A stretch of DNA of 64,000 nt from Panacibacter ginsenosidivorans. GTDB taxonomy: Bacteria > Bacteroidota > Bacteroidia > Chitinophagales > Chitinophagaceae. Positions 1 to 64,000 of the stretch are shown here, in pieces. The stretch spans positions 248,001 to 312,000 of the forward strand of contig NZ_CP042435.1 of NCBI RefSeq assembly GCF_007971225.1, written 5' to 3'. The translations under genes were made by a program, and so were the position numbers. The number at the start of each line of letters is the position of its first letter. Positions within the stretch are counted from its first letter, which is position 1. Under the pieces are notes generated by a model, which was given only the letters and a program-made list of their open reading frames with translations, had not been told where the DNA came from and did no database searches.

Positions 1-1160
1 ATCTTTGATCAATTGAACCCCTTCAGCATTGTTTTGTAATAAGCCCCCAAAATTTCCAAGATTTACAGCAGTTGGGGCATTAAGTAAACTGTTACCAAAA
101 TCTAGTCTTACCAACTGCCCCGGATAGTTATTTACAACAAAACCATAATAATTTCCATTCACTTCAGCAAAATCCATAAATACAGGAAGGTTTAATTGAT
201 TTCCTATATTTCCAAGATTTATTCCATCAGGAATTTGATTTATTGCAGTTTCACAAAAATTCCAGTAAAAATTTGTACCGCCAGTTGTTGTATTCTGTAT
301 TGTTACAGGGGTATTAATACACACTGTATCTGGTGCAACAAAACCGGCAATAACAATCGGATCTGGAATAAGCGTAATGCCACAAGAGTCAGCAATAAAA
401 TTCTGACAAGTTGGATTGCTATCTTTTATGCTTGCAGAATTAAGTAAGCCACCATTCCAGGTATTATTTCCCTGCTCATTCTTAAGATCATCAAAAGTGT
501 AATATGCTTTTAGCCCGGTTTGGGCTGATGGATTCGGTAAAGATTTGTCCATATAAGTCTTTAATTGATCTTGCGTGCGTGCAACATTCCAAATCCGCAC
601 CTCATCAATTAAGCCTAAAAATTCTGATGGCCATGGGTTGGATGTACAGGCTGTAGTACCAAAAGTAGTAGCGTAACTGTTTGTGATCATATTTCCGCTA
701 CAAGCAATTTCACTTAACAAATAACCATTGCGGTAATATTTTAAAGAACTACCATCATAAACCATTGCTAAATGATAGGTCTTATTCAATTCAATACTAC
801 AAACATCGGGTGTTGCAAAAAATCCATTTGTGGTTGTAATTTCTGCACGGTTTGCTCTTAGTAAATAATTTACGTCGGTGGGATCACAATGTTTAGAAAC
901 GATATCCCCCCATAAAAACTGTTATTATATGCCTGAGTTTGGCTTATTCTTGCCTCAACTGTTACTTTGTTTCCTGTAATATCAAGATCACCAATAGTTA
1001 TTCCTGATTTTGCCGCGAGCACATTCAACCATGTATTCGCGCAATTCTGCCCGTTCACAGTGCCTGCAATAAGTAAAAGGATAGATAGTACAAAAACAAA
1101 TCGGGTGAGTATAAAAAAAATAGGCAGTTTACGGGTTGCTCTCAACATGTTCTTATTCAT
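1..1160 (-). pseudogene. secreted LamG-domain protein, 5' part, frameshifted, runs off the window
   Basis: Starts at 1160 with a basic N-terminus and one hydrophobic segment (about residues 12-36) ending VNG-QNC, a Sec signal peptide. The first frame ends after 96 codons at 870. A second minus-strand frame is open from about 906 to position 1 and continues the domain: it reads GGDIVSKHCDPTDVNYLLR, then YHLAMVYDGSSLKYYRNG and DEVRIWNVARTQDQL, which are typical of LamG/concanavalin-like jellyroll domains. A Cys-containing linker and a YWNF PKD-like segment follow, then repeats such as NYYGFVVNNYPGQLVRLDFG that look beta-propeller-like. The frames join at a C6 tract (906-911); a seventh C would restore one reading frame. 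This is either a real frameshift or a homopolymer sequencing error. The likely role is a cell-surface adhesin or carbohydrate-binding protein; the substrate is unknown. Confidence 0.75.
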
Positions 1161-1314
1161 GTTGGGTAATTATATCAGCGAATATCCTGATTTTCCTGAA
1201 AAAATCATTTTTTTATAGTGAATTTAATAACTCTTAAAGAATCCTTTCGGCATGGGAAAAACAGATAAGTGTTCATAATATAACAATAATTATTTTTTTG
1301 TTGCCACATGCTTT

Positions 1315-1337
1315 GTTGCACAAGTGTGCGACGCAAC
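1315..1337. repeat. intergenic hairpin element, right arm only (e1)
   Basis: Right arm of the array-wide hairpin family (ACAAGTGTGCGACGCAAC) with no left arm. It is followed by the usual conserved flank ending CCTGGTTCAAAAAAAT. It sits directly downstream of the relic permease, where an intact element would normally begin. Confidence 0.7.
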
Positions 1338-1367
1338 ATAAGCATTATTTGTATCCTATCGCCTGGT

Positions 1368-1499
1368 TCAAAAAAATCCTTTCCATATAAAATTGCAGTG
1401 ACAACCGGTGAGATACCCTTGGCATAAACCGAAATAAAAATCTTTTGTAACTCTAGTAAAAATATTGCGCCATGCAATTTTGAAATAATTTTTAAACAT
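1368..1499 (-). pseudogene. relic of a twentieth FtsX-type permease
   Basis: A 43-codon reading frame starts MFKNYFKIAWRNI, which matches the start of the intact permeases almost exactly, then runs into unrelated sequence and stops at 1368. The flanks are those of an intact array member: a full hairpin element (1561-1630) upstream and the right arm of another (1315-1337) downstream. The simplest reading is an internal deletion that removed nearly all of a permease gene and kept its first 13 codons plus its 3' flank. Not expected to be functional. Confidence 0.75.
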
Positions 1500-1560
1500 G
1501 CTTGTAGGTTATAAGTAATATTTTTTATGTACTTAGCTTAATGTTCTCTACTCATTTATC

Positions 1561-1630
1561 GTTGTGTCACTCTCTTGTACAGTCAAACCTTTATTGAGCA
1601 ATGAACAAAGCCTAAAAGAGTGCGACGCAA
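1561..1630. repeat. intergenic hairpin element (e2)
   Basis: Left arm begins GTTGTGTCACTCTCTTGTAC; right arm ends AGAGTGCGACGCAA. Lies between P1 and the relic permease. The loop-side arms are degraded compared with other copies. Confidence 0.8.
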
Positions 1631-1686
1631 GAGAAGCATCTTGCTTATTCTACAGGTTGGCTCAAAAAAATTTTCTTTATTCACTA

Positions 1687-4128
1687 TCATTCTGTTCTCA
1701 AACTCTTTACAGGATTGGCTATTGCAGCTTTGATCGCCTGGAAACTTACCGTTGCTAAAGCAATAAAAGTAGCAAGCAATGCAGCAGCAATAAATACCCA
1801 CCATTCAATATCTACACGATAAGCAAAATCCTGCAGCCACTTATTCATAGCAAACCATGCAACAGGACAAGCAATAACAGCAGCGATAATTATGAGTTTC
1901 AAAAAATCTTTTGTGAGCATGAAAACTATTGCACGAACACTTGAACCTAATACTTTGCGAATGCCAATTTCCCTGATGCGCTGCTCTGCTGCATAGGTTG
2001 CTAAACCAAACAAACCCAAACAGGCAATGAGAATAGCAAGTATTGCCATACCTATAAAAATCGTTTGCCTTACTTTATCTTCTGTATAAAACATGTCCCA
2101 TTGTTTATCGAGAAAATGATATTCGAATAAATGGTTCTGGTCAATACTGTGCAATACTACGTCCATTTGTTTCAGAGTCGCACTTATATCTCCTGTTTTT
2201 ACTCTTGCAGTAAAATAATCAATGTTATGAATGGGATTATTTTGGTAAGCAAGTATCATTGGCGACAGCGACTGGTGCAAAGATTGAAAATTGAAATCTT
2301 TTACAATACCAATTACGCTTGCATAAAACGGTTTATCAAGAGATGAAAAATCTCCACCATAATTCACGGAGGGGATTTCAATAACCTGTCCTGCAGCTTC
2401 TGTAATACCAAGTTGCTTTGCTGCTGTTTCATTTATTAATACAGATGATGAGTCTGAAGCATCACCTGCTTTGAAATTTCTTCCTTTCACTAACGCTACT
2501 TCATATGTTTTTAAAAACTGTTCATCAACACCAATAAAAAATGCGTCATTATTTTTTGTTGAGCCTTCACCTTGCTTTTTTACTTCTACTTTTGGCAGGT
2601 TTTTCCATTCGCCTGGAACTCGTGAACTTACAGATACATCCTGTACCTGCGGCAATTTTGCAAACTCATTTTTTATTATTTCTGCGGAACGGCGCACCTT
2701 GCCACTATTGATATCTACCACTACCAACTGATCTTTTTTAAAGCCCATGTCTTTAGTGTTTACATACTGCATTTGCATGTAAGCGACAATTGTAGCAACG
2801 ATCATGACAATAGAAAGTGTAAATTGAAAAACAACAAGAGAACGTCGAAGTGAAATATTTCCCTTGCCAATATTTATCTTGCTCTTGAGCAATAGCAAGG
2901 GTTTTAAGCGTGCCTGGAAAATTGCCGGATAGATGCCGGAAATTAAACTTACAAATACAATAATAAAAACCATTCCCAACCAAATACGATAATCAGTTTC
3001 TACTCCCAGCGCAAGTTGTTTTTGCGTAAAATCATTGAAAGCCGGCAATAATATTTTTGCAGATATTAAAGCAAGTAACATGGCGATGGTGGTTAATAAA
3101 AATGCTTCAGCAAGAAATTGTGCTGCCAGATTTTTTTGGGATGCTCCTGCAACTTTACGCACAGCAATTTCTTTAGCCCTGTTAGCAAAACGAGCTGTTG
3201 TTAAATTCATGTAATTGATGCATGCAATAAACAAGACAAACAAAGCAACCACTAAAAAAATATAGACATAAGTAATGTTACCGGTGTTACCGGGATTGCC
3301 TTCAATACCTGCCGAGTAAAAATGAACATCCTTCAATGGCTGAAGTATAAAATTCTGTTTTGCTTTTGTTTGTTCCCCACTATTTTTTACAACAAGGTTA
3401 TTGATCTTTGTTTGAAGGTCATGTGCATTTGCTTTATCATTCAGCAACAAGTAAGTACTGAATGCATCAGAGTTCCAATCTGATTTAATAAACTTTTTGA
3501 ACTCATCATTCTCAATACTTGACTCTGAAAAAAGAATATTGAATGAAATGCTGGAATTGGCAGGGAAATTTTGCAAAACACCTGTTATTCTATAAGGCAC
3601 CGTGTCTCTATCCGCCTTAATTGCTTTGCCCAGCACATTAACTGAATTGAATAACTTTTTTGCTTCATCTTCTGTAAGTATAACAGAATGCGGAGCAGTT
3701 AAGGCTGTAGTGCGATCACCTTGTAACAATTTAAAATCAAAGGTTGTTAAGAAAGCCTCATTACCTATAGTGAAATCTTCATAAAAAACATTATTATTTT
3801 CTATAGTAGAAACGTTAGCCCGCCCAAAAGTTGTAATACGTACAGCATCTTTTATTTCCGGGAAATCTTTCTTTGATGATTCTGAAACCTGGTAACCTGC
3901 ACCTGCAATCTTTGTTTCTTTTCCTTCCGCAGATGTTTTATCATTTACAACACGATAAATATTATTTGCATTTGCATGAAAGCTGTCGAATGTAAGTTCA
4001 TCAAAAATATAAAGCGCTATCAGCAGGAAACTTGTTAGCCCAACTGCAAGACCAATAATATTAATGAAAGAAAATACTTTTTGTTTCATTAAGTTTCGCC
4101 AGGCGATTTTGAAATAATTTCTTATCAT
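1687..4128 (-). CDS. ABC transporter permease P1 (MacB_PCD/FtsX duplicated architecture)
   Basis: Inner-membrane permease of 813 residues. The start is placed at 4128 (MIRNYFKIAWRN), because the 18 upstream codons have no counterpart in the paralogs. Order: TM1 (~18-41), a large periplasmic MacB_PCD-like domain, three TM helices, TM5, a second periplasmic domain, and three C-terminal TM helices ending SLRTE. The helix following TM2 reads RAKEIAVRKVAGASQ where most paralogs have EVGIRKV. The second copy is REIGIRKVLGSSV. In the MacB/LolCE family such segments face the cytosolic ATPase, so P1 may couple slightly differently (inference). It is the last intact gene of the P9-P1 unit. No ATPase domain is present. 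The substrate is unknown. Confidence 0.93.
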   Translation of the reverse strand: MIRNYFKIAWRNLMKQKVFSFINIIGLAVGLTSFLLIALYIFDELTFDSFHANANNIYRVVNDKTSAEGKETKIAGAGYQVSESSKKDFPEIKDAVRITTFGRANVSTIENNNVFYEDFTIGNEAFLTTFDFKLLQGDRTTALTAPHSVILTEDEAKKLFNSVNVLGKAIKADRDTVPYRITGVLQNFPANSSISFNILFSESSIENDEFKKFIKSDWNSDAFSTYLLLNDKANAHDLQTKINNLVVKNSGEQTKAKQNFILQPLKDVHFYSAGIEGNPGNTGNITYVYIFLVVALFVLFIACINYMNLTTARFANRAKEIAVRKVAGASQKNLAAQFLAEAFLLTTIAMLLALISAKILLPAFNDFTQKQLALGVETDYRIWLGMVFIIVFVSLISGIYPAIFQARLKPLLLLKSKINIGKGNISLRRSLVVFQFTLSIVMIVATIVAYMQMQYVNTKDMGFKKDQLVVVDINSGKVRRSAEIIKNEFAKLPQVQDVSVSSRVPGEWKNLPKVEVKKQGEGSTKNNDAFFIGVDEQFLKTYEVALVKGRNFKAGDASDSSSVLINETAAKQLGITEAAGQVIEIPSVNYGGDFSSLDKPFYASVIGIVKDFNFQSLHQSLSPMILAYQNNPIHNIDYFTARVKTGDISATLKQMDVVLHSIDQNHLFEYHFLDKQWDMFYTEDKVRQTIFIGMAILAILIACLGLFGLATYAAEQRIREIGIRKVLGSSVRAIVFMLTKDFLKLIIIAAVIACPVAWFAMNKWLQDFAYRVDIEWWVFIAAALLATFIALATVSFQAIKAAIANPVKSLRTE

Positions 4129-4172
4129 GTTATAATTTTTATGGCTAGCATTTTGTTCTTTGGTGATCCTTT

Positions 4173-4236
4173 GTTGTGTCACTCACTTCATCGTTCAGAT
4201 CAATACTGAACAAGGTGTACAAGTGTGCGACGCAAC
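4173..4236. repeat. intergenic hairpin element (e3)
   Basis: Full copy between P2 and P1. The left arm reads GTTGTGTCACTCACTTCATC, so its inner part no longer pairs with the right arm (GTGTACAAGTGTGCGACGCAAC region); TTCA and TGAA close the inner stem. Confidence 0.85.
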
Positions 4237-4285
4237 GAAAGCTTCATTTCTATGCAATGGCCTGGTTCAAAAAAATCTGTTTTCA

Positions 4286-6700
4286 TTATTCTGTTCTCAG
4301 ACTTTTTACCGGGTTGGATAATGCAGCTTTGATTGCCTGGAAACTTACTGTGAGCAATGCAATAAGCAGCGCAGCAATACCTGCAACAGCGAACACCCAC
4401 CAACTAATATTTATTCTATAAGCAAAACTTTGCAACCATTTATTCATTGCCCACCATGCTGCAGGAAATGCAATCAGAGAAGCGATCAACACAAGTTTTA
4501 AAAATTCTTTTGAAAGCATTTGTGTTACCTGTGTTACGCTGGCACCCAATACTTTTCTTATACCAATTTCTTTTGTGCGTTGCTCAGCAGTGTAAGTTGC
4601 TAAACCAAATAAACCAAGACATGCAACGAATATGGTAAGTATAGAAAAGATGTTGAGAATAGTTCCTGTTTTTTGTTCTGTTGAATAAGTTTTGTTGAAA
4701 AGGTCATCCATGAAACTGTAACTAAATGGTTCTCCTGTGTTATAACTTTCCCATTGTTTTTTCATTGTTGCAAGCAAGCCTGCAACATCAGTTGTTTTGG
4801 TTTTAAATATTAGCCCTCCTTCAGGATACAACGTCATGTATAACGGACTAACAGCTTCATGTAAAGATTTGAAGTTGAAATTCTTTACTACACCAATTAC
4901 TTTATACGGAATATTATGCCCTCTATCACTATTCTGTCTTATAATTGTTTTGTTGAGCGCTGTTGTGTTGTTCCACCCAAAAGCCTTTGCTGCAGTTTCA
5001 TTAAGAATAATCCCGAAAGAGTCTGTTGGAAATTCTTTTGAAAAATTTCTTCCGCTAACCATTGTCATACCCATTGTTGGAATGTATTGCTCATCCACAT
5101 GAAAATCTACTCCGTTTACAACAAGGTTATCATTGCCTTGAGGGTAAGCCAATGCATTATTGTAATTTGTTGGTCCGGCGGGCTTGTACCATGAAGTAGT
5201 TGCGTTTACAATTCGCGGATCCTGCAACATTTGTTGTTTAAAAACTTTTTCATTATTACCTAATACATAAGAGTTAGGGATTGTAATGATCTGTTCTTTA
5301 TTAAAGCCAAGGTCTTTGTTTTGTATAAATTTCATTTGCTGGTATACAACGATAGTCCCGATGATCAATGCAACAGAAATAAAAAATTGAAACACTACCA
5401 AACTGCTTCTTAAACCAAGGCTTTTATGTGTTGTAGTGAGCTTACCTTTTAATACAGCTATAGGTATAAAAGAAGATAAATAAAATGCAGGATAAATGCC
5501 GGCGATGATACCGACGATCAAACCCAATCCTGCAAAAGCAAGAATTGGTTTAACATCGAAAGTTAACTGCTTGCCTGAAATATTATTGAATGCTGGCAAC
5601 GTCAGTTCTACAATTGCAAATGCAATAAGTAATGCAAAGAATGTAATGAGTATTGACTCTGATAAAAATTGTTTTATTAGTTGAAATCTTCCTGAGCCTG
5701 CAACTTTTCTTATACCAACCTCTTTTGCTCTTTTAGAAGCGCCTGCTGTTGAAAGATTGATGAAGTTGATGCATGCAACAAGCAACATGAATATTGCAAC
5801 GCCTGCAAAAATGTACACGTACATTTCATTGCCGCCGGGCTCAAATTCTGTTGTTGTGTTTGAATTAAGATGAATATCAGTTAATGGTTGTAATGTAAAA
5901 CCCAAAGAATTTCCTTTCTCTCTGAATTGTGCAAGACTTAAACCCATCTGCTGCTGTATTTGCGGACCCATATATTTTGCCACCATATCAGGTAAGCGGG
6001 TTTCCATTTTTACAAGGTCAGTATGTGGCTTTAATAAAAGATAGGTATGATAACCACCAAACAACCACGAATCAGATTTTGCTTCTGCCCAACCTGTCAT
6101 TGATCCAAACATATTAAATTGAAAATGTGAATTTGCAGGAACGTCCTTGATAACACCTGTTACAGTATAAGGCTGATTATTAAAAGCCGTAAGTGCTATT
6201 GTTTTACCAATTGCAGTTTCTTCACCAAAATATTTTTTTGCAGTTGATTGTGTAATCACAACAGTGTTTGCCTGCAACAATGCGGATTTTGGATCGCCTT
6301 CCACCATTGGCAAAGTGAAGATGCTGAAAAAGTTTGGATCTGCTAATGCAAACTTGTCGTCCTTAAATTCTTTGTCTTTATATAAAATTTTTGAGCTGCC
6401 AAGAGAAAGTAATCTTGTTGCATCCTGCACTTCAGGAAAATCTTTTTTCATAGTTTGTGCAACAGGCGGCATTGAAACACTCTCATTTATTTTGCCGCCA
6501 TTAATGTCTGCCTGGAAAACAACTCTTGCAATATTGTCTGCATTCTCATTAAACCGATCGTAACTCAATTCATCCTGCACATACAGCATAATGATAAAGC
6601 ACAATGCCATACCAATAGATAAACCTAAAATGTTGATGGCAGAAAACAGTTTATTCTTACGAATGTTTCTCCATGCTGTTTTAAAATAATTCCTAAACAT
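4286..6700 (-). CDS. ABC transporter permease P2
   Basis: 804 residues, start MFRNYFKTAWRN. Predicted helices at about 18-41, 293-314, 345-370, 385-408, 432-455, 680-700, 735-755 and 765-790, giving eight TM segments with two periplasmic domains (about 42-290 and 456-680). The coupling-type motifs are RAKEVGIRKVAGSGR and RTKEIGIRKVLGASV. The first periplasmic domain begins DELSYDRFNENADNIARV, which places P2 with P11, P13, P14 and P16. The 230-bp gap to P3 contains a hairpin element and a 60-bp leader nearly identical to that of P4. Confidence 0.93.
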   Translation of the reverse strand: MFRNYFKTAWRNIRKNKLFSAINILGLSIGMALCFIIMLYVQDELSYDRFNENADNIARVVFQADINGGKINESVSMPPVAQTMKKDFPEVQDATRLLSLGSSKILYKDKEFKDDKFALADPNFFSIFTLPMVEGDPKSALLQANTVVITQSTAKKYFGEETAIGKTIALTAFNNQPYTVTGVIKDVPANSHFQFNMFGSMTGWAEAKSDSWLFGGYHTYLLLKPHTDLVKMETRLPDMVAKYMGPQIQQQMGLSLAQFREKGNSLGFTLQPLTDIHLNSNTTTEFEPGGNEMYVYIFAGVAIFMLLVACINFINLSTAGASKRAKEVGIRKVAGSGRFQLIKQFLSESILITFFALLIAFAIVELTLPAFNNISGKQLTFDVKPILAFAGLGLIVGIIAGIYPAFYLSSFIPIAVLKGKLTTTHKSLGLRSSLVVFQFFISVALIIGTIVVYQQMKFIQNKDLGFNKEQIITIPNSYVLGNNEKVFKQQMLQDPRIVNATTSWYKPAGPTNYNNALAYPQGNDNLVVNGVDFHVDEQYIPTMGMTMVSGRNFSKEFPTDSFGIILNETAAKAFGWNNTTALNKTIIRQNSDRGHNIPYKVIGVVKNFNFKSLHEAVSPLYMTLYPEGGLIFKTKTTDVAGLLATMKKQWESYNTGEPFSYSFMDDLFNKTYSTEQKTGTILNIFSILTIFVACLGLFGLATYTAEQRTKEIGIRKVLGASVTQVTQMLSKEFLKLVLIASLIAFPAAWWAMNKWLQSFAYRINISWWVFAVAGIAALLIALLTVSFQAIKAALSNPVKSLRTE

Positions 6701-6765
6701 GATTAGAATAATTTTATCATTATAAATATTGTTCTGCGGTTAAGGCTGGGATCAATATTTTTTTA
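6701..6765 (-). repeat. leader repeat shared by P2, P4 and partly P10
   Basis: The ~60 bp upstream of the P2 start (TGTTCTGCGGTTAAGGCTGG core) is nearly the same as 11897-11956 before P4, with a diverged copy at about 28389-28445 before P10. It is probably carried by segmental duplication or gene conversion; a regulatory role is not shown. Confidence 0.6.
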
Positions 6766-6794
6766 CTTGGCTTTTTGTTCTTTATTCATCGCCT

Positions 6795-6865
6795 GTTGTG
6801 TCACTCACTTGTATGTTCTGAACTTTGTTGAGCAGTGAACAAAGCGTACAAGAGTGCGACGCAAC
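6795..6865. repeat. intergenic hairpin element (e4)
   Basis: Full copy between P3 and P2. Arms GTTGTGTCACTCACTTGTAT and CGTACAAGAGTGCGACGCAAC region, with loop TTCTGAACTTTGTTGAGCAG. Confidence 0.85.
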
Positions 6866-6930
6866 GATGTTTAATTCTTGTTCAATTGTTTGGTTCATAA
6901 AAATCATTTACACATTTTCACATCTGTACA

Positions 6931-9318
6931 TCATTCCGTTCTTAAACTCCTGACAGGATTTGATAACGCTGCTTTTATCGCCTGGAAACTTACTGTTAGT
7001 AATGCGATAATAATTGCCAGCAAACCCGCAACTATAAATATCCCAACACTAATATTTATTTTGTAAGTATAATTATCCAACCATTTGTTCATAGCATACC
7101 ATGCAACAGGACTTGCAATTACAAAAGAGATAACAACGAGCTTTAAAAAATCAAGTGACAATAATTTTGCAATGCCTGTGACAGATGCACCTAATACTTT
7201 TCTGACACCAATTTCTTTGGTGCGGGTTTCTGCTACGTAAGCCGACAAACCAAACAAGCCCAAACATGAAATGAAAATTGCAAGGCTTGCGAACAAGCCA
7301 GCCATTGTTTTGGTACGCTGTTCGCTATCAAATTGCGTGGCATATTCTTCATCAACAAATTTGTAAGCGAATGGATATACAGGATTATTTTTTTTAAATA
7401 TCTGTTCTGTTTTTGCAAGGGCGTCTGCTGTTGATAAGCCAGGACTGAGTTTGATATGCATTCCTGTAAACCATGCGCCGGGTCCTTGTATAACTGTCGG
7501 GGGCACTTTTTCGTAGGGTGAACCTATAATATAATCTTTTACTACGCCCACTACTCTTAGTGGGGTATTGCTATAAGTTCTAAAAATTGTTTGCCCAACC
7601 GGGTCTTTAAAACCCATAAATTTTACAGCCGTTTCATTCAATACAACTGCGTTGCTATCTGCGGGGTATTTATAAATATCAATATCTCTCCCTGCAATTA
7701 AGTGAAGCCCTGCAGTTTTTACCCAATCTGCATCTTCACTATATAATGTAATGGTTGTATTGGTGTCTGTTGGGTTCTCATTAATCCAACGCAAGCCCCA
7801 TGTATGTGCGCCTCCATTTGTGACACCAATTAAGTTTTTTGTTACCGAAGATGCAATTCGTGAATTGATAAGTTCTTGTTTTATGATTGGATAATTCTTA
7901 TCAATATCGCCGACAAAATCCACATGAATTAAATTGTTATTTGAATAGCCTTTGTCTCGATCCTGTGCGTATTGTATTTGATTGCGCACAACTATTGTTG
8001 CAACAATTAAGATTATAGTAAAGGTAAATTGCAACACCACTAATACTTTTCTTGGTGATATTGCGGAATTTGTTTTTTTGAATTGCTTTTTAAAAATGCT
8101 CGCGGGTTTAAATGAAGAAAGATAAAATGCCGGGTAACTACCTGCGAGAAGACTGGTAATAATAATAAATGCAAATGCACAAAGCCAGAAATAAATATTT
8201 GTATAAGGAATAGGAAGCTGTGTATCAACAAGTGCATCAAAGGCAGGTAATACCAGTTGAACAATGAACAAAGCAATAACGCCTGCAATGCTGGCTGTAA
8301 AAAAAGCTTCTGTAATAAACTGGCCAATCAGCAAACTTTTTCTTGCTCCTACCACTTTACGAATGCCTACTTCTTTTGCACGCTTTTCACTTCTTGCCGT
8401 GCTTAAGTTCATGAAGTTAATACATGCAATCAATAATATAAAGAAAGCAATAACAGCAAATACACGAACAGTATCTATGCGGCCGCCTACAGATTTACCG
8501 TCTTGAAATTCAGAATACAAATGCCACTTGTCTAAAGGGAAAAGAAAATGTGTCCATACGTCATTTCGTCCGGTGTAGTTCTTTGTTATGTTTTTTATTT
8601 TTTCATTTAAAGCAGCAACATTTGTATTTGGCTTTAGAAGAACATAAGTGGATGTATTGTTGCTAAGCCATCTTTCCGTTTCATTTGTATAGCCATCATT
8701 TTGCGTATCACGAAAAGACCACGGTAGCAGGTAGTCAAACTGAAAGCGTGTATTTATTGGTGGATTTTTTAAAACTCCAGTTACCGTGAAGTTATCTGCG
8801 TTCTCCGTTTTAATAATTTTTCCAATAGCATCTTCATTACCAAATAATCTTTTTGCAAGATCTTGTGTAATGACAATACCATTTCGATTTTTGAGTTGCT
8901 CTGCGATATTTCCTTCAATTAATGGAAAATTAAACATCTTTAAGAAAGAGCTGTCGACAATAAATCCTTGCATTGATAAAAGGCTTTTGTCATTAGTAGA
9001 TAAAAGCCAGTCCCTCAGTTCCCATACACGGGTAAAGGCGTCAATTTCAGGATAGCTTTTTTTTAAAGCCGGACCCAGTGGCTGGGATGTTGCATCTACG
9101 GCTCCCGGATGCCCATCTGTATTACTGGTTAATACATATACTTCATACAGGTTGTCTTTATTTTCATGAAACTTATCAAAGCTTATCTCATTTTGTATCC
9201 ATAATAAGATAAGCATAGCACCAGCCATGCCGATTGCTAAACCTGCAATGTTGATAAAAGAAAAACTTTTCCCTCTTACCAAAGATCGCCACGCAGTTCT
9301 AAAATAGTTCGTAAGCAT
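6931..9318 (-). CDS. ABC transporter permease P3
   Basis: 795 residues, start MLTNYFRTAWRS. It belongs to the short-ectodomain subgroup whose first helix ends in LLWIQNEISFDKF, and most resembles P19: both have KDNLYE/KDRIYE after the first helix and end NPVRSLRTE. The first cytosolic motif is RAKEVGIRKVVGARK and the second RTKEIGVRKVLGASV. The second periplasmic domain carries DSNAVVLNETAVKFMGFKDP, the conserved core of all paralogs. It is an orphan permease without its own ATPase; the substrate is unknown. Confidence 0.93.
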   Translation of the reverse strand: MLTNYFRTAWRSLVRGKSFSFINIAGLAIGMAGAMLILLWIQNEISFDKFHENKDNLYEVYVLTSNTDGHPGAVDATSQPLGPALKKSYPEIDAFTRVWELRDWLLSTNDKSLLSMQGFIVDSSFLKMFNFPLIEGNIAEQLKNRNGIVITQDLAKRLFGNEDAIGKIIKTENADNFTVTGVLKNPPINTRFQFDYLLPWSFRDTQNDGYTNETERWLSNNTSTYVLLKPNTNVAALNEKIKNITKNYTGRNDVWTHFLFPLDKWHLYSEFQDGKSVGGRIDTVRVFAVIAFFILLIACINFMNLSTARSEKRAKEVGIRKVVGARKSLLIGQFITEAFFTASIAGVIALFIVQLVLPAFDALVDTQLPIPYTNIYFWLCAFAFIIITSLLAGSYPAFYLSSFKPASIFKKQFKKTNSAISPRKVLVVLQFTFTIILIVATIVVRNQIQYAQDRDKGYSNNNLIHVDFVGDIDKNYPIIKQELINSRIASSVTKNLIGVTNGGAHTWGLRWINENPTDTNTTITLYSEDADWVKTAGLHLIAGRDIDIYKYPADSNAVVLNETAVKFMGFKDPVGQTIFRTYSNTPLRVVGVVKDYIIGSPYEKVPPTVIQGPGAWFTGMHIKLSPGLSTADALAKTEQIFKKNNPVYPFAYKFVDEEYATQFDSEQRTKTMAGLFASLAIFISCLGLFGLSAYVAETRTKEIGVRKVLGASVTGIAKLLSLDFLKLVVISFVIASPVAWYAMNKWLDNYTYKINISVGIFIVAGLLAIIIALLTVSFQAIKAALSNPVRSLRTE

Positions 9319-9383
9319 AGCTATAAGTTAATAGGTGATAAGTTCTAAGCTTTATGTTTTAAATTTTTGTTCTCTATCCCTTC

Positions 9384-9447
9384 GTTGTGTCACTCACTTG
9401 TACGTTCAGATCATTAATGAACAAAGTGTACAAGTGTGCGACGCAAC
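9384..9447. repeat. intergenic hairpin element (e5)
   Basis: One of the best-preserved copies, between P4 and P3. The arms GTTGTGTCACTCACTTGTACG and GTGTACAAGTGTGCGACGCAAC region pair over about 20 positions with a few mismatches; the inner stem is TTCA/TGAA. Confidence 0.88.
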
Positions 9448-9517
9448 GAAAGTTTCATTTTTATTCTAAAGCCTGGTCAATAATATTTTTCTTCATTTAC
9501 ACATTTGCACATTGGAC

Positions 9518-11896
9518 TTACTCCGTTCTCAAACTCTTCACTGGATTACGCAATGCAGCTTTTATACTTTGATAACTTACTGTGATCAACGCGATGCAAA
9601 CAGTAACTAATCCCGCCAATGCAAATACCCACCAATCAATGGAAACTTTATATGCAAAGCCTTGCAACCACTGGTTCATAGCGTACCATGCAATGGGAAA
9701 TGCAATGAGCATTGAGATGGCAACAGGTTTTAAAAAATTAGCGGACAATAATGAAACAATATTGGGAACCGATGCACCCAACACTTTTCGCACACCAATT
9801 TCTTTAGTGCGTTGCGCTGCAGTAAATGTTGCCAAACCAAATAACCCAAGACAGGAAATAAAGATTGCAAGAAAGGCAAAGTAATCCGACAGTTTGCTTA
9901 CCACCTGTTCGCTGTTATACAACTTCGTATATTCCTGGTCAGAGAACTGGAAAGTGAATGGAAATTTTGGATTTAGTTCTTTGCAAATTTTTTCAAGACC
10001 ACTGAGTGTTTCTTTTGTTTTGCCGGCTTCGGTTCTTACAAGTATAGTGCCCCAGTTCCAGTTTTCATCGAGGCGCACAATAAGCGGGTCAATTGCCTGG
10101 TGCATGGAATTGAAGTGAAAATCTTTTATAACACCAATCACTTTACCAGGATGATTTCCCCATGTTACTGTCTGTCCAACAGCATGCTGAAAACCCATTC
10201 TTGAAGCGGCCGTTTCGTTTAGAATAAATGCTATAGAATCAGCGCCAAAATCTTTAGAGAAATCACGGCCATCCATCAATTGCAGCTTCATGGTCTTTAT
10301 AAAATCATAACCAACTACGCCATCAGCAAAAGAGATAGTGAGATTAGGATCTTTGCCGGGCCATGTTATACTTCCAGTATGATGTTCTATAACCGTGGGT
10401 GAATTACGCATCTTTGAGACGCTTACCACACCCGGCATCTTTGTGGCTTCGTCTTTGAGCAGCTCATAATTCTTTACAAGGTCTCCTTCAATAGGAATGT
10501 ACACAAGGTTCTCACGATCGTAACCAATGTTCTTTGTTTGGATATAATCCATCTGTTTGTAGATAATGATCATACCTGCAATAAAAATAACGGACAATGA
10601 AAATTGTAAAACGACCATTGCCTGCCGAAAGAAAGTTGCACCTCCGCTAAATTTCAAACTGCCTTTTAAAACTCTAATCGGCTTTAATGAGGACAGGAAA
10701 AGTGCAGGATAACTTCCTGCAATAAAACCTGTGACTAATAATAATCCAATTAATGAGAACCAGAAAGCCGGTTCTGTAAATGGAAGTGATAATTGTTTTC
10801 CTGTAAGACTATTGAAAGCAGGTAACAGAAGTACTGTTAATGTAAACGCAATGATCATTGAAAAGAATGTAAGCATCATTGCTTCGCCAATAAACTGTTT
10901 GATCAATGAGAAGCGTGCAGCGCCAATTACTTTACGTAAACCAACTTCCTTCGCTCTTCTTGCAGATTGTGCAGTTGCAAGATTCATAAAATTAATACAG
11001 GCTATCAGCAATATAAATATGGCGACAATAATAAACAACCTTACATATTCTATTCGCCCGCCATCAACATAGCCATTTTTAAAAGTTGAGTGAAGATATT
11101 TTTCTGCATAAGGCTGTAATGCAAGCTCCATGCGGAATGTATTATCTTTTTGCTGGTACTTGTAAATAAAATCTTTGATCTGCTCTCCTACTTTAGCTGG
11201 GTTTGCGTCTACACGTAATTGCACAAAAGTTGATGGACTTGTATTCCCCCAGTTATGCACCCAATCGTTTTGTTTTACATAATCGATCCAGCTTCTCAAA
11301 AAATCAAATTGCACAGAAGAATTGGCAGGAACATTTTCAAACACTGCGGTTACCTGCAGGTCTTCCTTGTTATCAAAACGTATCGTTTTTCCAACAGCAT
11401 TTGTAACACTGCCGAAAAATTGTTCAGCCATCCTGCGGGAAATAGCAATAACATTTGGTGCATTCAAAGCTGTTTCTGCTTTCCCCTGCAATAAATGATA
11501 GCTAAACATTTTAAAGAAGTCCTCGCCTGCAAAAGAGCCCTGCATTTTATTGATCTTATTAGCAGCTTCGAAAGTGTTGCTGCTTCCTGCCTGTGCCGCA
11601 TAATCAAGGCTGCTTGCGTATTGCACTTCAGGAACTACTCTTTTCAATTCTTCAGCCAGCAAACCTTGCGTGGGATAAGATGCATCTATTTTTCCATCAT
11701 AATAATTACGCTCATATACCTGGTATAATTGTTTGCCATTTGTGTGAAAACCGTCAACACTACGTTCATCCTGTACCCAGAGTATGATGAGCAAACTACA
11801 GGTAATACCTAATGCCAGCCCAAGAATATTGATAGCTGAAAAAGCCTTGTTACGAACAAGGTTGCGCCACGCCGTTTTGAAATAATTCCCAAACAT
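9518..11896 (-). CDS. ABC transporter permease P4
   Basis: 792 residues, start MFGNYFKTAWRNLVRNK. The first helix ends LLIILWVQDERSVDGF; the DERSV variant replaces the usual DELSY. The motif after TM2 is RAKEVGLRKVIGAAR and the C-terminal one RTKEIGVRKVLGASV. The second ectodomain contains DSIAFILNETAASRMGF. The gene ends NPVKSLRTE. It is preceded by the 60-bp leader shared with P2, although the proteins are in different subgroups, so the leader may have moved independently of the coding region. Confidence 0.93.
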   Translation of the reverse strand: MFGNYFKTAWRNLVRNKAFSAINILGLALGITCSLLIILWVQDERSVDGFHTNGKQLYQVYERNYYDGKIDASYPTQGLLAEELKRVVPEVQYASSLDYAAQAGSSNTFEAANKINKMQGSFAGEDFFKMFSYHLLQGKAETALNAPNVIAISRRMAEQFFGSVTNAVGKTIRFDNKEDLQVTAVFENVPANSSVQFDFLRSWIDYVKQNDWVHNWGNTSPSTFVQLRVDANPAKVGEQIKDFIYKYQQKDNTFRMELALQPYAEKYLHSTFKNGYVDGGRIEYVRLFIIVAIFILLIACINFMNLATAQSARRAKEVGLRKVIGAARFSLIKQFIGEAMMLTFFSMIIAFTLTVLLLPAFNSLTGKQLSLPFTEPAFWFSLIGLLLVTGFIAGSYPALFLSSLKPIRVLKGSLKFSGGATFFRQAMVVLQFSLSVIFIAGMIIIYKQMDYIQTKNIGYDRENLVYIPIEGDLVKNYELLKDEATKMPGVVSVSKMRNSPTVIEHHTGSITWPGKDPNLTISFADGVVGYDFIKTMKLQLMDGRDFSKDFGADSIAFILNETAASRMGFQHAVGQTVTWGNHPGKVIGVIKDFHFNSMHQAIDPLIVRLDENWNWGTILVRTEAGKTKETLSGLEKICKELNPKFPFTFQFSDQEYTKLYNSEQVVSKLSDYFAFLAIFISCLGLFGLATFTAAQRTKEIGVRKVLGASVPNIVSLLSANFLKPVAISMLIAFPIAWYAMNQWLQGFAYKVSIDWWVFALAGLVTVCIALITVSYQSIKAALRNPVKSLRTE

Positions 11897-11956
11897 GATT
11901 AGAATATTTTTACATGATAAATATTGTTCTGCGGTTAAGGCTGGGGCAATATTTTT
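11897..11956 (-). repeat. leader repeat upstream of P4
   Basis: Near copy of the P2 leader (TGTTCTGCGGTTAAGGCTGG core) immediately before the P4 start codon. Confidence 0.6.
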
Positions 11957-11992
11957 TTCTGTACTTAGCTTTTTGTTCTTTACTCATCGCCT

Positions 11993-12055
11993 GTTGTGTC
12001 ACTCACTTCATCGTTCAAATCATTTTTGAACAAAGCGTACAAGAGTGCGACGCAA
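11993..12055. repeat. intergenic hairpin element (e6)
   Basis: Full copy between P5 and P4, with the same CACTTCATCG left-arm variant as e3 and e17. The right arm ends GCGACGCAAG. Confidence 0.85.
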
Positions 12056-12125
12056 GTATGCTTAATTTTTATACTCCAGTCTGGTTTAAAAAAATTCTAC
12101 ATCATTCACACATGTATACAATCTC

Positions 12126-14522
12126 TTATTCTGTTCTCAAACTCTTTGCAGGATTGGAAAGCGCCGCCCTTACTGCCTGAAAGCTTACTGTTACCAACGC
12201 TATGAATATGACCAATGCACCAGCAGCAGCAAACATTTGCCAGCTAAGTTCAATTCTGTAGGGATAATTCTCCAGCCATTTGTTTGCTGCCATCCAGGCT
12301 AATGGAATAGCAATGATCAATGCAATAGCTACTAATTTTAAAAAGTCTTTTGAAAGTATTGTAACCACGCCGCTTACAGAGGCACCCAACACTTTGCGTA
12401 TGCCTATCTCTTTGGTGCGCTTTTCTGCGGACAATACTGATAATCCAAACAACCCGATGCATGAAACAAATATGGTAAGTATAGCGCTGAACAACATGAT
12501 CTGTTTCCATTTTGCTTCTGCTTCGTAGCTGCGGATATTTGCTTCATTCTTAAATGTGTAACTATAAGGATTTAGAGGAAAGAGTTTTTTATAAGTTTGT
12601 TCAATCTGTTTAAGACTCGAAGTTTCACTGTTGGGTTTTATTTTTATATATGCCATACCGTAAGTATTACCTGCTTTCATAGTAAATAATTCCGGGCCTA
12701 TTTCCTGGTTCAACGAATTGAAATGATAATCTTTCACAACACCAATTACTGTGTACTTTTTATTGTCGTACCAAAAATCAACAGTTTGCCCCACCGGGTT
12801 TTTCCAGCCTGCCTTTTTTACAAAAGATTCATTTACCAAAACTGAATTAGTAGAATCAGAAGGAAACTGAGCTGAGAAATTTCTTCCCTGCAAAATGGGA
12901 ATCTTTAACAACGGTATATAGCTTTCATTTACTGTTTCATAGGTAAACTGTATAACTGAATCGCCGTTTACTTTTGCTGCAGTGCCCCACTGACCGCCAT
13001 TCCTGGGCGCTACATCAATGATGTTGGGGTTCTTCATTAATTCAGTTTTCAGCAGACCAACTTCATTGCGCGTAAGATTATTTTTATTTATCATTACGAG
13101 ATTGCTGTCATCGTACCCTAGTTTTTCTGTGGTCAGGTAATTGAATTGTGCATAGATCGTAAACGTGGCAATGATCAAAAAAGAAGCAAGTGAGAATTGC
13201 AATACCACCAATGTCTTTTGCAAATAATTTTTACCGCTAAGATTAAAACGGCTGTACAGTGTTTGTACAGGATTGTAACCAGACAAAACCAACGCCGGGT
13301 AAAACCCTGCCAGTAAGCCTGTTACAAGAAATAAAACAAGGTAAGCTGCAATTAGCTTTGCATCGAATAAATAGCTAATAGCAAGTACTTTATTGGAAAG
13401 ACTATTGAACAATGGTAATACCAGCTGCACAAGTATTATTGCAAACACAAAAGCAATGAAGCACAACAAAAATGATTCTCCCAAAAATTGCATGATAAGT
13501 TGCTTTCTATCGCCACCGACAACTTTACGGATGCCAATTTCCTTTGCACGCTTTACCGAGCGTGCCACTGTAAGATTTACAAAGTTGATACAGGCAATTA
13601 ATAAGATGAACAATGCAATACCAGAAAGAATGTAAGAATACATTGGATTGCTCGCATCTGATAGGCCATTTTGAGGAGGAAGCTCTACGCTTAAATGCAT
13701 ATCAACAAAAGACTGTAATTGATAAACACTTTTCCAGCCCATATCGCCGTACTTTTCTGTTAATACCTTAAGTGCATCTTTTGAGTCTTCTGTGTAAAAC
13801 CTTTGCATCTTTGTTTCAACAGCCTGCATATTCGTGTTAGGCTTCAGTACTACAAACGTGTTAAGAAAAAAGTTAAACCAATTCTCATTGTTCGAAGCAT
13901 CTTCTGCTGATATATTTATAGGAACCAGCATATCAAATTTAATAGAAGAATTTTGCGGGCACTTTTTCGAAATGGCTGTTACCTTGTAAGGCACAAATAC
14001 GGTATCCTCTTTCAGCATAATAATTTTACCAAGTGCATCGGTAGTTCCAAATTGTTTTTTAGCTACATCTTCAGAGATCACCACTGAATGTGGCTCTGCC
14101 AAACAGCTTTTGCGGTCACCACTCAGCAATGGAAAAGAAAATACAGAAAAGAAACTGGAGTCTACTTTCAGAAGATCCTGCGATTTTACTTCGTTACCCA
14201 TTTTAATATCTTCATAGCCACTTTGTACCCTGACAAAAGTTTTTATGCCCGGTACATTCGCTGTAAAACGTGGTCCCTGCAAAGCGCCTGTATTCCCATC
14301 TTTGCGCCCTTTCCCGCCATCCTTCTCAAATTGCTGTGTCGTAATACGATAAATGTTTTGTACGTTATCATGAAAGCGGTCGTAACTTACTTCATCTTTT
14401 ACATACAATAGAATAAGCATGGCACAGGCAAGCCCAATACTTAATCCTGCAATATTGATGAAAGCATAAATTTTATTCCTTGATAAGTTCCGTAATGCAA
14501 TAGTGAAATAATTTTTAAACAT
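12126..14522 (-). CDS. ABC transporter permease P5
   Basis: 798 residues, start MFKNYFTIALRNLSRNK. The first ectodomain has a distinctive Gly/Lys-rich stretch (EKDGGKGRKDGNTG, about residues 67-80) not seen in the other copies, which hints at ligand or partner divergence. Motifs are RAKEIGIRKVVGGDR and RTKEIGIRKVLGASV. The tail reads NPAKSLRTE, the only copy with Ala at that position. The helix before the second motif is FVSCIGLFGLSVLSAEK, again slightly unlike its neighbours. Confidence 0.93.
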   Translation of the reverse strand: MFKNYFTIALRNLSRNKIYAFINIAGLSIGLACAMLILLYVKDEVSYDRFHDNVQNIYRITTQQFEKDGGKGRKDGNTGALQGPRFTANVPGIKTFVRVQSGYEDIKMGNEVKSQDLLKVDSSFFSVFSFPLLSGDRKSCLAEPHSVVISEDVAKKQFGTTDALGKIIMLKEDTVFVPYKVTAISKKCPQNSSIKFDMLVPINISAEDASNNENWFNFFLNTFVVLKPNTNMQAVETKMQRFYTEDSKDALKVLTEKYGDMGWKSVYQLQSFVDMHLSVELPPQNGLSDASNPMYSYILSGIALFILLIACINFVNLTVARSVKRAKEIGIRKVVGGDRKQLIMQFLGESFLLCFIAFVFAIILVQLVLPLFNSLSNKVLAISYLFDAKLIAAYLVLFLVTGLLAGFYPALVLSGYNPVQTLYSRFNLSGKNYLQKTLVVLQFSLASFLIIATFTIYAQFNYLTTEKLGYDDSNLVMINKNNLTRNEVGLLKTELMKNPNIIDVAPRNGGQWGTAAKVNGDSVIQFTYETVNESYIPLLKIPILQGRNFSAQFPSDSTNSVLVNESFVKKAGWKNPVGQTVDFWYDNKKYTVIGVVKDYHFNSLNQEIGPELFTMKAGNTYGMAYIKIKPNSETSSLKQIEQTYKKLFPLNPYSYTFKNEANIRSYEAEAKWKQIMLFSAILTIFVSCIGLFGLSVLSAEKRTKEIGIRKVLGASVSGVVTILSKDFLKLVAIALIIAIPLAWMAANKWLENYPYRIELSWQMFAAAGALVIFIALVTVSFQAVRAALSNPAKSLRTE

Positions 14523-14585
14523 GGTCTGTATTATTATACGTTGTAAATATTTTTTGTACTTGGCATTTATTCATTACTCATCTTC

Positions 14586-14649
14586 GTTGTGTCACTCACT
14601 TGTACGTTCAGATCATTATTGAACAAAGCGTACAAGTGTGCGACGCAAC
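14586..14649. repeat. intergenic hairpin element (e7)
   Basis: Well-preserved full copy between P6 and P5 (left arm GTTGTGTCACTCACTTGTAC; inner stem TTCA-GATCATTAT-TGAA). Confidence 0.88.
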
Positions 14650-14726
14650 AATGTTTAATTCAAATTCTACAGTTGGGGCCAAGCCTATTTTCTTCATTTT
14701 CAAAATTTGCACATTCGCACATCTTC

Positions 14727-17186
14727 TTATTCCGTTCTCAGACTCTTTACGGGATTTGCGATAGCCGCTTTTATTGCCTGGTAACTTATTGTTGCAAGTG
14801 CAATAATTATTGCAACAAGCCCGCCCGCAGCAAATAACCACCAACTGATGTCGATGCGATAAACATAATCCTGCAACCATTTATTCATAAAATACCATGC
14901 AAGAGGTGTGGCAATCGCAAAAGCAATTGCAATGAGTATGATAAATTCTTTTGAAAACAAATAAACGATGCTGCCCGAAGTTGCACCCAGCACTTTTCGA
15001 ATCCCAACTTCTTTTATTTTCTGCACTGCCATGAATGAGGCTAATCCATACAAACCAAGACAGCTAAGGAATATCGCTATTGCCGCAAAAATTTTATACA
15101 ACTGCGATAACTGGTTTTCCTGTTTGTAAAAACTATCAATTTTTTCATCAAGAAACCTGTATTCATAAACATAGTTTGGAAATGTTTGCTCCCATATTTT
15201 TTTGATGGATTGCATTGAAGAAGTAATGTTTGTGGTTGAAAGTTTTATGGAAGCCTGGCGATACATAGTGCTGTTTGTAGCCATAAGCAATGGAGCCAGA
15301 CTTTGGCGTAAAGACCTGTCATTAAAATCTTTAACTACACCAACAACAGGACATTTTATTAAACCATTCATTATGCTTATTTCTTTGCCAAGTATGTCTT
15401 CCGGTTTTTTAAGCCCTAAACTTTTTACGAATGATTCATTCACCAAAAACTCTTGCGTGTAACCAGAAGGCTTCAAATTTTTTCCGGCTACCAATTGTAA
15501 TTTATATGTCGACACATAATCATTGTCCACGAATTTGGAAATAGCCTGAAAATCTGCATCCTTTATGGCATTGTCAAATTTGAATGTGGTAAACATATTA
15601 TTATTATCTTCCAGCGGAGAGTTGGAGTTGAAGCTTACTGACTGCACACCATTCGATAACAACTGCTGTTTTAAATAATCTGTAAGCTTGCCACCGGTAC
15701 TATCGGGGCGATAAGGCACATTTACGATTGCATCTTTATCGAAGCCAAGCGGTTGATTCATAAAATAATTCATCTGCTGTATAATAACAAGTGTTCCGAT
15801 GATCAGTGCCTGTGCAATGATGAATTGAAATACTACCAATCCTCTTCTTAATGAAATCCCCTTTGTAGTATTTACCGTTAGTTTACTTTTTAAAGCATTA
15901 ACAGGATTGAAGCGTGATAAGACGATAGAAGGATAAAAACCAGCAAGTGCGGTTACAACAATTGTTACAGCCAAAAGAAATAAAATAATTGAAGGATTGT
16001 TTAGTATGTTGAATGAAAGCGAAAGCTCTAAAAGTTTGTTTACATAAGGCAATGCAATCAGTGTAATAACTGCCGCGAGTATTACAGCAATTGTAACTAT
16101 CAAAAATGTTTCAATAATGAATTGGATTTGTAATTGAAATTTATTACTTCCTAAAACTTTTCTTACGCCAACTTCTTTTGCGCGGGTAACAGCTTGTGCG
16201 GTAGACAGGTTGATAAAGTTTACGCAGGCAATCAATAATATAAATGCAGCAATCAACCACAATACATTAATCAATTCGTGACTGATTGTTTTGTTGCTGT
16301 AATTTCCTGCTGCTCCATCGTAATGCACAGCACTTATTGGTTGTAAAATATAATTATCCTTATTATCAGCGGTTGCCATCTTTTGTGCGAATGCACTCAA
16401 TTGCTGATTGAAATTATCAACAGAAATATTCGGGGGCAACAAAACATAACAACCAAAATCTGGTGCTGATTGATTCCACTGTGGTTGTTCAAATCCGTAT
16501 TCTTTATCTCCCGTAAAATCTGTTCCCCACGCAACCACCAACTTCAGCTGAAAATCTGTATTTGCAGGTATTGTTGCAAGAATGCCGGAAACTTTTAATG
16601 CTGTTGCAGGAAACTGAAACAATCCTGCACCCATGCTGTAGTATCCTCTTATTTTAATGGTTTTACCTACTGCTGATTTCCAGTCACCGAAATAATTTTC
16701 TGCAATCTCTTTTGTAAGCAATACATTGTTCGGATCTTTCAATGATTCGTATGAACCTGCGAGCAGCGGAAAATTAAACATGTTAAAGAATGAAGGTGAC
16801 GTATAAAACACACCACTTTGTTCTTTAAAATTTTTTACAGGCGTTCCGTTATCATCAAGCACCTGTAATTCATCATTATGGCTTGCATAAACCGGAGCTA
16901 CCTGTTCAAGTTGAGGAAAGGCAGTTTTTAAATTTGCAGGCATAGGAAATGGAACATTTTTCGCGTAAGTAATATTTCCCGCATCTGCATGATGAGATTC
17001 AGTCAACACACGGTACACACGGTCTTTCTTTGCATGAAAATCATCAAAGCTTGTTTGATATTGTATAATGATAAAGATCATCATACAAACAGCAATACCA
17101 ACAGCCAACCCGGCGATGTTGATAATAGTGTAATTCCTGTTGCGGGTTAAACTTCTGAATGCAGTTTTAAAATAGTTCTTAAACAT
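14727..17186 (-). CDS. ABC transporter permease P6 (divergent subgroup with P9 and P18)
   Basis: 819 residues, start MFKNYFKTAFRSLTRNRNYT. It forms a subgroup with P18 and P9: the first helix is followed by QYQTSFDDFHAKKDRVYRV, the second ectodomain lacks the usual DSxxxxLNETAAK and has EFLVNESFVKSLGLKKPED, and the C-terminal helix reads LSCLGLYGLASFMAVQ followed by KIKEVGIRKVLGATS. The motif after TM2 is RAKEVGVRKVLGSNK. Ends VKSLRTE. The subgroup's longer ectodomain loops suggest a different external partner (inference). Confidence 0.93.
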   Translation of the reverse strand: MFKNYFKTAFRSLTRNRNYTIINIAGLAVGIAVCMMIFIIIQYQTSFDDFHAKKDRVYRVLTESHHADAGNITYAKNVPFPMPANLKTAFPQLEQVAPVYASHNDELQVLDDNGTPVKNFKEQSGVFYTSPSFFNMFNFPLLAGSYESLKDPNNVLLTKEIAENYFGDWKSAVGKTIKIRGYYSMGAGLFQFPATALKVSGILATIPANTDFQLKLVVAWGTDFTGDKEYGFEQPQWNQSAPDFGCYVLLPPNISVDNFNQQLSAFAQKMATADNKDNYILQPISAVHYDGAAGNYSNKTISHELINVLWLIAAFILLIACVNFINLSTAQAVTRAKEVGVRKVLGSNKFQLQIQFIIETFLIVTIAVILAAVITLIALPYVNKLLELSLSFNILNNPSIILFLLAVTIVVTALAGFYPSIVLSRFNPVNALKSKLTVNTTKGISLRRGLVVFQFIIAQALIIGTLVIIQQMNYFMNQPLGFDKDAIVNVPYRPDSTGGKLTDYLKQQLLSNGVQSVSFNSNSPLEDNNNMFTTFKFDNAIKDADFQAISKFVDNDYVSTYKLQLVAGKNLKPSGYTQEFLVNESFVKSLGLKKPEDILGKEISIMNGLIKCPVVGVVKDFNDRSLRQSLAPLLMATNSTMYRQASIKLSTTNITSSMQSIKKIWEQTFPNYVYEYRFLDEKIDSFYKQENQLSQLYKIFAAIAIFLSCLGLYGLASFMAVQKIKEVGIRKVLGATSGSIVYLFSKEFIILIAIAFAIATPLAWYFMNKWLQDYVYRIDISWWLFAAGGLVAIIIALATISYQAIKAAIANPVKSLRTE

Positions 17187-17256
17187 AGAAGCGTTTTAAA
17201 TTGTATGTTCTATTTAGATTTTATGTACTTAACTTTTTGTTCTTTATTCGTCGCCT

Positions 17257-17346
17257 GTTGTGTCACTCATTTGTACGCCTGTCCCGTCGCGCAGCTATGC
17301 GGGATTCAGAACATTATTGAACAAAGCGTACAAGAGTGCGACGCAA
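17257..17346. repeat. intergenic hairpin element with an extra GC-rich stem (e8)
   Basis: Between P7 and P6. The normal loop is replaced by about 30 bp containing its own small stem, TCCCG...CGGGA, making this copy about 26 bp longer than average. The right arm ends GCGACGCAAT. Confidence 0.82.
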
Positions 17347-17406
17347 TGATGCTTAATAGTTATTCTATCCTTTGATTCATAATTTTTTATTCACCATTCA
17401 CATTCT

Positions 17407-19800
17407 TCACTCCGTTCTCAAACTCTTTATTGGATTTGCAACCGCTGCTTTTATTGCCTGAAAGCTTACTGTAAACAATGCAATCAGAATTACTAATATT
17501 CCTGCAGATGCAAACATCCACCATGATATATCTATTCGGTAAGCAAAATCCTGCAACCATTTATTCATTGACCAGTAAGCCAGCGGCGTGGCAATTACAG
17601 TCGCTATAATTACCAACTTCAAAAAATCTTTACTAATCAATTGCACAACGCTGCCAACACTTGCACCGAGCACTTTTCTGATGCCGATTTCTTTAGTCTT
17701 TACCTGCGCCGTATAAGTGGCTAATCCAAACAAACCAAGACATGAAATAAAAATAGCTATCGCTGCAAAAGTTGTAAACAGAGTGCCTGTACGCTGTTGC
17801 GATTGATAATGCGATTCGAAAGTCTTATCAAGAAAATCGTAAGAGAAAGGTGCGTCGTTTGCATTTTTTTTATACTGTGATTCTACGGCTTTGATGGCTG
17901 ACTGTGCGCCTGCACCTGTTGTGCGTACGTATAAAATGTTTTTCAATCCAGACGTTCTTATTATCAAAGGCGCAACAGGATCTTTCAGTGATTTGAAATT
18001 AAAATCTTTTACTACACCTAATATTTCTCCATCAGCATTCCCGTAGCCAATTTTTGTTCCGACGTAAGGAGGTTTTAAACCCATAGCTTTCACAGCAGTT
18101 TCATTCAAAATATATTTATTATCGTCAGAAGCCGTTCCCGTAAAATTTGTTCCAGCAATAAACTGGTACTTCATCGTAGGTATGAAGTTTTTATCTGCTT
18201 GTACACGCCAAAGCATAAACGGAACATTATCTTTTTTTCCATCCCAAATAATATCTCCTGAAATCTCTGTTACATTTGTAATGTCTCCTGCGCTGCTAAA
18301 TGAAACATTTAATATGCCCTTTTGCAATAGCAATTCATTTTCTATCGCATCAGCATTTTTCGTTGCTTCTTCGGGGAATGAAACAGTAAAAACATAATTC
18401 TTATCATAACCCAAATCTTTATTGCTTATATATTCCATTTGCTTTCCCATTATAATTGTGCCGACTAACAATATGAACGAGATTACAAATTGAAGAACGA
18501 CTAATAATTTTCTGAATGAAGAGGTGTTAATACCCAAAAAGCTTTTATCACGCACGGTCCCTAAAGGATTGAACGATGATAATAACATTGCAGGATAAAT
18601 GCTCGAAATAAGTATTGTTCCTAACAGTGTGAAAAACCAAATTTTTAACATGGAAAAGTTGGACAGAGAAAGAATTAATTGTTCTCCTGTAATTCTATCA
18701 TACAATGGCTTCAATAAAACAATTAAAGCAATTGCGATAATAATAGCAAACATGAATGTCAATACTGTCTCGGTGATGAATTGCAAAAACAATTGCCTTC
18801 TTTTTGCGCCAATGATTTTTTTTATACTTATCTCTTTAATTCTTGTAAGCGCCCGGGCCGTAGAAAGGTTTACATAATTAATGCTTGCAATAATCAATAT
18901 TAATATTGCAACAAGAGCCATTATTCTTACCATTTGCAATGCGGAATTATCGCCGTCAATTCCTGTAAGATGAAGGTCTCCTAAGTTTTGCAATTGAAAA
19001 GTTGTTGGAGTCTGACCATTTTTCATTGCATTAAATAAATGTGTAAGTTTTGTTTCAATAGTTGAAGTATTGGCATTTGGATTTAGCAGAAGAAATGTTC
19101 TAAAACTATAATCGTTTACATCTTCATCTATTGTTTTCCAACCATGATTGCCACCATGCGCTGCGAATTGCCGGGCATAATAATCGACCGGAAAGATAGC
19201 ATCGTATTGCAGAGAAGAGTTGTGCGGGAAGTCTTGCAAAACCGAGGTTACTGTAAAATTATTTTTATCAAACTGCACAATTTTGCCAATGGCATCATCA
19301 GTACCAAATAATTTTTTGGCTGTTGATTGTGTGAGTGCAACAGAATATGAATTCGGCAAAAAGGCATTGCGGTTACCATGCAATAATTTGTAGTTGAAGA
19401 AGTTTAAAAAATTACTTTCTGCATAAATAATATTGTTGTTGTCAAATACTTTTGTTTGATCAATATTGGATAACACTTTATCAGACAGCGTTGGATTTTC
19501 ATTGTCGCTTACCAATCTTAAAACAGAAATTACACCTGGAATTTTTTTTGACATTATAGCTAATGGTCCGGGTGCTCCTTGCCAGGCAAGTGATTTAGTT
19601 TCTAAAGTAATGTGTGAATTTAACTGGTAGATATTTTTATATTGCTGGTTAAATGTATCGTAGCTGCATTCATTTTGCACCCAGAGCAGCAGCATAATTC
19701 CCGTTGCCAAACCCACAGCCAAGCCGCTTATATTTACGACACTGTAAAATTTACTCGCTTTCAAATTGCGCCAGGCTATTTTGAAATAGTTTTTTATCAT
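17407..19800 (-). CDS. ABC transporter permease P7
   Basis: 797 residues, start MIKNYFKIAWRNLKASK. The motif after TM2 is RIKEISIKKIIGAKR, the most diverged copy in the array: Gly is replaced by Ser and Arg by Lys. The C-terminal motif, KTKEIGIRKVLGASV, is standard. The first ectodomain starts NECSYDTFNQQYKNIYQL. The tail is NPIKSLRTE. The gap to P8 is only 83 bp and, unlike all other permease junctions, has no hairpin element, so P8 and P7 should be the most tightly coupled pair in the mRNA. Confidence 0.93.
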   Translation of the reverse strand: MIKNYFKIAWRNLKASKFYSVVNISGLAVGLATGIMLLLWVQNECSYDTFNQQYKNIYQLNSHITLETKSLAWQGAPGPLAIMSKKIPGVISVLRLVSDNENPTLSDKVLSNIDQTKVFDNNNIIYAESNFLNFFNYKLLHGNRNAFLPNSYSVALTQSTAKKLFGTDDAIGKIVQFDKNNFTVTSVLQDFPHNSSLQYDAIFPVDYYARQFAAHGGNHGWKTIDEDVNDYSFRTFLLLNPNANTSTIETKLTHLFNAMKNGQTPTTFQLQNLGDLHLTGIDGDNSALQMVRIMALVAILILIIASINYVNLSTARALTRIKEISIKKIIGAKRRQLFLQFITETVLTFMFAIIIAIALIVLLKPLYDRITGEQLILSLSNFSMLKIWFFTLLGTILISSIYPAMLLSSFNPLGTVRDKSFLGINTSSFRKLLVVLQFVISFILLVGTIIMGKQMEYISNKDLGYDKNYVFTVSFPEEATKNADAIENELLLQKGILNVSFSSAGDITNVTEISGDIIWDGKKDNVPFMLWRVQADKNFIPTMKYQFIAGTNFTGTASDDNKYILNETAVKAMGLKPPYVGTKIGYGNADGEILGVVKDFNFKSLKDPVAPLIIRTSGLKNILYVRTTGAGAQSAIKAVESQYKKNANDAPFSYDFLDKTFESHYQSQQRTGTLFTTFAAIAIFISCLGLFGLATYTAQVKTKEIGIRKVLGASVGSVVQLISKDFLKLVIIATVIATPLAYWSMNKWLQDFAYRIDISWWMFASAGILVILIALFTVSFQAIKAAVANPIKSLRTE

Positions 19801-19883
19801 GTCTGATGTATGATTTAATGGTTTTCTGATTTATTTCATATCAATCTTATTAATCTTTTCTTCTACCCAAATCCTGGTTCAGA
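19801..19883. other. short permease junction lacking the hairpin element
   Basis: 83 bp of AT-rich sequence between P8 and P7. It keeps the CCTGGTTCA flank near the P8 stop but has neither hairpin arm. The simplest reading is deletion of an element. Confidence 0.7.
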
Positions 19884-22268
19884 CTATTCCGTTCTCAAGC
19901 TCTTCACAGGATTTGCCATTGACGCTCTTATCGCCTGGAAGCTTACCGTTAGCAATGTTATTATCATAGCTACCAATACTACTGCTACAAAAACCTCAAC
20001 ATTAATACTCGTTCTGTTTTGATAACTTTTCAGCCACTCATTCATAAAATACCAACCAATAGGAATAGCGATAGCGCAAGACAGCAAAACAAGTATCACA
20101 AAATCTTTTGAAAGCAATCGCCATAAGTTAAAAACACTAGCCCCAAGTACTTTTCTTACACCAATCTCTTTTATTCTTTGCTCTGCGGTGAACGATGCCA
20201 ACCCAAAAAGCCCGAGGCATGAAATGAAAATAGCGAGCACTGCAATAATTGCCGCAAGATTACCTACCAGTTCCTCGTAATTAAATTTCTTCGCATATTC
20301 TTCATCAGCGAAATGATATTCAAAAGGATAACCAGGATTATATCTTTCAAAAATCGGTTTCATTAAAGCAAGAGCTTGTGATGCAGACATATTGGGGTTT
20401 AAGCGAACGTCCACATGACCTACCCAATCTTTGTTGAATATAATGGTGAGTGGTGAGATTGGACGATAAGGTGACTCCATTTGAATGTCAGGTATCACTC
20501 CAACAACAGTCATAGGTCTGTCGTTCCATTTCAATTGTTCTCCAACAGGATTTTTTAATCGCATGCGTTTTACCGCAGCTTCGTTTAAAATAACTGAATT
20601 AGAATCTGCAAAATCTCTTGAAAAATCTCTGCCTGCCAATAATTTTATACCTAATGTTTTTGTATAATCGTAAGTAGTGGTTATTGTTGAGAATGTTACC
20701 GTTTTTTCGACAGGCTGGCTCCCTTTCCATTCCCAGCCATTGTTATTGCTTTCAAGTTCTGACGGAGATGAATTACTTTGGCATATTGAAATGGCTGCGC
20801 CGGAACTTAGCAACTCCTGGCGAAGTGATTCAATATGTTTGGCAATATCATCAGACCAATATACAGAGATCAATCCTTTATTGTTAAATCCAATGGGTCT
20901 ATTCTTTCCATATTGTATTTGCTGGTAAACGATGATCGTTCCTATCATTAATACTACTGAACTTGTGAACTGAATTACAACTAATATTTTTCGCGGCAAC
21001 GAACTCATTTTACCTGCCTTTAAATTTCCTTTCAGTACACGCACCGGGTTGAAAGAAGAAAGATAAAATGCAGGATAACTTCCTGCGAGCAAACCGGTAA
21101 CAACGGTGAATAAGATCATGATCAACCAAAAAACAGGATTGGCTAACTGCAGGCTCATATCTTTATCGGTGAGCTTGTTGAAATAAGGCAAAGCAAGTGC
21201 TACCATACCAAGTGCCAACAAAAATGCAAATGCAGCCATCAATAATGATTCGTTCAGGAATTGATTGATCAGTTGTTTTCTTCCGGAACCAACTGCCTTA
21301 CGAACACCAACTTCTTTTGCCCTTTTTTCAGAACGGGCAGTGCTTAAATTCATGAAGTTGATGCAAGCGATCAACAAAACGATGAGACCCAAAATGCCAA
21401 ACATCCTCACATATTTTATAAAGCCGCCGGTGTTTACGCCATTGTCAAAATCGCTGTACAATCTCCATTTCGACATGGGATGAATAAATACTTCCGGTTT
21501 AATATGTTTTAATGTATTCTCATCTGTAAAATGAGACATCACTTCATCTTTAATTTTTTTGTCGACACCTGCTTCGTTAACGTTATTGTTTAATTGTACA
21601 AATGTTTGCCATGAATTATTTCCCCAGTTTGTTTTATGATAGAGTTTTATCCATGGATAAATGCTTTCCTGTAACTGAAAAGGAATTAAATAATCAAAAG
21701 AGAGCGAGCTGTTTTTAGGTTCTTTATCTACAACTGCTGTTACTTTTAAATCAGTTTGATTATCCAATTTTACAGTTTTTCCAATAGGATCCTGATTTCC
21801 AAAAAGTATATCTGCTGTTTCTTTTGTTAATACAATTGAATAAGGATCGTGTAAAGGATCTTTACTTCCTTCAAGTATGTTTAAAGAAAATATTGAAACG
21901 GCATCTTCTCCAATAAAATGTCCATACTTGCTGATCTTTTTTTCACCATAGATCAACGATCTGTTTGAACCCCAGTCGCACATTGCCACTGCTTTAAAAT
22001 CGGGATATTTACCTTTCAATTCATCGCCCAGTGGATAAGGGACAGCTTGCTGTGTGCCCCGAGATCCATCAAAGGTCTGATGCATCATCACCTCGTAAAT
22101 TGTATCGTAGTTTTTGAAATTTTTATTCGCAGAAACCTCATCATATATCCATAATCCAATGATCATTGCAACAGCCATACCAGTTGCCAGTCCAAGAACA
22201 TTGATAACAGAATAAGTTTTATTCTTTATAATGTTACGCCATGCGCTTTTGATATAATTTTTAAACAT
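19884..22268 (-). CDS. ABC transporter permease P8
   Basis: 794 residues, start MFKNYIKSAWRNIIKNK. It pairs with P15: both have GLWIxDE at the end of helix 1, a QTFxGxxGT segment about 20 residues later, and PLGxELxxKY before the first ectodomain core. The motif after TM2 is RAKEVGVRKAVGSGR, and the C-terminal one RIKEIGVRKVLGASV. The second ectodomain contains DSNSVILNEAAVKRMRLKNP. P8 and P15 lie in different predicted transcription units, about 17 kb apart, so this subgroup was duplicated before or across unit boundaries. Confidence 0.93.
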   Translation of the reverse strand: MFKNYIKSAWRNIIKNKTYSVINVLGLATGMAVAMIIGLWIYDEVSANKNFKNYDTIYEVMMHQTFDGSRGTQQAVPYPLGDELKGKYPDFKAVAMCDWGSNRSLIYGEKKISKYGHFIGEDAVSIFSLNILEGSKDPLHDPYSIVLTKETADILFGNQDPIGKTVKLDNQTDLKVTAVVDKEPKNSSLSFDYLIPFQLQESIYPWIKLYHKTNWGNNSWQTFVQLNNNVNEAGVDKKIKDEVMSHFTDENTLKHIKPEVFIHPMSKWRLYSDFDNGVNTGGFIKYVRMFGILGLIVLLIACINFMNLSTARSEKRAKEVGVRKAVGSGRKQLINQFLNESLLMAAFAFLLALGMVALALPYFNKLTDKDMSLQLANPVFWLIMILFTVVTGLLAGSYPAFYLSSFNPVRVLKGNLKAGKMSSLPRKILVVIQFTSSVVLMIGTIIVYQQIQYGKNRPIGFNNKGLISVYWSDDIAKHIESLRQELLSSGAAISICQSNSSPSELESNNNGWEWKGSQPVEKTVTFSTITTTYDYTKTLGIKLLAGRDFSRDFADSNSVILNEAAVKRMRLKNPVGEQLKWNDRPMTVVGVIPDIQMESPYRPISPLTIIFNKDWVGHVDVRLNPNMSASQALALMKPIFERYNPGYPFEYHFADEEYAKKFNYEELVGNLAAIIAVLAIFISCLGLFGLASFTAEQRIKEIGVRKVLGASVFNLWRLLSKDFVILVLLSCAIAIPIGWYFMNEWLKSYQNRTSINVEVFVAVVLVAMIITLLTVSFQAIRASMANPVKSLRTE

Positions 22269-22332
22269 ATTATATACTTTAAGTTGTATGCTTTATTTTT
22301 TGTACTTAGCTTTTGTTCTTTACTCATCACCT

Positions 22333-22421
22333 GTTGAGCAATTTGCGTGTCGAAGCAGCAAATTGGAACACTTGTACGTTCAGATCAGTATTGAACAAAA
22401 TGTACAAGGGTGCGACGCAAC
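22333..22421. repeat. intergenic hairpin element with an insertion in the left arm (e9)
   Basis: Between P9 and P8. The left arm GTTG is interrupted by about 25 bp containing its own inverted repeat (AATTTGC...GCAAATT) before CACTTGTACG resumes. The right arm ends GGGTGCGACGCAAC. Confidence 0.8.
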
Positions 22422-22424
22422 GAT

Positions 22425-22499
22425 GATGCCCCCAGCCCCTAAAGGGGAGCAACTAAATTTCTTCAGTATTTTAATTCCCCTTTAGGGGTTAGGGGCATC
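22425..22499. terminator. GC-rich inverted repeat directly after P9
   Basis: The left half GATGCCCCCAGCCCCTAAAG and right half CTTTAGGGGTTAGGGGCATC are near-perfect complements around an AT-rich loop, ending at the P9 stop codon. Similar CCCCTAAAGGGG repeats follow P19 (51192-51260) and, decayed, P12 (near 31138). It could terminate or stabilise the P9 mRNA. There is no clear U-run, so a mobile repeat is the alternative. Confidence 0.55.
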
Positions 22500-24953
22500 T
22501 TATTCTGTTCTCAAACTTTTTACCGGGTTCATCATCGCAGCTCTTATCGTTTGAAAAGAAAGTGTAAGTAATGCAACAAACACCATTGCACTGCCTCCAA
22601 TGATAAATATCCACCAGCTTATATCTGTTCTGAATTCAAAATTTTGCAGCCACTGGTACATGCCTATCCACGCCAGCGGTGCAGCAATAACAAACGCAAG
22701 CAATACAAGTAAAATAAAATCTCTCGAGATCATCGTTACGATCTGCAGTATAGATGCTCCCAGCACTTTTCTTACGCCAATTTCTTTTGTGCGTTGTACA
22801 GTGGTATAAATAACGAGGCCAAGTAAACCAAGGCAACTGATAAACACAGCAAGCCCTGTGGCCCACAATAGCAGGCTTGCTATATGCTGTTCTGCTTCGT
22901 AATATTTTGCTATATCTGCATCAAAAAAATTGTAGGTAAAATCCTGGTCAGGGTAAACTTCCTTCCATGCTTTTTCAATTTTGGCAATCGCTGTTTTCCA
23001 TGTGGTGCCATATTCATTTTGCGGTTGTAATGCAATGCTTATATTTCTTTGTGTACTGCCCCAGCTACCAATAACCAATGGCCTAATGGGTTCATGCAAA
23101 GACCGTTGGTTAAAGTCTGATACAACGCCACAAACAGGCACTTGCTTATTGCTCCATTCAATATTTTTTCCTATTGCTTTTTGTGGATCATGGAAACCCA
23201 GAATATGCGCATAGGTCTCATTGATAATAAAAGATGTGACTGTATCGCTCTGTTGTATGTTGGTTCCGGCGAGTAATTTAAGTCCGTATAGTTTTATATA
23301 ATTGCTGTCACCATATTTCTGTTGCACATCTGTTTCAATTTCTTTTTTTCCATCTTTATATTTCATCGTACTGCTCCATGTGCTGTTTGAAGATGGCGGA
23401 TTATTGCATAAGCTAACCATGGCAACTTCCGGTATTGCTTTTATCTTATTCAATAAAACATATTTATGAGATTGCGTTGTGTCATAAAAATTTGTGTTGA
23501 AATAGAGAATGGCTTCTTTTTTAAACCCCTGGTCTTTATTAATAGAATACGATATCTGTTTGCTCACCAGTATTGCCCCCATAACAAATACCTGTGCAAT
23601 TACAAACTGCGATACCGTTAATGATTTGCGTAGCCATGCTGTTCTTGTTTTTCCCGTATTTGTATACGCTGCATTTTTTAATACCAATACCGGTTTGTAG
23701 CCGGATAAAACTATCGCAGGGTAAAAACCGGAGAGCAAGGTGACCACTGCTACCAGAGCAAGTAAAAACAAAATAATACCGGGCTGCTCTGTCAAATTAA
23801 ATTTAAGATCGTCTGGAATAAAGCCTGTAAAAGCTTTTAAGATCAATGGTGTTAAAAGAATAGAAAGAATAGTAGCAGAAAGTGTAAGCAATAATGTTTC
23901 GCTAAGAAATTGAAAAATAAGTTGCCTTCTTGAACTGCCCATTGTTTTGCGAATACCAATTTCTTTTGCTCGTTGTGCTGCATGTGCAGTGGTGAGATTG
24001 ATAAAATTAATGCAACCTAGCAAAAGGAGAAATGCGGCTACCGCCAGCAGGCTGTATAAAGTAGGTTTATTGGCCAGTGGTTTATTATACCCCCCATATT
24101 CCTCATTGAAATGAATATTGCTTAATGGCTGCAGGTTGTACACTGTAGTACTATGATCTTCCTCCTGTGCTTTATGATACTTTTGATAAATATTGAGTAT
24201 TCCTTTTTCAATAGTTGCAGGCGAAGTGCCGGGAGAAAGTTTTACCAGTAATTGTGATGCTGATGTTGTGTTATCCCATTCCTCCCAGTCCTGTGGTTTT
24301 AAACTGGTGCTTTCCAATGTGGTTCTTGAGATGAACGTTTTAAAACTAAAATCTGTGTTTGCCTGTATATCTTTTATAATGCCCGTAACAGTTGTTCTTA
24401 CAGTATCGTTAAAATAAATTTCCTTACCAATGATCTCTGCTGCTTTTAGTTTAGGAAAATACAATTTTGCAGTCGACTCTGTAAGCACTGTTTGATAAGG
24501 TGCAGCAGTGGCGGTCTTTGCAGAACCTGCCATCCATTCATACCCTATTAAATTGAAAAAACCTTCATCAGCAAAAACAAAGTTTTTTTGCTTTTTGAAC
24601 ACAACAGGATCTTTTCCATTTTCAACCGGCACACTTACTTTTATTTCATCATCCCAGGTTCGAAAAGGAACCACCGCATCAAGCCCTGTTAATTCTTTTT
24701 TTAAAGCTGGCCCCATGGGAGAAGTAACACCGGAGTTGCGATAAGTGTTTCCTGAAAAAGTAAAATTGGAAACTACACGATAAATTCTGTTGTTATCTTT
24801 TTCAAACTTGTCAAACGTAAAATGATAATTGACCAGCAAATAAATTACAAGCGATGCGCTGATACCAATGGCAAGACCAAGGATATTGATGGCAGTAAAT
24901 AATTTATTCTTCCACAATGTTCTAACTGCAATGGTTAAATAGTTTTTAAACAT
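22500..24953 (-). CDS. ABC transporter permease P9, first gene of the P9-P1 unit
   Basis: 817 residues from MFKNYLTIAVRTLWKNK. The longer 836-codon frame starts in the hairpin arm and is not supported by the paralogs. It belongs to the P6/P9/P18 subgroup: NYHFTFDKFEKDNNRIYRV after helix 1, and VTSFIINETYAHILGF in the second ectodomain. Motifs are RAKEIGIRKTMGSSR and RTKEIGVRKVLGASI. A predicted activator-dependent promoter (site A, 25113-25218) lies about 160 bp upstream, making P9 the lead gene of a nine-permease unit. Confidence 0.93.
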   Translation of the reverse strand: MFKNYLTIAVRTLWKNKLFTAINILGLAIGISASLVIYLLVNYHFTFDKFEKDNNRIYRVVSNFTFSGNTYRNSGVTSPMGPALKKELTGLDAVVPFRTWDDEIKVSVPVENGKDPVVFKKQKNFVFADEGFFNLIGYEWMAGSAKTATAAPYQTVLTESTAKLYFPKLKAAEIIGKEIYFNDTVRTTVTGIIKDIQANTDFSFKTFISRTTLESTSLKPQDWEEWDNTTSASQLLVKLSPGTSPATIEKGILNIYQKYHKAQEEDHSTTVYNLQPLSNIHFNEEYGGYNKPLANKPTLYSLLAVAAFLLLLGCINFINLTTAHAAQRAKEIGIRKTMGSSRRQLIFQFLSETLLLTLSATILSILLTPLILKAFTGFIPDDLKFNLTEQPGIILFLLALVAVVTLLSGFYPAIVLSGYKPVLVLKNAAYTNTGKTRTAWLRKSLTVSQFVIAQVFVMGAILVSKQISYSINKDQGFKKEAILYFNTNFYDTTQSHKYVLLNKIKAIPEVAMVSLCNNPPSSNSTWSSTMKYKDGKKEIETDVQQKYGDSNYIKLYGLKLLAGTNIQQSDTVTSFIINETYAHILGFHDPQKAIGKNIEWSNKQVPVCGVVSDFNQRSLHEPIRPLVIGSWGSTQRNISIALQPQNEYGTTWKTAIAKIEKAWKEVYPDQDFTYNFFDADIAKYYEAEQHIASLLLWATGLAVFISCLGLLGLVIYTTVQRTKEIGVRKVLGASILQIVTMISRDFILLVLLAFVIAAPLAWIGMYQWLQNFEFRTDISWWIFIIGGSAMVFVALLTLSFQTIRAAMMNPVKSLRTE

Positions 24954-24999
24954 AAGAGAATATTTATGTAACCAGCCATTAACTATTATTAGGCTTTTC

Positions 25000-25012
25000 T
25001 TGCGTCGCACAC
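25000..25012. repeat. hairpin element, isolated left arm (e10 left)
   Basis: TTGCGTCGCACAC, the left arm, lies in the P9 leader. The matching right arm is at 25891-25914, with promoter site A, the DUF1801 gene and a terminator between the arms. Confidence 0.65.
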
Positions 25013-25112
25013 TGCATCTTTCTGTTCGTTCATCCTCTTCAGTTTGTTGATGCCTGTTTTCGTTATTTTACCATATCGCTTTATTAATAAGCATACAAAG
25101 CCCATTTACAAA

Positions 25113-25218
25113 ACAAAAATTAATGCCACGATTTATACTTTTGTAAATCAACGGGTTGAGCAAGACTTAATGCAGGCAGTGTACGTTTTTGATACAACCA
25201 CTGTTATACTTTGATACA
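25113..25218 (-). promoter_or_regulatory. predicted sigma54-type promoter and activator sites, site A (P9-P1 unit)
   Basis: The minus strand reads TGGCATTAATTTTTGT (25128 down to 25113): a good -24 TGGCAY and a weak -12. Exactly 51 bp upstream lies the dyad TGTACGTTTTTGATACA (25180-25196, plus-strand sense), then 5 bp, then TGTTATACTTTGATACA (25202-25218). The dyad centres are 22 bp apart, on one helical face. The same spacing occurs at sites B, C and E. The probable binder is the NtrC-type regulator at 61677 (inference). Confidence 0.7.
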
Positions 25219-25304
25219 CTTCTGAAAAATGATAATGGACAATGTGAGTTTTAGTCTAAGAATCAAAAAATAAAACTAAATTAGAAACCTTAAAATTCAT
25301 CTTT

Positions 25305-25763
25305 ATGCAATCTACTGTATTAACACCAGAAGCATATATTGCGGGAGTACCTGAAGAAAGACGCGCTGTATTTTTAAAACTGCGTAACGAAATAAAAAAA
25401 AACCTGCCAAAAGGTTTCCAGGAAATAATGGGTTATGGAATGATCGGCTACGTAGTGCCCCACAAACTCTACCCTGCAGGTTATCATTGCGATCCAAAAC
25501 TTCCATTGCCATTTATGAACCTTGCTTCACAGAAAAATTTTATTGCTGTTTACCATATGGGTATTTATGCCAAACCATCTTTATTGAAATGGTTTATAGA
25601 AGAATTTGCAAAACAATCTTCTGCAAAATTAGATATGGGTAAAAGCTGCATCCGTTTTAAAAAACCAGAAAATATTCCCATAAAACTTATGGGTGAGCTG
25701 GCATCAAAAATGACAGTGGATGAATGGATAGACTGTTATGAAAAGGGCTTCAAAAGAAAATAG
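25305..25763 (+). CDS. DUF1801 family protein
   Basis: 152-residue soluble protein starting MQSTVLTPEAYIAGVPEERR. The pattern PEERRAVFLKLRNEIKKNLP, then GFQEIMGYGMIGYVVP and, later, FIAVYHMGIYA and LDMGKSCIRFKK, matches the DUF1801/YdhG-like fold, at the usual family length. Its molecular function is not established. It is the only plus-strand gene inside the permease array, divergent from P9 across promoter site A and separated from P10 by a hairpin terminator. It lies between the two arms of a split hairpin element, so it may have been inserted there. A loose Bacteroidota -7 match (TACTTTTG, 25136-25143) is 160 bp upstream. Confidence 0.85.
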   Translation: MQSTVLTPEAYIAGVPEERRAVFLKLRNEIKKNLPKGFQEIMGYGMIGYVVPHKLYPAGYHCDPKLPLPFMNLASQKNFIAVYHMGIYAKPSLLKWFIEEFAKQSSAKLDMGKSCIRFKKPENIPIKLMGELASKMTVDEWIDCYEKGFKRK

Positions 25764-25812
25764 CGTTTAACGAAAACTTCATCTCACCTATTTTCAGGTT
25801 TACATAAAAAGA

Positions 25813-25830
25813 GCCCTTTAAAAAAAGGGC
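25813..25830 (-). terminator. terminator after the P14-P10 unit
   Basis: GCCCTTT-AAAA-AAAGGGC stem. On the minus strand it is followed by TCTTTTTATG, a U-rich tail, so it should stop transcription arriving from P10 before it runs antisense into the DUF1801 gene. On the plus strand there is no U-run. Confidence 0.75.
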
Positions 25831-25890
25831 CCGTTAAGCAGAATTATTTGATTCCACTTATGAGACTTCATTAGTCGTTCATTTATAGTT

Positions 25891-25914
25891 AAGCGTACAA
25901 GAGTGCGACGCAAC
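25891..25914. repeat. hairpin element, isolated right arm (e10 right)
   Basis: Right arm AAGCGTACAAGAGTGCGACG followed by CAAC, just downstream of the P10 stop, with the standard GAAAGCTTAAT flank. Confidence 0.75.
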
Positions 25915-25955
25915 GAAAGCTTAATGTTTATTCTACATCCCGGTTCAAAAAAAAA

Positions 25956-28388
25956 TTATTCACTTCTCAAACTTTTTACCGGGTTCATCAACGCAGCTTT
26001 AATTGATTGAAAACTTATAGTGATCAATGCAATTACAATTGCTACTAATGCAGCCGCAGCTATCATCCACCAACTCATAGAAATACGGTAAGCAAAATCC
26101 TGCAACCATTTTGACATTGCCCACCATGCTACGGGTGATGCAATAACAATAGAGAATAAAACCAATTTTACAAAATCCTTTGAGAGCATAGTTGTGATGC
26201 CGCTGACGCTTGCGCCAAGCACTTTTCGAATACCGATTTCTTTATTGCGTTGCTCTGCCATAAATGCCGATAAAGCAAATAACCCAAGACACGCAATAAT
26301 GACAGCGAGCATTGCAAAACTCGTGAATATACTTCCTGTGCGTTGCACATCTGCATACATATTTGCAAAACTTTCATCAAGGAATGTATATCGGAATGGC
26401 TGATTAGGCGAAAAGTTTTTCCACACAGAAGAAACATAATTTATAGCAGTCTTTGTATCTGCACCGCTGATCTTTACAGAGATAATAGAAGAATTGTAAT
26501 TCCCCAATACAAGGCAGAGGGGTGTTACATCCTGCCGCATAGATTCGAAATTAAAATCTTCCATGACTCCTATTACGGTGAATTTTTGCCAGCCGTTTTC
26601 AATACGCTGACCAACAGGGTTTTTTAATCCGAGTTTTGTTGCCATCGTATTATTAATTACAGCAGCAGCGGAATCAGATGCCATGTCTTTTGAAAAATAT
26701 CTACCTTCAATCATATGCATGCCCATCGTTTTCAGATAGTCGTAATCTACCTGCCATTTCTGACCGCCCACACTTGGATCTTCTTTTGTTCTTCCTTCTT
26801 TCCAGAAAGGATTGCCATCCCGCTTGGTGCCTGCTATAGGCAGGTAGTCACTTATAGAAACAGTTTTTATTTCAGATGATTTCAACAACTCATTTTTAAA
26901 AGCTTCTCTTTTATCTTCGAGTGTATTTGTTCCCTGTATTAGTAATACCTGGTCTTTATCGAAGCCTATTTTTTTATTTAAGATGTATTGTGTTTGATTG
27001 TAAATAACAATTGTACCGATTATAAGAATTATTGAAGTAGTAAACTGGAATACAACCAACCCATTTCTTAGAAGAGAATTCTTACTGCCCTTACTTACCT
27101 GTCCTTTCAAAACCTGGATAGGTTTGAAAGAAGACAAATAAAATGACGGATATAAACCTGCAACAATTCCAATAATAATAGCGGCTGTAATCATTAAGGG
27201 AAGCAACCACCACGCTGCCCATGGAATAAGTAAATGCTTTGCAGCAAGCGTATTGAAATAAGGAAGCAAAATTATAGCGATTAATAAACCCAAAACAAAA
27301 GACAACACACTATAGAGCAGTGATTCAGTAAGAAATTGCTTTATCAAACTGCTGCGGTGCGAACCCACTACTTTTCGTAATCCAACTTCTTTTGCGCGGT
27401 TAGCAGATTTTGCAGTTGAAAGGTTAATAAAATTGATACACGCAATTACAAGAATAAAAACTGCAATGGCTCCAAACAACCAAACAAATCTTATATCACC
27501 TTTATCCAATCTATCATCAATATTGGCAGAGTAAAGATGTACATCTGCAATTGGTTGTATAAGAATCTTTGCATTCTTTAAAACAGTTTCTGCTTCCTTA
27601 TTACCATTTTGCCTCAATGCAGGGAGATAATATTTGGTCATTATCAATTTCAGTTTGTTTTGAAATTGAACGGGATCTGCGCCGGGCTTTAATAAAACAT
27701 AAGTAGGATAATTACTCGCCATCCATGTTGTTTGCTCGCCATCCCAAAGCTGATGACGGGTCATAGTCAACAGAAAATCATAATGAATATGAGAAGTAGC
27801 AGGAAAGTCATTTATAACGCCGCCAATCTTATAAGGGTTCTTTACATCATTATTCAGGATCATCACTTTCCCTACAGGATTCTGATTCGGAAAATATTTA
27901 TCAGCTTTGCTTTTTGAAATAACCATTGTATTCGGTTCGCTCAATGCATGCGCCCTATCACCATAAACCATTGGTATTTCCAGCATATCCAGCATATCCT
28001 GGTCTGCATAACTAAATCCTTGTTCAAAGGTATTTTGCTCTTCATCAACTTTTCTAAGCTGGTTACTGCCTGCACCATAAAACAACGGGGCATCCATAAA
28101 TCTTCCGGCCTTTTCCACCTCAGGAAAATCTTCTTTCAACGCTTTTGCCATGGGTGCAGGCCAGGCTGCACCGCTTAACATTTTTCCGTTGATATTATAC
28201 TCACCTATTATGCGATAAATACGATCAGCATTTGTCCAATTCTTATCATAACTCAATTCATCTTTTATATACAACGCAATCAATAAGCAAGCAGCAATAC
28301 TTAATGCAAAGCCGCCTATTTTAACAGCTGAATACATTCTTTGCTTACGCAATTGTCTTACTGCTATTTTGAAATAATTTTTAAACAT
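25956..28388 (-). CDS. ABC transporter permease P10
   Basis: 810 residues, start MFKNYFKIAVRQLRKQRMYS. The first helix is unusual (AVKIGGFALSIAACLLIALY), lacking the INIxGLAxG signature of the other copies. The first ectodomain continues YDKNWTNADRIYRIIGEYN. Motifs are RAKEVGLRKVVGSHR and RNKEIGIRKVLGASV; the tail is SLRSE. It is the last gene of the predicted P14-P10 unit, followed by a terminator at 25813-25830. Confidence 0.93.
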   Translation of the reverse strand: MFKNYFKIAVRQLRKQRMYSAVKIGGFALSIAACLLIALYIKDELSYDKNWTNADRIYRIIGEYNINGKMLSGAAWPAPMAKALKEDFPEVEKAGRFMDAPLFYGAGSNQLRKVDEEQNTFEQGFSYADQDMLDMLEIPMVYGDRAHALSEPNTMVISKSKADKYFPNQNPVGKVMILNNDVKNPYKIGGVINDFPATSHIHYDFLLTMTRHQLWDGEQTTWMASNYPTYVLLKPGADPVQFQNKLKLIMTKYYLPALRQNGNKEAETVLKNAKILIQPIADVHLYSANIDDRLDKGDIRFVWLFGAIAVFILVIACINFINLSTAKSANRAKEVGLRKVVGSHRSSLIKQFLTESLLYSVLSFVLGLLIAIILLPYFNTLAAKHLLIPWAAWWLLPLMITAAIIIGIVAGLYPSFYLSSFKPIQVLKGQVSKGSKNSLLRNGLVVFQFTTSIILIIGTIVIYNQTQYILNKKIGFDKDQVLLIQGTNTLEDKREAFKNELLKSSEIKTVSISDYLPIAGTKRDGNPFWKEGRTKEDPSVGGQKWQVDYDYLKTMGMHMIEGRYFSKDMASDSAAAVINNTMATKLGLKNPVGQRIENGWQKFTVIGVMEDFNFESMRQDVTPLCLVLGNYNSSIISVKISGADTKTAINYVSSVWKNFSPNQPFRYTFLDESFANMYADVQRTGSIFTSFAMLAVIIACLGLFALSAFMAEQRNKEIGIRKVLGASVSGITTMLSKDFVKLVLFSIVIASPVAWWAMSKWLQDFAYRISMSWWMIAAAALVAIVIALITISFQSIKAALMNPVKSLRSE

Positions 28389-28479
28389 GACAAGGAAACT
28401 TTAGGTTATAAAGATTGTTCTGCTGTTAAGGCTGGAATCAAAAATTTATAGACTTAGCTTTTGCTCTTTACTCATCTTC

Positions 28480-28542
28480 GTTGTGTCACTCACTTATACG
28501 TTCAGTTCATTCCTGAACAAAGCGTACAAGAGTGCGACGCAA
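28480..28542. repeat. intergenic hairpin element (e11)
   Basis: Full copy between P11 and P10. The left arm has CACTTATACG in place of CACTTGTACG. The right arm ends GCGACGCAA. Confidence 0.87.
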
Positions 28543-28602
28543 GAATGCTTAATTTTTATTTATAGCCAGGCTGATAATTCTTTTTTTATCTGCACATCCT
28601 CT

Positions 28603-31011
28603 CTATTCCGTTCTTAAACTCTTTACAGGGTTTGCAATGGCAGCTTTAATGGCCTGGAAACTTATAGTAAGAAAAGCAATAAATATAACTGCAATGCCTG
28701 CAATAGCGAATACCCATGCGGTTATATCTATCCTGTAAGCAAAATCCTGTAACCATGTATGCATTGCCCACCAGGTAACTGGAATTGAAATAAGAAAGGC
28801 TATCATTACCAGTAGTAAAAATTCTTTTGATACAAGCAGCAGCACATTTTTTACAGAAGCACCCAATACTTTTCTAATACCGATCTCTTTGGTGCGCTGT
28901 TCTATTACAAATGCAGAAAGACCAAACAGGCCAAGGCTTGCAATGATTATTGCCAAAACTGCAAACGCAGAAAATATTTGTTGTGTGTGTTCTTCACTGG
29001 CATAAAGCTTAGCAAAATTCTCATCAAGAAAATTATATTCCAAAGGCCCGTCAGGGTTAAACAAGGTCCATTGCTTTTTTAGATCGCCCAAAAATCCCTG
29101 GATATCTTTAGTATTTATTTTTACTATTAAGCCGCCAAAATTATTACCGAGCATCATCATCATAGGAGATATTTTTTGCTTAACAGAAGCATAATTGAAA
29201 TCTGCAACAACACCTACTACCTTATACTCCTGCTGCCCAGACCGTACAATTGTTTTGCCAACCGCATTGCTATTTGTCCATCCTAATTCGCGTGCAGCTT
29301 CTTCATTAATCAATACACCAGCCGAATCTGTTGAAAACGCTTTGGAGAAATCCCTTCCCTGCACAACGCGTATACCTAATGTGCGCAGATAATCATAATC
29401 TATATGATAAATGTTTGTATGAATTTCTGTACCGTTACCAGTTTCATTTTTTGGGTATATCTCTGTACCATCCATCATTATGCCACCGGGAACGTATCTT
29501 GAGATGCTCGCCGAAACTACACGACTGTCTTTCAAAATTTGTTGCTCGAATGCAAATTGATTACTACCTAATAACCTTGCATCCGGAAGATATAGAACCT
29601 GGTCTTTGTCATAACCTAATTTTTTATTCTGCATGTAATGCAACTGCTGGTAAACAATAATGGTAGCAATAATCAATGCAGTGGAAATAAAAAACTGGAA
29701 AACAATTAAACTGCTGCGCAACGGTTTTCTTTGTGAGCCTTGCAAGGAAGCTCCCTTTAAGACCTTGATGGTATTAAATGACGACAGGAAGAAAGCAGGA
29801 TAAATGCCAGCCAATATTCCTGCAATAAAACTCACGGAGAACAGTACGAGTATTGACTGCCAGCTTAGAAAAAAAATAAAGTCTATATTTTTATTTGACA
29901 GCTCATTAAAATAAGGCAATAAGAAAAATATTAACGCGTATGCGCAAAGCATAGAGAAGAATGTAAACAAAACAGATTCTGTGAGAAACTGAAAGATCAA
30001 TTGCTTTTTTATAGAACCCATTACTTTCCTGATACCGACTTCCCTTGAACGCTTTACAGCTCTTGCTGTTGAAAGGTTTGTAAAATTTACGCAGGCCAGC
30101 AACAAAATGAATATAGCTAACGCCGAAAAAATATATACATATTGTATATCGCCATTCGGTTCCAACTCATACTTTGTATTGGCATGCAAATGAATGTCTG
30201 TAACTGGTTGCAATGAAAAGCGAAATGTATTAACTGACTTCTGTGCTTCGGCAAGACTTACCCCCATATCATGCTGAACTTCCGGGACAACATATTTTGC
30301 AACAAGCTGTGGAAACTTTGCTTCTAATGCTTTAGCATTTGCATTTTTATTTAAAAGAAGATAAGTGTAAAACCCAACATTACTCCATGTTGCACGTGTG
30401 ATATGAAATGTAGTGAGGCTTAGGAATGCATCAAAATGAAAATGTGTATTGTCAGGCACTTTATCAATAACGCCGGTTACTTTATACAATGCATTGTGCA
30501 GGCCAATGGTCAATGATTTTCCAAGTGCATCCTCATTACCAAAATATTTTTTTGCAAATGCTTTTGAAATAACAACGCTGTTAGGCTGAACCAACGCAGT
30601 TTTATTATCTCCTTCAATAAGTGGAATAGAAAACATCTGCAAAAAATTTGAATCAGCAAAGGCAAGTTTTTGTTCTTTGAATTGTTTGTCATTATACTTT
30701 ACAAAATCACTTGCTGGGGAGATCCTTGTTGATGCTTTTATTTCAGGGAAAGCATTTTTCATTCCTTCGCCAACTGCCACGTCTACATTTGGATAAACAG
30801 CCACATCGCCATTTCCGGTAGCAGATAAATTAATGCGGTAAATATTGTCAGCTTCATCTGCATATTTATCGTAGCTCAACTCATCATACACAAATACAGT
30901 AATGAGCATAAAACAGGTTAGCCCGATGGCCAGTCCCACAATGTTGATGACAGAAAAAATTTTATTTTTTCTAAGATTGCGAAAAGCAATTTTTAAATAA
31001 TTTCTTATCAT
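28603..31011 (-). CDS. ABC transporter permease P11
   Basis: 802 residues, start MIRNYLKIAFRNLRKNK. The motif after TM2 is RSREVGIRKVMGSIK and the C-terminal one RTKEIGIRKVLGASV. It is closest in layout to P2: both have AxFPQLVAKYVVPEVQ/LPDMVAKYMGPQIQ in the first ectodomain and VYQQLHYMQNKKLGYD/VYQQMKFIQNKDLGFN after helix 5. The helix before the second motif is IIASLGLFGLSAFVIEQ, lacking the usual Cys. It is an orphan permease; the substrate is unknown. Confidence 0.93.
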   Translation of the reverse strand: MIRNYLKIAFRNLRKNKIFSVINIVGLAIGLTCFMLITVFVYDELSYDKYADEADNIYRINLSATGNGDVAVYPNVDVAVGEGMKNAFPEIKASTRISPASDFVKYNDKQFKEQKLAFADSNFLQMFSIPLIEGDNKTALVQPNSVVISKAFAKKYFGNEDALGKSLTIGLHNALYKVTGVIDKVPDNTHFHFDAFLSLTTFHITRATWSNVGFYTYLLLNKNANAKALEAKFPQLVAKYVVPEVQHDMGVSLAEAQKSVNTFRFSLQPVTDIHLHANTKYELEPNGDIQYVYIFSALAIFILLLACVNFTNLSTARAVKRSREVGIRKVMGSIKKQLIFQFLTESVLFTFFSMLCAYALIFFLLPYFNELSNKNIDFIFFLSWQSILVLFSVSFIAGILAGIYPAFFLSSFNTIKVLKGASLQGSQRKPLRSSLIVFQFFISTALIIATIIVYQQLHYMQNKKLGYDKDQVLYLPDARLLGSNQFAFEQQILKDSRVVSASISRYVPGGIMMDGTEIYPKNETGNGTEIHTNIYHIDYDYLRTLGIRVVQGRDFSKAFSTDSAGVLINEEAARELGWTNSNAVGKTIVRSGQQEYKVVGVVADFNYASVKQKISPMMMMLGNNFGGLIVKINTKDIQGFLGDLKKQWTLFNPDGPLEYNFLDENFAKLYASEEHTQQIFSAFAVLAIIIASLGLFGLSAFVIEQRTKEIGIRKVLGASVKNVLLLVSKEFLLLVMIAFLISIPVTWWAMHTWLQDFAYRIDITAWVFAIAGIAVIFIAFLTISFQAIKAAIANPVKSLRTE

Positions 31012-31063
31012 AAGTTATAGTTGTAATTTTTTGTACTTAACATTTGCTCTTTACTCATCGCCT

Positions 31064-31134
31064 GTTGTGTCACTCACTTGTGCGTTCTAAACTTTGCTGA
31101 GCAATGAATAAACTGTACAAGAGTGCGACGCAAC
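31064..31134. repeat. intergenic hairpin element (e12)
   Basis: Full copy between P12 and P11, with the loop variant TTTGCTGAGCAATGAATAAA. A decayed CCCCTAAA-type repeat follows at about 31138-31165. Confidence 0.85.
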
Positions 31135-31201
31135 GAAGATGACCCAACCCCTAAACGTGGGGCTAATAAAATCTTCTGCATTTTCAAGAGTTGGGAGCTT
31201 C

Positions 31202-33553
31202 TTATTCTGTTCTCAAACTCTTTACCGGGTTGCTCATAGCGACTCTTATGGTGTTCATGCATACTACAACTAACGTAAGCAGGAACATTGCTATACCAAC
31301 CAATACAAAAAGCCAGATACTAATGCTGATGCGATAATCATACTTGCTTAACCAATTGGTCATAGCCCAATAGGTTAAGGGCACCGCAATGACAAAAGCA
31401 ATTGTTACGAGTTTTAAAAATTCTTTGGATATAAGCAACAGCAACTGCTGAACACTTGCACCAAGTACTTTGCGTACACCAATTTCACGAATGCGTTTTT
31501 CGATGGTGAATGAAGCAAGGCCTGCAAGCCCAAGACAACAAATAAAAATGGCAAGACCTGAAAAAATATTCGTAAGCTTTCCTATAAGGTCTTCAGTTAA
31601 AAATTTCTTTTGAAATTCCTGGTCAACAAACTGGTACTCGAATGGTACAGTGGGATTATATTTTTTAAAGATCGTTTCAATGGATGCCATTGCTTTTTGC
31701 GGTGCAACACCATCTTTCAAACGAAGCGTATTCATAGAAGAACCGTTGCCATCATATACCATTAACATTGGATATGCGGGTTCGAATGGAGAAGTCATGA
31801 TCACATTATCTGAAACACCAATAACCGTGTAGTTTCTGCCATACCGCATTTGCATACCTACAGGGTTTTTTAGTTTCATTGCATCAACAGCAGCTTTATT
31901 CAGGATCATGGAAGTTGAATCTGCAGGTGTTCCTGAAAAATCTCTTCCCTGCAACATTTTAATGCCCATTGTTTTAGTAAAATCAACATCAACTGCAAGC
32001 CCACCCATGATGATTTGGGAATTGGCAGGTTTGCCATCATAATCAGGTGCGCCCGTATTCCACCATACTTCTGTTATTGGCGAAGATGTTCTTGTAACAT
32101 TGCTGATCAAACCCGTTGAAAGTAATTCCTGCTTTATTACGTCATAGCTTTTATCTGTATCTGGTGTAGAAGGAATCATAACAAGGTTATTGGGATTATA
32201 ACCCATATCGCGGTCTTTTACATGTTGTATTTGCTGGTAAACAATGATCGTTGCCGAGATAAGCAAAATAGAAATTACAAACTGTGACACCACGAGTATA
32301 TGCCTGGGCATAACTGTTTTCTTCCCTGAACTTAATGTTCCTTTCAAAACTTTTACAGGATTAAAAGAGGAAAGATATAATGCAGGATAACTTCCGGCTA
32401 CTAAACCGGTAAATAAAATAATGACGGTTGCAGATAACCAGAACAGTGGTTGTGTTGCATTCAATGAAAGATGTTTATCTACAAGCTGATTGAATGATGG
32501 TAATAATAGCAGCACTGCAATAATAGCAATTACAAAAGCGATCAATGTTAAGATCATTGACTCAAAGAAGAATTGCAGTATCAATCTTTTCTTGTTTGAA
32601 CCAAGGGTTTTTCTTATACCTACTTCTTTTGCACGTTTTTCACTTCTTGCAGTGGAAAGGTTCATGAAGTTGATGCATGCGATCAATAAAATGATAATTG
32701 CTATTACAGAAAATAAGTGCACATATTCTATCATGCCGCCGGTGTTTACACCATTATCAAAATCACTGTAGAGGTGCCAGTGACTCATTGGAAAAGCGAA
32801 GTATGTGCTTATCTCATCCTTGCCATGCGCTCGTTTTACTTTGGTAATTGTTTTATTCAGCAGACTTGTATCAACGTTGGGAACTGTTTGTACAAAAACA
32901 TTCCATGAAGAATTTACCCATTCACCCATTGCATTTTTTGTATCAGGATCATTGTAGTTAAAAGGCGTGATCCAATCAAACCGGAAGGTAGAATTACCCG
33001 GAGCGTCTTCAACAACTGCTGTAACTTTTACATCCTGACTGTTATCAAAACGTATTACTTTATTAATAGGGTCTTCATTTCCAAAAAAGGCTTTTGCTGC
33101 AGATTCAGAAAGTACAATCGAGTTGGGATCTTTTAATGCAGTAGCTGCACTTCCTTTGATGAATTTCCACGAGAACATATCAAAGAAGTGATCGCTTACT
33201 ATATAACCTTCTTTTTTTATTTTGTCTTCACCATGAGCAAGCACACGCTGTTGTTGGTATGTTGTAACAACTGCATGCTTTATCTGCGGAGAGCTATGTT
33301 CCAGTTCACTTGCAAGCGGAAGTACCATGCTTCTGTCTGTAAACACCTGGTTATTGAAATCGCGGTTAGCAATAACCTGATAGATATTGTCGTAGTTCTT
33401 TTGAAATTTATCATAAGTCAATTCATCATATACCCACAAAAGAATAAGCATGGTACATGTAATGCCAATTGTAAGACCTAAAATATTCGTTATAGAAAAT
33501 CCCTTGTTGCGAAATAAATTTCTCCACGCAATTTTTAAATAATTTCTTATCAT
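31202..33553 (-). CDS. ABC transporter permease P12 (shortest array member)
   Basis: 783 residues, start MIRNYLKIAWRNLFRNKGFS, the shortest paralog. The first helix ends LLWVYDELTYDKFQKNYDNI. Motifs are RAKEVGIRKTLGSNK and RIREIGVRKVLGASV. The last helix has diverged: the usual TVSFQAIKAA is replaced by VVVCMNTIRVAMSNPVKSLR. The second ectodomain has DSTSMILNKAAVDAMKLKNP, with Lys for the conserved Glu of LNETA. Otherwise intact. Confidence 0.93.
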   Translation of the reverse strand: MIRNYLKIAWRNLFRNKGFSITNILGLTIGITCTMLILLWVYDELTYDKFQKNYDNIYQVIANRDFNNQVFTDRSMVLPLASELEHSSPQIKHAVVTTYQQQRVLAHGEDKIKKEGYIVSDHFFDMFSWKFIKGSAATALKDPNSIVLSESAAKAFFGNEDPINKVIRFDNSQDVKVTAVVEDAPGNSTFRFDWITPFNYNDPDTKNAMGEWVNSSWNVFVQTVPNVDTSLLNKTITKVKRAHGKDEISTYFAFPMSHWHLYSDFDNGVNTGGMIEYVHLFSVIAIIILLIACINFMNLSTARSEKRAKEVGIRKTLGSNKKRLILQFFFESMILTLIAFVIAIIAVLLLLPSFNQLVDKHLSLNATQPLFWLSATVIILFTGLVAGSYPALYLSSFNPVKVLKGTLSSGKKTVMPRHILVVSQFVISILLISATIIVYQQIQHVKDRDMGYNPNNLVMIPSTPDTDKSYDVIKQELLSTGLISNVTRTSSPITEVWWNTGAPDYDGKPANSQIIMGGLAVDVDFTKTMGIKMLQGRDFSGTPADSTSMILNKAAVDAMKLKNPVGMQMRYGRNYTVIGVSDNVIMTSPFEPAYPMLMVYDGNGSSMNTLRLKDGVAPQKAMASIETIFKKYNPTVPFEYQFVDQEFQKKFLTEDLIGKLTNIFSGLAIFICCLGLAGLASFTIEKRIREIGVRKVLGASVQQLLLLISKEFLKLVTIAFVIAVPLTYWAMTNWLSKYDYRISISIWLFVLVGIAMFLLTLVVVCMNTIRVAMSNPVKSLRTE

Positions 33554-33605
33554 AAGTTATAGTTGTAATTTTTTGTACTTAGCATTTGTTCTTTACTCAT
33601 CGCCT

Positions 33606-33721
33606 GTTGTGTCACTCACTTGTACGTTGGTGCTTTATGCTGCTTTTAGCCGTTCACCTTTAGCTAGTAACTTGCAGCCAAATGTTAATAGTTATTCTTC
33701 AGTACAAGAGTGCGACGCAAC
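33606..33721. repeat. intergenic hairpin element with an enlarged loop (e13)
   Basis: Between P13 and P12. The left arm GTTGTGTCACTCACTTGTAC and the right arm GTACAAGAGTGCGACGCAAC are intact, but the loop is about 75 bp of unrelated sequence in place of about 22. Confidence 0.85.
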
Positions 33722-33781
33722 GATGCTTTATTGTTATTCTTCACCCTGTCTCATAAAAATTCTTTTTGAAGTTTTAAACGC

Positions 33782-36217
33782 TTATTCACTTCGCAAACTC
33801 TTTACAGGATTTGCTATTGCAGCTTTTATAGCCTGGAAACTTATTGTTGCCAATGCAATAATCAATGCAAGCAACGCAGCAATAATAAAAACCCACCATT
33901 GAATATTTATACGGTAAGCAAAATCCTGGAGCCAGTTGTACATTGCATACCATGCAACCGGGAAGGCAATAACTGCAGCAATGAGAACTAGTTTTAGAAA
34001 ATCTTTTGATAACAACGACACGATGGTAGATGTGCTTGCCCCCAGCACTTTTCTAACACCAATTTCTTTTACGCGTTGCGTAATGGCAAATGCAGATAAT
34101 CCAAATAAACCGAGACACGCTATAAATATTGCTATGCACGAAAAGATGGTAAAGATGGTGCCCTGCTTTTGTTCAGCTACATATAACTGGCTATATGTTT
34201 CATCAAGGAAAGTGGCCTGGTAAGGAACTTCAGGAAGATACTTTTTCCAGGTTTTTTCAATTGTTTTTAAAGTGCTTTGAATATTATTACCAGCAACCTG
34301 CAGTGACAGAAAATTAAAATACCCATCAGTTGCGGCATTGGCTGGATTTACCAACACCATCGGTACAATTTGTTGGTGTAATGATTCAAAATGAAAATCT
34401 TTTACAACACCAATTATTTTACCTTTTATAGATGCATACCTGAAATCTTTACCCAAAGCATCTTGCGCAGATTTCCAGCCGATGGCTTTTACCGCCGCTT
34501 CATTCAAAATAAAATTTGAAGTATCAGTTCCGTATTGTCTTGAAAAGTTTCTGCCTGCAGCAATTTGTATGTCATATGTTGAAACAAAATCATAATCAGC
34601 CACTACAAATTTTATATCTGATGTTACAGGCATTGCAGAATCTCCGGTGAATGTAGAAGCGCCCATTGCATCTAACAACCTGCCGGTTGGCACACGTGAT
34701 GAACGTGTTACATTTTTTACAGCATTACTTTGTAACAGTTCGTTCCTGAAAGTTTCGTATGATGGATTAAGGTCATTAATATAAGGAAGTGTAATGATAT
34801 GATCTTTATCATAACCCAATGAAGTGTTTTGCATATACTTCAATTGCTGGAATACAATAATGGTAGTAATAATTAAAACAATAGAAATGGTGAATTGCGC
34901 CACCACTAATATTTTCCTGAATGAAATATTGCTGCCATCGATTTTAAATAACCCTTTTAAAGTTTTAACGGGTTGAAAAGACGACATGAACAATGCAGGA
35001 TATAAGCCCGATAAGATACCCACCACAAATGGCGTTAATAATAGTGGCACAATTACCTGCCATTTTAAAAGCATCTCTACCGATAATTCAAGACCTGAAA
35101 GCTGATTCAGCAATGGCAATGTAAAATACAGAAGAGCAAATGCCATTAAAATGGCTACCCATGCAATGAGCACTGACTCACTTAAAAACTGAAAGATCAA
35201 TCCTTTTTTTCCGGCGCCCATTACTTTTCGTATACCAATTTCTCTTGCACGTAAAGCAGATCTTGCGCTTGATAAGTTCATATAATTGATACATGCAATC
35301 AATAGTATAAACAATGCAATTGCCGAGAAAATATATACACGGTTAATATCGCCATTAGGTTCAGCTTCATAATCTGTGTGAGAATATAAGTGTATGTCCG
35401 TTAATTTCTGCAGGCCGAGTGTGGTGAATTTAGAAGGAAGCTGTCCGTTGTAATCAGCACGGTTCATGTGTGCATCTATAAAGGCGGGGAAACGTGCAAC
35501 CATTTTTTGCGGATCATAATGATCGGGCAGTAGTAAGTAAGTAAAGAAAGAATTGTTACCCCAGTTGGTACGTAAGTTTTCAGCGCCATAAATTGCTGAA
35601 TCTTTCAGCGTATTAAATGAAAGCAGTGTACCCGGATGCATATGCGAATTTGCAGGAAACCCTTTATAGATACCGGTAACCTTCACATCATACTTATTAC
35701 TTACACGCAATACTTTATTTATGGGATCTTCATTGCCAAAATATTTTTTTGCAACATCTTCACTTAACATTACAGAAAAAGGATCTTTTAAAGCAGTATT
35801 GGGATCACCCTTTAAAACATCCAGTGTAAACACATTAAACAAGTTCTCGTCAGCAAAATAAACATTCGGTTCATTAATTATTTTTTCACCGTACTTAATA
35901 GCCAGCGTTCCGGTATTAAGCAAACGTGTCATTTTTTTTATTTCCGGAAAATCGCCTGGTAAATAATATCCGAATGGCGGAGAAACAGTGCTTAAGTTTA
36001 AAGACACTACACCATCCTGGTTGTTAAAAGACCTGGTAACACGATAAATATTTTCGGCATTCTTATTATACTTATCGTAACTAAGTTCATTTATAATATA
36101 CGTTGCTATCAAAAGGCAACAGGTAAGCCCAACTGTTAATCCAAATAAATTTACAAACGAGATGAACTTGTATTTCATCAAATTGCGCCACGCTATTTTG
36201 AAATAGTTTCGTATCAT
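33782..36217 (-). CDS. ABC transporter permease P13
   Basis: 811 residues, start MIRNYFKIAWRNLMKYKFIS. The first ectodomain starts YIINELSYDKYNKNAENIYR. Motifs are RAREIGIRKVMGAGK and RVKEIGVRKVLGAST; the tail is SLRSE. The second ectodomain core is DTSNFILNEAAVKAIGWKSA. The region after helix 5 reads IVFQQLKYMQNTSLGYDKDH, the conserved linker of the P2/P11/P13/P14 type. Confidence 0.93.
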   Translation of the reverse strand: MIRNYFKIAWRNLMKYKFISFVNLFGLTVGLTCCLLIATYIINELSYDKYNKNAENIYRVTRSFNNQDGVVSLNLSTVSPPFGYYLPGDFPEIKKMTRLLNTGTLAIKYGEKIINEPNVYFADENLFNVFTLDVLKGDPNTALKDPFSVMLSEDVAKKYFGNEDPINKVLRVSNKYDVKVTGIYKGFPANSHMHPGTLLSFNTLKDSAIYGAENLRTNWGNNSFFTYLLLPDHYDPQKMVARFPAFIDAHMNRADYNGQLPSKFTTLGLQKLTDIHLYSHTDYEAEPNGDINRVYIFSAIALFILLIACINYMNLSSARSALRAREIGIRKVMGAGKKGLIFQFLSESVLIAWVAILMAFALLYFTLPLLNQLSGLELSVEMLLKWQVIVPLLLTPFVVGILSGLYPALFMSSFQPVKTLKGLFKIDGSNISFRKILVVAQFTISIVLIITTIIVFQQLKYMQNTSLGYDKDHIITLPYINDLNPSYETFRNELLQSNAVKNVTRSSRVPTGRLLDAMGASTFTGDSAMPVTSDIKFVVADYDFVSTYDIQIAAGRNFSRQYGTDTSNFILNEAAVKAIGWKSAQDALGKDFRYASIKGKIIGVVKDFHFESLHQQIVPMVLVNPANAATDGYFNFLSLQVAGNNIQSTLKTIEKTWKKYLPEVPYQATFLDETYSQLYVAEQKQGTIFTIFSCIAIFIACLGLFGLSAFAITQRVKEIGVRKVLGASTSTIVSLLSKDFLKLVLIAAVIAFPVAWYAMYNWLQDFAYRINIQWWVFIIAALLALIIALATISFQAIKAAIANPVKSLRSE

Positions 36218-36292
36218 AACAATAGATTTTAATGTTGTGTATGATGTTTTAAAACTTATGTAACAGGCATTTTTGTTCTTTACTCAGCAACT

Positions 36293-36355
36293 GTTGTGTC
36301 ACTCACTTGTACGTTCAGATCAATATTGAACAAACCGTACAAGAGTGCGACGCAA
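36293..36355. repeat. intergenic hairpin element (e14)
   Basis: Well-preserved full copy between P14 and P13. The right arm ends GCGACGCAAG; the loop is TTCAGATCAATATTGAA. Confidence 0.88.
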
Positions 36356-36431
36356 GAAAAGTTTAATTCATATTAAACAGTCCGGCTCCAAAAAATCCAT
36401 CCGCAGCTCTTCACATTTGCATATCCGCACA

Positions 36432-38873
36432 TTATTCTGTTCTCAAACTTTTCACCGGGTTTGCCAATGCTGCTTTTATTGCCTGGAAACTCACTGTTAT
36501 CAATGCAATGGCCAATGCAGTAAAGCCTGCCACAAAAAATACCCACCACTCGATGTTAATGCGATAAGCATAATCTTTTAGCCAGTTACTCATGGCAAGC
36601 CATGCCACCGGGAAGGCAATAACACATGCAATAATTACCAGCACTAAAAAATCTTTTGAAAGCATAGTAACTACATTTCCGGTTGAAGCGCCTAATACTT
36701 TTCTGATACCTATTTCTTTGGTACGCTGCTCTGCCATATAAGTTACCAGCCCAAACAAACCAAGACACGCAATAACAATTGCAAGCACTGCAAATGTTAT
36801 TGCTATATATCCTGCACGTTGTTCGCTGCGATACATTTCATTAAAAGAATCATCCATAAAGCGATAACTGAATGGCATGCCTGGTGCCATTGCTTTCCAT
36901 TTGTTTTCTATTTGTTTTATCAGGCCATCTGCATTAGCAACATTGATCTTAAATGATATTAGTCCTGTACTGTTACCCAGCAGCATACAAAGCGGACCAA
37001 TGTTTTGTCGCAATGATTCAAAATGAAAATCTTTTACCACACCAATAATTTTGATAGGTATCATTGAATTATCTCCCTGAATATTTGATGGCACATACAT
37101 CATTTTTCCAATCGGGTCGCTATAGCCTAACAGTTTGGCGGTTGTTTCTGTAATAAGCATGGCACTTGAATCTGAGCCGAACTCTTTTGAGAAATTCCTG
37201 CCCTTCACTATTTCCATTCCCATTGTTTTTATATAATCATAGTCTATCCGCCATGTTTGCATATCAATACCATTTTTAAAATCCATTACGGCTTCTTTTG
37301 AATAAGTATTATCACTGCGGGAAGAATTGGTAACAGGCAGGTATGCACTAACTGTTGCACTGCTTACGCCATTCATGGCAAGCACATCATTTTTAAATGC
37401 CTGCACATTGTTATTGAGAGCATAAGCGCCATCGACTACAAGCACCTGGTCTTTACTAAACCCAAGCTTTGTTGTTTGTATATAATGTAGCTGACTGTAA
37501 ACAATAATAGTTCCGATGATAAGCATGACAGATGTGGCAAACTGGAAAACCACCAATACATTACGCAGGTTACTCTTTTTAAAACCCGTGTTAGCGCTGC
37601 CTTTTAAAACAACAATAGGTTTAAAACCTGAAAGGAATAAAGCAGGATAACTGCCTGCCAGTAAGCCTACCACAAATGGAACCAAAATAAGAAATGGCAG
37701 TATATGAATGTTCAACAGATCTTTTACGGATAAAGATTTTGCGGCCACGTCATTGAATAAGGGTAGTACAAAATATGCTATGGCAACAGCAATGATAAGT
37801 GAGATAAATGCAGTAATGGTTGATTCAACAAGGAATTGGGCAATTAATGTTTTTCTTTCGGTGCCCAATACTTTTCTTATGCCTACTTCTTTTGCGCGGC
37901 TGGCACTGCGTGCAGTACTTAAGTTCATAAAATTGATACAGGCAATAATGAGTATGAATAATGCAACTGCAGAAAAAATATATACATACTGAATATTACC
38001 AGATGGGCTAAGTTCAAAAGAATAGTCACTGTATAAATGAATTTTTGTTAATGGAATGAGTGAGTATTCAAGTTTATTGCCTGATTTTCTAAACTCATCC
38101 ATACTGTTTATTTTAATGAACTGCTGCACATAAGGCAGTACATATTTAGTAATATACTGTTCAAAGCTTTTTTCAAATGCTTTATAATCTGTTCCTTTTT
38201 TAAGTAACAAATAAGTATTAAAATTATGGCTGGTATATTGCCCCCACTGGTAATCTGCATTCTTCATAGAGAGCATAAAATCCAGTTGAAAATGCGAGTT
38301 ATGGGGAATGTCTTTTATAACTGCCGTTATCTTAAACGGTGTAGTTGTTTCACCATTTTTAACTTCAATGGTTTTACCCAAAACATTGGTACTGTTAAAA
38401 TATTTTTTTGCCGTTGACGCTGTTATTACTACGGTATTAGGTTGGTTCAATGCGGTTTTTGCATCACCTTCAATGGCGGGTAATGTAAACACATTGAAAA
38501 ATGTAGAATCAACATAGGCTATATTCTTTTCAGTAATAAATTCATTACCCTTCTTAATAAGTTTAGCACCTTCGTTTCCATAGATACGCGTGTATTCTTC
38601 TACCTGCGGGTAATCTTTTTTCAGCACCTGCCCCATCATATCAGATGTTTGTGTCATATGCAGGTCGCCGCCACCAAAGCGTATGTCAGCATTGATCCGG
38701 TAAATGCGGTCTGCATTTACATTATAACGGTCGTAACTCAACTCATCCGTTACATAAAGTGTGATCAACAAACAGGTAGCAAGGCCAATGGCAAGACCAA
38801 GTATGTTTATGGTGCTGTAACCTTTGTTTTTCCAAAGATTACGAAATGCTATTTTGAAATAATTTTTTACCAT
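36432..38873 (-). CDS. ABC transporter permease P14, first gene of the P14-P10 unit
   Basis: 813 residues, start MVKNYFKIAFRNLWKNKGYS. The first ectodomain starts VTDELSYDRYNVNADRIYRI. Motifs are RAKEVGIRKVLGTER and RTKEIGIRKVLGAST; the second ectodomain has DSSAMLITETTAKLLGYSDP. A complete promoter arrangement (site E) lies about 150 bp upstream, and the transcript from P15 appears to end at the hairpin there, so P14 should head its own unit. Confidence 0.93.
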   Translation of the reverse strand: MVKNYFKIAFRNLWKNKGYSTINILGLAIGLATCLLITLYVTDELSYDRYNVNADRIYRINADIRFGGGDLHMTQTSDMMGQVLKKDYPQVEEYTRIYGNEGAKLIKKGNEFITEKNIAYVDSTFFNVFTLPAIEGDAKTALNQPNTVVITASTAKKYFNSTNVLGKTIEVKNGETTTPFKITAVIKDIPHNSHFQLDFMLSMKNADYQWGQYTSHNFNTYLLLKKGTDYKAFEKSFEQYITKYVLPYVQQFIKINSMDEFRKSGNKLEYSLIPLTKIHLYSDYSFELSPSGNIQYVYIFSAVALFILIIACINFMNLSTARSASRAKEVGIRKVLGTERKTLIAQFLVESTITAFISLIIAVAIAYFVLPLFNDVAAKSLSVKDLLNIHILPFLILVPFVVGLLAGSYPALFLSGFKPIVVLKGSANTGFKKSNLRNVLVVFQFATSVMLIIGTIIVYSQLHYIQTTKLGFSKDQVLVVDGAYALNNNVQAFKNDVLAMNGVSSATVSAYLPVTNSSRSDNTYSKEAVMDFKNGIDMQTWRIDYDYIKTMGMEIVKGRNFSKEFGSDSSAMLITETTAKLLGYSDPIGKMMYVPSNIQGDNSMIPIKIIGVVKDFHFESLRQNIGPLCMLLGNSTGLISFKINVANADGLIKQIENKWKAMAPGMPFSYRFMDDSFNEMYRSEQRAGYIAITFAVLAIVIACLGLFGLVTYMAEQRTKEIGIRKVLGASTGNVVTMLSKDFLVLVIIACVIAFPVAWLAMSNWLKDYAYRINIEWWVFFVAGFTALAIALITVSFQAIKAALANPVKSLRTE

Positions 38874-38942
38874 ACAATTAATGTTGTGTTATGCATTTAG
38901 CATTTTTTTTGTGACGGGCTTTTGTAATTCTTTTTAGCGATT

Positions 38943-38962
38943 GTTGTGTCACTCACTTGTAC
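38943..38962. repeat. hairpin element, isolated left arm (e15 left)
   Basis: GTTGTGTCACTCACTTGTAC in the P14 leader. The matching right arm lies at 39166-39179, with promoter site E and a terminator between the arms. Confidence 0.8.
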
Positions 38963-39021
38963 TTTCTTATTATTACTCATCAAACACAATCTAACAGAGC
39001 ATGAGCTAAAACAAAAATTTC

Positions 39022-39126
39022 ACCAACGCTTATGCCAATATGTAAGTAGCTGTTTTTAAACAATTTAGAGGCAGGCTAAAAAATGAGGTGTTCGATAATG
39101 AACACCTCATGTGCGATGATGAACGA
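39022..39126 (-). promoter_or_regulatory. predicted sigma54-type promoter and activator sites, site E (P14-P10 unit)
   Basis: The minus strand reads TGGCATAAGCGTTGGT (39037 down to 39022), the best -24/-12 match in the window. The dyad TGTTCGATAATGAACA (39089-39104) starts exactly 51 bp upstream. A weaker second site, TGTGCGATGATGAACGA (39110-39126), follows after 5 bp. The first dyad lies inside the terminator stem 39083-39110, so the same DNA may end one unit and activate the next. Confidence 0.7.
39083..39110 (-). terminator. terminator after the P18-P15 unit
   Basis: A perfect 11-bp stem, ATGAGGTGTTC / GAACACCTCAT, with a GATAAT loop. On the minus strand it is followed by a T-run (complement of A at 39078-39083). 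It lies downstream of P15 and overlaps the activator dyad of site E. Confidence 0.75.
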
Positions 39127-39165
39127 TCTTTAAATGTATAGCTGAATAATGATCAGAAACCTGAA

Positions 39166-39179
39166 AAGTGCGACGCAAG
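39166..39179. repeat. hairpin element, isolated right arm (e15 right)
   Basis: AAGTGCGACGCAAG-type right arm downstream of the P15 stop; its left partner is 200 bp away. Confidence 0.65.
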
Positions 39180-39229
39180 AATAGCTTAATATATATCCAG
39201 CAATCCGGCTCAAAAAATTCACCCGCATA

Positions 39230-41611
39230 TTATTCAGTTCTCAAACTCTTCACCGGGTTTGCCAGTGCTGCTTTTATTGCCTGGAAACTTACTGTTAATA
39301 ATGTAATCAGTAATGCACCCATAGCTGCTGCTGCAAAAACCCACCATGCAATAGGTGTTCTGTATTCGTATCGTTGCAACCATTCGTACAGGTAATACCA
39401 CGCAATAGGAATAGCAATAAAACAGGAGATGACAACCAGTACCACAAAATCTTTTGATAACATTCCCCAGAGATTGAAAACAGAAGCGCCTAATACTTTT
39501 CGAACACCAATTTCTTTAGTGCGTTGTTCTGCTACAAAAGATGCAAGACCAAACAAACCAAGACAGGAAATAAAAATGGCTAGTATTGCAAAGAATGTAG
39601 CAATGTTACCTATGCGCTCTTCATCTTCAAATTTTTTGGCGTATTCTTCATCGGTAAACTTGTAATCGAAAGGCGCACCGGGATTATATTTTTTAAATAC
39701 TGTTTCTATTTTAGCAAGCGCCTCACGTGCAGGCACTGTTGGCTTTATCCGAACAGTGATCACACTGGCCCAATCCATGTTTAAAGTAAATATGGTAGGT
39801 TTTACAGGTGTATACGGAGACTCCATTACCATATCTTTTATCACACCTACTACATTGTAGTTTTTATCATTCCATTTAATATTCTTACCAACAATATTTT
39901 TGAGACCAGTAAGCTTTACAGCTGATTCATTAAATATCAGGGCTGTACTGTCGGTAGCAAAATCCTTTGAAAAATCACGGCCTTCTTTTATTTGCCACCC
40001 AATGGTCTTCCCAAAATCATAGGTTGTTGCTACAATACCAAATAACGGTAATGAGTTGGGGTCTTTCCCTTCCCAGTTAAATCCAATTTGATTAGACCAT
40101 ACATTTGTAACAGGGCTTGATGATTGTGCCATGTTCTCAACGGCCCCAGTAGCAATCAAATCACCTCTTATGGCATCGTAATGTCCATATATATCCGGCG
40201 TGCTCATGTCTATCGTTATTAAACCTTCGCGTGTATAACCAACAGGCCTGTCTTTTGCAAATTGTATTTGTCTGAATACAATGATGGTACCTATGATCAA
40301 TGCTATAGACACGGTGAATTGTATAACCACCAATACTTTGCGGGGAAGTGAAGCAAAACGGCCAACCCGAAATGTTCCTTTCAACACTTTGATGGGTTCA
40401 AAGCCGGATAAATAAAATGCCGGATAACTTCCGGAAATAAGTCCTGTAAAAAATGTAAATCCAATCGTAAGTACCCAAAACCAAACATTACTCCATGGTA
40501 TTGACATTTCTTTATCTGCTATACTATTAAAAAAAGAAAGCATCAGTTGAACAAGACCGATAGAAACAATAAAAGCAATGAAGGCTACCAATATTGATTC
40601 AGAAAGAAATTGACCAATCAACTGCTGTCTTAATGAACCCACCGTTTTACGAATACCAACTTCTTTTGCACGTTTCTCACTTCGTGCTGTTGCAAGGTTC
40701 ATAAAGTTTATGCACGCAAGCAACAATACAAAAACACCAATAACCCCAAACAACCAAACAAATTCTATCCTTCCTCCAACTACTTTTCCATTTTCAAACT
40801 TATTATACAAGCGCCACTTGTCCATAGGCTGCAAAACAAGTTCTTCCTTACCATCTTCCGCTTCTTTAAGATGGATCATAGAAGCGTTCTTTATTTTTTG
40901 TGTTGTCTTAGCTATATCCACATGATCATTTACCTGCACAAAAGCCTGCCAGGAGTGATTGCCCCATTGTGTCATTGCATTCTTCATCCAATCCTCTGTA
41001 GTAATATACTTTTCCCATGGCAGTAATATTTTAGTAGTGTAAAGCGTGGTATTGCGTGGCAAATCTTCATATACACCTGTTACTTTATAGCTATCCTTGT
41101 TATCAAGTTTTACCATTTTGTTCATTGCATCATCATTGCCAAACAACGTTTTTGCAATTGATGCACTTAACAGAATAGATGATGGATCTTTAAGACTATT
41201 CTTATCTCCCTTTATCATTTTCAAAGAAAACATTGATGGGAACACAGCTTCCACCCACATGCCTTCTGAATTTATTTTTTTATCCCCTACTGCCAGTATG
41301 TGCCCGAAATTCCAGGACGCCATAGACACCGCTTTAAAATCGCTTCCGTATTTTGTACGCAGTTCATTTCCTAAAGGCATCGCAACAGCCTCGCCGGTTC
41401 CGGTGTGGCCGTTGAAAGTTTGCGTGGTCATCACCTGGGCTAGTTGCGCATGATTTGTATGATACTCATTAAAGGTTAGTTCATCCCATATCCACAACCC
41501 AATCAATATTGCAACGGCCATCCCAATAGAAAGGCCAAGTATATTAATAGCGGAATAGGCTTTGCTTTTGCGCAGGTTTCGCCAGGCGATTTTTAAATAA
41601 TTCTTGATCAT
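39230..41611 (-). CDS. ABC transporter permease P15
   Basis: 793 residues, start MIKNYLKIAWRNLRKSKAYS. Subgroup partner of P8 (shared QTFNGHTGT-type segment and GLWIWDE helix end). Motifs are RAKEVGIRKTVGSLR and RTKEIGVRKVLGASV; the second ectodomain contains DSTALIFNESAVKLTGLKNI. It is the last gene of the predicted P18-P15 unit, followed by the terminator at 39083-39110. Confidence 0.93.
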   Translation of the reverse strand: MIKNYLKIAWRNLRKSKAYSAINILGLSIGMAVAILIGLWIWDELTFNEYHTNHAQLAQVMTTQTFNGHTGTGEAVAMPLGNELRTKYGSDFKAVSMASWNFGHILAVGDKKINSEGMWVEAVFPSMFSLKMIKGDKNSLKDPSSILLSASIAKTLFGNDDAMNKMVKLDNKDSYKVTGVYEDLPRNTTLYTTKILLPWEKYITTEDWMKNAMTQWGNHSWQAFVQVNDHVDIAKTTQKIKNASMIHLKEAEDGKEELVLQPMDKWRLYNKFENGKVVGGRIEFVWLFGVIGVFVLLLACINFMNLATARSEKRAKEVGIRKTVGSLRQQLIGQFLSESILVAFIAFIVSIGLVQLMLSFFNSIADKEMSIPWSNVWFWVLTIGFTFFTGLISGSYPAFYLSGFEPIKVLKGTFRVGRFASLPRKVLVVIQFTVSIALIIGTIIVFRQIQFAKDRPVGYTREGLITIDMSTPDIYGHYDAIRGDLIATGAVENMAQSSSPVTNVWSNQIGFNWEGKDPNSLPLFGIVATTYDFGKTIGWQIKEGRDFSKDFATDSTALIFNESAVKLTGLKNIVGKNIKWNDKNYNVVGVIKDMVMESPYTPVKPTIFTLNMDWASVITVRIKPTVPAREALAKIETVFKKYNPGAPFDYKFTDEEYAKKFEDEERIGNIATFFAILAIFISCLGLFGLASFVAEQRTKEIGVRKVLGASVFNLWGMLSKDFVVLVVISCFIAIPIAWYYLYEWLQRYEYRTPIAWWVFAAAAMGALLITLLTVSFQAIKAALANPVKSLRTE

Positions 41612-41683
41612 AAAAAAAAGTTATAAGTGGTATGTGTTATTTTATATTTTTTGAAGTCGTCTGTTGATCATTACCCGTCTTTC

Positions 41684-41747
41684 GTTGTGTCACTCACTTG
41701 TACGTTCAGTTCATTATTGAACAAAGTGTACAAGTGTGCGACGCAAC
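41684..41747. repeat. intergenic hairpin element (e16)
   Basis: Well-preserved full copy between P16 and P15, nearly identical to e5. Its loop is TTCAGTTCATTATTGAA. Confidence 0.88.
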
Positions 41748-41815
41748 GAAAGTTCAATTCATATTCTACTGTCCGGTTCAAAAAAAATTTTCTTCATTCG
41801 CACTTTTACACATTA

Positions 41816-44239
41816 TTATTCTGATCTCAAACTCTTTACAGGATTTGCAACGGCGGCTTTTATAGCCTGGAAACTTAATGTTAGCATTGCAATCACCAAC
41901 GCAGCAATTGCTATAACTGCAAACATCCACCACTCAATATTTATACGGTATGCAAAATCCTGTAACCATTGATGCATAAAATAATAGGCCACCGGAAATG
42001 CAAGCACTATTGATATCAGTACAAGTTTGATGAAATCTTTTGCAAGCAGGCTGGTTATGTTCATAGCACTTGCGCCAAGTACTTTTCGTATGCCTATTTC
42101 TTTGGTGCGTTGTTGTGCCACAAAAGTTACCAATCCAAGTAAACCCAAACAAGCTATCATAACTGCAATAGCAGTAAAGACATCAGTGATTTGTGCAATG
42201 CGTGTTTCTGATTCATACACCTGTGCAAATTTTTCGCTGAGAAAATTGTATGAGAATGGCTGTGCAGGTACGGTTTCATTCCATACCTTTTGCAGATTTT
42301 TTATTAGTGATGATGCATCTTTTGTCTGGAAACGTACACATACATACAAGGGGCTTGTGCCTTCAAAAACAGCCAAAGGGCCAATCTTATCTCTAAGGCT
42401 GTTATAATGAAAGTCTTTCATAATGCCTACAATCCTAAAAGTTCTTAAGTGTTCTGCATCTTCTCCGGGAAGGCTTAGCTCCTGGCCGACAACAGGTTTA
42501 CCCGGATAACCAAATGACTGCGCCAAAGTTTCATTGATCAACACAGAGGAGCTATCGGATGTAATCTCTTTTGAAAAATCTCTTCCTGCTGCAATACTTA
42601 TTCCCATTGCTTTTACGTAGTCGGGATCTACCCAGAAATTGCTTACCAGCACCGTATTTTCAGTAGATGGGTTTCGCCCTTTTATGATGGAAGTGGTATT
42701 ACGCTCATCACCAACAGGGAGTATATTAGCAGAAGTAACACTTTTTACAGCCGGCAATTCTAATAGCTTTTGTTTTAATACCGGGAATTTATCCTGTAGC
42801 AGATATGCATCATTAATTGCAACAACTTCTTCTTTGTTAAACCCTACATTCTTATTACGTATATACTGCATCTGTTGATACACTATCAAAGAGGATATCA
42901 GTAAAACTGTTGTTATAAAAAACTGGAACACTACAAGTCCGCTGCGTAAAGTATTTTTTGATCGTATTGCTACTGAACCTTTCAGCACTTTAATAGGTGC
43001 AAAAGCTGATAAGAACAATGCCGGGTAAATCCCTGCCGCAAAGCCGGTGATAAAACCCAGGGCAAGGGAAGGCAGTAAGAAATGCATGGTAAGCAGATCT
43101 TTTATTTCAAAAGTTTTTCCTGAAAGCTGGTTCAACGCGGGAAGCATAAAACATAGTAGCACGAAAGCAAATAGCCATGCCGTAAAACTTAACAAAAGAC
43201 TTTCGCCTAGAAATTGTCTTATAAGATCGAAACGCAAAGCACCTGACACTTTTCTTACACCTACTTCTTTTAGCCTTGTAGCCGCCCGTGCCGTAGCAAG
43301 GTTCATAAAATTGATACAAGCCAATGCCAGGATCAATAGCCCAACAATTGAAAATATATATACATATTTTATGTTGCTGTTTACAGCAAGCTCGTCGTCA
43401 AGTTCAGAATACAAATGAATTTTTGTTACCGGAAACATTTCAACCTTTACATAATTGCCTGCTTTTGTAAACTCATCCCACGAAGTATTGAGATATTGCT
43501 TTACAACAATGGTCATTTTCTTTACAAAAAGATCAGTAGCAGCCTTTGATAATTTCGCTGCGTCTGTTCCGGGCTTTACAACAAAATATGTTTGATAATT
43601 CGTACTTCCCCAATTTTCGACGCGGCTATCTTCCACAGACGACATAGAAAGAAACAGATCACATTTGAAATGTGTATTTACCGGAATATCTTTCATAACG
43701 CCGGAAACAATGTACAATTTATCATTATCCACCTGCATTGTTTTGCCCATGGGATCACTATTGCCAAAGTATTTTTTTGCCGTTGCTGCAGATATTACAA
43801 CAGATCCTGGCATTGTTAAGGCAGTGGCGGGATTTCCGCGGAGCAATGGAAAATTAAACACCTGGAATAAAGTGCTGTCTGCATACAGCACATTTTGTTC
43901 ATTAAAAGAAACGTTATCAAACTTTACTACAGATCGACCATTAGGCTTAAGCCTGCACATTGTTTCTATCTGTGGCAATGCTCTTTGTAACTCAGGCCCT
44001 GCGGGTGCAGGCGATTGTGCTGTATTGGCCAGCTGATCTCCGATTTTACCATAAAAATTTAAACGATAAATGCGGTCTGCAGCTTTATGATAATTATCGT
44101 AGCTAAGCTCATTGGTTACAAAAAGAAAGATAAAACCAGCGCAAAGAATTCCAATGGTAAGCCCGCTTATATTCAAAAATGAGTATAGTTTGTATTTTGC
44201 AAGATTTCTCCAGGCTATTTTCAAAAAATTTTTAAACAT
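41816..44239 (-). CDS. ABC transporter permease P16
   Basis: 807 residues, start MFKNFLKIAWRNLAKYKLYS. The first helix (FLNISGLTIGILCAGFIFLF) is followed by NELSYDNYHKAADRIYRL. The motif after TM2 is RLKEVGVRKVSGALR and the C-terminal one RTKEIGIRKVLGASA; the tail is SLRSE. The second ectodomain has DSSSVLINETLAQSFGYPGK followed by an extra acidic stretch (LPGEDAEHLR) absent from the neighbours. Confidence 0.93.
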   Translation of the reverse strand: MFKNFLKIAWRNLAKYKLYSFLNISGLTIGILCAGFIFLFVTNELSYDNYHKAADRIYRLNFYGKIGDQLANTAQSPAPAGPELQRALPQIETMCRLKPNGRSVVKFDNVSFNEQNVLYADSTLFQVFNFPLLRGNPATALTMPGSVVISAATAKKYFGNSDPMGKTMQVDNDKLYIVSGVMKDIPVNTHFKCDLFLSMSSVEDSRVENWGSTNYQTYFVVKPGTDAAKLSKAATDLFVKKMTIVVKQYLNTSWDEFTKAGNYVKVEMFPVTKIHLYSELDDELAVNSNIKYVYIFSIVGLLILALACINFMNLATARAATRLKEVGVRKVSGALRFDLIRQFLGESLLLSFTAWLFAFVLLCFMLPALNQLSGKTFEIKDLLTMHFLLPSLALGFITGFAAGIYPALFLSAFAPIKVLKGSVAIRSKNTLRSGLVVFQFFITTVLLISSLIVYQQMQYIRNKNVGFNKEEVVAINDAYLLQDKFPVLKQKLLELPAVKSVTSANILPVGDERNTTSIIKGRNPSTENTVLVSNFWVDPDYVKAMGISIAAGRDFSKEITSDSSSVLINETLAQSFGYPGKPVVGQELSLPGEDAEHLRTFRIVGIMKDFHYNSLRDKIGPLAVFEGTSPLYVCVRFQTKDASSLIKNLQKVWNETVPAQPFSYNFLSEKFAQVYESETRIAQITDVFTAIAVMIACLGLLGLVTFVAQQRTKEIGIRKVLGASAMNITSLLAKDFIKLVLISIVLAFPVAYYFMHQWLQDFAYRINIEWWMFAVIAIAALVIAMLTLSFQAIKAAVANPVKSLRSE

Positions 44240-44316
44240 AGAGAAAAATTTAAGTTACATGTAGTACGATATAAGTTTGATTATGTTACCAGCTTTCGCT
44301 ATTTTTTTAAACTCCT

Positions 44317-44381
44317 GTTGTGTCACTCACTTCATCGTTCAGCTCATTGTTGAACAAAAGCGTAGAAGAGTGCGACGCAAC
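44317..44381. repeat. intergenic hairpin element (e17)
   Basis: Full copy between P17 and P16, with the CACTTCATCG left-arm variant and a GCGTAGAAGAG right arm. Both inner arms carry changes. Confidence 0.85.
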
Positions 44382-44458
44382 GAAAGTTTAATTAATGTTC
44401 AGCAGTCTGGTTCAAAAAAATTCTTTATTCACGATTGACGACTCACCATTCACGATTA

Positions 44459-46858
44459 TTATTCCGTTCTTAAACTCTTTACGGGGTTCATCAATGCAGC
44501 TTTTAATGAATGATAACTAACCGTTATCAATGCTATCAACACCGTTACAATTGCAGTGGCTATAAAAACGTACACTTCTATAGGTACGCGGAATGCATAA
44601 TCCTGCAACCATTTATTGCCGGCCCACCATGCAAGCGGTGCAGCAATAAGAATAGCAATACCTACCAGTTGCAAAAAGTTTTTAGCGACCAGTAATGTAA
44701 TGCTGCTGAGATTTGCACCAAGTACTCTTCTTATACCAATTTCTTTTGTGCGCTGAACAGTGGTAAATGCAGCAAGGCCGAACAAACCAAGACAGGCCAG
44801 TATGATAGCAAGAGCCGCAGCCATACTGAACAACACAGAGGTGCGTTGCTCTGCGAGATATAATTTATTATAACTGTCATCCAGGAAATGATAATTGAAT
44901 GGCCTGTCCGTTACACGTTGTTTCCAAACCATTTCCAAACGTGCTAATACAGACTGCACATCATTATCATTAACGCGTATAATGAAATTGCGGGAGAAAT
45001 CACGGCCAAGAAAAATAAGCATTGGCCCGATAGGATCATGCAGGCTGCTGAAATTAAAATCTTTTACAACGCCAACTACAGGGCCCATTGCTCTGTTTTC
45101 AATTATTCTGCCAATTGATTCCTGTGGGGTCCATCCTATTTTCTTTGCCAGCGTTTCGTTGATGATATAAGGCTGCTGATAATTTGCGTAATTATTTGTC
45201 GTGTCCATCAATGCAAAATCTGACTGCAGAAAATCACGGCCTGCCACTAACTGCATCTTTGTTGTTTTTGTAAAGTCGAGATCAACCGGCATGGCATTTA
45301 GTGAAATTTCATGTTTACCCTTTTCATCAGTTGCAGTGATTCCATCACCCCATCCAACATATTCAGGCGTATCGTATGATGCAGTAACGCTCTCCACACC
45401 TTTCACCTGCAGGAATGCATCTTTTAAACTTTGAAAATTTTGTGTCATATTGCCGCCAATAGGCAGCACTACTAAATGATCTTTATCGTAGCCAAGATTT
45501 TTCGTTTGCATGTAATGCATCTGCTGCAGAATAATAATGGTATATATGATCAGGAAAACAGAAATACCAAACTGTGCTACTATTAAGGTCTTGCGAAGTA
45601 TATTACTACCACCCGTAAAACTGAATCCTTTTTTTAGCACACCAGAGATCTTTGTACCCGATAAGACCAATGCAGGATAAAGACCTGCAAAAAAACTTAC
45701 CGCAAGTGAAAATAAGATCAATGCAATAATGGGCAAAAGCTGCAACAATACTTCAGCCGTAAATTGTTTTCCTGTAATGTTGTTGAAATAGGGGATCAAT
45801 AAAATACTGAGTACAAATGCAAGTATAGCTGCAATGCAGGTAATTACAGAAGATTCTCCCATGAACTGCATAAACACCATACGCTTTGATGCACCCATTA
45901 CTTTACGCATACCAATTTCCCCGCTTCTTCCGGCAGATTGTGCAGTAGCAAGATTGGTGTAATTGGCGCAGGCAATAATCAAAATCAGCAATGCGATCAA
46001 CGCAAACATGTATATATACGTAATGCTGCTGTTAGGTTCAAACCCGGGTAGCGAAGAATATAAATGCACTTTTGCCAGTGGCTCTAAAGTATATCTGAGG
46101 TAATCATTATCCTTTAAACCGGCATCTGTTCTTAATGCAGTTGATTTTGTATAATCATTAATCTGTTGCTGCAATTGCGCAATGTTTTTTTCATCACGCA
46201 CCAGCATGTAAGTAACCCAATTTGCCGTCCACCATGTTTCTTCTTTTACATTATTACCAAGGTTCATGAACTGTGTAACAAAATCAAATTTTAGTTGTGA
46301 GTTCTGCGGAACATCTTCGATCACCGCAGATACGCGCAAATCTTTGCCGCCACTGGTAAGCGTTTTGTTGAGTGCATCTTCCTTACCAAAATATTTTTTA
46401 GCCATTGATTGGGTAATAACAATTTTATCAGGCGCATTTAATGCAGTGGATGCATCTCCTTCAACAAGGTGAAAAGAAAACATTTTAAAAAATGGCTCAT
46501 CTGCATACAATATGCGTGGTTCATCAAAAATTTTATCTCCGCTCTTTACTACGTTATGACTGATAAAAGTTCGTGCATATTCTTCTACTGATGGGAACAT
46601 GCGTTTAAATTGCGGACCAACCTTGGTTCCGGTGGTGGCTACGGCATTGTCTGTTCCTGCACTGCCGTATGTCATCGTTACACGTACAATCCTGTTGGCA
46701 TTTGTATTGAATTTATCATAACTCAATTCATGATTGATGTACACGCCGATCAGCAGGCAGGCTGTAAGCCCGATCGTTAAACCAAAAATATTTATTGCAG
46801 AGTATAATTTATTTTTCTGCAGGTTACGCAATGCTGTTTTAAAATAATTCCTGAACAT
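44459..46858 (-). CDS. ABC transporter permease P17
   Basis: 799 residues, start MFRNYFKTALRNLQKNKLYS. Both cytosolic motifs are variants: RSGEIGMRKVMGASK after TM2 (KE replaced by GE) and RTKEIGIRRVLGANL near the C-terminus. The last helices also differ (VSYHSLKAALMNPVKSLRTE). The second ectodomain carries NNYANYQQPYIINETLAKKI, an insertion before the NET core. The reading frame is intact throughout. Confidence 0.93.
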   Translation of the reverse strand: MFRNYFKTALRNLQKNKLYSAINIFGLTIGLTACLLIGVYINHELSYDKFNTNANRIVRVTMTYGSAGTDNAVATTGTKVGPQFKRMFPSVEEYARTFISHNVVKSGDKIFDEPRILYADEPFFKMFSFHLVEGDASTALNAPDKIVITQSMAKKYFGKEDALNKTLTSGGKDLRVSAVIEDVPQNSQLKFDFVTQFMNLGNNVKEETWWTANWVTYMLVRDEKNIAQLQQQINDYTKSTALRTDAGLKDNDYLRYTLEPLAKVHLYSSLPGFEPNSSITYIYMFALIALLILIIACANYTNLATAQSAGRSGEIGMRKVMGASKRMVFMQFMGESSVITCIAAILAFVLSILLIPYFNNITGKQFTAEVLLQLLPIIALILFSLAVSFFAGLYPALVLSGTKISGVLKKGFSFTGGSNILRKTLIVAQFGISVFLIIYTIIILQQMHYMQTKNLGYDKDHLVVLPIGGNMTQNFQSLKDAFLQVKGVESVTASYDTPEYVGWGDGITATDEKGKHEISLNAMPVDLDFTKTTKMQLVAGRDFLQSDFALMDTTNNYANYQQPYIINETLAKKIGWTPQESIGRIIENRAMGPVVGVVKDFNFSSLHDPIGPMLIFLGRDFSRNFIIRVNDNDVQSVLARLEMVWKQRVTDRPFNYHFLDDSYNKLYLAEQRTSVLFSMAAALAIILACLGLFGLAAFTTVQRTKEIGIRRVLGANLSSITLLVAKNFLQLVGIAILIAAPLAWWAGNKWLQDYAFRVPIEVYVFIATAIVTVLIALITVSYHSLKAALMNPVKSLRTE

Positions 46859-46925
46859 CTGTTATAAATTATAATTAGTATGTAATAAGTTTTATGTACT
46901 GAACTTTTATTCTTTACTGTTCTTC

Positions 46926-46989
46926 GTTGTGTCACTCACTTCTGCGTTCAGATCAATAATGAACAAAGCGTACAAGTGTGCGACGCAAC
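46926..46989. repeat. intergenic hairpin element (e18)
   Basis: Full copy between P18 and P17. The left arm is GTTGTGTCACTCACTTCTGCG; the right arm ends GTGCGACGCAAC. Confidence 0.87.
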
Positions 46990-47047
46990 AATGCTTAATC
47001 TATATTCTTGAGCCTGATGCAAAAACCTTCTTCCTTTGCACATGCTC

Positions 47048-49471
47048 TTATTCGCTCCTTAAACTCTTCACAGGGTTTACCAACGCTGCTCTTACCGCTT
47101 TATACCCTACTGTTACCCATGCAACGATCAGCGAAACAACAATGGCCAATGCAAATACACCAACACCAATACTGATGCGGTATTGAAAGTCCTGTAACCA
47201 GCCATTCATAAAATACCATGCAACAGGTACTGCAATAATGAATGCAATACTGATAAGTATAGTAAACTCTTTTGAGAACATTACAACGATGCTGCTTACA
47301 CTTGCACCTAATACTTTTCTTATACCTACTTCTTTAGTTTTTTGTGAAGCCATGAAAGAAACAAGACCATATAATCCAAGGCAAGAAATGAAAATGGCAA
47401 TACCTGCAAAAATTTTATACAGCAAAGACAACTGTGTTTCCTGCCTGTAAAAACTTTCTATTGTTTCATCTGCAAAATGACTGCTGAAAGCAAATTCGGG
47501 GTAAGCTTTTTCCCAAAGCTTTTGTATTTGCGCAGTTGTCTTGCTTAGGTTAGCAGTATTAATTTTTACAGCGATCGTAAAATAAAAATCCTTTCGTGCT
47601 GCTATAGTAAGCGGTTTTGTTTCTTCTTTAAGCGAATTGGTTTTAAAATCTTTTACCACTCCAACGATTGGTAACCAATGGCCGCCGCCGATACGAAGAT
47701 CTTTACCGATTATTTTTTGCGCGTCTGTAAAACCAAGTTTGTGCAATAATGTTTCGTTGATGATAATTTCGTTGGTAGTATCGCTCGCAGCATAATTTCT
47801 TCCGGCGAGTAATTGCACGCCGTATGTCTTTAAATATTCAGCATCTCCAAACTTATGAAAAACAGGATAGCCTTCATCTTCCTTGTGATCAAATGCAAAA
47901 TTAGAAGCCCAGTTATTGTTGGAGGATACTTCATCGCTGCCAAAGGAAACACTTGTTACACCAGGGTTTTGGAGCATTTGTTGTCTTAATGGTTCCATAC
48001 GGGCAAGATCAGTACTGTCTGTATAAGCTGGCATAATAAGCAAGGCTTCTTTATTAAAACCAAGATCTGCATTACGCACATGATTCATCTGACTTACGGC
48101 TACAATTGTTCCTATGATCAGCATCTGAGAAATAGCAAACTGTGTAACCACCAATACTCTTCTTAAAGAAATACCGCCTACACTTGCAGAAGTAATTCTA
48201 CTTTTTAATGCAAGCACCGGTTTAAAACCTGATACGATCAGGGCAGGGTAAATACCTGACAGAAGTGTTACCACTACCAGCACTGCTAAAAGAAATATAA
48301 TAGTTTGTGCTGTGATAAGCGCAATACCTTCAGGAACGCTTGCAACATTTGACAGGAATGGCATAGCAAGTTTTGCTATAAAAACCGCCAGTATTGATGC
48401 GAATAAAACAATAAGAAAGGTCTCTCCCATTACCTGGGCTATTAGCTGACTACGTTTGCTGCCTAATACTTTTCTTATACCAACTTCCTTACTGCGGCCA
48501 ATTGCCTGTGCAGTAGAGAGATTAATAAAATTGATAGAGGCCATTACAATGATCAGTACACCAATAAAAGCAAGTGTCCACAAAACGTTTTTGTCTGTGC
48601 TGTGATCACCAAGGCTTCCATAGCCTGCATCGAAATGAATATCTTTAAATGGCTGTAATACCTGAGCCTTTCTGCTATCGTTCTGTTTATAATATTTTTT
48701 TACAAAAGCAGGCAACTGAGATTGTATGCTTGCCGCGCTTACATTTTTGGGCAACAAAACAAATATCTGGTGATTGCTGCTAAGGTTTCCCCATTCTGTT
48801 GAGTAACCAAAATTATCAGGGTTTGTTTTAAAAGATTCATAGGAAATAAACACACCCATGTTCATATCACTGTTAAGTGGTGCATCTCCAATAATGCCAC
48901 TTACTTTTAGTAATACTGAATTATCTATTTTGATAAACTTACCTACAGCATTTTTATAATCGCCAAAATATTTCTGTGCATTTTTTTTCGTAAGCACTAC
49001 ATTACCGGGATCTTTTAAAGTAGCTGCATTTCCACTGATCCATTTTGCACTAAACATATCAAAATAAGCAGGCACCGTAAATGAAATCTTGTTGTCTTCA
49101 ATAAACTTCTTACTTGCTGCCACATCTGAGTTGGCATCTGTTCCTAAAACTGTAACCTGGTTGCCTGATGAGATAACCAAGGGCACAATTTTTTCAAGCT
49201 GGGGAAAATCAGTTTTTAATGCATCGTAAGCCGGACAAGGAATACCGGGGTTGCGGGCAATGCTTCCATCTGTATGCTTTTCGGTGCTAACTATTCGGTA
49301 AATACGATCATAATTATTTTGAAACGTATCATAACTAAGTTCGAATTGTACAACAACAAATATCAACAGGCATGCCGCAATACCGGCAGCAAGTCCACTG
49401 CTGTTAATTGCAGTATATGTTTTGTTACGTAGTAAGGTGCGCCATGCTGTTTTTATGTAGTTCCGAACCAT
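47048..49471 (-). CDS. ABC transporter permease P18, first gene of the P18-P15 unit
   Basis: 807 residues, start MVRNYIKTAWRTLLRNKTYT. Subgroup of P6 and P9: QFELSYDTFQNNYDRIYRIV, ISCLGLYGLVSFMASQ, and NEIIINETLLHKLGFTDAQK. Motifs are RSKEVGIRKVLGSKR and KTKEVGIRKVLGASV; the tail is SLRSE. The start is only about 50 bp from the -24 element of site B, so the leader is very short and has no hairpin arm. Confidence 0.93.
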   Translation of the reverse strand: MVRNYIKTAWRTLLRNKTYTAINSSGLAAGIAACLLIFVVVQFELSYDTFQNNYDRIYRIVSTEKHTDGSIARNPGIPCPAYDALKTDFPQLEKIVPLVISSGNQVTVLGTDANSDVAASKKFIEDNKISFTVPAYFDMFSAKWISGNAATLKDPGNVVLTKKNAQKYFGDYKNAVGKFIKIDNSVLLKVSGIIGDAPLNSDMNMGVFISYESFKTNPDNFGYSTEWGNLSSNHQIFVLLPKNVSAASIQSQLPAFVKKYYKQNDSRKAQVLQPFKDIHFDAGYGSLGDHSTDKNVLWTLAFIGVLIIVMASINFINLSTAQAIGRSKEVGIRKVLGSKRSQLIAQVMGETFLIVLFASILAVFIAKLAMPFLSNVASVPEGIALITAQTIIFLLAVLVVVTLLSGIYPALIVSGFKPVLALKSRITSASVGGISLRRVLVVTQFAISQMLIIGTIVAVSQMNHVRNADLGFNKEALLIMPAYTDSTDLARMEPLRQQMLQNPGVTSVSFGSDEVSSNNNWASNFAFDHKEDEGYPVFHKFGDAEYLKTYGVQLLAGRNYAASDTTNEIIINETLLHKLGFTDAQKIIGKDLRIGGGHWLPIVGVVKDFKTNSLKEETKPLTIAARKDFYFTIAVKINTANLSKTTAQIQKLWEKAYPEFAFSSHFADETIESFYRQETQLSLLYKIFAGIAIFISCLGLYGLVSFMASQKTKEVGIRKVLGASVSSIVVMFSKEFTILISIAFIIAVPVAWYFMNGWLQDFQYRISIGVGVFALAIVVSLIVAWVTVGYKAVRAALVNPVKSLRSE

Positions 49472-49512
49472 ATTACCCTTTTTAAATTTGACACAATTAG
49501 TCTATAAATTAA

Positions 49513-49618
49513 GATGAATAATATGCCAATTACATATCAGTTGGTTTGCAATAAGTTAGATAACCTTATATTTTCAGGGTGTCCGCTTTCGATACAACTT
49601 TTGTTCAGTATTGATACA
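49513..49618 (-). promoter_or_regulatory. predicted sigma54-type promoter and activator sites, site B (P18-P15 unit)
   Basis: The minus strand reads TGGCATATTATTCATC (49528 down to 49513): a good -24 and a poor -12. 51 bp upstream lies TGTCCGCTTTCGATACA (49580-49596), then 5 bp, then TGTTCAGTATTGATACA (49602-49618). The order and spacing are identical to site A. The gap 49472-49787 otherwise holds only this site and the terminator. Confidence 0.68.
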
Positions 49619-49712
49619 ATACGTTTTACCTGCTGATCAAACCCTTTTTGAAAATATTTTGTAATGAATAAAACGATACATATTAACAGCATAAAATGGC
49701 CGGCAATGGGTT

Positions 49713-49753
49713 TATAAAAACAATGCAGCCGTTACGACTGCATTGTTTTTATA
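49713..49753. terminator. bidirectional terminator between the DUF4097 gene and P18
   Basis: A perfect 16-bp stem (TATAAAAACAATGCAG and its complement) around a 9-nt loop, with T-runs on both strands inside the stem ends. It lies 35 bp after the DUF4097 stop codon and upstream of promoter site B. Confidence 0.85.
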
Positions 49754-49787
49754 GTAAATACTAAGCAATTCAAAAAAACGGTCCTTG

Positions 49788-50825
49788 TTATTTAAAATTA
49801 ACATTAACATGGCCGCTGCCTGCATGAACGCTTACTTCTGTACCACCACCATTCATTTTACCGGTAATGCTGTTATCATCAGTATCACCGCTAAAATTAT
49901 TCATCGGGTTAACTTTTACCCTGTTTCCATGAAGGTTGAGATCGATGCCTTTGTTAGCAGGTAACGTAATATCAATGCTTCCACCGGAGTTACTAACTTT
50001 TACATACTGTCCTAATTCTGTTACCTCAATATCCATGCTGCCACCACTTGTAGATGTTTCAAGTGTACCGCGAATATTTGAAAGATGCACACTGCCACCA
50101 CTTGTAGATGCAGACAGCTTTCCTTTAACATTATCAGCATCAATTCTGCCACCACTTGTAGATGCATCAATAGTGCCATCAAGTGCAGAAAGATGAACAG
50201 AGCCGCCACTTGTAGATAATTCAATGTTTCCTTTGCAATTATCTGCATTAATAGAACCACCACTTGTAGCAAGATCAATATTATCTGAGCAATTAGAAAC
50301 GGTAATGCTGCCGCCACTTGTTTTGCCATCGATCTTGCCGCTTACCTTATCAACTTTCAAACTACCACCGCTTGTTCTGAAAACCTGCGTTCCCATAAGA
50401 TCGCTAAGTTTAATGCTGCCGCCACTGGTATTAAGATCTGTTGAAACATTAGACGGTACATAAATTTTAAAAGAAATACTTAGTGATCTTTTCCAATCCC
50501 AGTTGTCTCTTTTATTTTTTGCTGTTGCAGTAAGTGTATTACCCGCAACATTGATCTTTACCACATAATCTTCTTCCAGTCTTTTTTTAATTTCATCTTT
50601 TGAAAGCGTATTGAGGCCGTTGTTGGCATTAACATACATTTCAATCCTGGCTTCACTTTGCGATGAACCCATTACTGCAATGCTGCCGCCACTTGTTTCT
50701 ACATTGGCCTGTTTAATAGTTTCGCTGCTTAATGACTGTGTGAGATAAGGTTCTTTATTGTCTTGTGCATTTACCGTGATGGCTGTACTTGTTGCAGCCA
50801 AAAAAAAGAAAAATAACTTTTTCAT
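49788..50825 (-). CDS. secreted DUF4097-type beta-helix protein
   Basis: 345 residues. The start is set at 50825 (MKKLFFFFLAATSTAITVNA), because it begins a clean signal peptide with cleavage near NAQ-DN. The body contains about ten TSGGS-type repeats (TSGGSIKL, TSGGSLKV, TSGGSITV, TSGGSVHL and others) spaced about 18-20 residues apart, ending in a Gly-rich C-terminus. This is the DUF4097/putative auto-transporter adhesin pattern, a right-handed beta-helix. It is likely periplasmic or surface-exposed and has no visible catalytic motif. It is placed between P19 and P18, with a strong terminator after it. Its role may be envelope adhesion or stress-related. Confidence 0.88.
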   Translation of the reverse strand: MKKLFFFFLAATSTAITVNAQDNKEPYLTQSLSSETIKQANVETSGGSIAVMGSSQSEARIEMYVNANNGLNTLSKDEIKKRLEEDYVVKINVAGNTLTATAKNKRDNWDWKRSLSISFKIYVPSNVSTDLNTSGGSIKLSDLMGTQVFRTSGGSLKVDKVSGKIDGKTSGGSITVSNCSDNIDLATSGGSINADNCKGNIELSTSGGSVHLSALDGTIDASTSGGRIDADNVKGKLSASTSGGSVHLSNIRGTLETSTSGGSMDIEVTELGQYVKVSNSGGSIDITLPANKGIDLNLHGNRVKVNPMNNFSGDTDDNSITGKMNGGGTEVSVHAGSGHVNVNFK

Positions 50826-50888
50826 GTTTGTGATTTTTTTTTGTGCGATTATTTTTTTTGACGAGCTGTTTATCATAAACTCATCTTC

Positions 50889-50908
50889 GTTGTGTCACTC
50901 ACTTGTAC
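50889..50908. repeat. hairpin element, isolated left arm (e19 left)
   Basis: GTTGTGTCACTCACTTGTAC in the DUF4097 leader. Confidence 0.8.
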
Positions 50909-51164
50909 ACTTTATTATCTGGTCAGCAGTAAGCAACAGGTTTTAAATGGAACGTGTGTTATCCGTTAAGGTTACAGGAGATTCAAAAAATATTTTTTAT
51001 TTATCCTTCATCTCCTTCTCCTAAAGGAGCAGGAGCGGTTCTGTATATCTTTATTGAACATTATATCCTCCACTTCATCTTATATCCCTAATTAGCAACG
51101 ATAATGTTTTGCATGCTTGCTAAATACTTATATTGATTGATATAACTGCTCAATAAATCTCATC

Positions 51165-51185
51165 AGTACAAGTGTGCGACGCAAC
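51165..51185. repeat. hairpin element, isolated right arm (e19 right)
   Basis: AGTACAAGTGTGCGACGCAAC-type right arm downstream of P19, about 255 bp from its left partner. Confidence 0.8.
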
Positions 51186-51191
51186 GGAGAT

Positions 51192-51260
51192 GCCCCCATC
51201 CCCTAAAGGGGGGCAAATAAAATCTCTTCTTCACTCAATCCCCCTTTAGGGGTTAGGGGC
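51192..51260. terminator. GC-rich inverted repeat directly after P19
   Basis: GCCCCCATCCCCTAAAGGGG on one side and CCCCCTTTAGGGGTTAGGGGC region on the other, ending 2 bp before the P19 stop. Same repeat type as at 22425-22499. A related half-copy is at 56173-56199 in the HlyD leader. Confidence 0.55.
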
Positions 51261-51262
51261 TT

Positions 51263-53626
51263 TTATTCCGTTCTCAAACTTCTTACAGGATTAGCAACTG
51301 CAGCTTTTATTGCCTGGTAACTTACTGTGATAATTGCGATGACAATGGATAATATTGCAGCCATTGCAAACACCCACCATTCGATTGTTACACGATAATT
51401 ATAATCCTGTAACCACGCATTCATGGCCCACCAGGAGATAGGCGCTGCAATGATGAAAGAAACTATAACCAGCTTTAGAAAATCTTTGGAGAGCAATGTG
51501 GCAATGCCTGCAACAGAAGCACCCAACACTTTGCGCACACCAATTTCCTTAATGCGATTCTCAGCCATATAGGTAGCAAGGCCAAACAAACCAAGACAGG
51601 AAATGAAAATGGTAAGCCCTGCAAACAAAGCTGCTAATGTGCCCTGGCGCTGTTCATCTTCAAATTTCTGTGCGTATTCTTCATCAACAAATTTGTATTC
51701 AAAAGGATATTCTGTATTGTATTTTTTGAAAATAGCTTCTGCTTTTTTCAGGCTCTCACCTGTTGCAACATTACTGTTGAGTTTTATAAGTATAGTTTGA
51801 AACCACGCTTTAGACCCTGCAATGAGCATAGGCCTTGTTGGTTCATAGGGTGAGGTAAGAATAAAATCTTTTATTACACCTACAATATGCCATTCCGTTC
51901 CATTGTCTTTTACGATCTTACCAATGGGATCTTTGAACTTCATTACTTTCAATGCAGATTCATTAATGATCATTCCGGTTGAATCTGTGGGAAATTTAGT
52001 AAGATCAAAATCACGGCCCTGCACAAAAGTTAAACCTGCTGTTTTACCCAATCCTTCATCTTCATTGTAACGGTAAAAATCTGTTTTATCATTTGGGTCT
52101 TTGCCTTCCCACTCCTGGCCCCATCCATCACTCCAGCTTTGTGTAAGTGGGGCACTTGTTTTTGTTACAGAAGAGGCAGCGCCTGAATTAAGCAATTCAT
52201 TTTTTATAAGGGTGTAATTTTTTTCTATATCCCCGGTAAAAAGATGATAGATCAGATTATTCTTATTATAACCGGTTTCCCTGTTCTGCGCATAATCTAT
52301 CTGTTGCTTTACAATGATGGTGCAAATGATAAGTATGATCGCAAACGTAAACTGTAATACCACCAACACCTTGCGGGGTGTAACCAATGCATTTGCTTTT
52401 TTGAATGTTCCTTTCAACACTTTAACGGGTTTAAAAGAAGAAAGGAAAAATGCAGGATAACTACCGGCAAGTACACCCGTAAAAATAATAAACCCAAGTG
52501 CTGCTAACCAGAAATAAATATTACCATATTCAATAGCAAGATGTTTATCTGTAAGACTGTTAAATGCAGGCAAAGAAATTTGTACAAGTATTACTGCAAG
52601 TATACCTGCAAGAAAAGAAAGTAAAATAGATTCTCCTATGAACTGACCGATGAGGCTTCCTTTATTTGCGCCTACTACTTTTCTTATGCCAACTTCTTTT
52701 GCACGTTTTTCACTGCGTGCCGTACTAAGGTTCATGAAGTTTATACAGGCAATCAGTAAAATAAATGCTGCAATAATGCCAAACAATTTTACAAATTCTA
52801 TTCGCCCCCCACCATCTTCTTTTCCATTTGTAAAGCTTGAATATAAACGCCATTTACTCATAGGATAAATAAACATTTCCCATTTTGGTTCATCCTTTTC
52901 ATACTTTGGTTTCAGTACTTTCAGTTTTGCATTGGCAGATGCTTCAGATGCATGCGGTTTAAGCAATACATAGGTGCGTGTGCTATTGTTGCCCCAATAT
53001 TCATCATCATCTCCGAGAAAGCGTTTATAAGACCATGGCAATAAATATTCAAAATCAAACCTGGTATCAAGCGGCAAATCTTTTACAACGCCGGTTACGG
53101 TAAAACTTTCTTTATTATCTATCTTGATCACTTTGCCCATCGGGTCTTCATTACCGTAAATTTTTCTGGCAAGTGTTTCTGTAAGCACAATGGAATGCAT
53201 ATCTTTTAATACAGTTGTAGCATTGCCTTTTACCAGCGGAAAACTAAACACCTGCAGAAAATTAGAATCAACAATATTGCCTCCAACAGTTAATCTTTTT
53301 TCGCCAATGCTAAAGAGATGATTCTGTTTCCAGTCAACTCTTACAGCCTGTTCTACTTCGGGCAGATCACGTTCCAACGTTCTTGCCAATACTTTTGGTG
53401 TAGTGTTCCAGCATTGCAGTTTGCCACTAAATTCTGCACGGTTCCACGCTTCATAAATACGGTCTTTCTTTTCATGAAACTGATCATAACTAACCTCGCT
53501 TTGTATCCACATCAAAATAAGCATAGCGCTTGCCATACCCACAGCAAGGCCCAATATATTTATTACTGAGAAACCTTTATTACGTAAAAGATTCCTGTAA
53601 GCTATTTTGAAAAAATTTTTGATCAT
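51263..53626 (-). CDS. ABC transporter permease P19, the permease cotranscribed with the ATPase
   Basis: 787 residues, start MIKNFFKIAYRNLLRNKGFS. It is the only permease next to the ATPase and adaptor, so it is the best candidate for their cognate partner. Helix 1 ends LMWIQSEVSYDQFHEKKDRI. The second ectodomain contains DSTGMIINESALKVMKFKDP. Motifs are RAKEVGIRKVVGANK and RIKEIGVRKVLGASV; the tail is NPVRSLRTE, shared only with P3. The assembled complex would resemble MacAB or LolCDE-like exporters, moving an envelope substrate rather than importing one (family knowledge; the substrate is unknown). Confidence 0.93.
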   Translation of the reverse strand: MIKNFFKIAYRNLLRNKGFSVINILGLAVGMASAMLILMWIQSEVSYDQFHEKKDRIYEAWNRAEFSGKLQCWNTTPKVLARTLERDLPEVEQAVRVDWKQNHLFSIGEKRLTVGGNIVDSNFLQVFSFPLVKGNATTVLKDMHSIVLTETLARKIYGNEDPMGKVIKIDNKESFTVTGVVKDLPLDTRFDFEYLLPWSYKRFLGDDDEYWGNNSTRTYVLLKPHASEASANAKLKVLKPKYEKDEPKWEMFIYPMSKWRLYSSFTNGKEDGGGRIEFVKLFGIIAAFILLIACINFMNLSTARSEKRAKEVGIRKVVGANKGSLIGQFIGESILLSFLAGILAVILVQISLPAFNSLTDKHLAIEYGNIYFWLAALGFIIFTGVLAGSYPAFFLSSFKPVKVLKGTFKKANALVTPRKVLVVLQFTFAIILIICTIIVKQQIDYAQNRETGYNKNNLIYHLFTGDIEKNYTLIKNELLNSGAASSVTKTSAPLTQSWSDGWGQEWEGKDPNDKTDFYRYNEDEGLGKTAGLTFVQGRDFDLTKFPTDSTGMIINESALKVMKFKDPIGKIVKDNGTEWHIVGVIKDFILTSPYEPTRPMLIAGSKAWFQTILIKLNSNVATGESLKKAEAIFKKYNTEYPFEYKFVDEEYAQKFEDEQRQGTLAALFAGLTIFISCLGLFGLATYMAENRIKEIGVRKVLGASVAGIATLLSKDFLKLVIVSFIIAAPISWWAMNAWLQDYNYRVTIEWWVFAMAAILSIVIAIITVSYQAIKAAVANPVRSLRTE

Positions 53627-53703
53627 AAAAAGAAAGTTATAAGTAATAAGTTATGTGCGTGTATATTTTGGGGGCCGGGCATTTGATCAACATGGCATCG
53701 CCT

Positions 53704-53823
53704 GTTGCGTCGCACACTTTTACGTTTAGAGCTTTGTTAAGCAAGCTTCGAACAAAACATAAAAGCTCAAAGCTCGCAGCTAATTGCTCAAACCTATCTC
53801 TCAGTGCAAGTGTGCGACGCAAC
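53704..53823. repeat. intergenic hairpin element, large-loop copy (e20)
   Basis: Between the small secreted gene and P19. The left arm GTTGCGTCGCACACTTTTACG is a nearly perfect complement of the right arm GTGCGACGCAAC, unlike most copies with TGTCACTC. The loop is about 75 bp and contains AAGCTTCG and repeated AGCTC. Confidence 0.85.
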
Positions 53824-53866
53824 GAAAGCTCAATAGTATTACCGAAAGCCAGGGCTCATAAAAAAA

Positions 53867-54085
53867 TTATAGCAACTCAGTAATACGCACAGATATCATT
53901 TGTAATGGTGTGATATCTTCATCTAAAGATTCTTTGTTGTAACCTGAATGCTCAAACATTTTACCTGGTGACGTTGATTCCAACACCGCCGGCTTACTTG
54001 CTTCACAGCAAACCACACTGCTGCAACAAACATACAATGTAAGCAATAACATTGCTCTTACGATATGGATGGATATGCTTTTCAT
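53867..54085 (-). CDS. small secreted protein of unknown function
   Basis: 72 residues. The start at 54085 (MKSISIHIVRAMLLLTLYV) gives a signal peptide; a longer frame from 54199 would overlap the ATPase gene. The hydrophobic core is followed by a Cys-rich CCSSVVCCEAS segment and a short acidic tail ending ISVRITELL. It has no clear lipobox and no family I recognise. It lies 34 bp after the ATPase stop and before P19, so it is probably cotranscribed and might be a periplasmic accessory or a peptide substrate. Length and composition alone leave some doubt that it is a gene. Confidence 0.5.
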   Translation of the reverse strand: MKSISIHIVRAMLLLTLYVCCSSVVCCEASKPAVLESTSPGKMFEHSGYNKESLDEDITPLQMISVRITELL

Positions 54086-54119
54086 AAACAGTGTGGTTTT
54101 ATTGTTTGGAAGTGTATGA

Positions 54120-54797
54120 TCAAATAAGAATGTTTTCCGTAACGGTTTGCCCGTCAAGCATGCGTACAATGCGGTGACTGTAACGTGCATCATGCTCACT
54201 GTGTGTAACCATTACGATAGTGGTACCCTGTTCATTCAACTCTGTAAGCAACTGCATTACTTCATTACCGTTTGATGAATCAAGATTACCGGTAGGCTCA
54301 TCCGCAAGAATTAATTTTGGATTATTTACTACTGCTCTTGCTACTGCCACACGCTGTTGCTGACCACCTGAAAGCTGCTGTGGGTAGTGGTTACGGCGGT
54401 GCATGATCTGTACTTTATCTAAAACTGCTTCTACGCGTTTCTTTCTTTCTGCAGGTTTAATGCCGGTGTAGATCAATGGCAATTCTACATTTTCAAACAC
54501 AGTCAGTTCATCAATAAGATTAAAGCTCTGGAACACAAAACCAATATTGTGTTTACGCAGATCGGCACGTTTGCGTTCGTTGAACTTTGCTACTTCAATG
54601 CCATTGAAGATAAAGCTACCTGCATCGGGATCATCCAGTAATCCAAGAATATTAAGCAGCGTAGATTTGCCGCAACCAGAAGGACCCATTACTGCAACAA
54701 ATTCTCCTTCTTTTACTTCAACAGTTAGTTTGTTTAAGGCAACAGTTTCTACTTCTTCTGTGCGATATACTTTTTCGAGGTCGGTAATTTTTATCAT
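54120..54797 (-). CDS. ABC transporter ATP-binding protein (LolD/MacB class)
   Basis: 225 residues and complete: Walker A GPSGCGKST (38-46), Q-loop Q90, signature LSGGQ (142-146), Walker B LILADE (162-167), D-loop NLD (171-173) and switch His199. The NIGFVFQSFNLIDELTVFEN segment and the HYPQQLSGGQQQRVAVARA pattern are typical of the LolD/MacB/FtsE-like class that pairs with FtsX-type permeases. It is the only ATPase in the window. It lies 50 bp downstream of the adaptor gene. It powers the export or mechanotransmission cycle of P19 and perhaps of the orphan permeases (inference). Confidence 0.95.
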   Translation of the reverse strand: MIKITDLEKVYRTEEVETVALNKLTVEVKEGEFVAVMGPSGCGKSTLLNILGLLDDPDAGSFIFNGIEVAKFNERKRADLRKHNIGFVFQSFNLIDELTVFENVELPLIYTGIKPAERKKRVEAVLDKVQIMHRRNHYPQQLSGGQQQRVAVARAVVNNPKLILADEPTGNLDSSNGNEVMQLLTELNEQGTTIVMVTHSEHDARYSHRIVRMLDGQTVTENILI

Positions 54798-54847
54798 GAC
54801 CGGTTGATTTATTTTAGTTATTGTGTTACGTTTATAATGATGATTTG

Positions 54848-56104
54848 TTACTTGCCTTTTAAAACTAATTCCTGCATGGTGCCATAATTCTCGTAGCTGC
54901 TGGTTACTACTTTATCTCCCGGCTCCAAACCACTGAGCACTTCATAGTAGTCAGGATTCTGATTACCCAGTTGTATATCTACTTTATACGCCGTGCTGCC
55001 ATCCTTACTTACTTTAAAGATCCAGTTGCCGCCTGTTTGCTGGTAAAAGCCGCCTTTAGCCAGTAACAGGGATTGTCTTTCATCGCTCAGTGCCAATAAT
55101 ATCTGCAGTGTTTGTCCGCGGCGAATACCATCCGGCACTTTACCGGTAAATATCATATCTACCTGGAAACGGCCATTCACTACCTGCGTATATACTTTCT
55201 TTATGATCAGTTCATATGTTTTACCGGCGAAATCGAAGTGACCTTTCAGACCTGCGTAAATACGGGAAATGTAATGTTCATCTACGTCTACACGCACTTT
55301 GTAACCACCCACTACATCCAGCTGGCCAAGTCTTTCGCCTTTGTTTTTATTTTGACCAACCTCTGCATCAAGTGATGTAAGTTGTCCGTCAACCGGTGCA
55401 CGCACTATCAGGTCTCCTACTTTTTCACGCATTACAGCCAATGCATTTTGAGAGCCTTCATAAGATTGCTGTGCCTGTGTTAACTGTTGCTGATTGGAAA
55501 CTGAATCCTGTTTCAGTATCTGCTCAGTAAGCTTCTTTTTTTGCAGGTAATAATTGTAATCATTTTCTGCTTTCTTGTATTCCTGCGAGCCGATTGCTTT
55601 CTGATCGTACAGGTGTTTATCCAGCAGGTAAACACGTTCCGCTTCTTTCAACTGGCTTTCCGCATCAGTCATCTGGTTCAGTTTATTAACCGTATTTTGT
55701 TGCGCTGCATTTCTTGAAATCTGCATTTGCGTAAGCAGGTTATATACAGAAGTTTCCTGGTTCACCAGGTTAAGCTGAAGATCTGTGTTACTTAATTTTA
55801 AAATAGGCTGGCCTTTTTTCATTACTGCACCATCTTCCACATATTTTTCTTCCACACGCCCACCTTCCACTGCATCCAGGTATATGGTCGTTTCAGGCAG
55901 TACTATACCATTTACGGGAATTGTTTCCTGGAACACACCTTTCTTTACTTCACTGATGGTAATACGTTCAGTATCCACATTAAGTTTGCTGCCACCGGAA
56001 GTGTAATAATAACTTGCAATGATCAAACCTGCTAAAGCCGCAATACCCACTATCGTCAGTATCCGTTTTTTGGTCCATGTCTTTTTTTCAATTACTCTAT
56101 CCAC
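54848..56104 (-). CDS. periplasmic adaptor (HlyD/MacA-type membrane fusion protein)
   Basis: 418 residues. N-terminal inner-membrane anchor (about 14-34), then the lipoyl/barrel-sandwich half VEEKYVEDGAVMKKGQPILK, a long alpha-helical hairpin rich in Gln (about 110-225), and the second barrel half IVRAPVDGQLTSLDAEVGQ. A beta-barrel and membrane-proximal domain ends in LEPGDKVVTSSYENYGTM. Length and order are those of MacA-like adaptors, which bridge an ABC permease to an outer-membrane TolC channel. No TolC gene is in the window. It is the first gene of the ATPase unit, about 300 bp downstream of promoter site C. Confidence 0.93.
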   Translation of the reverse strand: MDRVIEKKTWTKKRILTIVGIAALAGLIIASYYYTSGGSKLNVDTERITISEVKKGVFQETIPVNGIVLPETTIYLDAVEGGRVEEKYVEDGAVMKKGQPILKLSNTDLQLNLVNQETSVYNLLTQMQISRNAAQQNTVNKLNQMTDAESQLKEAERVYLLDKHLYDQKAIGSQEYKKAENDYNYYLQKKKLTEQILKQDSVSNQQQLTQAQQSYEGSQNALAVMREKVGDLIVRAPVDGQLTSLDAEVGQNKNKGERLGQLDVVGGYKVRVDVDEHYISRIYAGLKGHFDFAGKTYELIIKKVYTQVVNGRFQVDMIFTGKVPDGIRRGQTLQILLALSDERQSLLLAKGGFYQQTGGNWIFKVSKDGSTAYKVDIQLGNQNPDYYEVLSGLEPGDKVVTSSYENYGTMQELVLKGK

Positions 56105-56172
56105 TGTTATATAGTTTACTAGTTTAAATGTTTACTTGTTCACCCGTTTAGTTTGTCATCCTGTATTCTTTT

Positions 56173-56199
56173 AATTCCCCCTTTAGGGGCCGGGGGCTT
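56173..56199. repeat. CCCCTTTAGGGG repeat in the HlyD leader
   Basis: Sequence AATTCCCCCTTTAGGGGCC followed by GGGGGC, a half-copy of the GC-rich inverted repeats found after P9 and P19. Confidence 0.5.
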
Positions 56200-56303
56200 A
56201 AAAGAAACCCGGTGTGGAAACACAGGTTCGAATTGCACATGAGAAACTAAACGCTCTTCAATATCTTTTTTTGTTATCAGCTAAAGAACTTTTGGCATCG
56301 CCT

Positions 56304-56320
56304 GTTGTGTCACTCCCTTC
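56304..56320. repeat. hairpin element, left arm only (e21)
   Basis: GTTGTGTCACTCCCTTC, 84 bp downstream of the -24 element of site C. No right arm was found between here and the DUF6266 gene. Confidence 0.7.
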
Positions 56321-56394
56321 AAGGTTACTCTTTTCAATCAGCTTCAGTTTGCGGTTGTGTGCATCATATTTTCCCGGCGAACCACTATAGTTAA

Positions 56395-56500
56395 ATAAAG
56401 AGTAGTGCCAGAAAATTATACATTGAAAAACAGGCAGTTATATTTTATTACAAATAGCAGGTGTACGGTTTTGATACAATTTGTGTGCGGTAGTGTAACA
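56395..56500 (-). promoter_or_regulatory. predicted sigma54-type promoter and activator sites, site C (adaptor-ATPase unit)
   Basis: The minus strand reads TGGCACTACTCTTTAT (56410 down to 56395): a perfect -24, with -12 only TT conserved. 51 bp upstream lies TGTACGGTTTTGATACA (56462-56478), then 5 bp, then the weaker TGTGCGGTAGTGTAACA (56484-56500). It leads into a leader of about 290 nt before the HlyD-type gene. Confidence 0.7.
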
Positions 56501-56529
56501 GGGGGGCGTACACCTGCTCTTATAGAAAA

Positions 56530-56552
56530 AAGGCTGCTTTGAGGGCAGCCTT
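56530..56552 (-). terminator. intrinsic terminator after the DUF6266 gene
   Basis: AAGGCTGC / GCAGCCTT stem with a 7-nt loop, followed on the minus strand by a run of T (complement of AAAAAA). It protects promoter site C from read-through. Confidence 0.85.
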
Positions 56553-56619
56553 ATATTGCGGAACAAAAAGTGTAAAACAACCTGTTATACTTTGTGGCAA
56601 AGAGCAATAAGCCCAAATG

Positions 56620-57258
56620 CTAAGCAACCGTTACCTGCCCAAGATAAATGCTTGATGCAACCTCTCTCCCGTCTTCACTCATAAAGCCAATATACACTTC
56701 TACAGTCTCGCCACTAAATGTAGCAGCGTTAAGCGTTGCTGCCGCAGCATTTCTTGTTGCGGCTTCAAGATCATAGATCGTAAGGTTCATGGTACTGCTA
56801 TATGCAACAAGTACGGCATTATCTGTAGCTGCCGCTTTACCCATACCACTGTTATCTGTCCAGGTAAAATTTATATTACCTGCTGTACCTGCCACAGCAG
56901 CAGGGCCGCCTGCATTAGGCAGGTCGCCGCGGCTTACCAGTACTTTGGTGTAGTCAATTGCATACGAGGGATAAGTGCCGGTAATTACATTCTTAATGTT
57001 GTAACTAAGCGCACTGTTAAAGCCCGTCATTTTTACAGCATAATTATGAAAGGTAACCATAACCAAACCTGTCATGCTTTGCAGAAATTTTACTATAAGA
57101 GAGAACTTTGCCTGTTGCTCTAACTGAGGCTGTGAAGTTGTGCCGCTTTTGCGTGATGGCTGGCTGCGCATGTAGTCTATACCTTTCCAGCTGCCGCCTA
57201 TTACGGTGCCTACTGTACCGCTGAATCCGCCAAGGATCCCTTTGTTAATGGTGCCCAT
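56620..57258 (-). CDS. DUF6266 family protein
   Basis: 212 residues, start MGTINKGILGGFSGTVGTVI. The N-terminal GxxGGFSGTVGTVIGGSWKG, the Gln-rich QPQLEQQAKFSLIVKFLQ segment, and a C-terminal Ig-like beta domain with NINFTWTDNSG are the hallmarks of the DUF6266 family, widespread in Bacteroidota and of unproven function. It has no classical signal peptide. It is flanked by its own terminator and by a 10-bp-periodic repeat array upstream. It may belong to the accessory island, since its neighbours on the distal side are recombinase and transposase genes. Confidence 0.85.
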   Translation of the reverse strand: MGTINKGILGGFSGTVGTVIGGSWKGIDYMRSQPSRKSGTTSQPQLEQQAKFSLIVKFLQSMTGLVMVTFHNYAVKMTGFNSALSYNIKNVITGTYPSYAIDYTKVLVSRGDLPNAGGPAAVAGTAGNINFTWTDNSGMGKAAATDNAVLVAYSSTMNLTIYDLEAATRNAAAATLNAATFSGETVEVYIGFMSEDGREVASSIYLGQVTVA

Positions 57259-57400
57259 AAAAATTGGATTTTGATTTTTTAAATAATATATTATCTGAAA
57301 CTGTTTACGTTCCTGTAACCGGTATTAAGGAATTGGTTAACTGTTTCTGCACAAAAAATAACGATGGCAAAAACGGAAAGAATATATTTTTAAACCGCAT

Positions 57401-57460
57401 TGCGCTGTTTTGCTTTAAGTTGCTTTGTTTTGCTTCATCTTGCTTCGTTTTGCTCTCTTA
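57401..57460. repeat. six 10-bp tandem units (TGCTT-N4-T)
   Basis: Units TGCGCTGTTT, TGCTTTAAGT, TGCTTTGTTT, TGCTTCATCT, TGCTTCGTTT, TGCTCTCTTA: exact 10-bp phasing, close to one DNA turn, upstream of the DUF6266 gene. Confidence 0.75.
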
Positions 57461-57603
57461 TAACAAAATAGTATTTTGATAACGGGTAGCATATAAAAAT
57501 GCTATTGAAGATTTTGCAGGTAAGTATGGGCTCAAATAAAATGGAGACTTTGATAACTTTATCAATCCTTTTTTCACCAATAAAGGCTTATTTTGAAAAG
57601 TGA

Positions 57604-57718
57604 AAGTTCTTTGAAGATGTAATACTGTGAAGTGTTTTGATAATTATGATTACTATCCCAAAGGGATAGTAATTTTATTTTCTAAAAAACATGTACCGCT
57701 TGTCTCTTCAAAGAACTT
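57604..57718. repeat. nested inverted repeats before the recombinase
   Basis: Outer arms AAGTTCTTTGAAGA (57604-57617) and TCTTCAAAGAACTT (57705-57718) are perfect complements. Between them is the tight hairpin ATTACTATCCC-AAA-GGGATAGTAAT (57649-57673) followed by T-rich DNA. It may be a terminator or part of the recombinase's attachment region. Confidence 0.6.
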
Positions 57719-57776
57719 GTTATTTTAAAAATACACTTAATTCATGTAAAAATTACTTCACCATAAAAAGTAAATC

Positions 57777-58845
57777 ATGAAAAAGAACCAATGGACGTTT
57801 ACACAATTGTTCAAACAGTTTATAAACGCAAGCCGCAATTGTATGCGCCTTAAAAAAAGATGGCTGCAGGATTAAAGCACAGACAATCAATAATTACCGA
57901 ATGGTATTGTTGCTGATATGTGCATTTGAAAAATTTACCAACACAAAACTGCGTATAAAACGCCTGCCACATTACAACAGTAACCTATTCTTTAAAGAAG
58001 CTGAATACTGGAAAAACTTTTATGCCGCCTTTACCGATTTTCTTTTTACAGAAAAAAAATGTTTTGACAATTATGTTGGAACGGTGATAAGAATAATACG
58101 TGCTTTTTTCAGGTACCTGAGCAATGAGCAACAAATTAATATTGGCAATTTCTATGAAAGATTTTATGTGCTGGAAGAACAAATACCTGTAATTAGCCTT
58201 TTACCTGAACAGGTTAGTTTTCTTATTAATAATAAAGATTTCGAAAATAGCCTTTCCGTTTCGTTAAGGCGTACCAAAGATATTTTTGTATTTGGTTGCC
58301 TGCTGGCACTAAGGTATAGTGATCTTTTCAACATAAAAGTTACTGATATTGAAGAAGCATGTGGCAATAAATACCTGGGAATAAAAACACAAAAAACAGG
58401 TGCTACAGTAAAACTAAAGCTTACAGGTTATACACTGCTTATTATAGATAAACTTATAGCAAAAGCAGGCAAGCGGAAAATACTGATACCTTATATTTCA
58501 AAGAATCAGTTTAACCACAATATAAAAAGGATTGCGGAGAAAGCAGGGTGGACAAAGCCTATGCCTAAAACAAGGAACAGAAGAGGCAAACAAAAAATGT
58601 TATACAGACCGGGTACTACACAGGCATACAGATTTTGCGATCTTCTTTCTTCTCATTGTATGCGCCGGACAGCCATTACCATGATGCTGATGTTTGGCGT
58701 GCCTGAGCATATTGTGAGAATGATAAGCGGGCATACAAAGAACAGTAAATCATTTTACAGGTACATTAGCCTTGTACAATCTTATCTTGATACCTATATG
58801 GAAAAAATGTCTGCAAAACTATCTCCGGCACAAACCATTCTATAA
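57777..58845 (+). pseudogene. tyrosine recombinase/integrase with an N-terminal frameshift
   Basis: The frame from 57777 reads MKKNQWTFTQLFKQFINASR and then stops after 32 codons. One base out of phase it continues DGCRIKAQTINNYRMVLLLI and on to 58845, giving about 355 residues in the family's usual layout. The switch is at an A7 tract (57852-57858), where six A would keep frame. The catalytic set is present in the long frame: Arg in ALRYSDL, Lys in KTQKTG, H-x-x-R in SHCMRR, His in ISGHTK and Tyr in SFYRYI. It is a broken gene, a programmed slip, or a sequencing error. A start at 57901 would give a shortened protein lacking most of the core-binding domain. Confidence 0.85.
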
Positions 58846-59518
58846 AGCAATGCAAGAAATACAGCTCCGCACTGTAAGGTTGCATTTTTAGTTGAAATCT
58901 TAATACTTCTGCAGCTCACCATTCAACCCAAAACTCTTTTAAAAACTAAAAGTGATGTAAAGCTGTATCCGTAATATTGTAAAAACCTGTAAAGCTAATT
59001 CTGTAATAAACATATCTACCTGCAAAGTTTTTACCGTATAAGACAGGCAAAAGACCATAATACTTTCCTCGTCTTTCATTCGTCTCTTGTTCGTATCATG
59101 TTCGTATCATGTTCGTATCAGCTTCGCTGCGAAGCCGTGTGCCGCTTCATAAGGATTTAAGGGTTTTGTTACATATTGTCGGCGGGTTGCGAACATGGTA
59201 CGGCCATAGGGCGAACAATGAGCGAACATCATTTTGTTTGTGGGTGTGATCCCATGTGAAAAATCACATACTATGCCGTGAAAAATCACATTTTTCAAAT
59301 GAGCACGCTTCTCTATTTTCAGGGTCGAAAAGTTTTACATAGCAATAGCACGATAGTTAATAAACCCGGCATAAAATAAAACCCATATGCAACAAACCCA
59401 AATTTTTACTATTCTGCTTCCTGTATTTTATTGCGTACGGATTTGTTTTGACGCAAAAAGAAAAAAAGCAAATAATAAATCTTCTGTTATAAAATTTAAA
59501 CCCCTAAACTAAATTCTT
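58846..59518. other. 673-bp gap between the recombinase and the HTH gene
   Basis: No gene seen. It holds four 11-bp direct repeats (59079-59122), three scattered CGAACA motifs (about 59189-59229), and two GTGAAAAATCAC palindromes (59255-59268 and 59278-59290). The arrangement is suited to binding several protein copies, for example a recombination directionality factor. Confidence 0.55.
59079..59122. repeat. four 11-bp direct repeats (TTCGTATCATG)
   Basis: Units TTCGTCTCTTG, TTCGTATCATG, TTCGTATCATG, TTCGTATCAGC in exact 11-bp phase, followed by a TTCGCTGCGAA palindrome. Confidence 0.75.
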
Positions 59519-59791
59519 ATGATGCAAGACCCTGCGCCTGACAATAAAAACAACAATAATCAACCAATCAAAAAAATAGTTTCAGCCGCTGAAAATAAAA
59601 ATGAAACGGCAACCATATCAGATGATATATGGTTAGATAAGCAGGATGTGTTACAGCGCCTGCATATAAGTGCACGCACATTGCAAAACTGGCGCAGCAG
59701 CGGTCTGCTGCCCTACTCGAAAATAAAAGGTAAAATATACTATAAAGAAACAGATATTGAAATACTGCTACTGCAACATAGAAATAAATAA
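59519..59791 (+). CDS. small helix-turn-helix protein (excisionase/HTH_17-like)
   Basis: 90 residues (M1 or M2 start). An Asn/Lys-rich N-terminal tail of about 35 residues precedes WLDKQDVLQRLHISARTLQN, WRSSGLLPYSKIKGKIYY and KETDIEILLLQ, the MerR/excisionase-like winged HTH common in Bacteroidota mobile elements. It probably binds DNA to direct recombination or regulate the island. It lies 670 bp downstream of the recombinase, on the same strand, after the phased repeats. Confidence 0.85.
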   Translation: MMQDPAPDNKNNNNQPIKKIVSAAENKNETATISDDIWLDKQDVLQRLHISARTLQNWRSSGLLPYSKIKGKIYYKETDIEILLLQHRNK

Positions 59792-59808
59792 GTTGCATGA
59801 CCTTTTGC

Positions 59809-60628
59809 TATCGGTTGGTGTCTATAATCTCAGCCGTTCCGGCGGGTGGAGACACACCGCCGGTAGTACGCAAAATGTACAACCAGGTCAACCTGTAACA
59901 CTGCTACGCTCTATCGGCTGGTGTCCCCACCTGCCGAAATGTTACACTAAATCCTTATCTTAAAGTATGAACATCTTTCACAGAAGGCAGGGTCAAAATG
60001 CATACAGATACCTGCTATTTCTATACCCAAACTATTCAGGGTTTCAAACACCTGCTTTCAGATGATTATTTAAAGCTTTTTCTATCGGTTGGGGTGTGTC
60101 TATAATCTCAGCCGTTCCGGCGGGTGGAGACACACCGCCGGTAGTACGCAAAATGTACAACCAGGTCAACCTGTAACACTGCTACGCTCTATCGGCTGGT
60201 GTCCCCACCTGCTGAAATGTTACACTAAATCCTCATCTTAAAGTATGAACATCTTTCACAGAAGGCAGGGTCAAATGCATACAGATACCTGCTATTTCTA
60301 TACTCAAACTATTCAGGATTTCAAACACCTGCTTTCAGATGATTATTTAAAGCTTTTGCTATCGGTTGGTGTCTATAATCTCAGCCGTTCCGGCGGGTGG
60401 AGACACACCGCCGGTAGTACGCAAAATGTACAACCAGGTCAACCTGTAACACTGCTACGCTCTATCGGCTGGTGTCCCCACCTGCCGAAATGTTACACTA
60501 AATCCTTATCTTAAAGTATGAACATCTTTCACAGAAGGCAGGGTCAAATGCATACAGATACCTGCTATTTCTATACCCAAACTATTCAGGATTTCAAACA
60601 CCTGCTTTCAGATGATTATTTAAAGCTT
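59809..60628 (+). repeat. triplicated 5' region of the RAYT transposase gene
   Basis: Three head-to-tail units of 274, 277 and about 269 bp. Each holds about 160 bp of upstream DNA with two hairpins, followed by the first ~110 bp of the transposase gene (start codons at 59967, 60245 and 60518). Only the third runs on into the full gene. Hairpins in each unit: an arm pair CCGGCGG/CCGCCGG (59839-59863 in unit 1) and CGGCTGGTG...CCACCTGCCG (59915-59936). Copies differ by only a few bases, so the event is recent. Confidence 0.88.
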
Positions 60629-61060
60629 ATCGTCATCCGCTCACTTCAGTATCTTGTTAATAATAAACTGGTAAAAATTTATGGTTATGTAATTATGCCT
60701 AACCACATTCATTTGTTATGGTGCATGCTCCGGCAAAATGGCAATGAAAGTCCCGCAGAAAGTTTCTCTAAGTTTACAGCACATCAGTTCAAAAAGTATC
60801 TGGCAAAAGACAAAACATTCCTTATCCAATATAAAAGTAAAAAAGAAGATAGAGATTATCAATTCTGGAAAAGAGACCCGCTTGCAGTTCCAATCAGTAC
60901 TGATAATATATTAATTGATAAACTGCACTACATTCATCATAACCCTGTAAAACCTAAATGGGCTTTATGTAAGCTGCCTGAAGAATATAAATGGAGTAGC
61001 GCTAAATTTTATGCATCAGGAGAAGATGAATATAAAATATTGACGCATTTCAGAGAATAA
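60518..61060 (+). CDS. REP-associated tyrosine transposase (RAYT, IS200-like Y1 family)
   Basis: 180 residues. GYVIMPNHIHLLW (57-68) holds the HUH metal-binding pair His63/His65; LHYIHHNPVKPKW (136-148) holds the predicted nucleophile Tyr138; the tail EEYKWSSAKFY is typical of RAYTs. Proteins of this family nick and join single-stranded DNA at small hairpins (REPs), acting on DNA rather than encoding passenger genes. GC-rich hairpins flank the gene on both sides. The start at 60518 lies in the third repeat unit; a start at Met11 is also possible. Confidence 0.92.
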   Translation: MNIFHRRQGQMHTDTCYFYTQTIQDFKHLLSDDYLKLIVIRSLQYLVNNKLVKIYGYVIMPNHIHLLWCMLRQNGNESPAESFSKFTAHQFKKYLAKDKTFLIQYKSKKEDRDYQFWKRDPLAVPISTDNILIDKLHYIHHNPVKPKWALCKLPEEYKWSSAKFYASGEDEYKILTHFRE

Positions 61061-61063
61061 TTT

Positions 61064-61084
61064 CGGTTGGTGGGACACCAACCG
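61064..61084. repeat. REP-type hairpin after the transposase
   Basis: A perfect stem, CGGTTGGTG-GGA-CACCAACCG, 3 bp after the stop codon and at the junction with the duplicated transposase segment. Its CGGTTGGTG arm recurs at the start of each upstream tandem unit (units 1 and 3; unit 2 reads CGGTTGGGGTG), suggesting it is the cognate REP. Confidence 0.8.
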
Positions 61085-61091
61085 ACAGAAA

Positions 61092-61304
61092 AATGAAAGT
61101 CCCGCAGAAAGTTTCTCTGAGTTTACAGCACATCAGTTCAAAAAGTATCTGGCAAAAGACAAAACACTCCTTATTCAATATAAAAGTAAAAAAGAAGATA
61201 GAGATTATCAATTCTGGAAAAGAGACCCGCTTGCAGTTCCAGTCAGTCCTGATAATATATTAATTGATAAACTGCACTACATTCATCATAACCCTGTAAA
61301 ACCT
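61092..61304 (+). pseudogene. duplicated internal fragment of the RAYT gene
   Basis: 213 bp nearly identical to 60743-60955 of the transposase gene, with a handful of substitutions and no indel. It lacks both the HUH motif and the C-terminus. It abuts the REP hairpin on one side and chromosomal sequence at 61305 on the other. Confidence 0.85.
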
Positions 61305-61323
61305 GGTATTAATGGCGCCACCT

Positions 61324-61343
61324 GTTGCGTCGCACACTTGTAC
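61324..61343. repeat. array-type hairpin element, isolated left arm (e22 left)
   Basis: GTTGCGTCGCACACTTGTAC, 20 bp from the end of the transposase fragment. Same family as the permease junction elements. Confidence 0.8.
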
Positions 61344-61371
61344 TGCAACAATAATATTCTGCATTCATCAC

Positions 61372-61477
61372 TGTACGCTTTCGATACATTACTGTACGCA
61401 AATGCAACAAAACAAAAAGGCATGTTTTATATAAAGCTCTCATTATCATATTTTTTTATCTTGGTATGTTAATAGTA
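61372..61477 (+). promoter_or_regulatory. predicted activator sites and sigma54-type promoter of the regulator gene, site D
   Basis: Two dyads, TGTACGCTTTCGATACA (61372-61388) and TGTACGCAAATGCAACA (61393-61409), 4 bp apart. 52 bp further on the plus strand is TGGTATGTTAATAGTA (61462-61477), a fair -24/-12 match. This suggests the regulator controls its own gene, about 200 bp downstream. The dyads also sit 51 bp from GCGCCA on the other side, so a minus-strand role is not excluded. Confidence 0.6.
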
Positions 61478-61590
61478 AATAAGTTTGTACGCAGGAGTAT
61501 GTTTTGAAATAATGCACACAAACACAACCGGATTGCGAAAGTTGAATATTGGTATAAAGCAAATTCATGCGGTGCTGCGTAAAGAACAAA

Positions 61591-61612
61591 GCGTACAGGA
61601 GTGCGACGCAAC
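61591..61612. repeat. array-type hairpin element, isolated right arm (e22 right)
   Basis: GCGTACAGGAGTGCGACGCA followed by AC, in the leader of the response regulator gene. Its left partner is 250 bp upstream, with site D between them. Confidence 0.78.
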
Positions 61613-61676
61613 GAAAGCTGAATAATGTAATGAAGACAGGCTACAAAAAATAAAAAGTATAAATTAGAGCACGCAT

Positions 61677-63038
61677 ATGAGTCTTAAGAAATACAGCATA
61701 CTTGCCATTGATGATGATCCGGATGTTTTAACGGCGGTGCGCCTTTTACTGAAACCGGAAGCCAAAGAAATTGTAACAGAAAAAAACCCTGAGAATATTC
61801 CTGCGTTGCTTTCAAAGCAATCTCCTGATCTTGTTTTACTGGACATGAATTTTAAAGCTTCTATTAATACGGGCAACGAAGGTATTTACTGGCTTAAACG
61901 CGTAAAGGAACTGAAGCCTGATGTTGCAGTGATCATGATAACAGCGTATGGAGATATTGATCTTGCTGTACGTTCTTTAAAAGAAGGCGCATCTGATTTT
62001 GTGGTAAAGCCCTGGCACAATGAAAAATTACTGACCACGATCGACGACGCTTTGCGCAGAAAGGGTGCAGCAAAAAATAAAGGAGATTTTTCTATCCGGG
62101 GCGATAGCGTTATTGGTAAAGAGTTGCTGGGTGAAAGTGAGGTAATGGAAGATATTTTTTTTAAGATAGACAAGATCGCTCCCACGGATGCAAACGTATT
62201 GATACTTGGTGAAAATGGTACCGGTAAGGACCTGATAGCAAAAGCCATTCACCAAAAATCTTTAAGGGCCAATAAACCTTTTATAAAAGTGGATGTGGGT
62301 GCGCTTACCGAAACACTTTTTGAAAGTGAATTATTTGGTCATAAGAAAGGTGCCTTTACAGATGCAAAGGAAGACCGCATGGGCCGCATTGAGAGCGCTA
62401 ATGAAGGAACATTGTTTTTGGATGAGATAGGCAATATAAGTCTTACACAGCAAGCAAAGCTGCTGACTGTTTTGCAGAACCGTTTTATAACAAGGCTTGG
62501 CAGCAACCAACCGGTACCGGTAGATATCCGGCTGATATGCGCTACCAACCTGCCTTTGGTGGAACTTGCCAATGAAAGCAAATTCAGGAAAGATCTTGTG
62601 TACCGCATCAATACAGTTGAGATAACAGTACCGCCATTGCGTAAAAGAGGTGAGGATATTATTATGCTGGCAAAACACTTTCTTAAATTATATGCTTCCA
62701 AATACATGAAGCCTGTAATAAAATTTGATGATGCGGCTTTACATAAACTGATGCAATACCATTATCCCGGTAATGTGCGGGAACTGCAATATATTATTGA
62801 AAGAGCTATTATAATGAGTGATGGAGACGTACTGGAACCTAAAGATCTTATCTACTCTCCTATTGAATCTGCACCACCTGAAAATAATGATGCAGATGAT
62901 CTTAATTTAAGCAGCATCGAAAAAAATACTATTCTTCGTGTAATAGAAAAGCATAACGGCAATATTACCAAGGCGGCAAAAGAGTTGGGGCTTACAAGAA
63001 CGGCATTGTACAGGAGGTTGAGTAAGTATGATATATAG
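61677..63038 (+). CDS. sigma54-dependent response regulator (NtrC family)
   Basis: 453 residues. Receiver domain with acidic triad D12-D14, phosphoacceptor Asp56, Thr89 and Lys111. AAA+ domain with Walker A GENGTGKD (178-185), the sigma54-contact loop GAFTDA (225-230; the classical form is GAFTGA), and Walker B LFLDE (246-250). Fis-type HTH at about 412-453 (HNGNITKAAKELGLTRTALY). It activates sigma54 promoters by ATP hydrolysis after phosphorylation by its partner kinase. The dyads at sites A-E are the natural candidates for its binding sites. Likely autoregulated. Confidence 0.95.
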   Translation: MSLKKYSILAIDDDPDVLTAVRLLLKPEAKEIVTEKNPENIPALLSKQSPDLVLLDMNFKASINTGNEGIYWLKRVKELKPDVAVIMITAYGDIDLAVRSLKEGASDFVVKPWHNEKLLTTIDDALRRKGAAKNKGDFSIRGDSVIGKELLGESEVMEDIFFKIDKIAPTDANVLILGENGTGKDLIAKAIHQKSLRANKPFIKVDVGALTETLFESELFGHKKGAFTDAKEDRMGRIESANEGTLFLDEIGNISLTQQAKLLTVLQNRFITRLGSNQPVPVDIRLICATNLPLVELANESKFRKDLVYRINTVEITVPPLRKRGEDIIMLAKHFLKLYASKYMKPVIKFDDAALHKLMQYHYPGNVRELQYIIERAIIMSDGDVLEPKDLIYSPIESAPPENNDADDLNLSSIEKNTILRVIEKHNGNITKAAKELGLTRTALYRRLSKYDI

Positions 63039-63062
63039 TTGTGTGATATCAGCGATCAGGTA

Positions 63063-63299
63063 TCAGCAGTGGGGTATTATTATTTCAATTTTTTGAATAA
63101 ATGAACAGATCATTTTTCTTATTTCAATTATTTCATCAGTTAGTTCTTCAAAAAGAGCAGCAGATAAATAACTAAGTTCTTTTGCTAATAATACCTGGTA
63201 TTCAAGTTCTGAAATTGATCCGCATTTAATAGAAAGATAAATTCTAAGGGTAAGCTGATGGCTTCTTTGCCAAATCGAAAGTTCTTTAAAGTTTCACAT
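63063..63299 (-). pseudogene. decayed four-helix-bundle protein gene (23S rRNA-IVP-like)
   Basis: The minus strand reads ATG-TGA-AAC, then the open frame NFKELSIWQRSHQLTLRIYL fused directly to GSISELEYQVLLAKELSYL and LFEELTDEIIEIRKM. The ends match the four-helix bundle family common in Bacteroidota (about 115-125 residues), but roughly the middle 50 residues are missing, and codon 2 is a stop. It lies in the 355-bp gap between the regulator and kinase genes. Not functional as read. Confidence 0.8.
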
Positions 63300-63393
63300 A
63301 AAATATTTTTTATAATTTAAAAATAATATTTTCAGATTACTTCTATCTTGTATTATAACTGACAACTGATATCTGTAACCTGATACGTTTCTT

Positions 63394-64000
63394 ATGTTTA
63401 AACAATATGAATGGCGCATAATTGTACGCGTAGTGCTGATGTTTGTAACCATCAGCATTGGAAGCTATTTGCTGGTATCGGGGCTATATCCTTATGAGAT
63501 TGTTATTATACCTATCATCATTATACAGGTAATTGATTTTTTTAAGTTTCATAAAAAAGCGCAGGATGAAGTAGCGCAGTTTGTAGAGAGTGTACACTAC
63601 CGCGATTTTTCCCGCTACTTTGATGTAAAACATGCCCCGCTTGAATTACAGCCCTTGCGCCAGGGTTTCAACGATATTAACACTACCATGAAAGTGATCA
63701 GTAAAGAAAAAGAAACACAATACCAATACCTGCAAAAGATCCTTGAGCTGGTAGATACCGGTATACTTTCATACGAAATGGAAACCGGTGAAGTGGTATG
63801 GATGAATGAATCGCTAAAAAAATTATTGCAGATACCCTATTTAAAAACTATTCATTCTTTATCAAAGAGAGATTGGAATTTGTATCATGAGATCATGTCG
63901 CTTCCTTTGGGGCAAAGTATTATTGCAACGGCGCACCATGATAAATCTGCATTTAAAGTATTGCTATCGGCAACTGCTTTTCACACAGAAGGAAAAAAAT
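63394..64000 (+). CDS. sensor histidine kinase, N-terminal part (truncated by window end)
   Basis: 202 codons visible, open to the window edge, start MFKQYEWRIIVRVVLMFVTI. Two TM helices close together (about 9-29 and 33-47) with almost no periplasmic loop, then a cytosolic helical segment and a PAS-like region (YLQKILELVDTGILSYEMET and GEVVWMNESLKKLLQIP). The layout matches NtrY/AtoS-type kinases paired with NtrC-family regulators. The histidine and ATPase domains lie outside the window. The short loop suggests sensing within the membrane or cytosol. Confidence 0.8.
   Translation, partial: MFKQYEWRIIVRVVLMFVTISIGSYLLVSGLYPYEIVIIPIIIIQVIDFFKFHKKAQDEVAQFVESVHYRDFSRYFDVKHAPLELQPLRQGFNDINTTMKVISKEKETQYQYLQKILELVDTGILSYEMETGEVVWMNESLKKLLQIPYLKTIHSLSKRDWNLYHEIMSLPLGQSIIATAHHDKSAFKVLLSATAFHTEGKK

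Follow-up and report, generated by a model that had tools for sequence, protein, structure and literature searches.

Sigma54 activators bind some 100-150 bp upstream of the promoter and loop to it, often with the participation of IHF, as described in an extract of PMC7057263. For Bacteroidia, sigma54 control of FtsX-like permeases (COG0577) was predicted in the excerpted part of PMC12316311 and called there the first evidence. The locus considered here shares with that prediction a putative sigma54 control of this permease family in Bacteroidota, whereas no activator, operator or regulon is named in the excerpt; the main text of PMC12316311 contains no words starting with Chitinophag or MacB.

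The window, i.e., the whole 64-kb stretch of DNA analysed (positions 248001-312000 of a 5.53-Mb single-contig genome), carries 19 large MacB_PCD/FtsX permease genes, all on the minus strand, and the genes for an adaptor, an ABC ATPase, a response regulator (RR) and the start of a histidine kinase (Table 1; among the 18 ORFs of the permease array, the Pfam scan was run on one). The gene order of histidine kinase-RR and, divergently, HlyD-ABC-permeases is kept in the nine relatives compared, and the LiaG-like protein has homologs in relatives G001 and G017 and, in G014, one behind a dyad site. The genome possesses rpoN (one Sigma54_AID match above the cut-off) and two HU/IHF-family genes, the Sigma54_activat domain of the RR being matched with 221 bits. 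With Rfam at gathering scores, no match was obtained within the 64 kb.

Table 1. Features of the window, with coordinates counted from its first letter
Feature	Position	Strand	Details
Site A, dyad pair ahead of permease 22500-25010	25180..25218	-	17-5-17 bp; TGGCAY at 51 bp
Site A -24 element TGGCAT	25123..25128	-	51 bp from dyads
Site A TTGATTTACAA element (TTG-N5-CAA)	25141..25151	-	
Site E dyads, 5-bp spacer, before permease 36432-38873	39089..39126	-	
Site E -24 element TGGCAT, then AAGCGTTGG	39032..39037	-	
Terminator-like hairpin holding the proximal dyad of E	39078..39110	-	11-bp arms and T run
Site B, dyad pair ahead of permease 47048-49471	49580..49618	-	17-5-17 bp; TGGCAY at 51 bp
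Site B -24 element TGGCAT	49523..49528	-	51 bp from dyads
Site B TTGCAAACCAA element (TTG-N5-CAA)	49541..49551	-	
Site C tandem 17-bp dyads, upstream of HlyD	56462..56500	-	5-bp spacer
Site C -24 element TGGCAC	56405..56410	-	51 bp from dyads
Site C TTG-N5-CAA-like element CTGTTTTTCAA	56423..56433	-	
Site D tandem dyads, upstream of RR	61372..61409	+	4-bp spacer
TGGTAT of the RR-side promoter element	61462..61467	+	52 bp from site D dyads
MacB_PCD/FtsX permease array, 18 long ORFs of 783-836 aa	1687..49471	-	ORFs and MacB_PCD matches over the range
LiaG-like protein, 362 aa, recurring with the regulon	49788..50876	-	61.6 bits against a cut-off of 285
MacB_PCD/FtsX permease, first of the array	51263..53626	-	Domain scan
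ABC ATPase, DarD/LolD/MacB-like	54120..54797	-	Domain and NCBIfam matches
HlyD/MacA-type periplasmic adaptor	54848..56104	-	Domain and NCBIfam matches
Response regulator (RR) / sigma54 activator	61677..63038	+	Response_reg, Sigma54_activat, HTH_8; GAFTDA loop
Histidine kinase start, adjoining RR	63394..64000	+	Homology; continues beyond window end

Tandem dyads and their distance from TGGCAY

The initial annotation had ascribed to four intergenic sites a TGGCAY element followed, after exactly 51 bp, by two dyads 5 bp apart, and this arrangement was found to be exact at A, B and C and likewise present at E, where the single 16-bp dyad already mentioned is the proximal one (39089-39104), accompanied by a distal dyad of 17 bp (39110-39126). 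Read along the coding strand, TGGCAY is located on the downstream side of the dyads. At the fifth site, D, the deviating spacings of 4 and 52 bp agree with the coordinates, the element there being TGGTAT and thus not TGGCAY. The lack of TGGCAY at the other permease junctions was borne out on the coding strand of 22 junctions (4182-56620), where the matches were confined to A, E, B and C, the junction 24950-25956 containing one additional TGGCAY on that strand. The counterparts of several sites are present in relative G001, namely of A (L036:6382, likewise adjoining DUF1801), of B (L035:10346) and of C, whose dyad pair is identical there (L035:3757); RR-side dyad pairs with the 4-bp spacer also occur in G001 and G014.

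The geometry had been judged hard to get by chance, which is upheld by a hold-out profile made of ten sites from seven other genomes, without any from the window genome or its genus mate. The profile recovers all five sites, with whole-genome E-values of 2.2e-8 for C, 3.2e-6 for B, 7.6e-4 for D, 6e-3 for A and 0.049 for E (the matches of A and E covering part of the profile only), and the 11 matches obtained in the window genome up to E=5 include A-E as five of their number. By the position weight matrix (PWM) trained on the window, the sites A-D score 27-33 bits and E 11.5 bits; the former values are not independent, because the matrix was trained on the window sites, and E alone is weak by sequence, since its level was reached about twice per copy in 30 Markov copies of the window (best score, 18.9 bits). 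The same PWM lies behind the scans of the 80 named loci, of the promoter set, of the RR-positive genomes missed by the profile and of the RR-side element, which are considered below. The profile search scored at most 150 candidates per genome in the window genome and its relatives and at most 64, with stricter filters, across the 98 genomes of the wider survey, so that the profile match counts, resting on part of the candidates, are lower bounds.

The proximal dyad of E is contained in a perfect hairpin (10-bp-arm core, -15.9 kcal/mol) followed by a run of T, and a site with a hairpin of the same form is found before another permease of G001 (L036), at 51 bp (hand count) from TGGCAC; judged by its sequence, E may be the terminator of the upstream gene and the operator of the downstream gene at once. 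Besides, D and E are enclosed by halves of a hairpin repeat, the end motif of which is encountered 1,690 times in the genome. Both circumstances would suit the dyads being hairpins of a repeat element or of terminators, and no operators, an explanation made highly improbable by the absence of such a hairpin from all 92 main-set promoters described below (E and the G001 site stand outside that set), by the near-fixed distance of the dyads from TGGCAY in front of unlike genes across many genera, and by the rarity or absence of the repeat end motif in most of the relatives that carry dyads. A derivation of the dyads from the abundant hairpin repeat was also considered and ruled out by their different sequence and distribution.

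Association of the dyads with the response regulator

Nine of the 28 relatives searched possess a clear ortholog of the RR (93% to 56% identical), and in eight of these nine a dyad pair of the same type is located in the region from which the RR and HlyD genes diverge; in G007, with the RR of 56%, the pair missed by the PWM is present in a diverged form, its spacer measuring 4 bp and TGGCAT standing 53 bp away. The RR at 61677 had been named as the predicted regulator of the dyads, and a matrix scan of the genome and its relatives had been proposed as a check. Apart from the recovery of the five sites by the hold-out profile, the survey of 98 family genomes (thresholds of E<=1e-130 for the RR and E<=1e-3 for the profile) revealed the motif in 42 of 46 RR-positive genomes against 0 of 52 RR-negative ones (Fisher p 1.7e-23) and, with the seven source genomes of the profile removed, in 35 of 39 against 0 of 52 (Fisher 4.5e-21), in agreement with the prediction as far as sequence can tell. 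All four RR-positive genomes missed by the profile carry dyad pairs at the RR, those of G052, G061 and G066 being pairs of 17-24 bits that adjoin the RR and have TGGCAY at 50-52 bp.

A broader sample consisted of 80 RR orthologs (at least 72% identity) in named genomes, from Parafilimonas and Niastella to Mucilaginibacter. A dyad pair of at least 18 bits was found no more than 1.2 kb upstream of the RR in 68 of the 80 loci, one of which has too little upstream sequence, and on the HlyD side TGGCAY stands 50-54 bp from the dyads in 64 of the 68 loci with a strong pair. Such data support the assignment of the dyads as the predicted operator of the RR 61677-63038.

Shared descent and the permease expansion itself are confounded with the co-occurrence of motif and RR.

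A paralogous RR, 44% identical (G000:C1:4074491-4075840), sits with permease genes of its own. Its recognition helix is nearly identical (TRSALYRRL against TRTALYRRL; the helix was read by eye in the C-termini of 13 RR orthologs), and its cluster contains a similar dyad at 51 bp (hand count) from TGGCAC. In view of the similar helix and of this dyad, exclusive use of the operator by the RR at 61677 is doubtful. The same resemblance would be expected if the main binder were another regulator, such as the paralogous RR, or an unrelated factor; this is decidedly unlikely in view of the operator profile tracking the RR ortholog through the 98 genomes and of the strong site just upstream of the RR in the great part of the named loci, and the RR at 61677 is retained here as the probable main binder.

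Promoter elements and the proposed activation

The main set of promoters comprised 86 distinct TGGCAY promoters, mostly orthologous and non-independent HlyD promoters with a few on the RR side; the letters of TGGCAY/TGGTAY were demanded in the scan, and their conservation is no evidence, whereas that of T12, G14 and TTG-N5-CAA is. The spacing between dyads and TGGCAY is 50-54 bp in this set, with 51 or 52 bp in 71 of the 86, so that the exact 51 bp claimed initially holds at A, B, C and E and gives way to the range of 50-54 bp among the relatives. T12 is present in 97% of the set, TTGC at the canonical distance (N5) in none of the 86, and TTG at N4, one base nearer, in 25 of 86; A and C read TTT at the -12 element, which had rightly been singled out as the weak point.

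A second and more independent set was made up of 35 sites located outside the RR-HlyD region (16 of the 23 selected matches and 19 of the 22 matches of G096, G067 and G041, all described below), 34 of them before transporter genes (the exception being L184), with L182 and L192 in or near the main arrays. The core GG[CT]A[CT], in which GG and A5 were demanded by the search, is present in 33 of the 35, L178 and L193 being without TGGYAY at the expected place, and among the 33 core promoters T12 occurs in 31 and G14 in 21, the latter position being spaced like the G of the canonical sigma54 -12 element. The spacings in this set (49-55 bp), like those at the matches of G096 and G067, were counted from the end of the profile match, possibly 1-2 bases past the dyad.

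Between dyads and promoter, at about -23 to -13 from TGGCAY, there is another element, TTG-N5-CAA, absent from the initial annotation. With at most one mismatch, it was found in 59 of the 86 promoters against about 11 in shuffles and in 22 of the 33 core promoters of the second set against 1.8 in shuffles. The IHF consensus fits loosely, with matches of at most two mismatches in 43 of 86 promoters on the coding strand (about 17 in shuffles) and in 13 of 86 on the opposite strand.

The promoter facing the RR has features of its own. Sequences similar to TGGTATAATTG face the RR in many loci at about 52-56 bp from the dyads, and a scan ignoring the TGG letters detected the RR-side element in 52 of 68 loci, with at least five of the six fixed letters of TAnnTTTG in 46 of the 52 and only four of six in the D of the window. 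TAnnTTTG is the sigmaABfr -7 box according to an extract of PMC7366714. The element is preceded by TGG in 43 of the 52 loci and has G14 in 49 of the 52, which would also fit sigma54, and some credible elements (L059, L084) are without GG. Judged by these letters, the RR-side promoter, including that of D, may be of the housekeeping sigmaA type, of the sigma54 type, or both. The direction of D is not fixed by geometry alone, because on the minus strand there is TGGCGC at 51 bp, pointing into a decayed repeat.

These observations bear on the possibility that the RR binds the dyads but activates sigmaA (or other) promoters, with TGGCAY as some other contact and sigma54 unused. The lack of N5-TTGC throughout the main set, the sigmaA-like appearance of the RR-side element in most loci and the loop of the RR, which reads GAFTDA in 85 of 89 orthologs where GAFTGA is expected, would all be in keeping with it; it is nevertheless unlikely, given the frequency of T12 and G14 at the canonical sigma54 spacing from GG in the second set, the Sigma54_activat domain of the RR and the presence of rpoN. 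The reading of TGGCAY with a T-rich -12 as sigma54-like is supported by the sequences, in line with the initial proposal of sigma54 promoters, while D may have a promoter of either type. With TGGCAY taken as the -24 element, the dyads would occupy roughly -78 to -116.

From the operator, its geometry and conservation, its co-occurrence with the RR and its target genes, all of them read from sequence, we infer the binding, the use of sigma54, the bending and the signal, and it is very probable that the RR, an activator of the NtrC type, binds the tandem dyads and activates the sigma54 promoters of a permease regulon. Two RR dimers would bind the two 17-bp dyads (consensus TGTATC-N5-CGTACA), the centres of which, 22 bp apart, would be on the same helix face. 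The neighbouring histidine kinase would signal to the dyad-bound RR, which would contact the RNA polymerase-sigma54 at TGGCAY-N4/5-TT(G), and a bend at or near TTG-N5-CAA, 12 bp upstream of TGGCAY, would help this contact. The activation would start the HlyD-ABC operon from site C and the permease units at A, B and E. As to the signal, envelope stress or a toxic compound may be guessed.

Target genes and comparison with known systems

The genomes G096 and G067 contributed no sites to the profile, and all of their 21 listed matches were examined: 20 precede a MacB/FtsX permease, an HlyD adaptor or an ABC ATPase, and the remaining one, L184, has no transporter gene behind it. Of the 19 matches of these genomes beyond the RR-HlyD locus, 17 begin with a permease, 13 of the 17 permeases being solitary, i.e., with no further site-less permease behind; for two of the 13 there is a weak ATPase match (28-31%), located 3 kb downstream in one case and upstream of the site in the other. 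The gene labels were assigned by tblastn against the window proteins, so that a dissimilar ATPase adjoining a solitary permease may have escaped. In G041, the one of nine matches that was examined (L201) is not before a permease, HlyD or ABC gene.

Another 23 matches away from the RR loci were selected from the list for the window genome and eight relatives; six of these relatives had supplied sites to the profile. Seventeen of the 23 precede genes of the cluster type, namely 11 permeases, 5 ABC ATPases and 1 LiaG-like gene; the ABC ATPase at L178 lies on the other strand than the model demands, and L162 has an OEP gene behind one of the regulon's ABC genes. The remaining six (L163, L164 twice, L168, L169 and L172b) are not before such genes, four of them preceding small paralogous proteins, without TGGCAY at the expected place. 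By these predicted sites, the regulon reaches far beyond the cluster of the window, and the same code before many scattered MacB/FtsX-type permeases of the relatives suggests that one two-component system would run a genome-wide permease regulon.

The number of MacB_PCD first-look candidates, which are stretches, often two per duplicated permease, and not gene counts, is 8-112 (median 31) in the 46 RR-positive genomes against 3-8 (median 5) in the 52 RR-negative ones, the RR being found almost exactly where the permease family has expanded. Because the RR tracks the expansion and the solitary permeases share the operator with the HlyD-ATPase pair, one engine for many permeases is suggested: a single RR-controlled HlyD-ATPase pair would be induced together with tens of orphan duplicated permeases devoid of an adjoining ATPase, and these permeases would exchange on that one ATPase. 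This idea is tentative, with somewhat less than an even chance; if true, it would mean a combinatorial exporter panel under a single enhancer code. Many Chitinophagaceae genomes contain tens of MacB/FtsX-like permeases of obscure use, and the predicted operator marks them as one system with a testable switch. The sigma54 enhancer-promoter geometry proposed here for Bacteroidota is a clean one, and the RR would offer a handle for finding the signal and the substrates.

The class of mechanism is known, while the regulon, its operator and the connection with the permease expansion seem to be new, with no paper on this regulon among the literature matches listed. The sigma54 systems of the NtrC/ZraR/AtoC type are similar in having a REC-AAA+-HTH_8 activator beside a kinase, tandem upstream dyads and a predicted -24/-12 promoter, as well as a conserved element between operator and promoter, which may be comparable to IHF sites. 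They differ from the present locus in its weak -12, the GAFTDA loop, the near-fixed distance from operator to TGG across promoters and genera, and the targets, which are here nearly only MacB/FtsX permeases and one HlyD-ATPase pair.

On the side of transport, the exporters of the MacAB-TolC and DarBCD type likewise combine an HlyD-type adaptor, a separate ABC ATPase and a MacB-like permease; here, in contrast, the permeases are duplicated (about 800 aa), number in the tens and mostly have no adjoining ATPase, and the scores stay below the NCBIfam equivalog cut-offs of DarC (167.5 of 450 bits), DarD (298 of 375) and DarB (145 of 700). One permease was compared with NCBIfam; its highest-scoring family, matched along the whole of the protein, is ADOP (TIGR03434), with 338 bits against a curated cut-off of 622; the permeases of this locus differ from ADOP in sharing their predicted operator with an ATPase-adaptor operon.

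Regulator, adaptor and their companion genes

The response regulator/sigma54 activator (RR) and the adaptor gene HlyD are adjacent and divergent in the nine relatives examined, whereas in the window a DUF6266 gene and an integrase lie between them. The genome also contains a paralogous RR accompanied by its own ABC/permease genes, and in this cluster the 16-bp dyad TGTCCGGTATCGAACA is found 51 bp from TGGCAC (distance counted by hand). A LiaG-like protein repeatedly keeps company with the regulon, in one case directly behind a dyad site.

Coordinates of the features
Feature	Location	Remark
Paralogous RR	G000:C1:4074491-4075840; L034 near 16101	
DUF6266 gene and phage-type integrase, between HlyD and RR	window 56620-58845	
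LiaG-like protein	window 49788-50876; L170 near 3450	weak NCBIfam match
Fused dyad/hairpin	window 39078-39110 (site E); L036 ~2130-2160	
Exact copies of GTGCGACGCAA, examples	window 36345-36355; 46978-46988	
Direct repeats (three ~260 bp, two 213 bp) flanking a short ORF	window 59818-61304	adjoins site D
Short ORF among direct repeats	window 60518-61060	

Dyad-like sites before other genes

Small paralogous proteins (PVEK...FA(L/F)YK) are encoded downstream of the dyad-like sites of loci L163, L164, L168 and L169, which have no TGGCAY at the usual distance and are followed by a second common motif; such sites with their small proteins occur in both genomes of the genus. Two matches to the profile built from relatives' dyad sites, in L201 and L184, have no transporter gene behind them: the gene at L201:1234-2424 encodes a protein carrying a Beta-lactamase domain (PF00144), and the one at L184:2960-4129 a baeRF-family protein.

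Repeats and hairpins

The short ORF beside site D, the predicted operator upstream of RR, gave no match in a Pfam scan, and judging by a motif it resembles a decayed REP-associated transposase. In two genomes, a terminator-like hairpin is fused with the operator dyad before a co-directional permease.

Most permease junctions of the window carry an imperfect hairpin of ~62 bp, TTGTGTCACTCAC ... GTGCGACGCAA, with a folding energy of -29.6 kcal/mol for one copy, and GTGCGACGCAA occurs in the window in 24 exact copies (both strands counted). The hairpin end motif was counted 1,690 times in the window genome, 924 times in the genus mate and 172 times in the relative G005, with at most 82 per genome in the other 26 relatives searched. 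The junction hairpin may represent a REP-like family; PMC3733652 reports CGTC repeats from Bacteroidetes.

Follow-up and report, generated by a model that had tools for sequence, protein, structure and literature searches.

How does a REP-associated tyrosine transposase (RAYT) gene come to be bordered on both sides by repeated pieces of itself? The question bears on how REPs multiply and on whether RAYTs are mobile or domesticated, both of which have stood since RAYTs were described. In the 64,000-nt stretch of the Panacibacter ginsenosidivorans genome analysed here (the window), the locus has the REP > gene < REP layout of a RAYT unit, and partial tandem duplications lie on either flank (Table 1). 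Upstream lie the three near-identical direct repeats already recognized in the preliminary description: units of ~275 bp with a 260-nt core, spaced by 274 and 277 nt and 97-99% identical over ~275 bp (E 1e-132 to 1e-142), a likeness far beyond chance. Each begins a few bases before the CTAT-CGG foot and joins a block of three REPs (one half REP, one inverted and one direct) to the first 81 nt of the RAYT gene, that is, to 27 codons counted from the ATG at 60548 and not to the ~37 given earlier; this start is backed by homologues, and in unit 1 the ATG further upstream, at 60518, is frame-shifted. Two positions (an added A and a substitution) separate unit 1 from unit 3, and unit 2 is set apart by its 4-nt insertion and a few substitutions. 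That insertion (window 60086-60100, TTGGTGTC to TTGGGGTGTGTC) matches the complement of the adjoining inverted REP arm, GACACACC, and looks like a template switch across a quasi-palindrome.

Table 1. Coordinates of the RAYT locus within the window.
Feature	Position	Strand	Detail
Unit 1	59802-60075	+	REP block, 5' UTR and first 81 nt of RAYT; ATG at 59998
Unit 2	60076-60352	+	As unit 1, with a 4-nt insertion in the first REP; ATG at 60275
Unit 3	60353-60628	+	REP block and 5' end of the intact RAYT gene
REP1	60359-60374	+	5' half only, CTAT-CGGTTGGTGTC; foot where units join
REP2	60390-60417	-	Inverted, CCGGCGGGTGGAGACACACCGCCGGTAG
REP3	60462-60487	+	Direct, CTAT-CGGCTGGTGTCCCCACCTGCCG
Intact RAYT / TnpA-REP gene	60548-61060	+	170 aa; HUH (H53, H55), Tyr128
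Inverted REP at stop codon, with foot	61064-61091	-	REP 61064-61084; 7-nt foot ACAGAAA, 61085-61091
Copy of RAYT nt 196-408	61092-61304	+	Directly abuts the REP foot
LE foot hairpin of the RAYT unit			CTTTTGCTATCGG

On the other side, the intact gene ends at an inverted REP with a perfect 9-bp stem and a GGA loop, followed, as first described, by a 213-nt internal duplicate that is 98% identical to positions 60743-60955 at a spacing of 349 nt. Because 4 of its 5 differences from the gene are amino-acid changing, this piece reads as a drifting relic. The 1-2% divergence of the repeats, on which the earlier reading of very recent activity rests, marks them as young but gives no date.

The gene product carries HUH-Y1 motifs with the Y..NP signature, and H53, H55, Y128, N132 and P133 are invariant in 16 homologues. 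Profile matches fall under their cut-offs, both for NCBIfam NF047646 (REP-associated tyrosine transposase; 69.1 bits, E 3.6e-19, cut-off 80) and for Pfam Y1_Tnp (17.7 bits, cut-off 23), and a phmmer search of PDB sequences found no relative. The best match of its AlphaFold2 model (mean pLDDT 95) among all PDB entries is 4er8 (E 1.7e-8), a TnpA-REP bound to a REP hairpin. Inverted REPs of a kind found elsewhere in the genome flank the gene, and its identity as a RAYT with cognate REPs is supported by the combination of the HUH and tyrosine motifs, the structural match to 4er8 and these further REPs. One intact RAYT copy of this kind is present in the genome; more RAYT relatives lie at genome positions 2716548, 2858651 and 3798137.

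REPs were counted with a covariance model in this genome, a single complete 5.53-Mb contig. The preliminary description had staked its reading on the presence of further REPs of this type, and the search returned about 30 matches with E < 0.05, in roughly 13 places; the type, with the consensus T-run, CTAT, CGGTTGGTG-TCCN-CACCAACCG, AAA, is established in the genome in low number and forms strong hairpins (DNA fold z -4.4). Several dispersed REPs are simple inverted pairs (e.g., genome 2598931-2599013), and the three-REP block recurs at 1291747, 1291958, 1292234, 1293829 and 2713812, and partly at 781860, with RAYT coding sequence absent from all of these block copies. The earlier suggestion of a live view of REP/BIME formation is therefore borne out only in part: the RAYT-carrying units are confined to the locus, and the dispersed REPs and BIMEs examined lack gene pieces. 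The three-REP block also forms a RAYT-free tandem array at genome 1291747-1292378 (L009 2750-3370), where the joins between units once more fall immediately 5' of the T-run and CTATCGG foot and the inner ends differ. Next to another block copy stands a broken RAYT of a different subfamily (L010 3700-4300, genome 2714318-2714762).

At the locus itself, the left join reads aaag^CTTTTGCTAT-CGG and the right join CCG-ACAGAAA^AATGAAAG, both 7 nt outside the REP 5' arm. A close RAYT is present in 68 of 294 genomes of the family, and we surveyed about 100 related RAYT loci, one genome per species, reading the joins individually. Pieces of the locus's own RAYT are repeated in the flank at 14 or more of these loci (in most cases a 3' end placed downstream or a 5' end placed upstream), and the joint anchored at a REP foot was seen again in about ten related bacteria. 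Join distances were obtained by matching to the nearest REP arm, with arms picked per locus by eye, a procedure that supersedes a hairpin-based count, which misses half REPs. Of the non-homologous tandem joins, 11 were scored, and every one falls 4-9 nt outside the arm of a REP, an interval that takes in 0.7-7% of all positions in these loci (Fisher p 2.5e-9 for the joins against that background); this distance is narrow across different REP types. Joins with at least 22 nt of homology were kept apart as possible products of REP x REP recombination or multi-copy periods, and L040, a tandem join with no REP near, is an exception. That the joins point outwards is in part a matter of geometry, since any copy containing a REP together with gene sequence can only break beyond the REP. 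Microhomology amounts to 0-2 nt at the joins of L206, L165, L208 and L177, to 3 nt (CTT) at the window's left join and to 7 nt at L156. Two loci show the arrangement in array form: contig 50 of G245 mirrors the window with three tandem RAYT 3' ends plus REP, and G001, of the same genus as the window, has 14 tandem ~57-bp REP units before its RAYT, each array with one foot and two inner breakpoints. The pattern that needs explanation is an outer breakpoint that is fixed and an inner one that varies.

The same endpoints recur where whole units are compared. Most of the related RAYT genes have one direct REP in front and one inverted REP just after or overlapping the stop codon, an arrangement shared by the RAYT of G001, which is about 73% identical in protein to that of the window; it sits at another chromosomal site, and the conserved response-regulator neighbourhood is there without RAYT. 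Pairs of RAYTs within single genomes (G046, G218, G245, G221 and, more weakly, G083) are alike from foot to foot only, over a shared segment of about 620-650 bp whose ends lie 5-10 nt beyond the REP arms, coinciding with the position of the tandem joins. Because copies in the same genome share only REP, gene and REP, with identical ends and unrelated flanks, the REP-RAYT-REP unit appears mobile. Values of dN/dS between such copies are mostly 0.05-0.25, and the RAYT proteins are therefore under constraint. At L177, positions 1476-1772 hold a REP-RAYT-REP copy with both ends retained and nt 117-465 deleted internally. This is the anatomy of a MITE, and such a copy may connect RAYT units with gene-less REP pairs. 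Searches for a clean empty site in G001, in the genus of G046 and with joined flanks against the surveyed loci found none; one spanning match, L188.1, was set aside, as it appears to be a right-end REP resembling the left flank. The surrounding locus (L188, contig 8 of G218) is a dense maze of RAYT copies, REPs and short repeats around two RAYT units that are 99% identical.

TnpA-REP is known to cut single-stranded DNA near a REP, to keep the 5'-phosphotyrosine and to hand this end to an unrelated 3'-OH (PMC8266576). Because the joins are anchored exactly at REP feet, we favour the transposase acting on its own hairpins, one of the two origins first suggested for the locus, and the RAYT probably cuts the hairpins that flank it. 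More specifically, we lean slightly towards a model in which foot-anchored duplications arise when RAYT nicks the DNA at a REP foot and the strand is repaired or extended from that nick. The enzyme would cut single-stranded DNA a few bases to the 5' side of the REP stem; the flank would then end in a 3'-OH, and the REP foot would carry a 5'-phosphotyrosine. For the steps after the nick, we infer that the flank 3'-OH would be extended through the REP into the RAYT gene and that the new 3' end would attack the phosphotyrosine, creating a tandem copy in which the REP foot always sets one breakpoint and the end point of synthesis sets the other. On the top strand, such a reaction would multiply the RAYT 5' end, as in the three units of the window; on the bottom strand it would multiply the 3' part, of which the 213-bp piece may be a product truncated later. 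Nicking, extension and rejoining would account for the duplications on both sides in the window, for the short G001 arrays and for the joins without homology.

The main rival to this RAYT-nick model is host replication slippage, with RAYT a bystander: a newly copied REP would fold back on the nascent strand, and the 3' end just past the hairpin would detach and re-anneal through a few bases to gene DNA that has already been copied. Hairpins as strong as these REPs suit such a process, a nascent hairpin would likewise put breaks just beyond the REP, and the microhomologies at L156 and at the window's left join are of the kind expected. The nearly homology-free joins of the four loci named above fit it less naturally, however, as do the narrow distance kept across REP types and the coincidence of joins with the ends of apparently mobile units, so that we regard slippage as a credible but less probable origin. 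Nested self-insertion, by which whole units entered older gene copies and left the 5' pieces and the 213-bp piece as halves of an interrupted gene, would agree with the 5' pieces lying to the left and the internal piece to the right of the intact unit, and complete units do occur near each other in relatives. It is nevertheless unlikely, because the two kinds of piece do not meet (nt 84-195 are missing); in addition, the pieces are one-sided in most relatives (e.g., L206, L156, L208 and L165), and the window has one right-hand remnant against two left-hand units. An assembly artefact or chance is highly improbable given a single complete contig, units told apart by distinct differences and comparable structures in other assemblies.

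If nicking by RAYT is extended to the family, one may tentatively suppose, with rather less confidence than for the window, that group 5 RAYTs of Bacteroidota are active and self-mobile, and that a nick 4-9 nt outside the REP feet primes a short, rolling-circle-like copy whose rejoining to the foot yields REP arrays, gene-end duplications and possibly REPINs. A family with many foot-anchored partial copies provides natural maps of likely cleavage sites, and the recurrence of the joint across relatives makes repeats built by RAYT a testable idea, open to a simple reporter assay.

Among known systems, the closest is the REPtron, a RAYT/TnpA-REP gene with inverted flanking REPs, and specifically that of subclass 2.6, equivalent to RAYT group 5 and defined by NH[LIV]H, YIH[QN]NP, an SS tail and a foot without GT[A/G]G (PMC6006769). 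By motif alone, the window RAYT falls in this subclass of Bacteroidota: it shares the length of about 170-180 aa, NHIH, YIHHNP (with H replacing Q/N), the double serine (as WSS), atypical REPs with the foot CTAT, which lacks GT[A/G]G, and extra REP copies in the genome. Published REPtrons reportedly do not move as a unit, whereas the relatives surveyed here hold identical-ended units with unrelated flanks within single genomes, and, unlike in published REPtrons, the gene ends are here duplicated at REP feet. BIME-2 and the clustered REPs of proteobacteria likewise consist of tandem REP units including flanking DNA (PMC3733652, PMC8266576), but BIME-2 is made of alternating REPs and non-coding linkers, whereas the window units hold the 81-nt transposase coding piece and are joined at a position fixed relative to the REP foot. 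With IS200/IS605 elements (IS608, ISDra2) the RAYT unit shares the HUH-Y1 fold, subterminal hairpins and a 5' guide tetranucleotide; unlike the asymmetric LE and RE of those elements, its ends are inverted REPs, and among solved structures its protein is closest to TnpA-REP rather than to IS608. In the relatives G046, G218, G245 and G221, copies with constant ends occupy unrelated sites, a trait of insertion sequences; the genome analysed here has only one intact copy.

Adjoining the 213-bp RAYT piece, at window 61324-61660, is a dispersed ~80-nt repeat family, GTAAAGAACAAAGCGTACAGGAGTGCGACGCAAC, with an inverted arm at 61324-61343; it numbers about 40 or more copies in each of two species of the genus.
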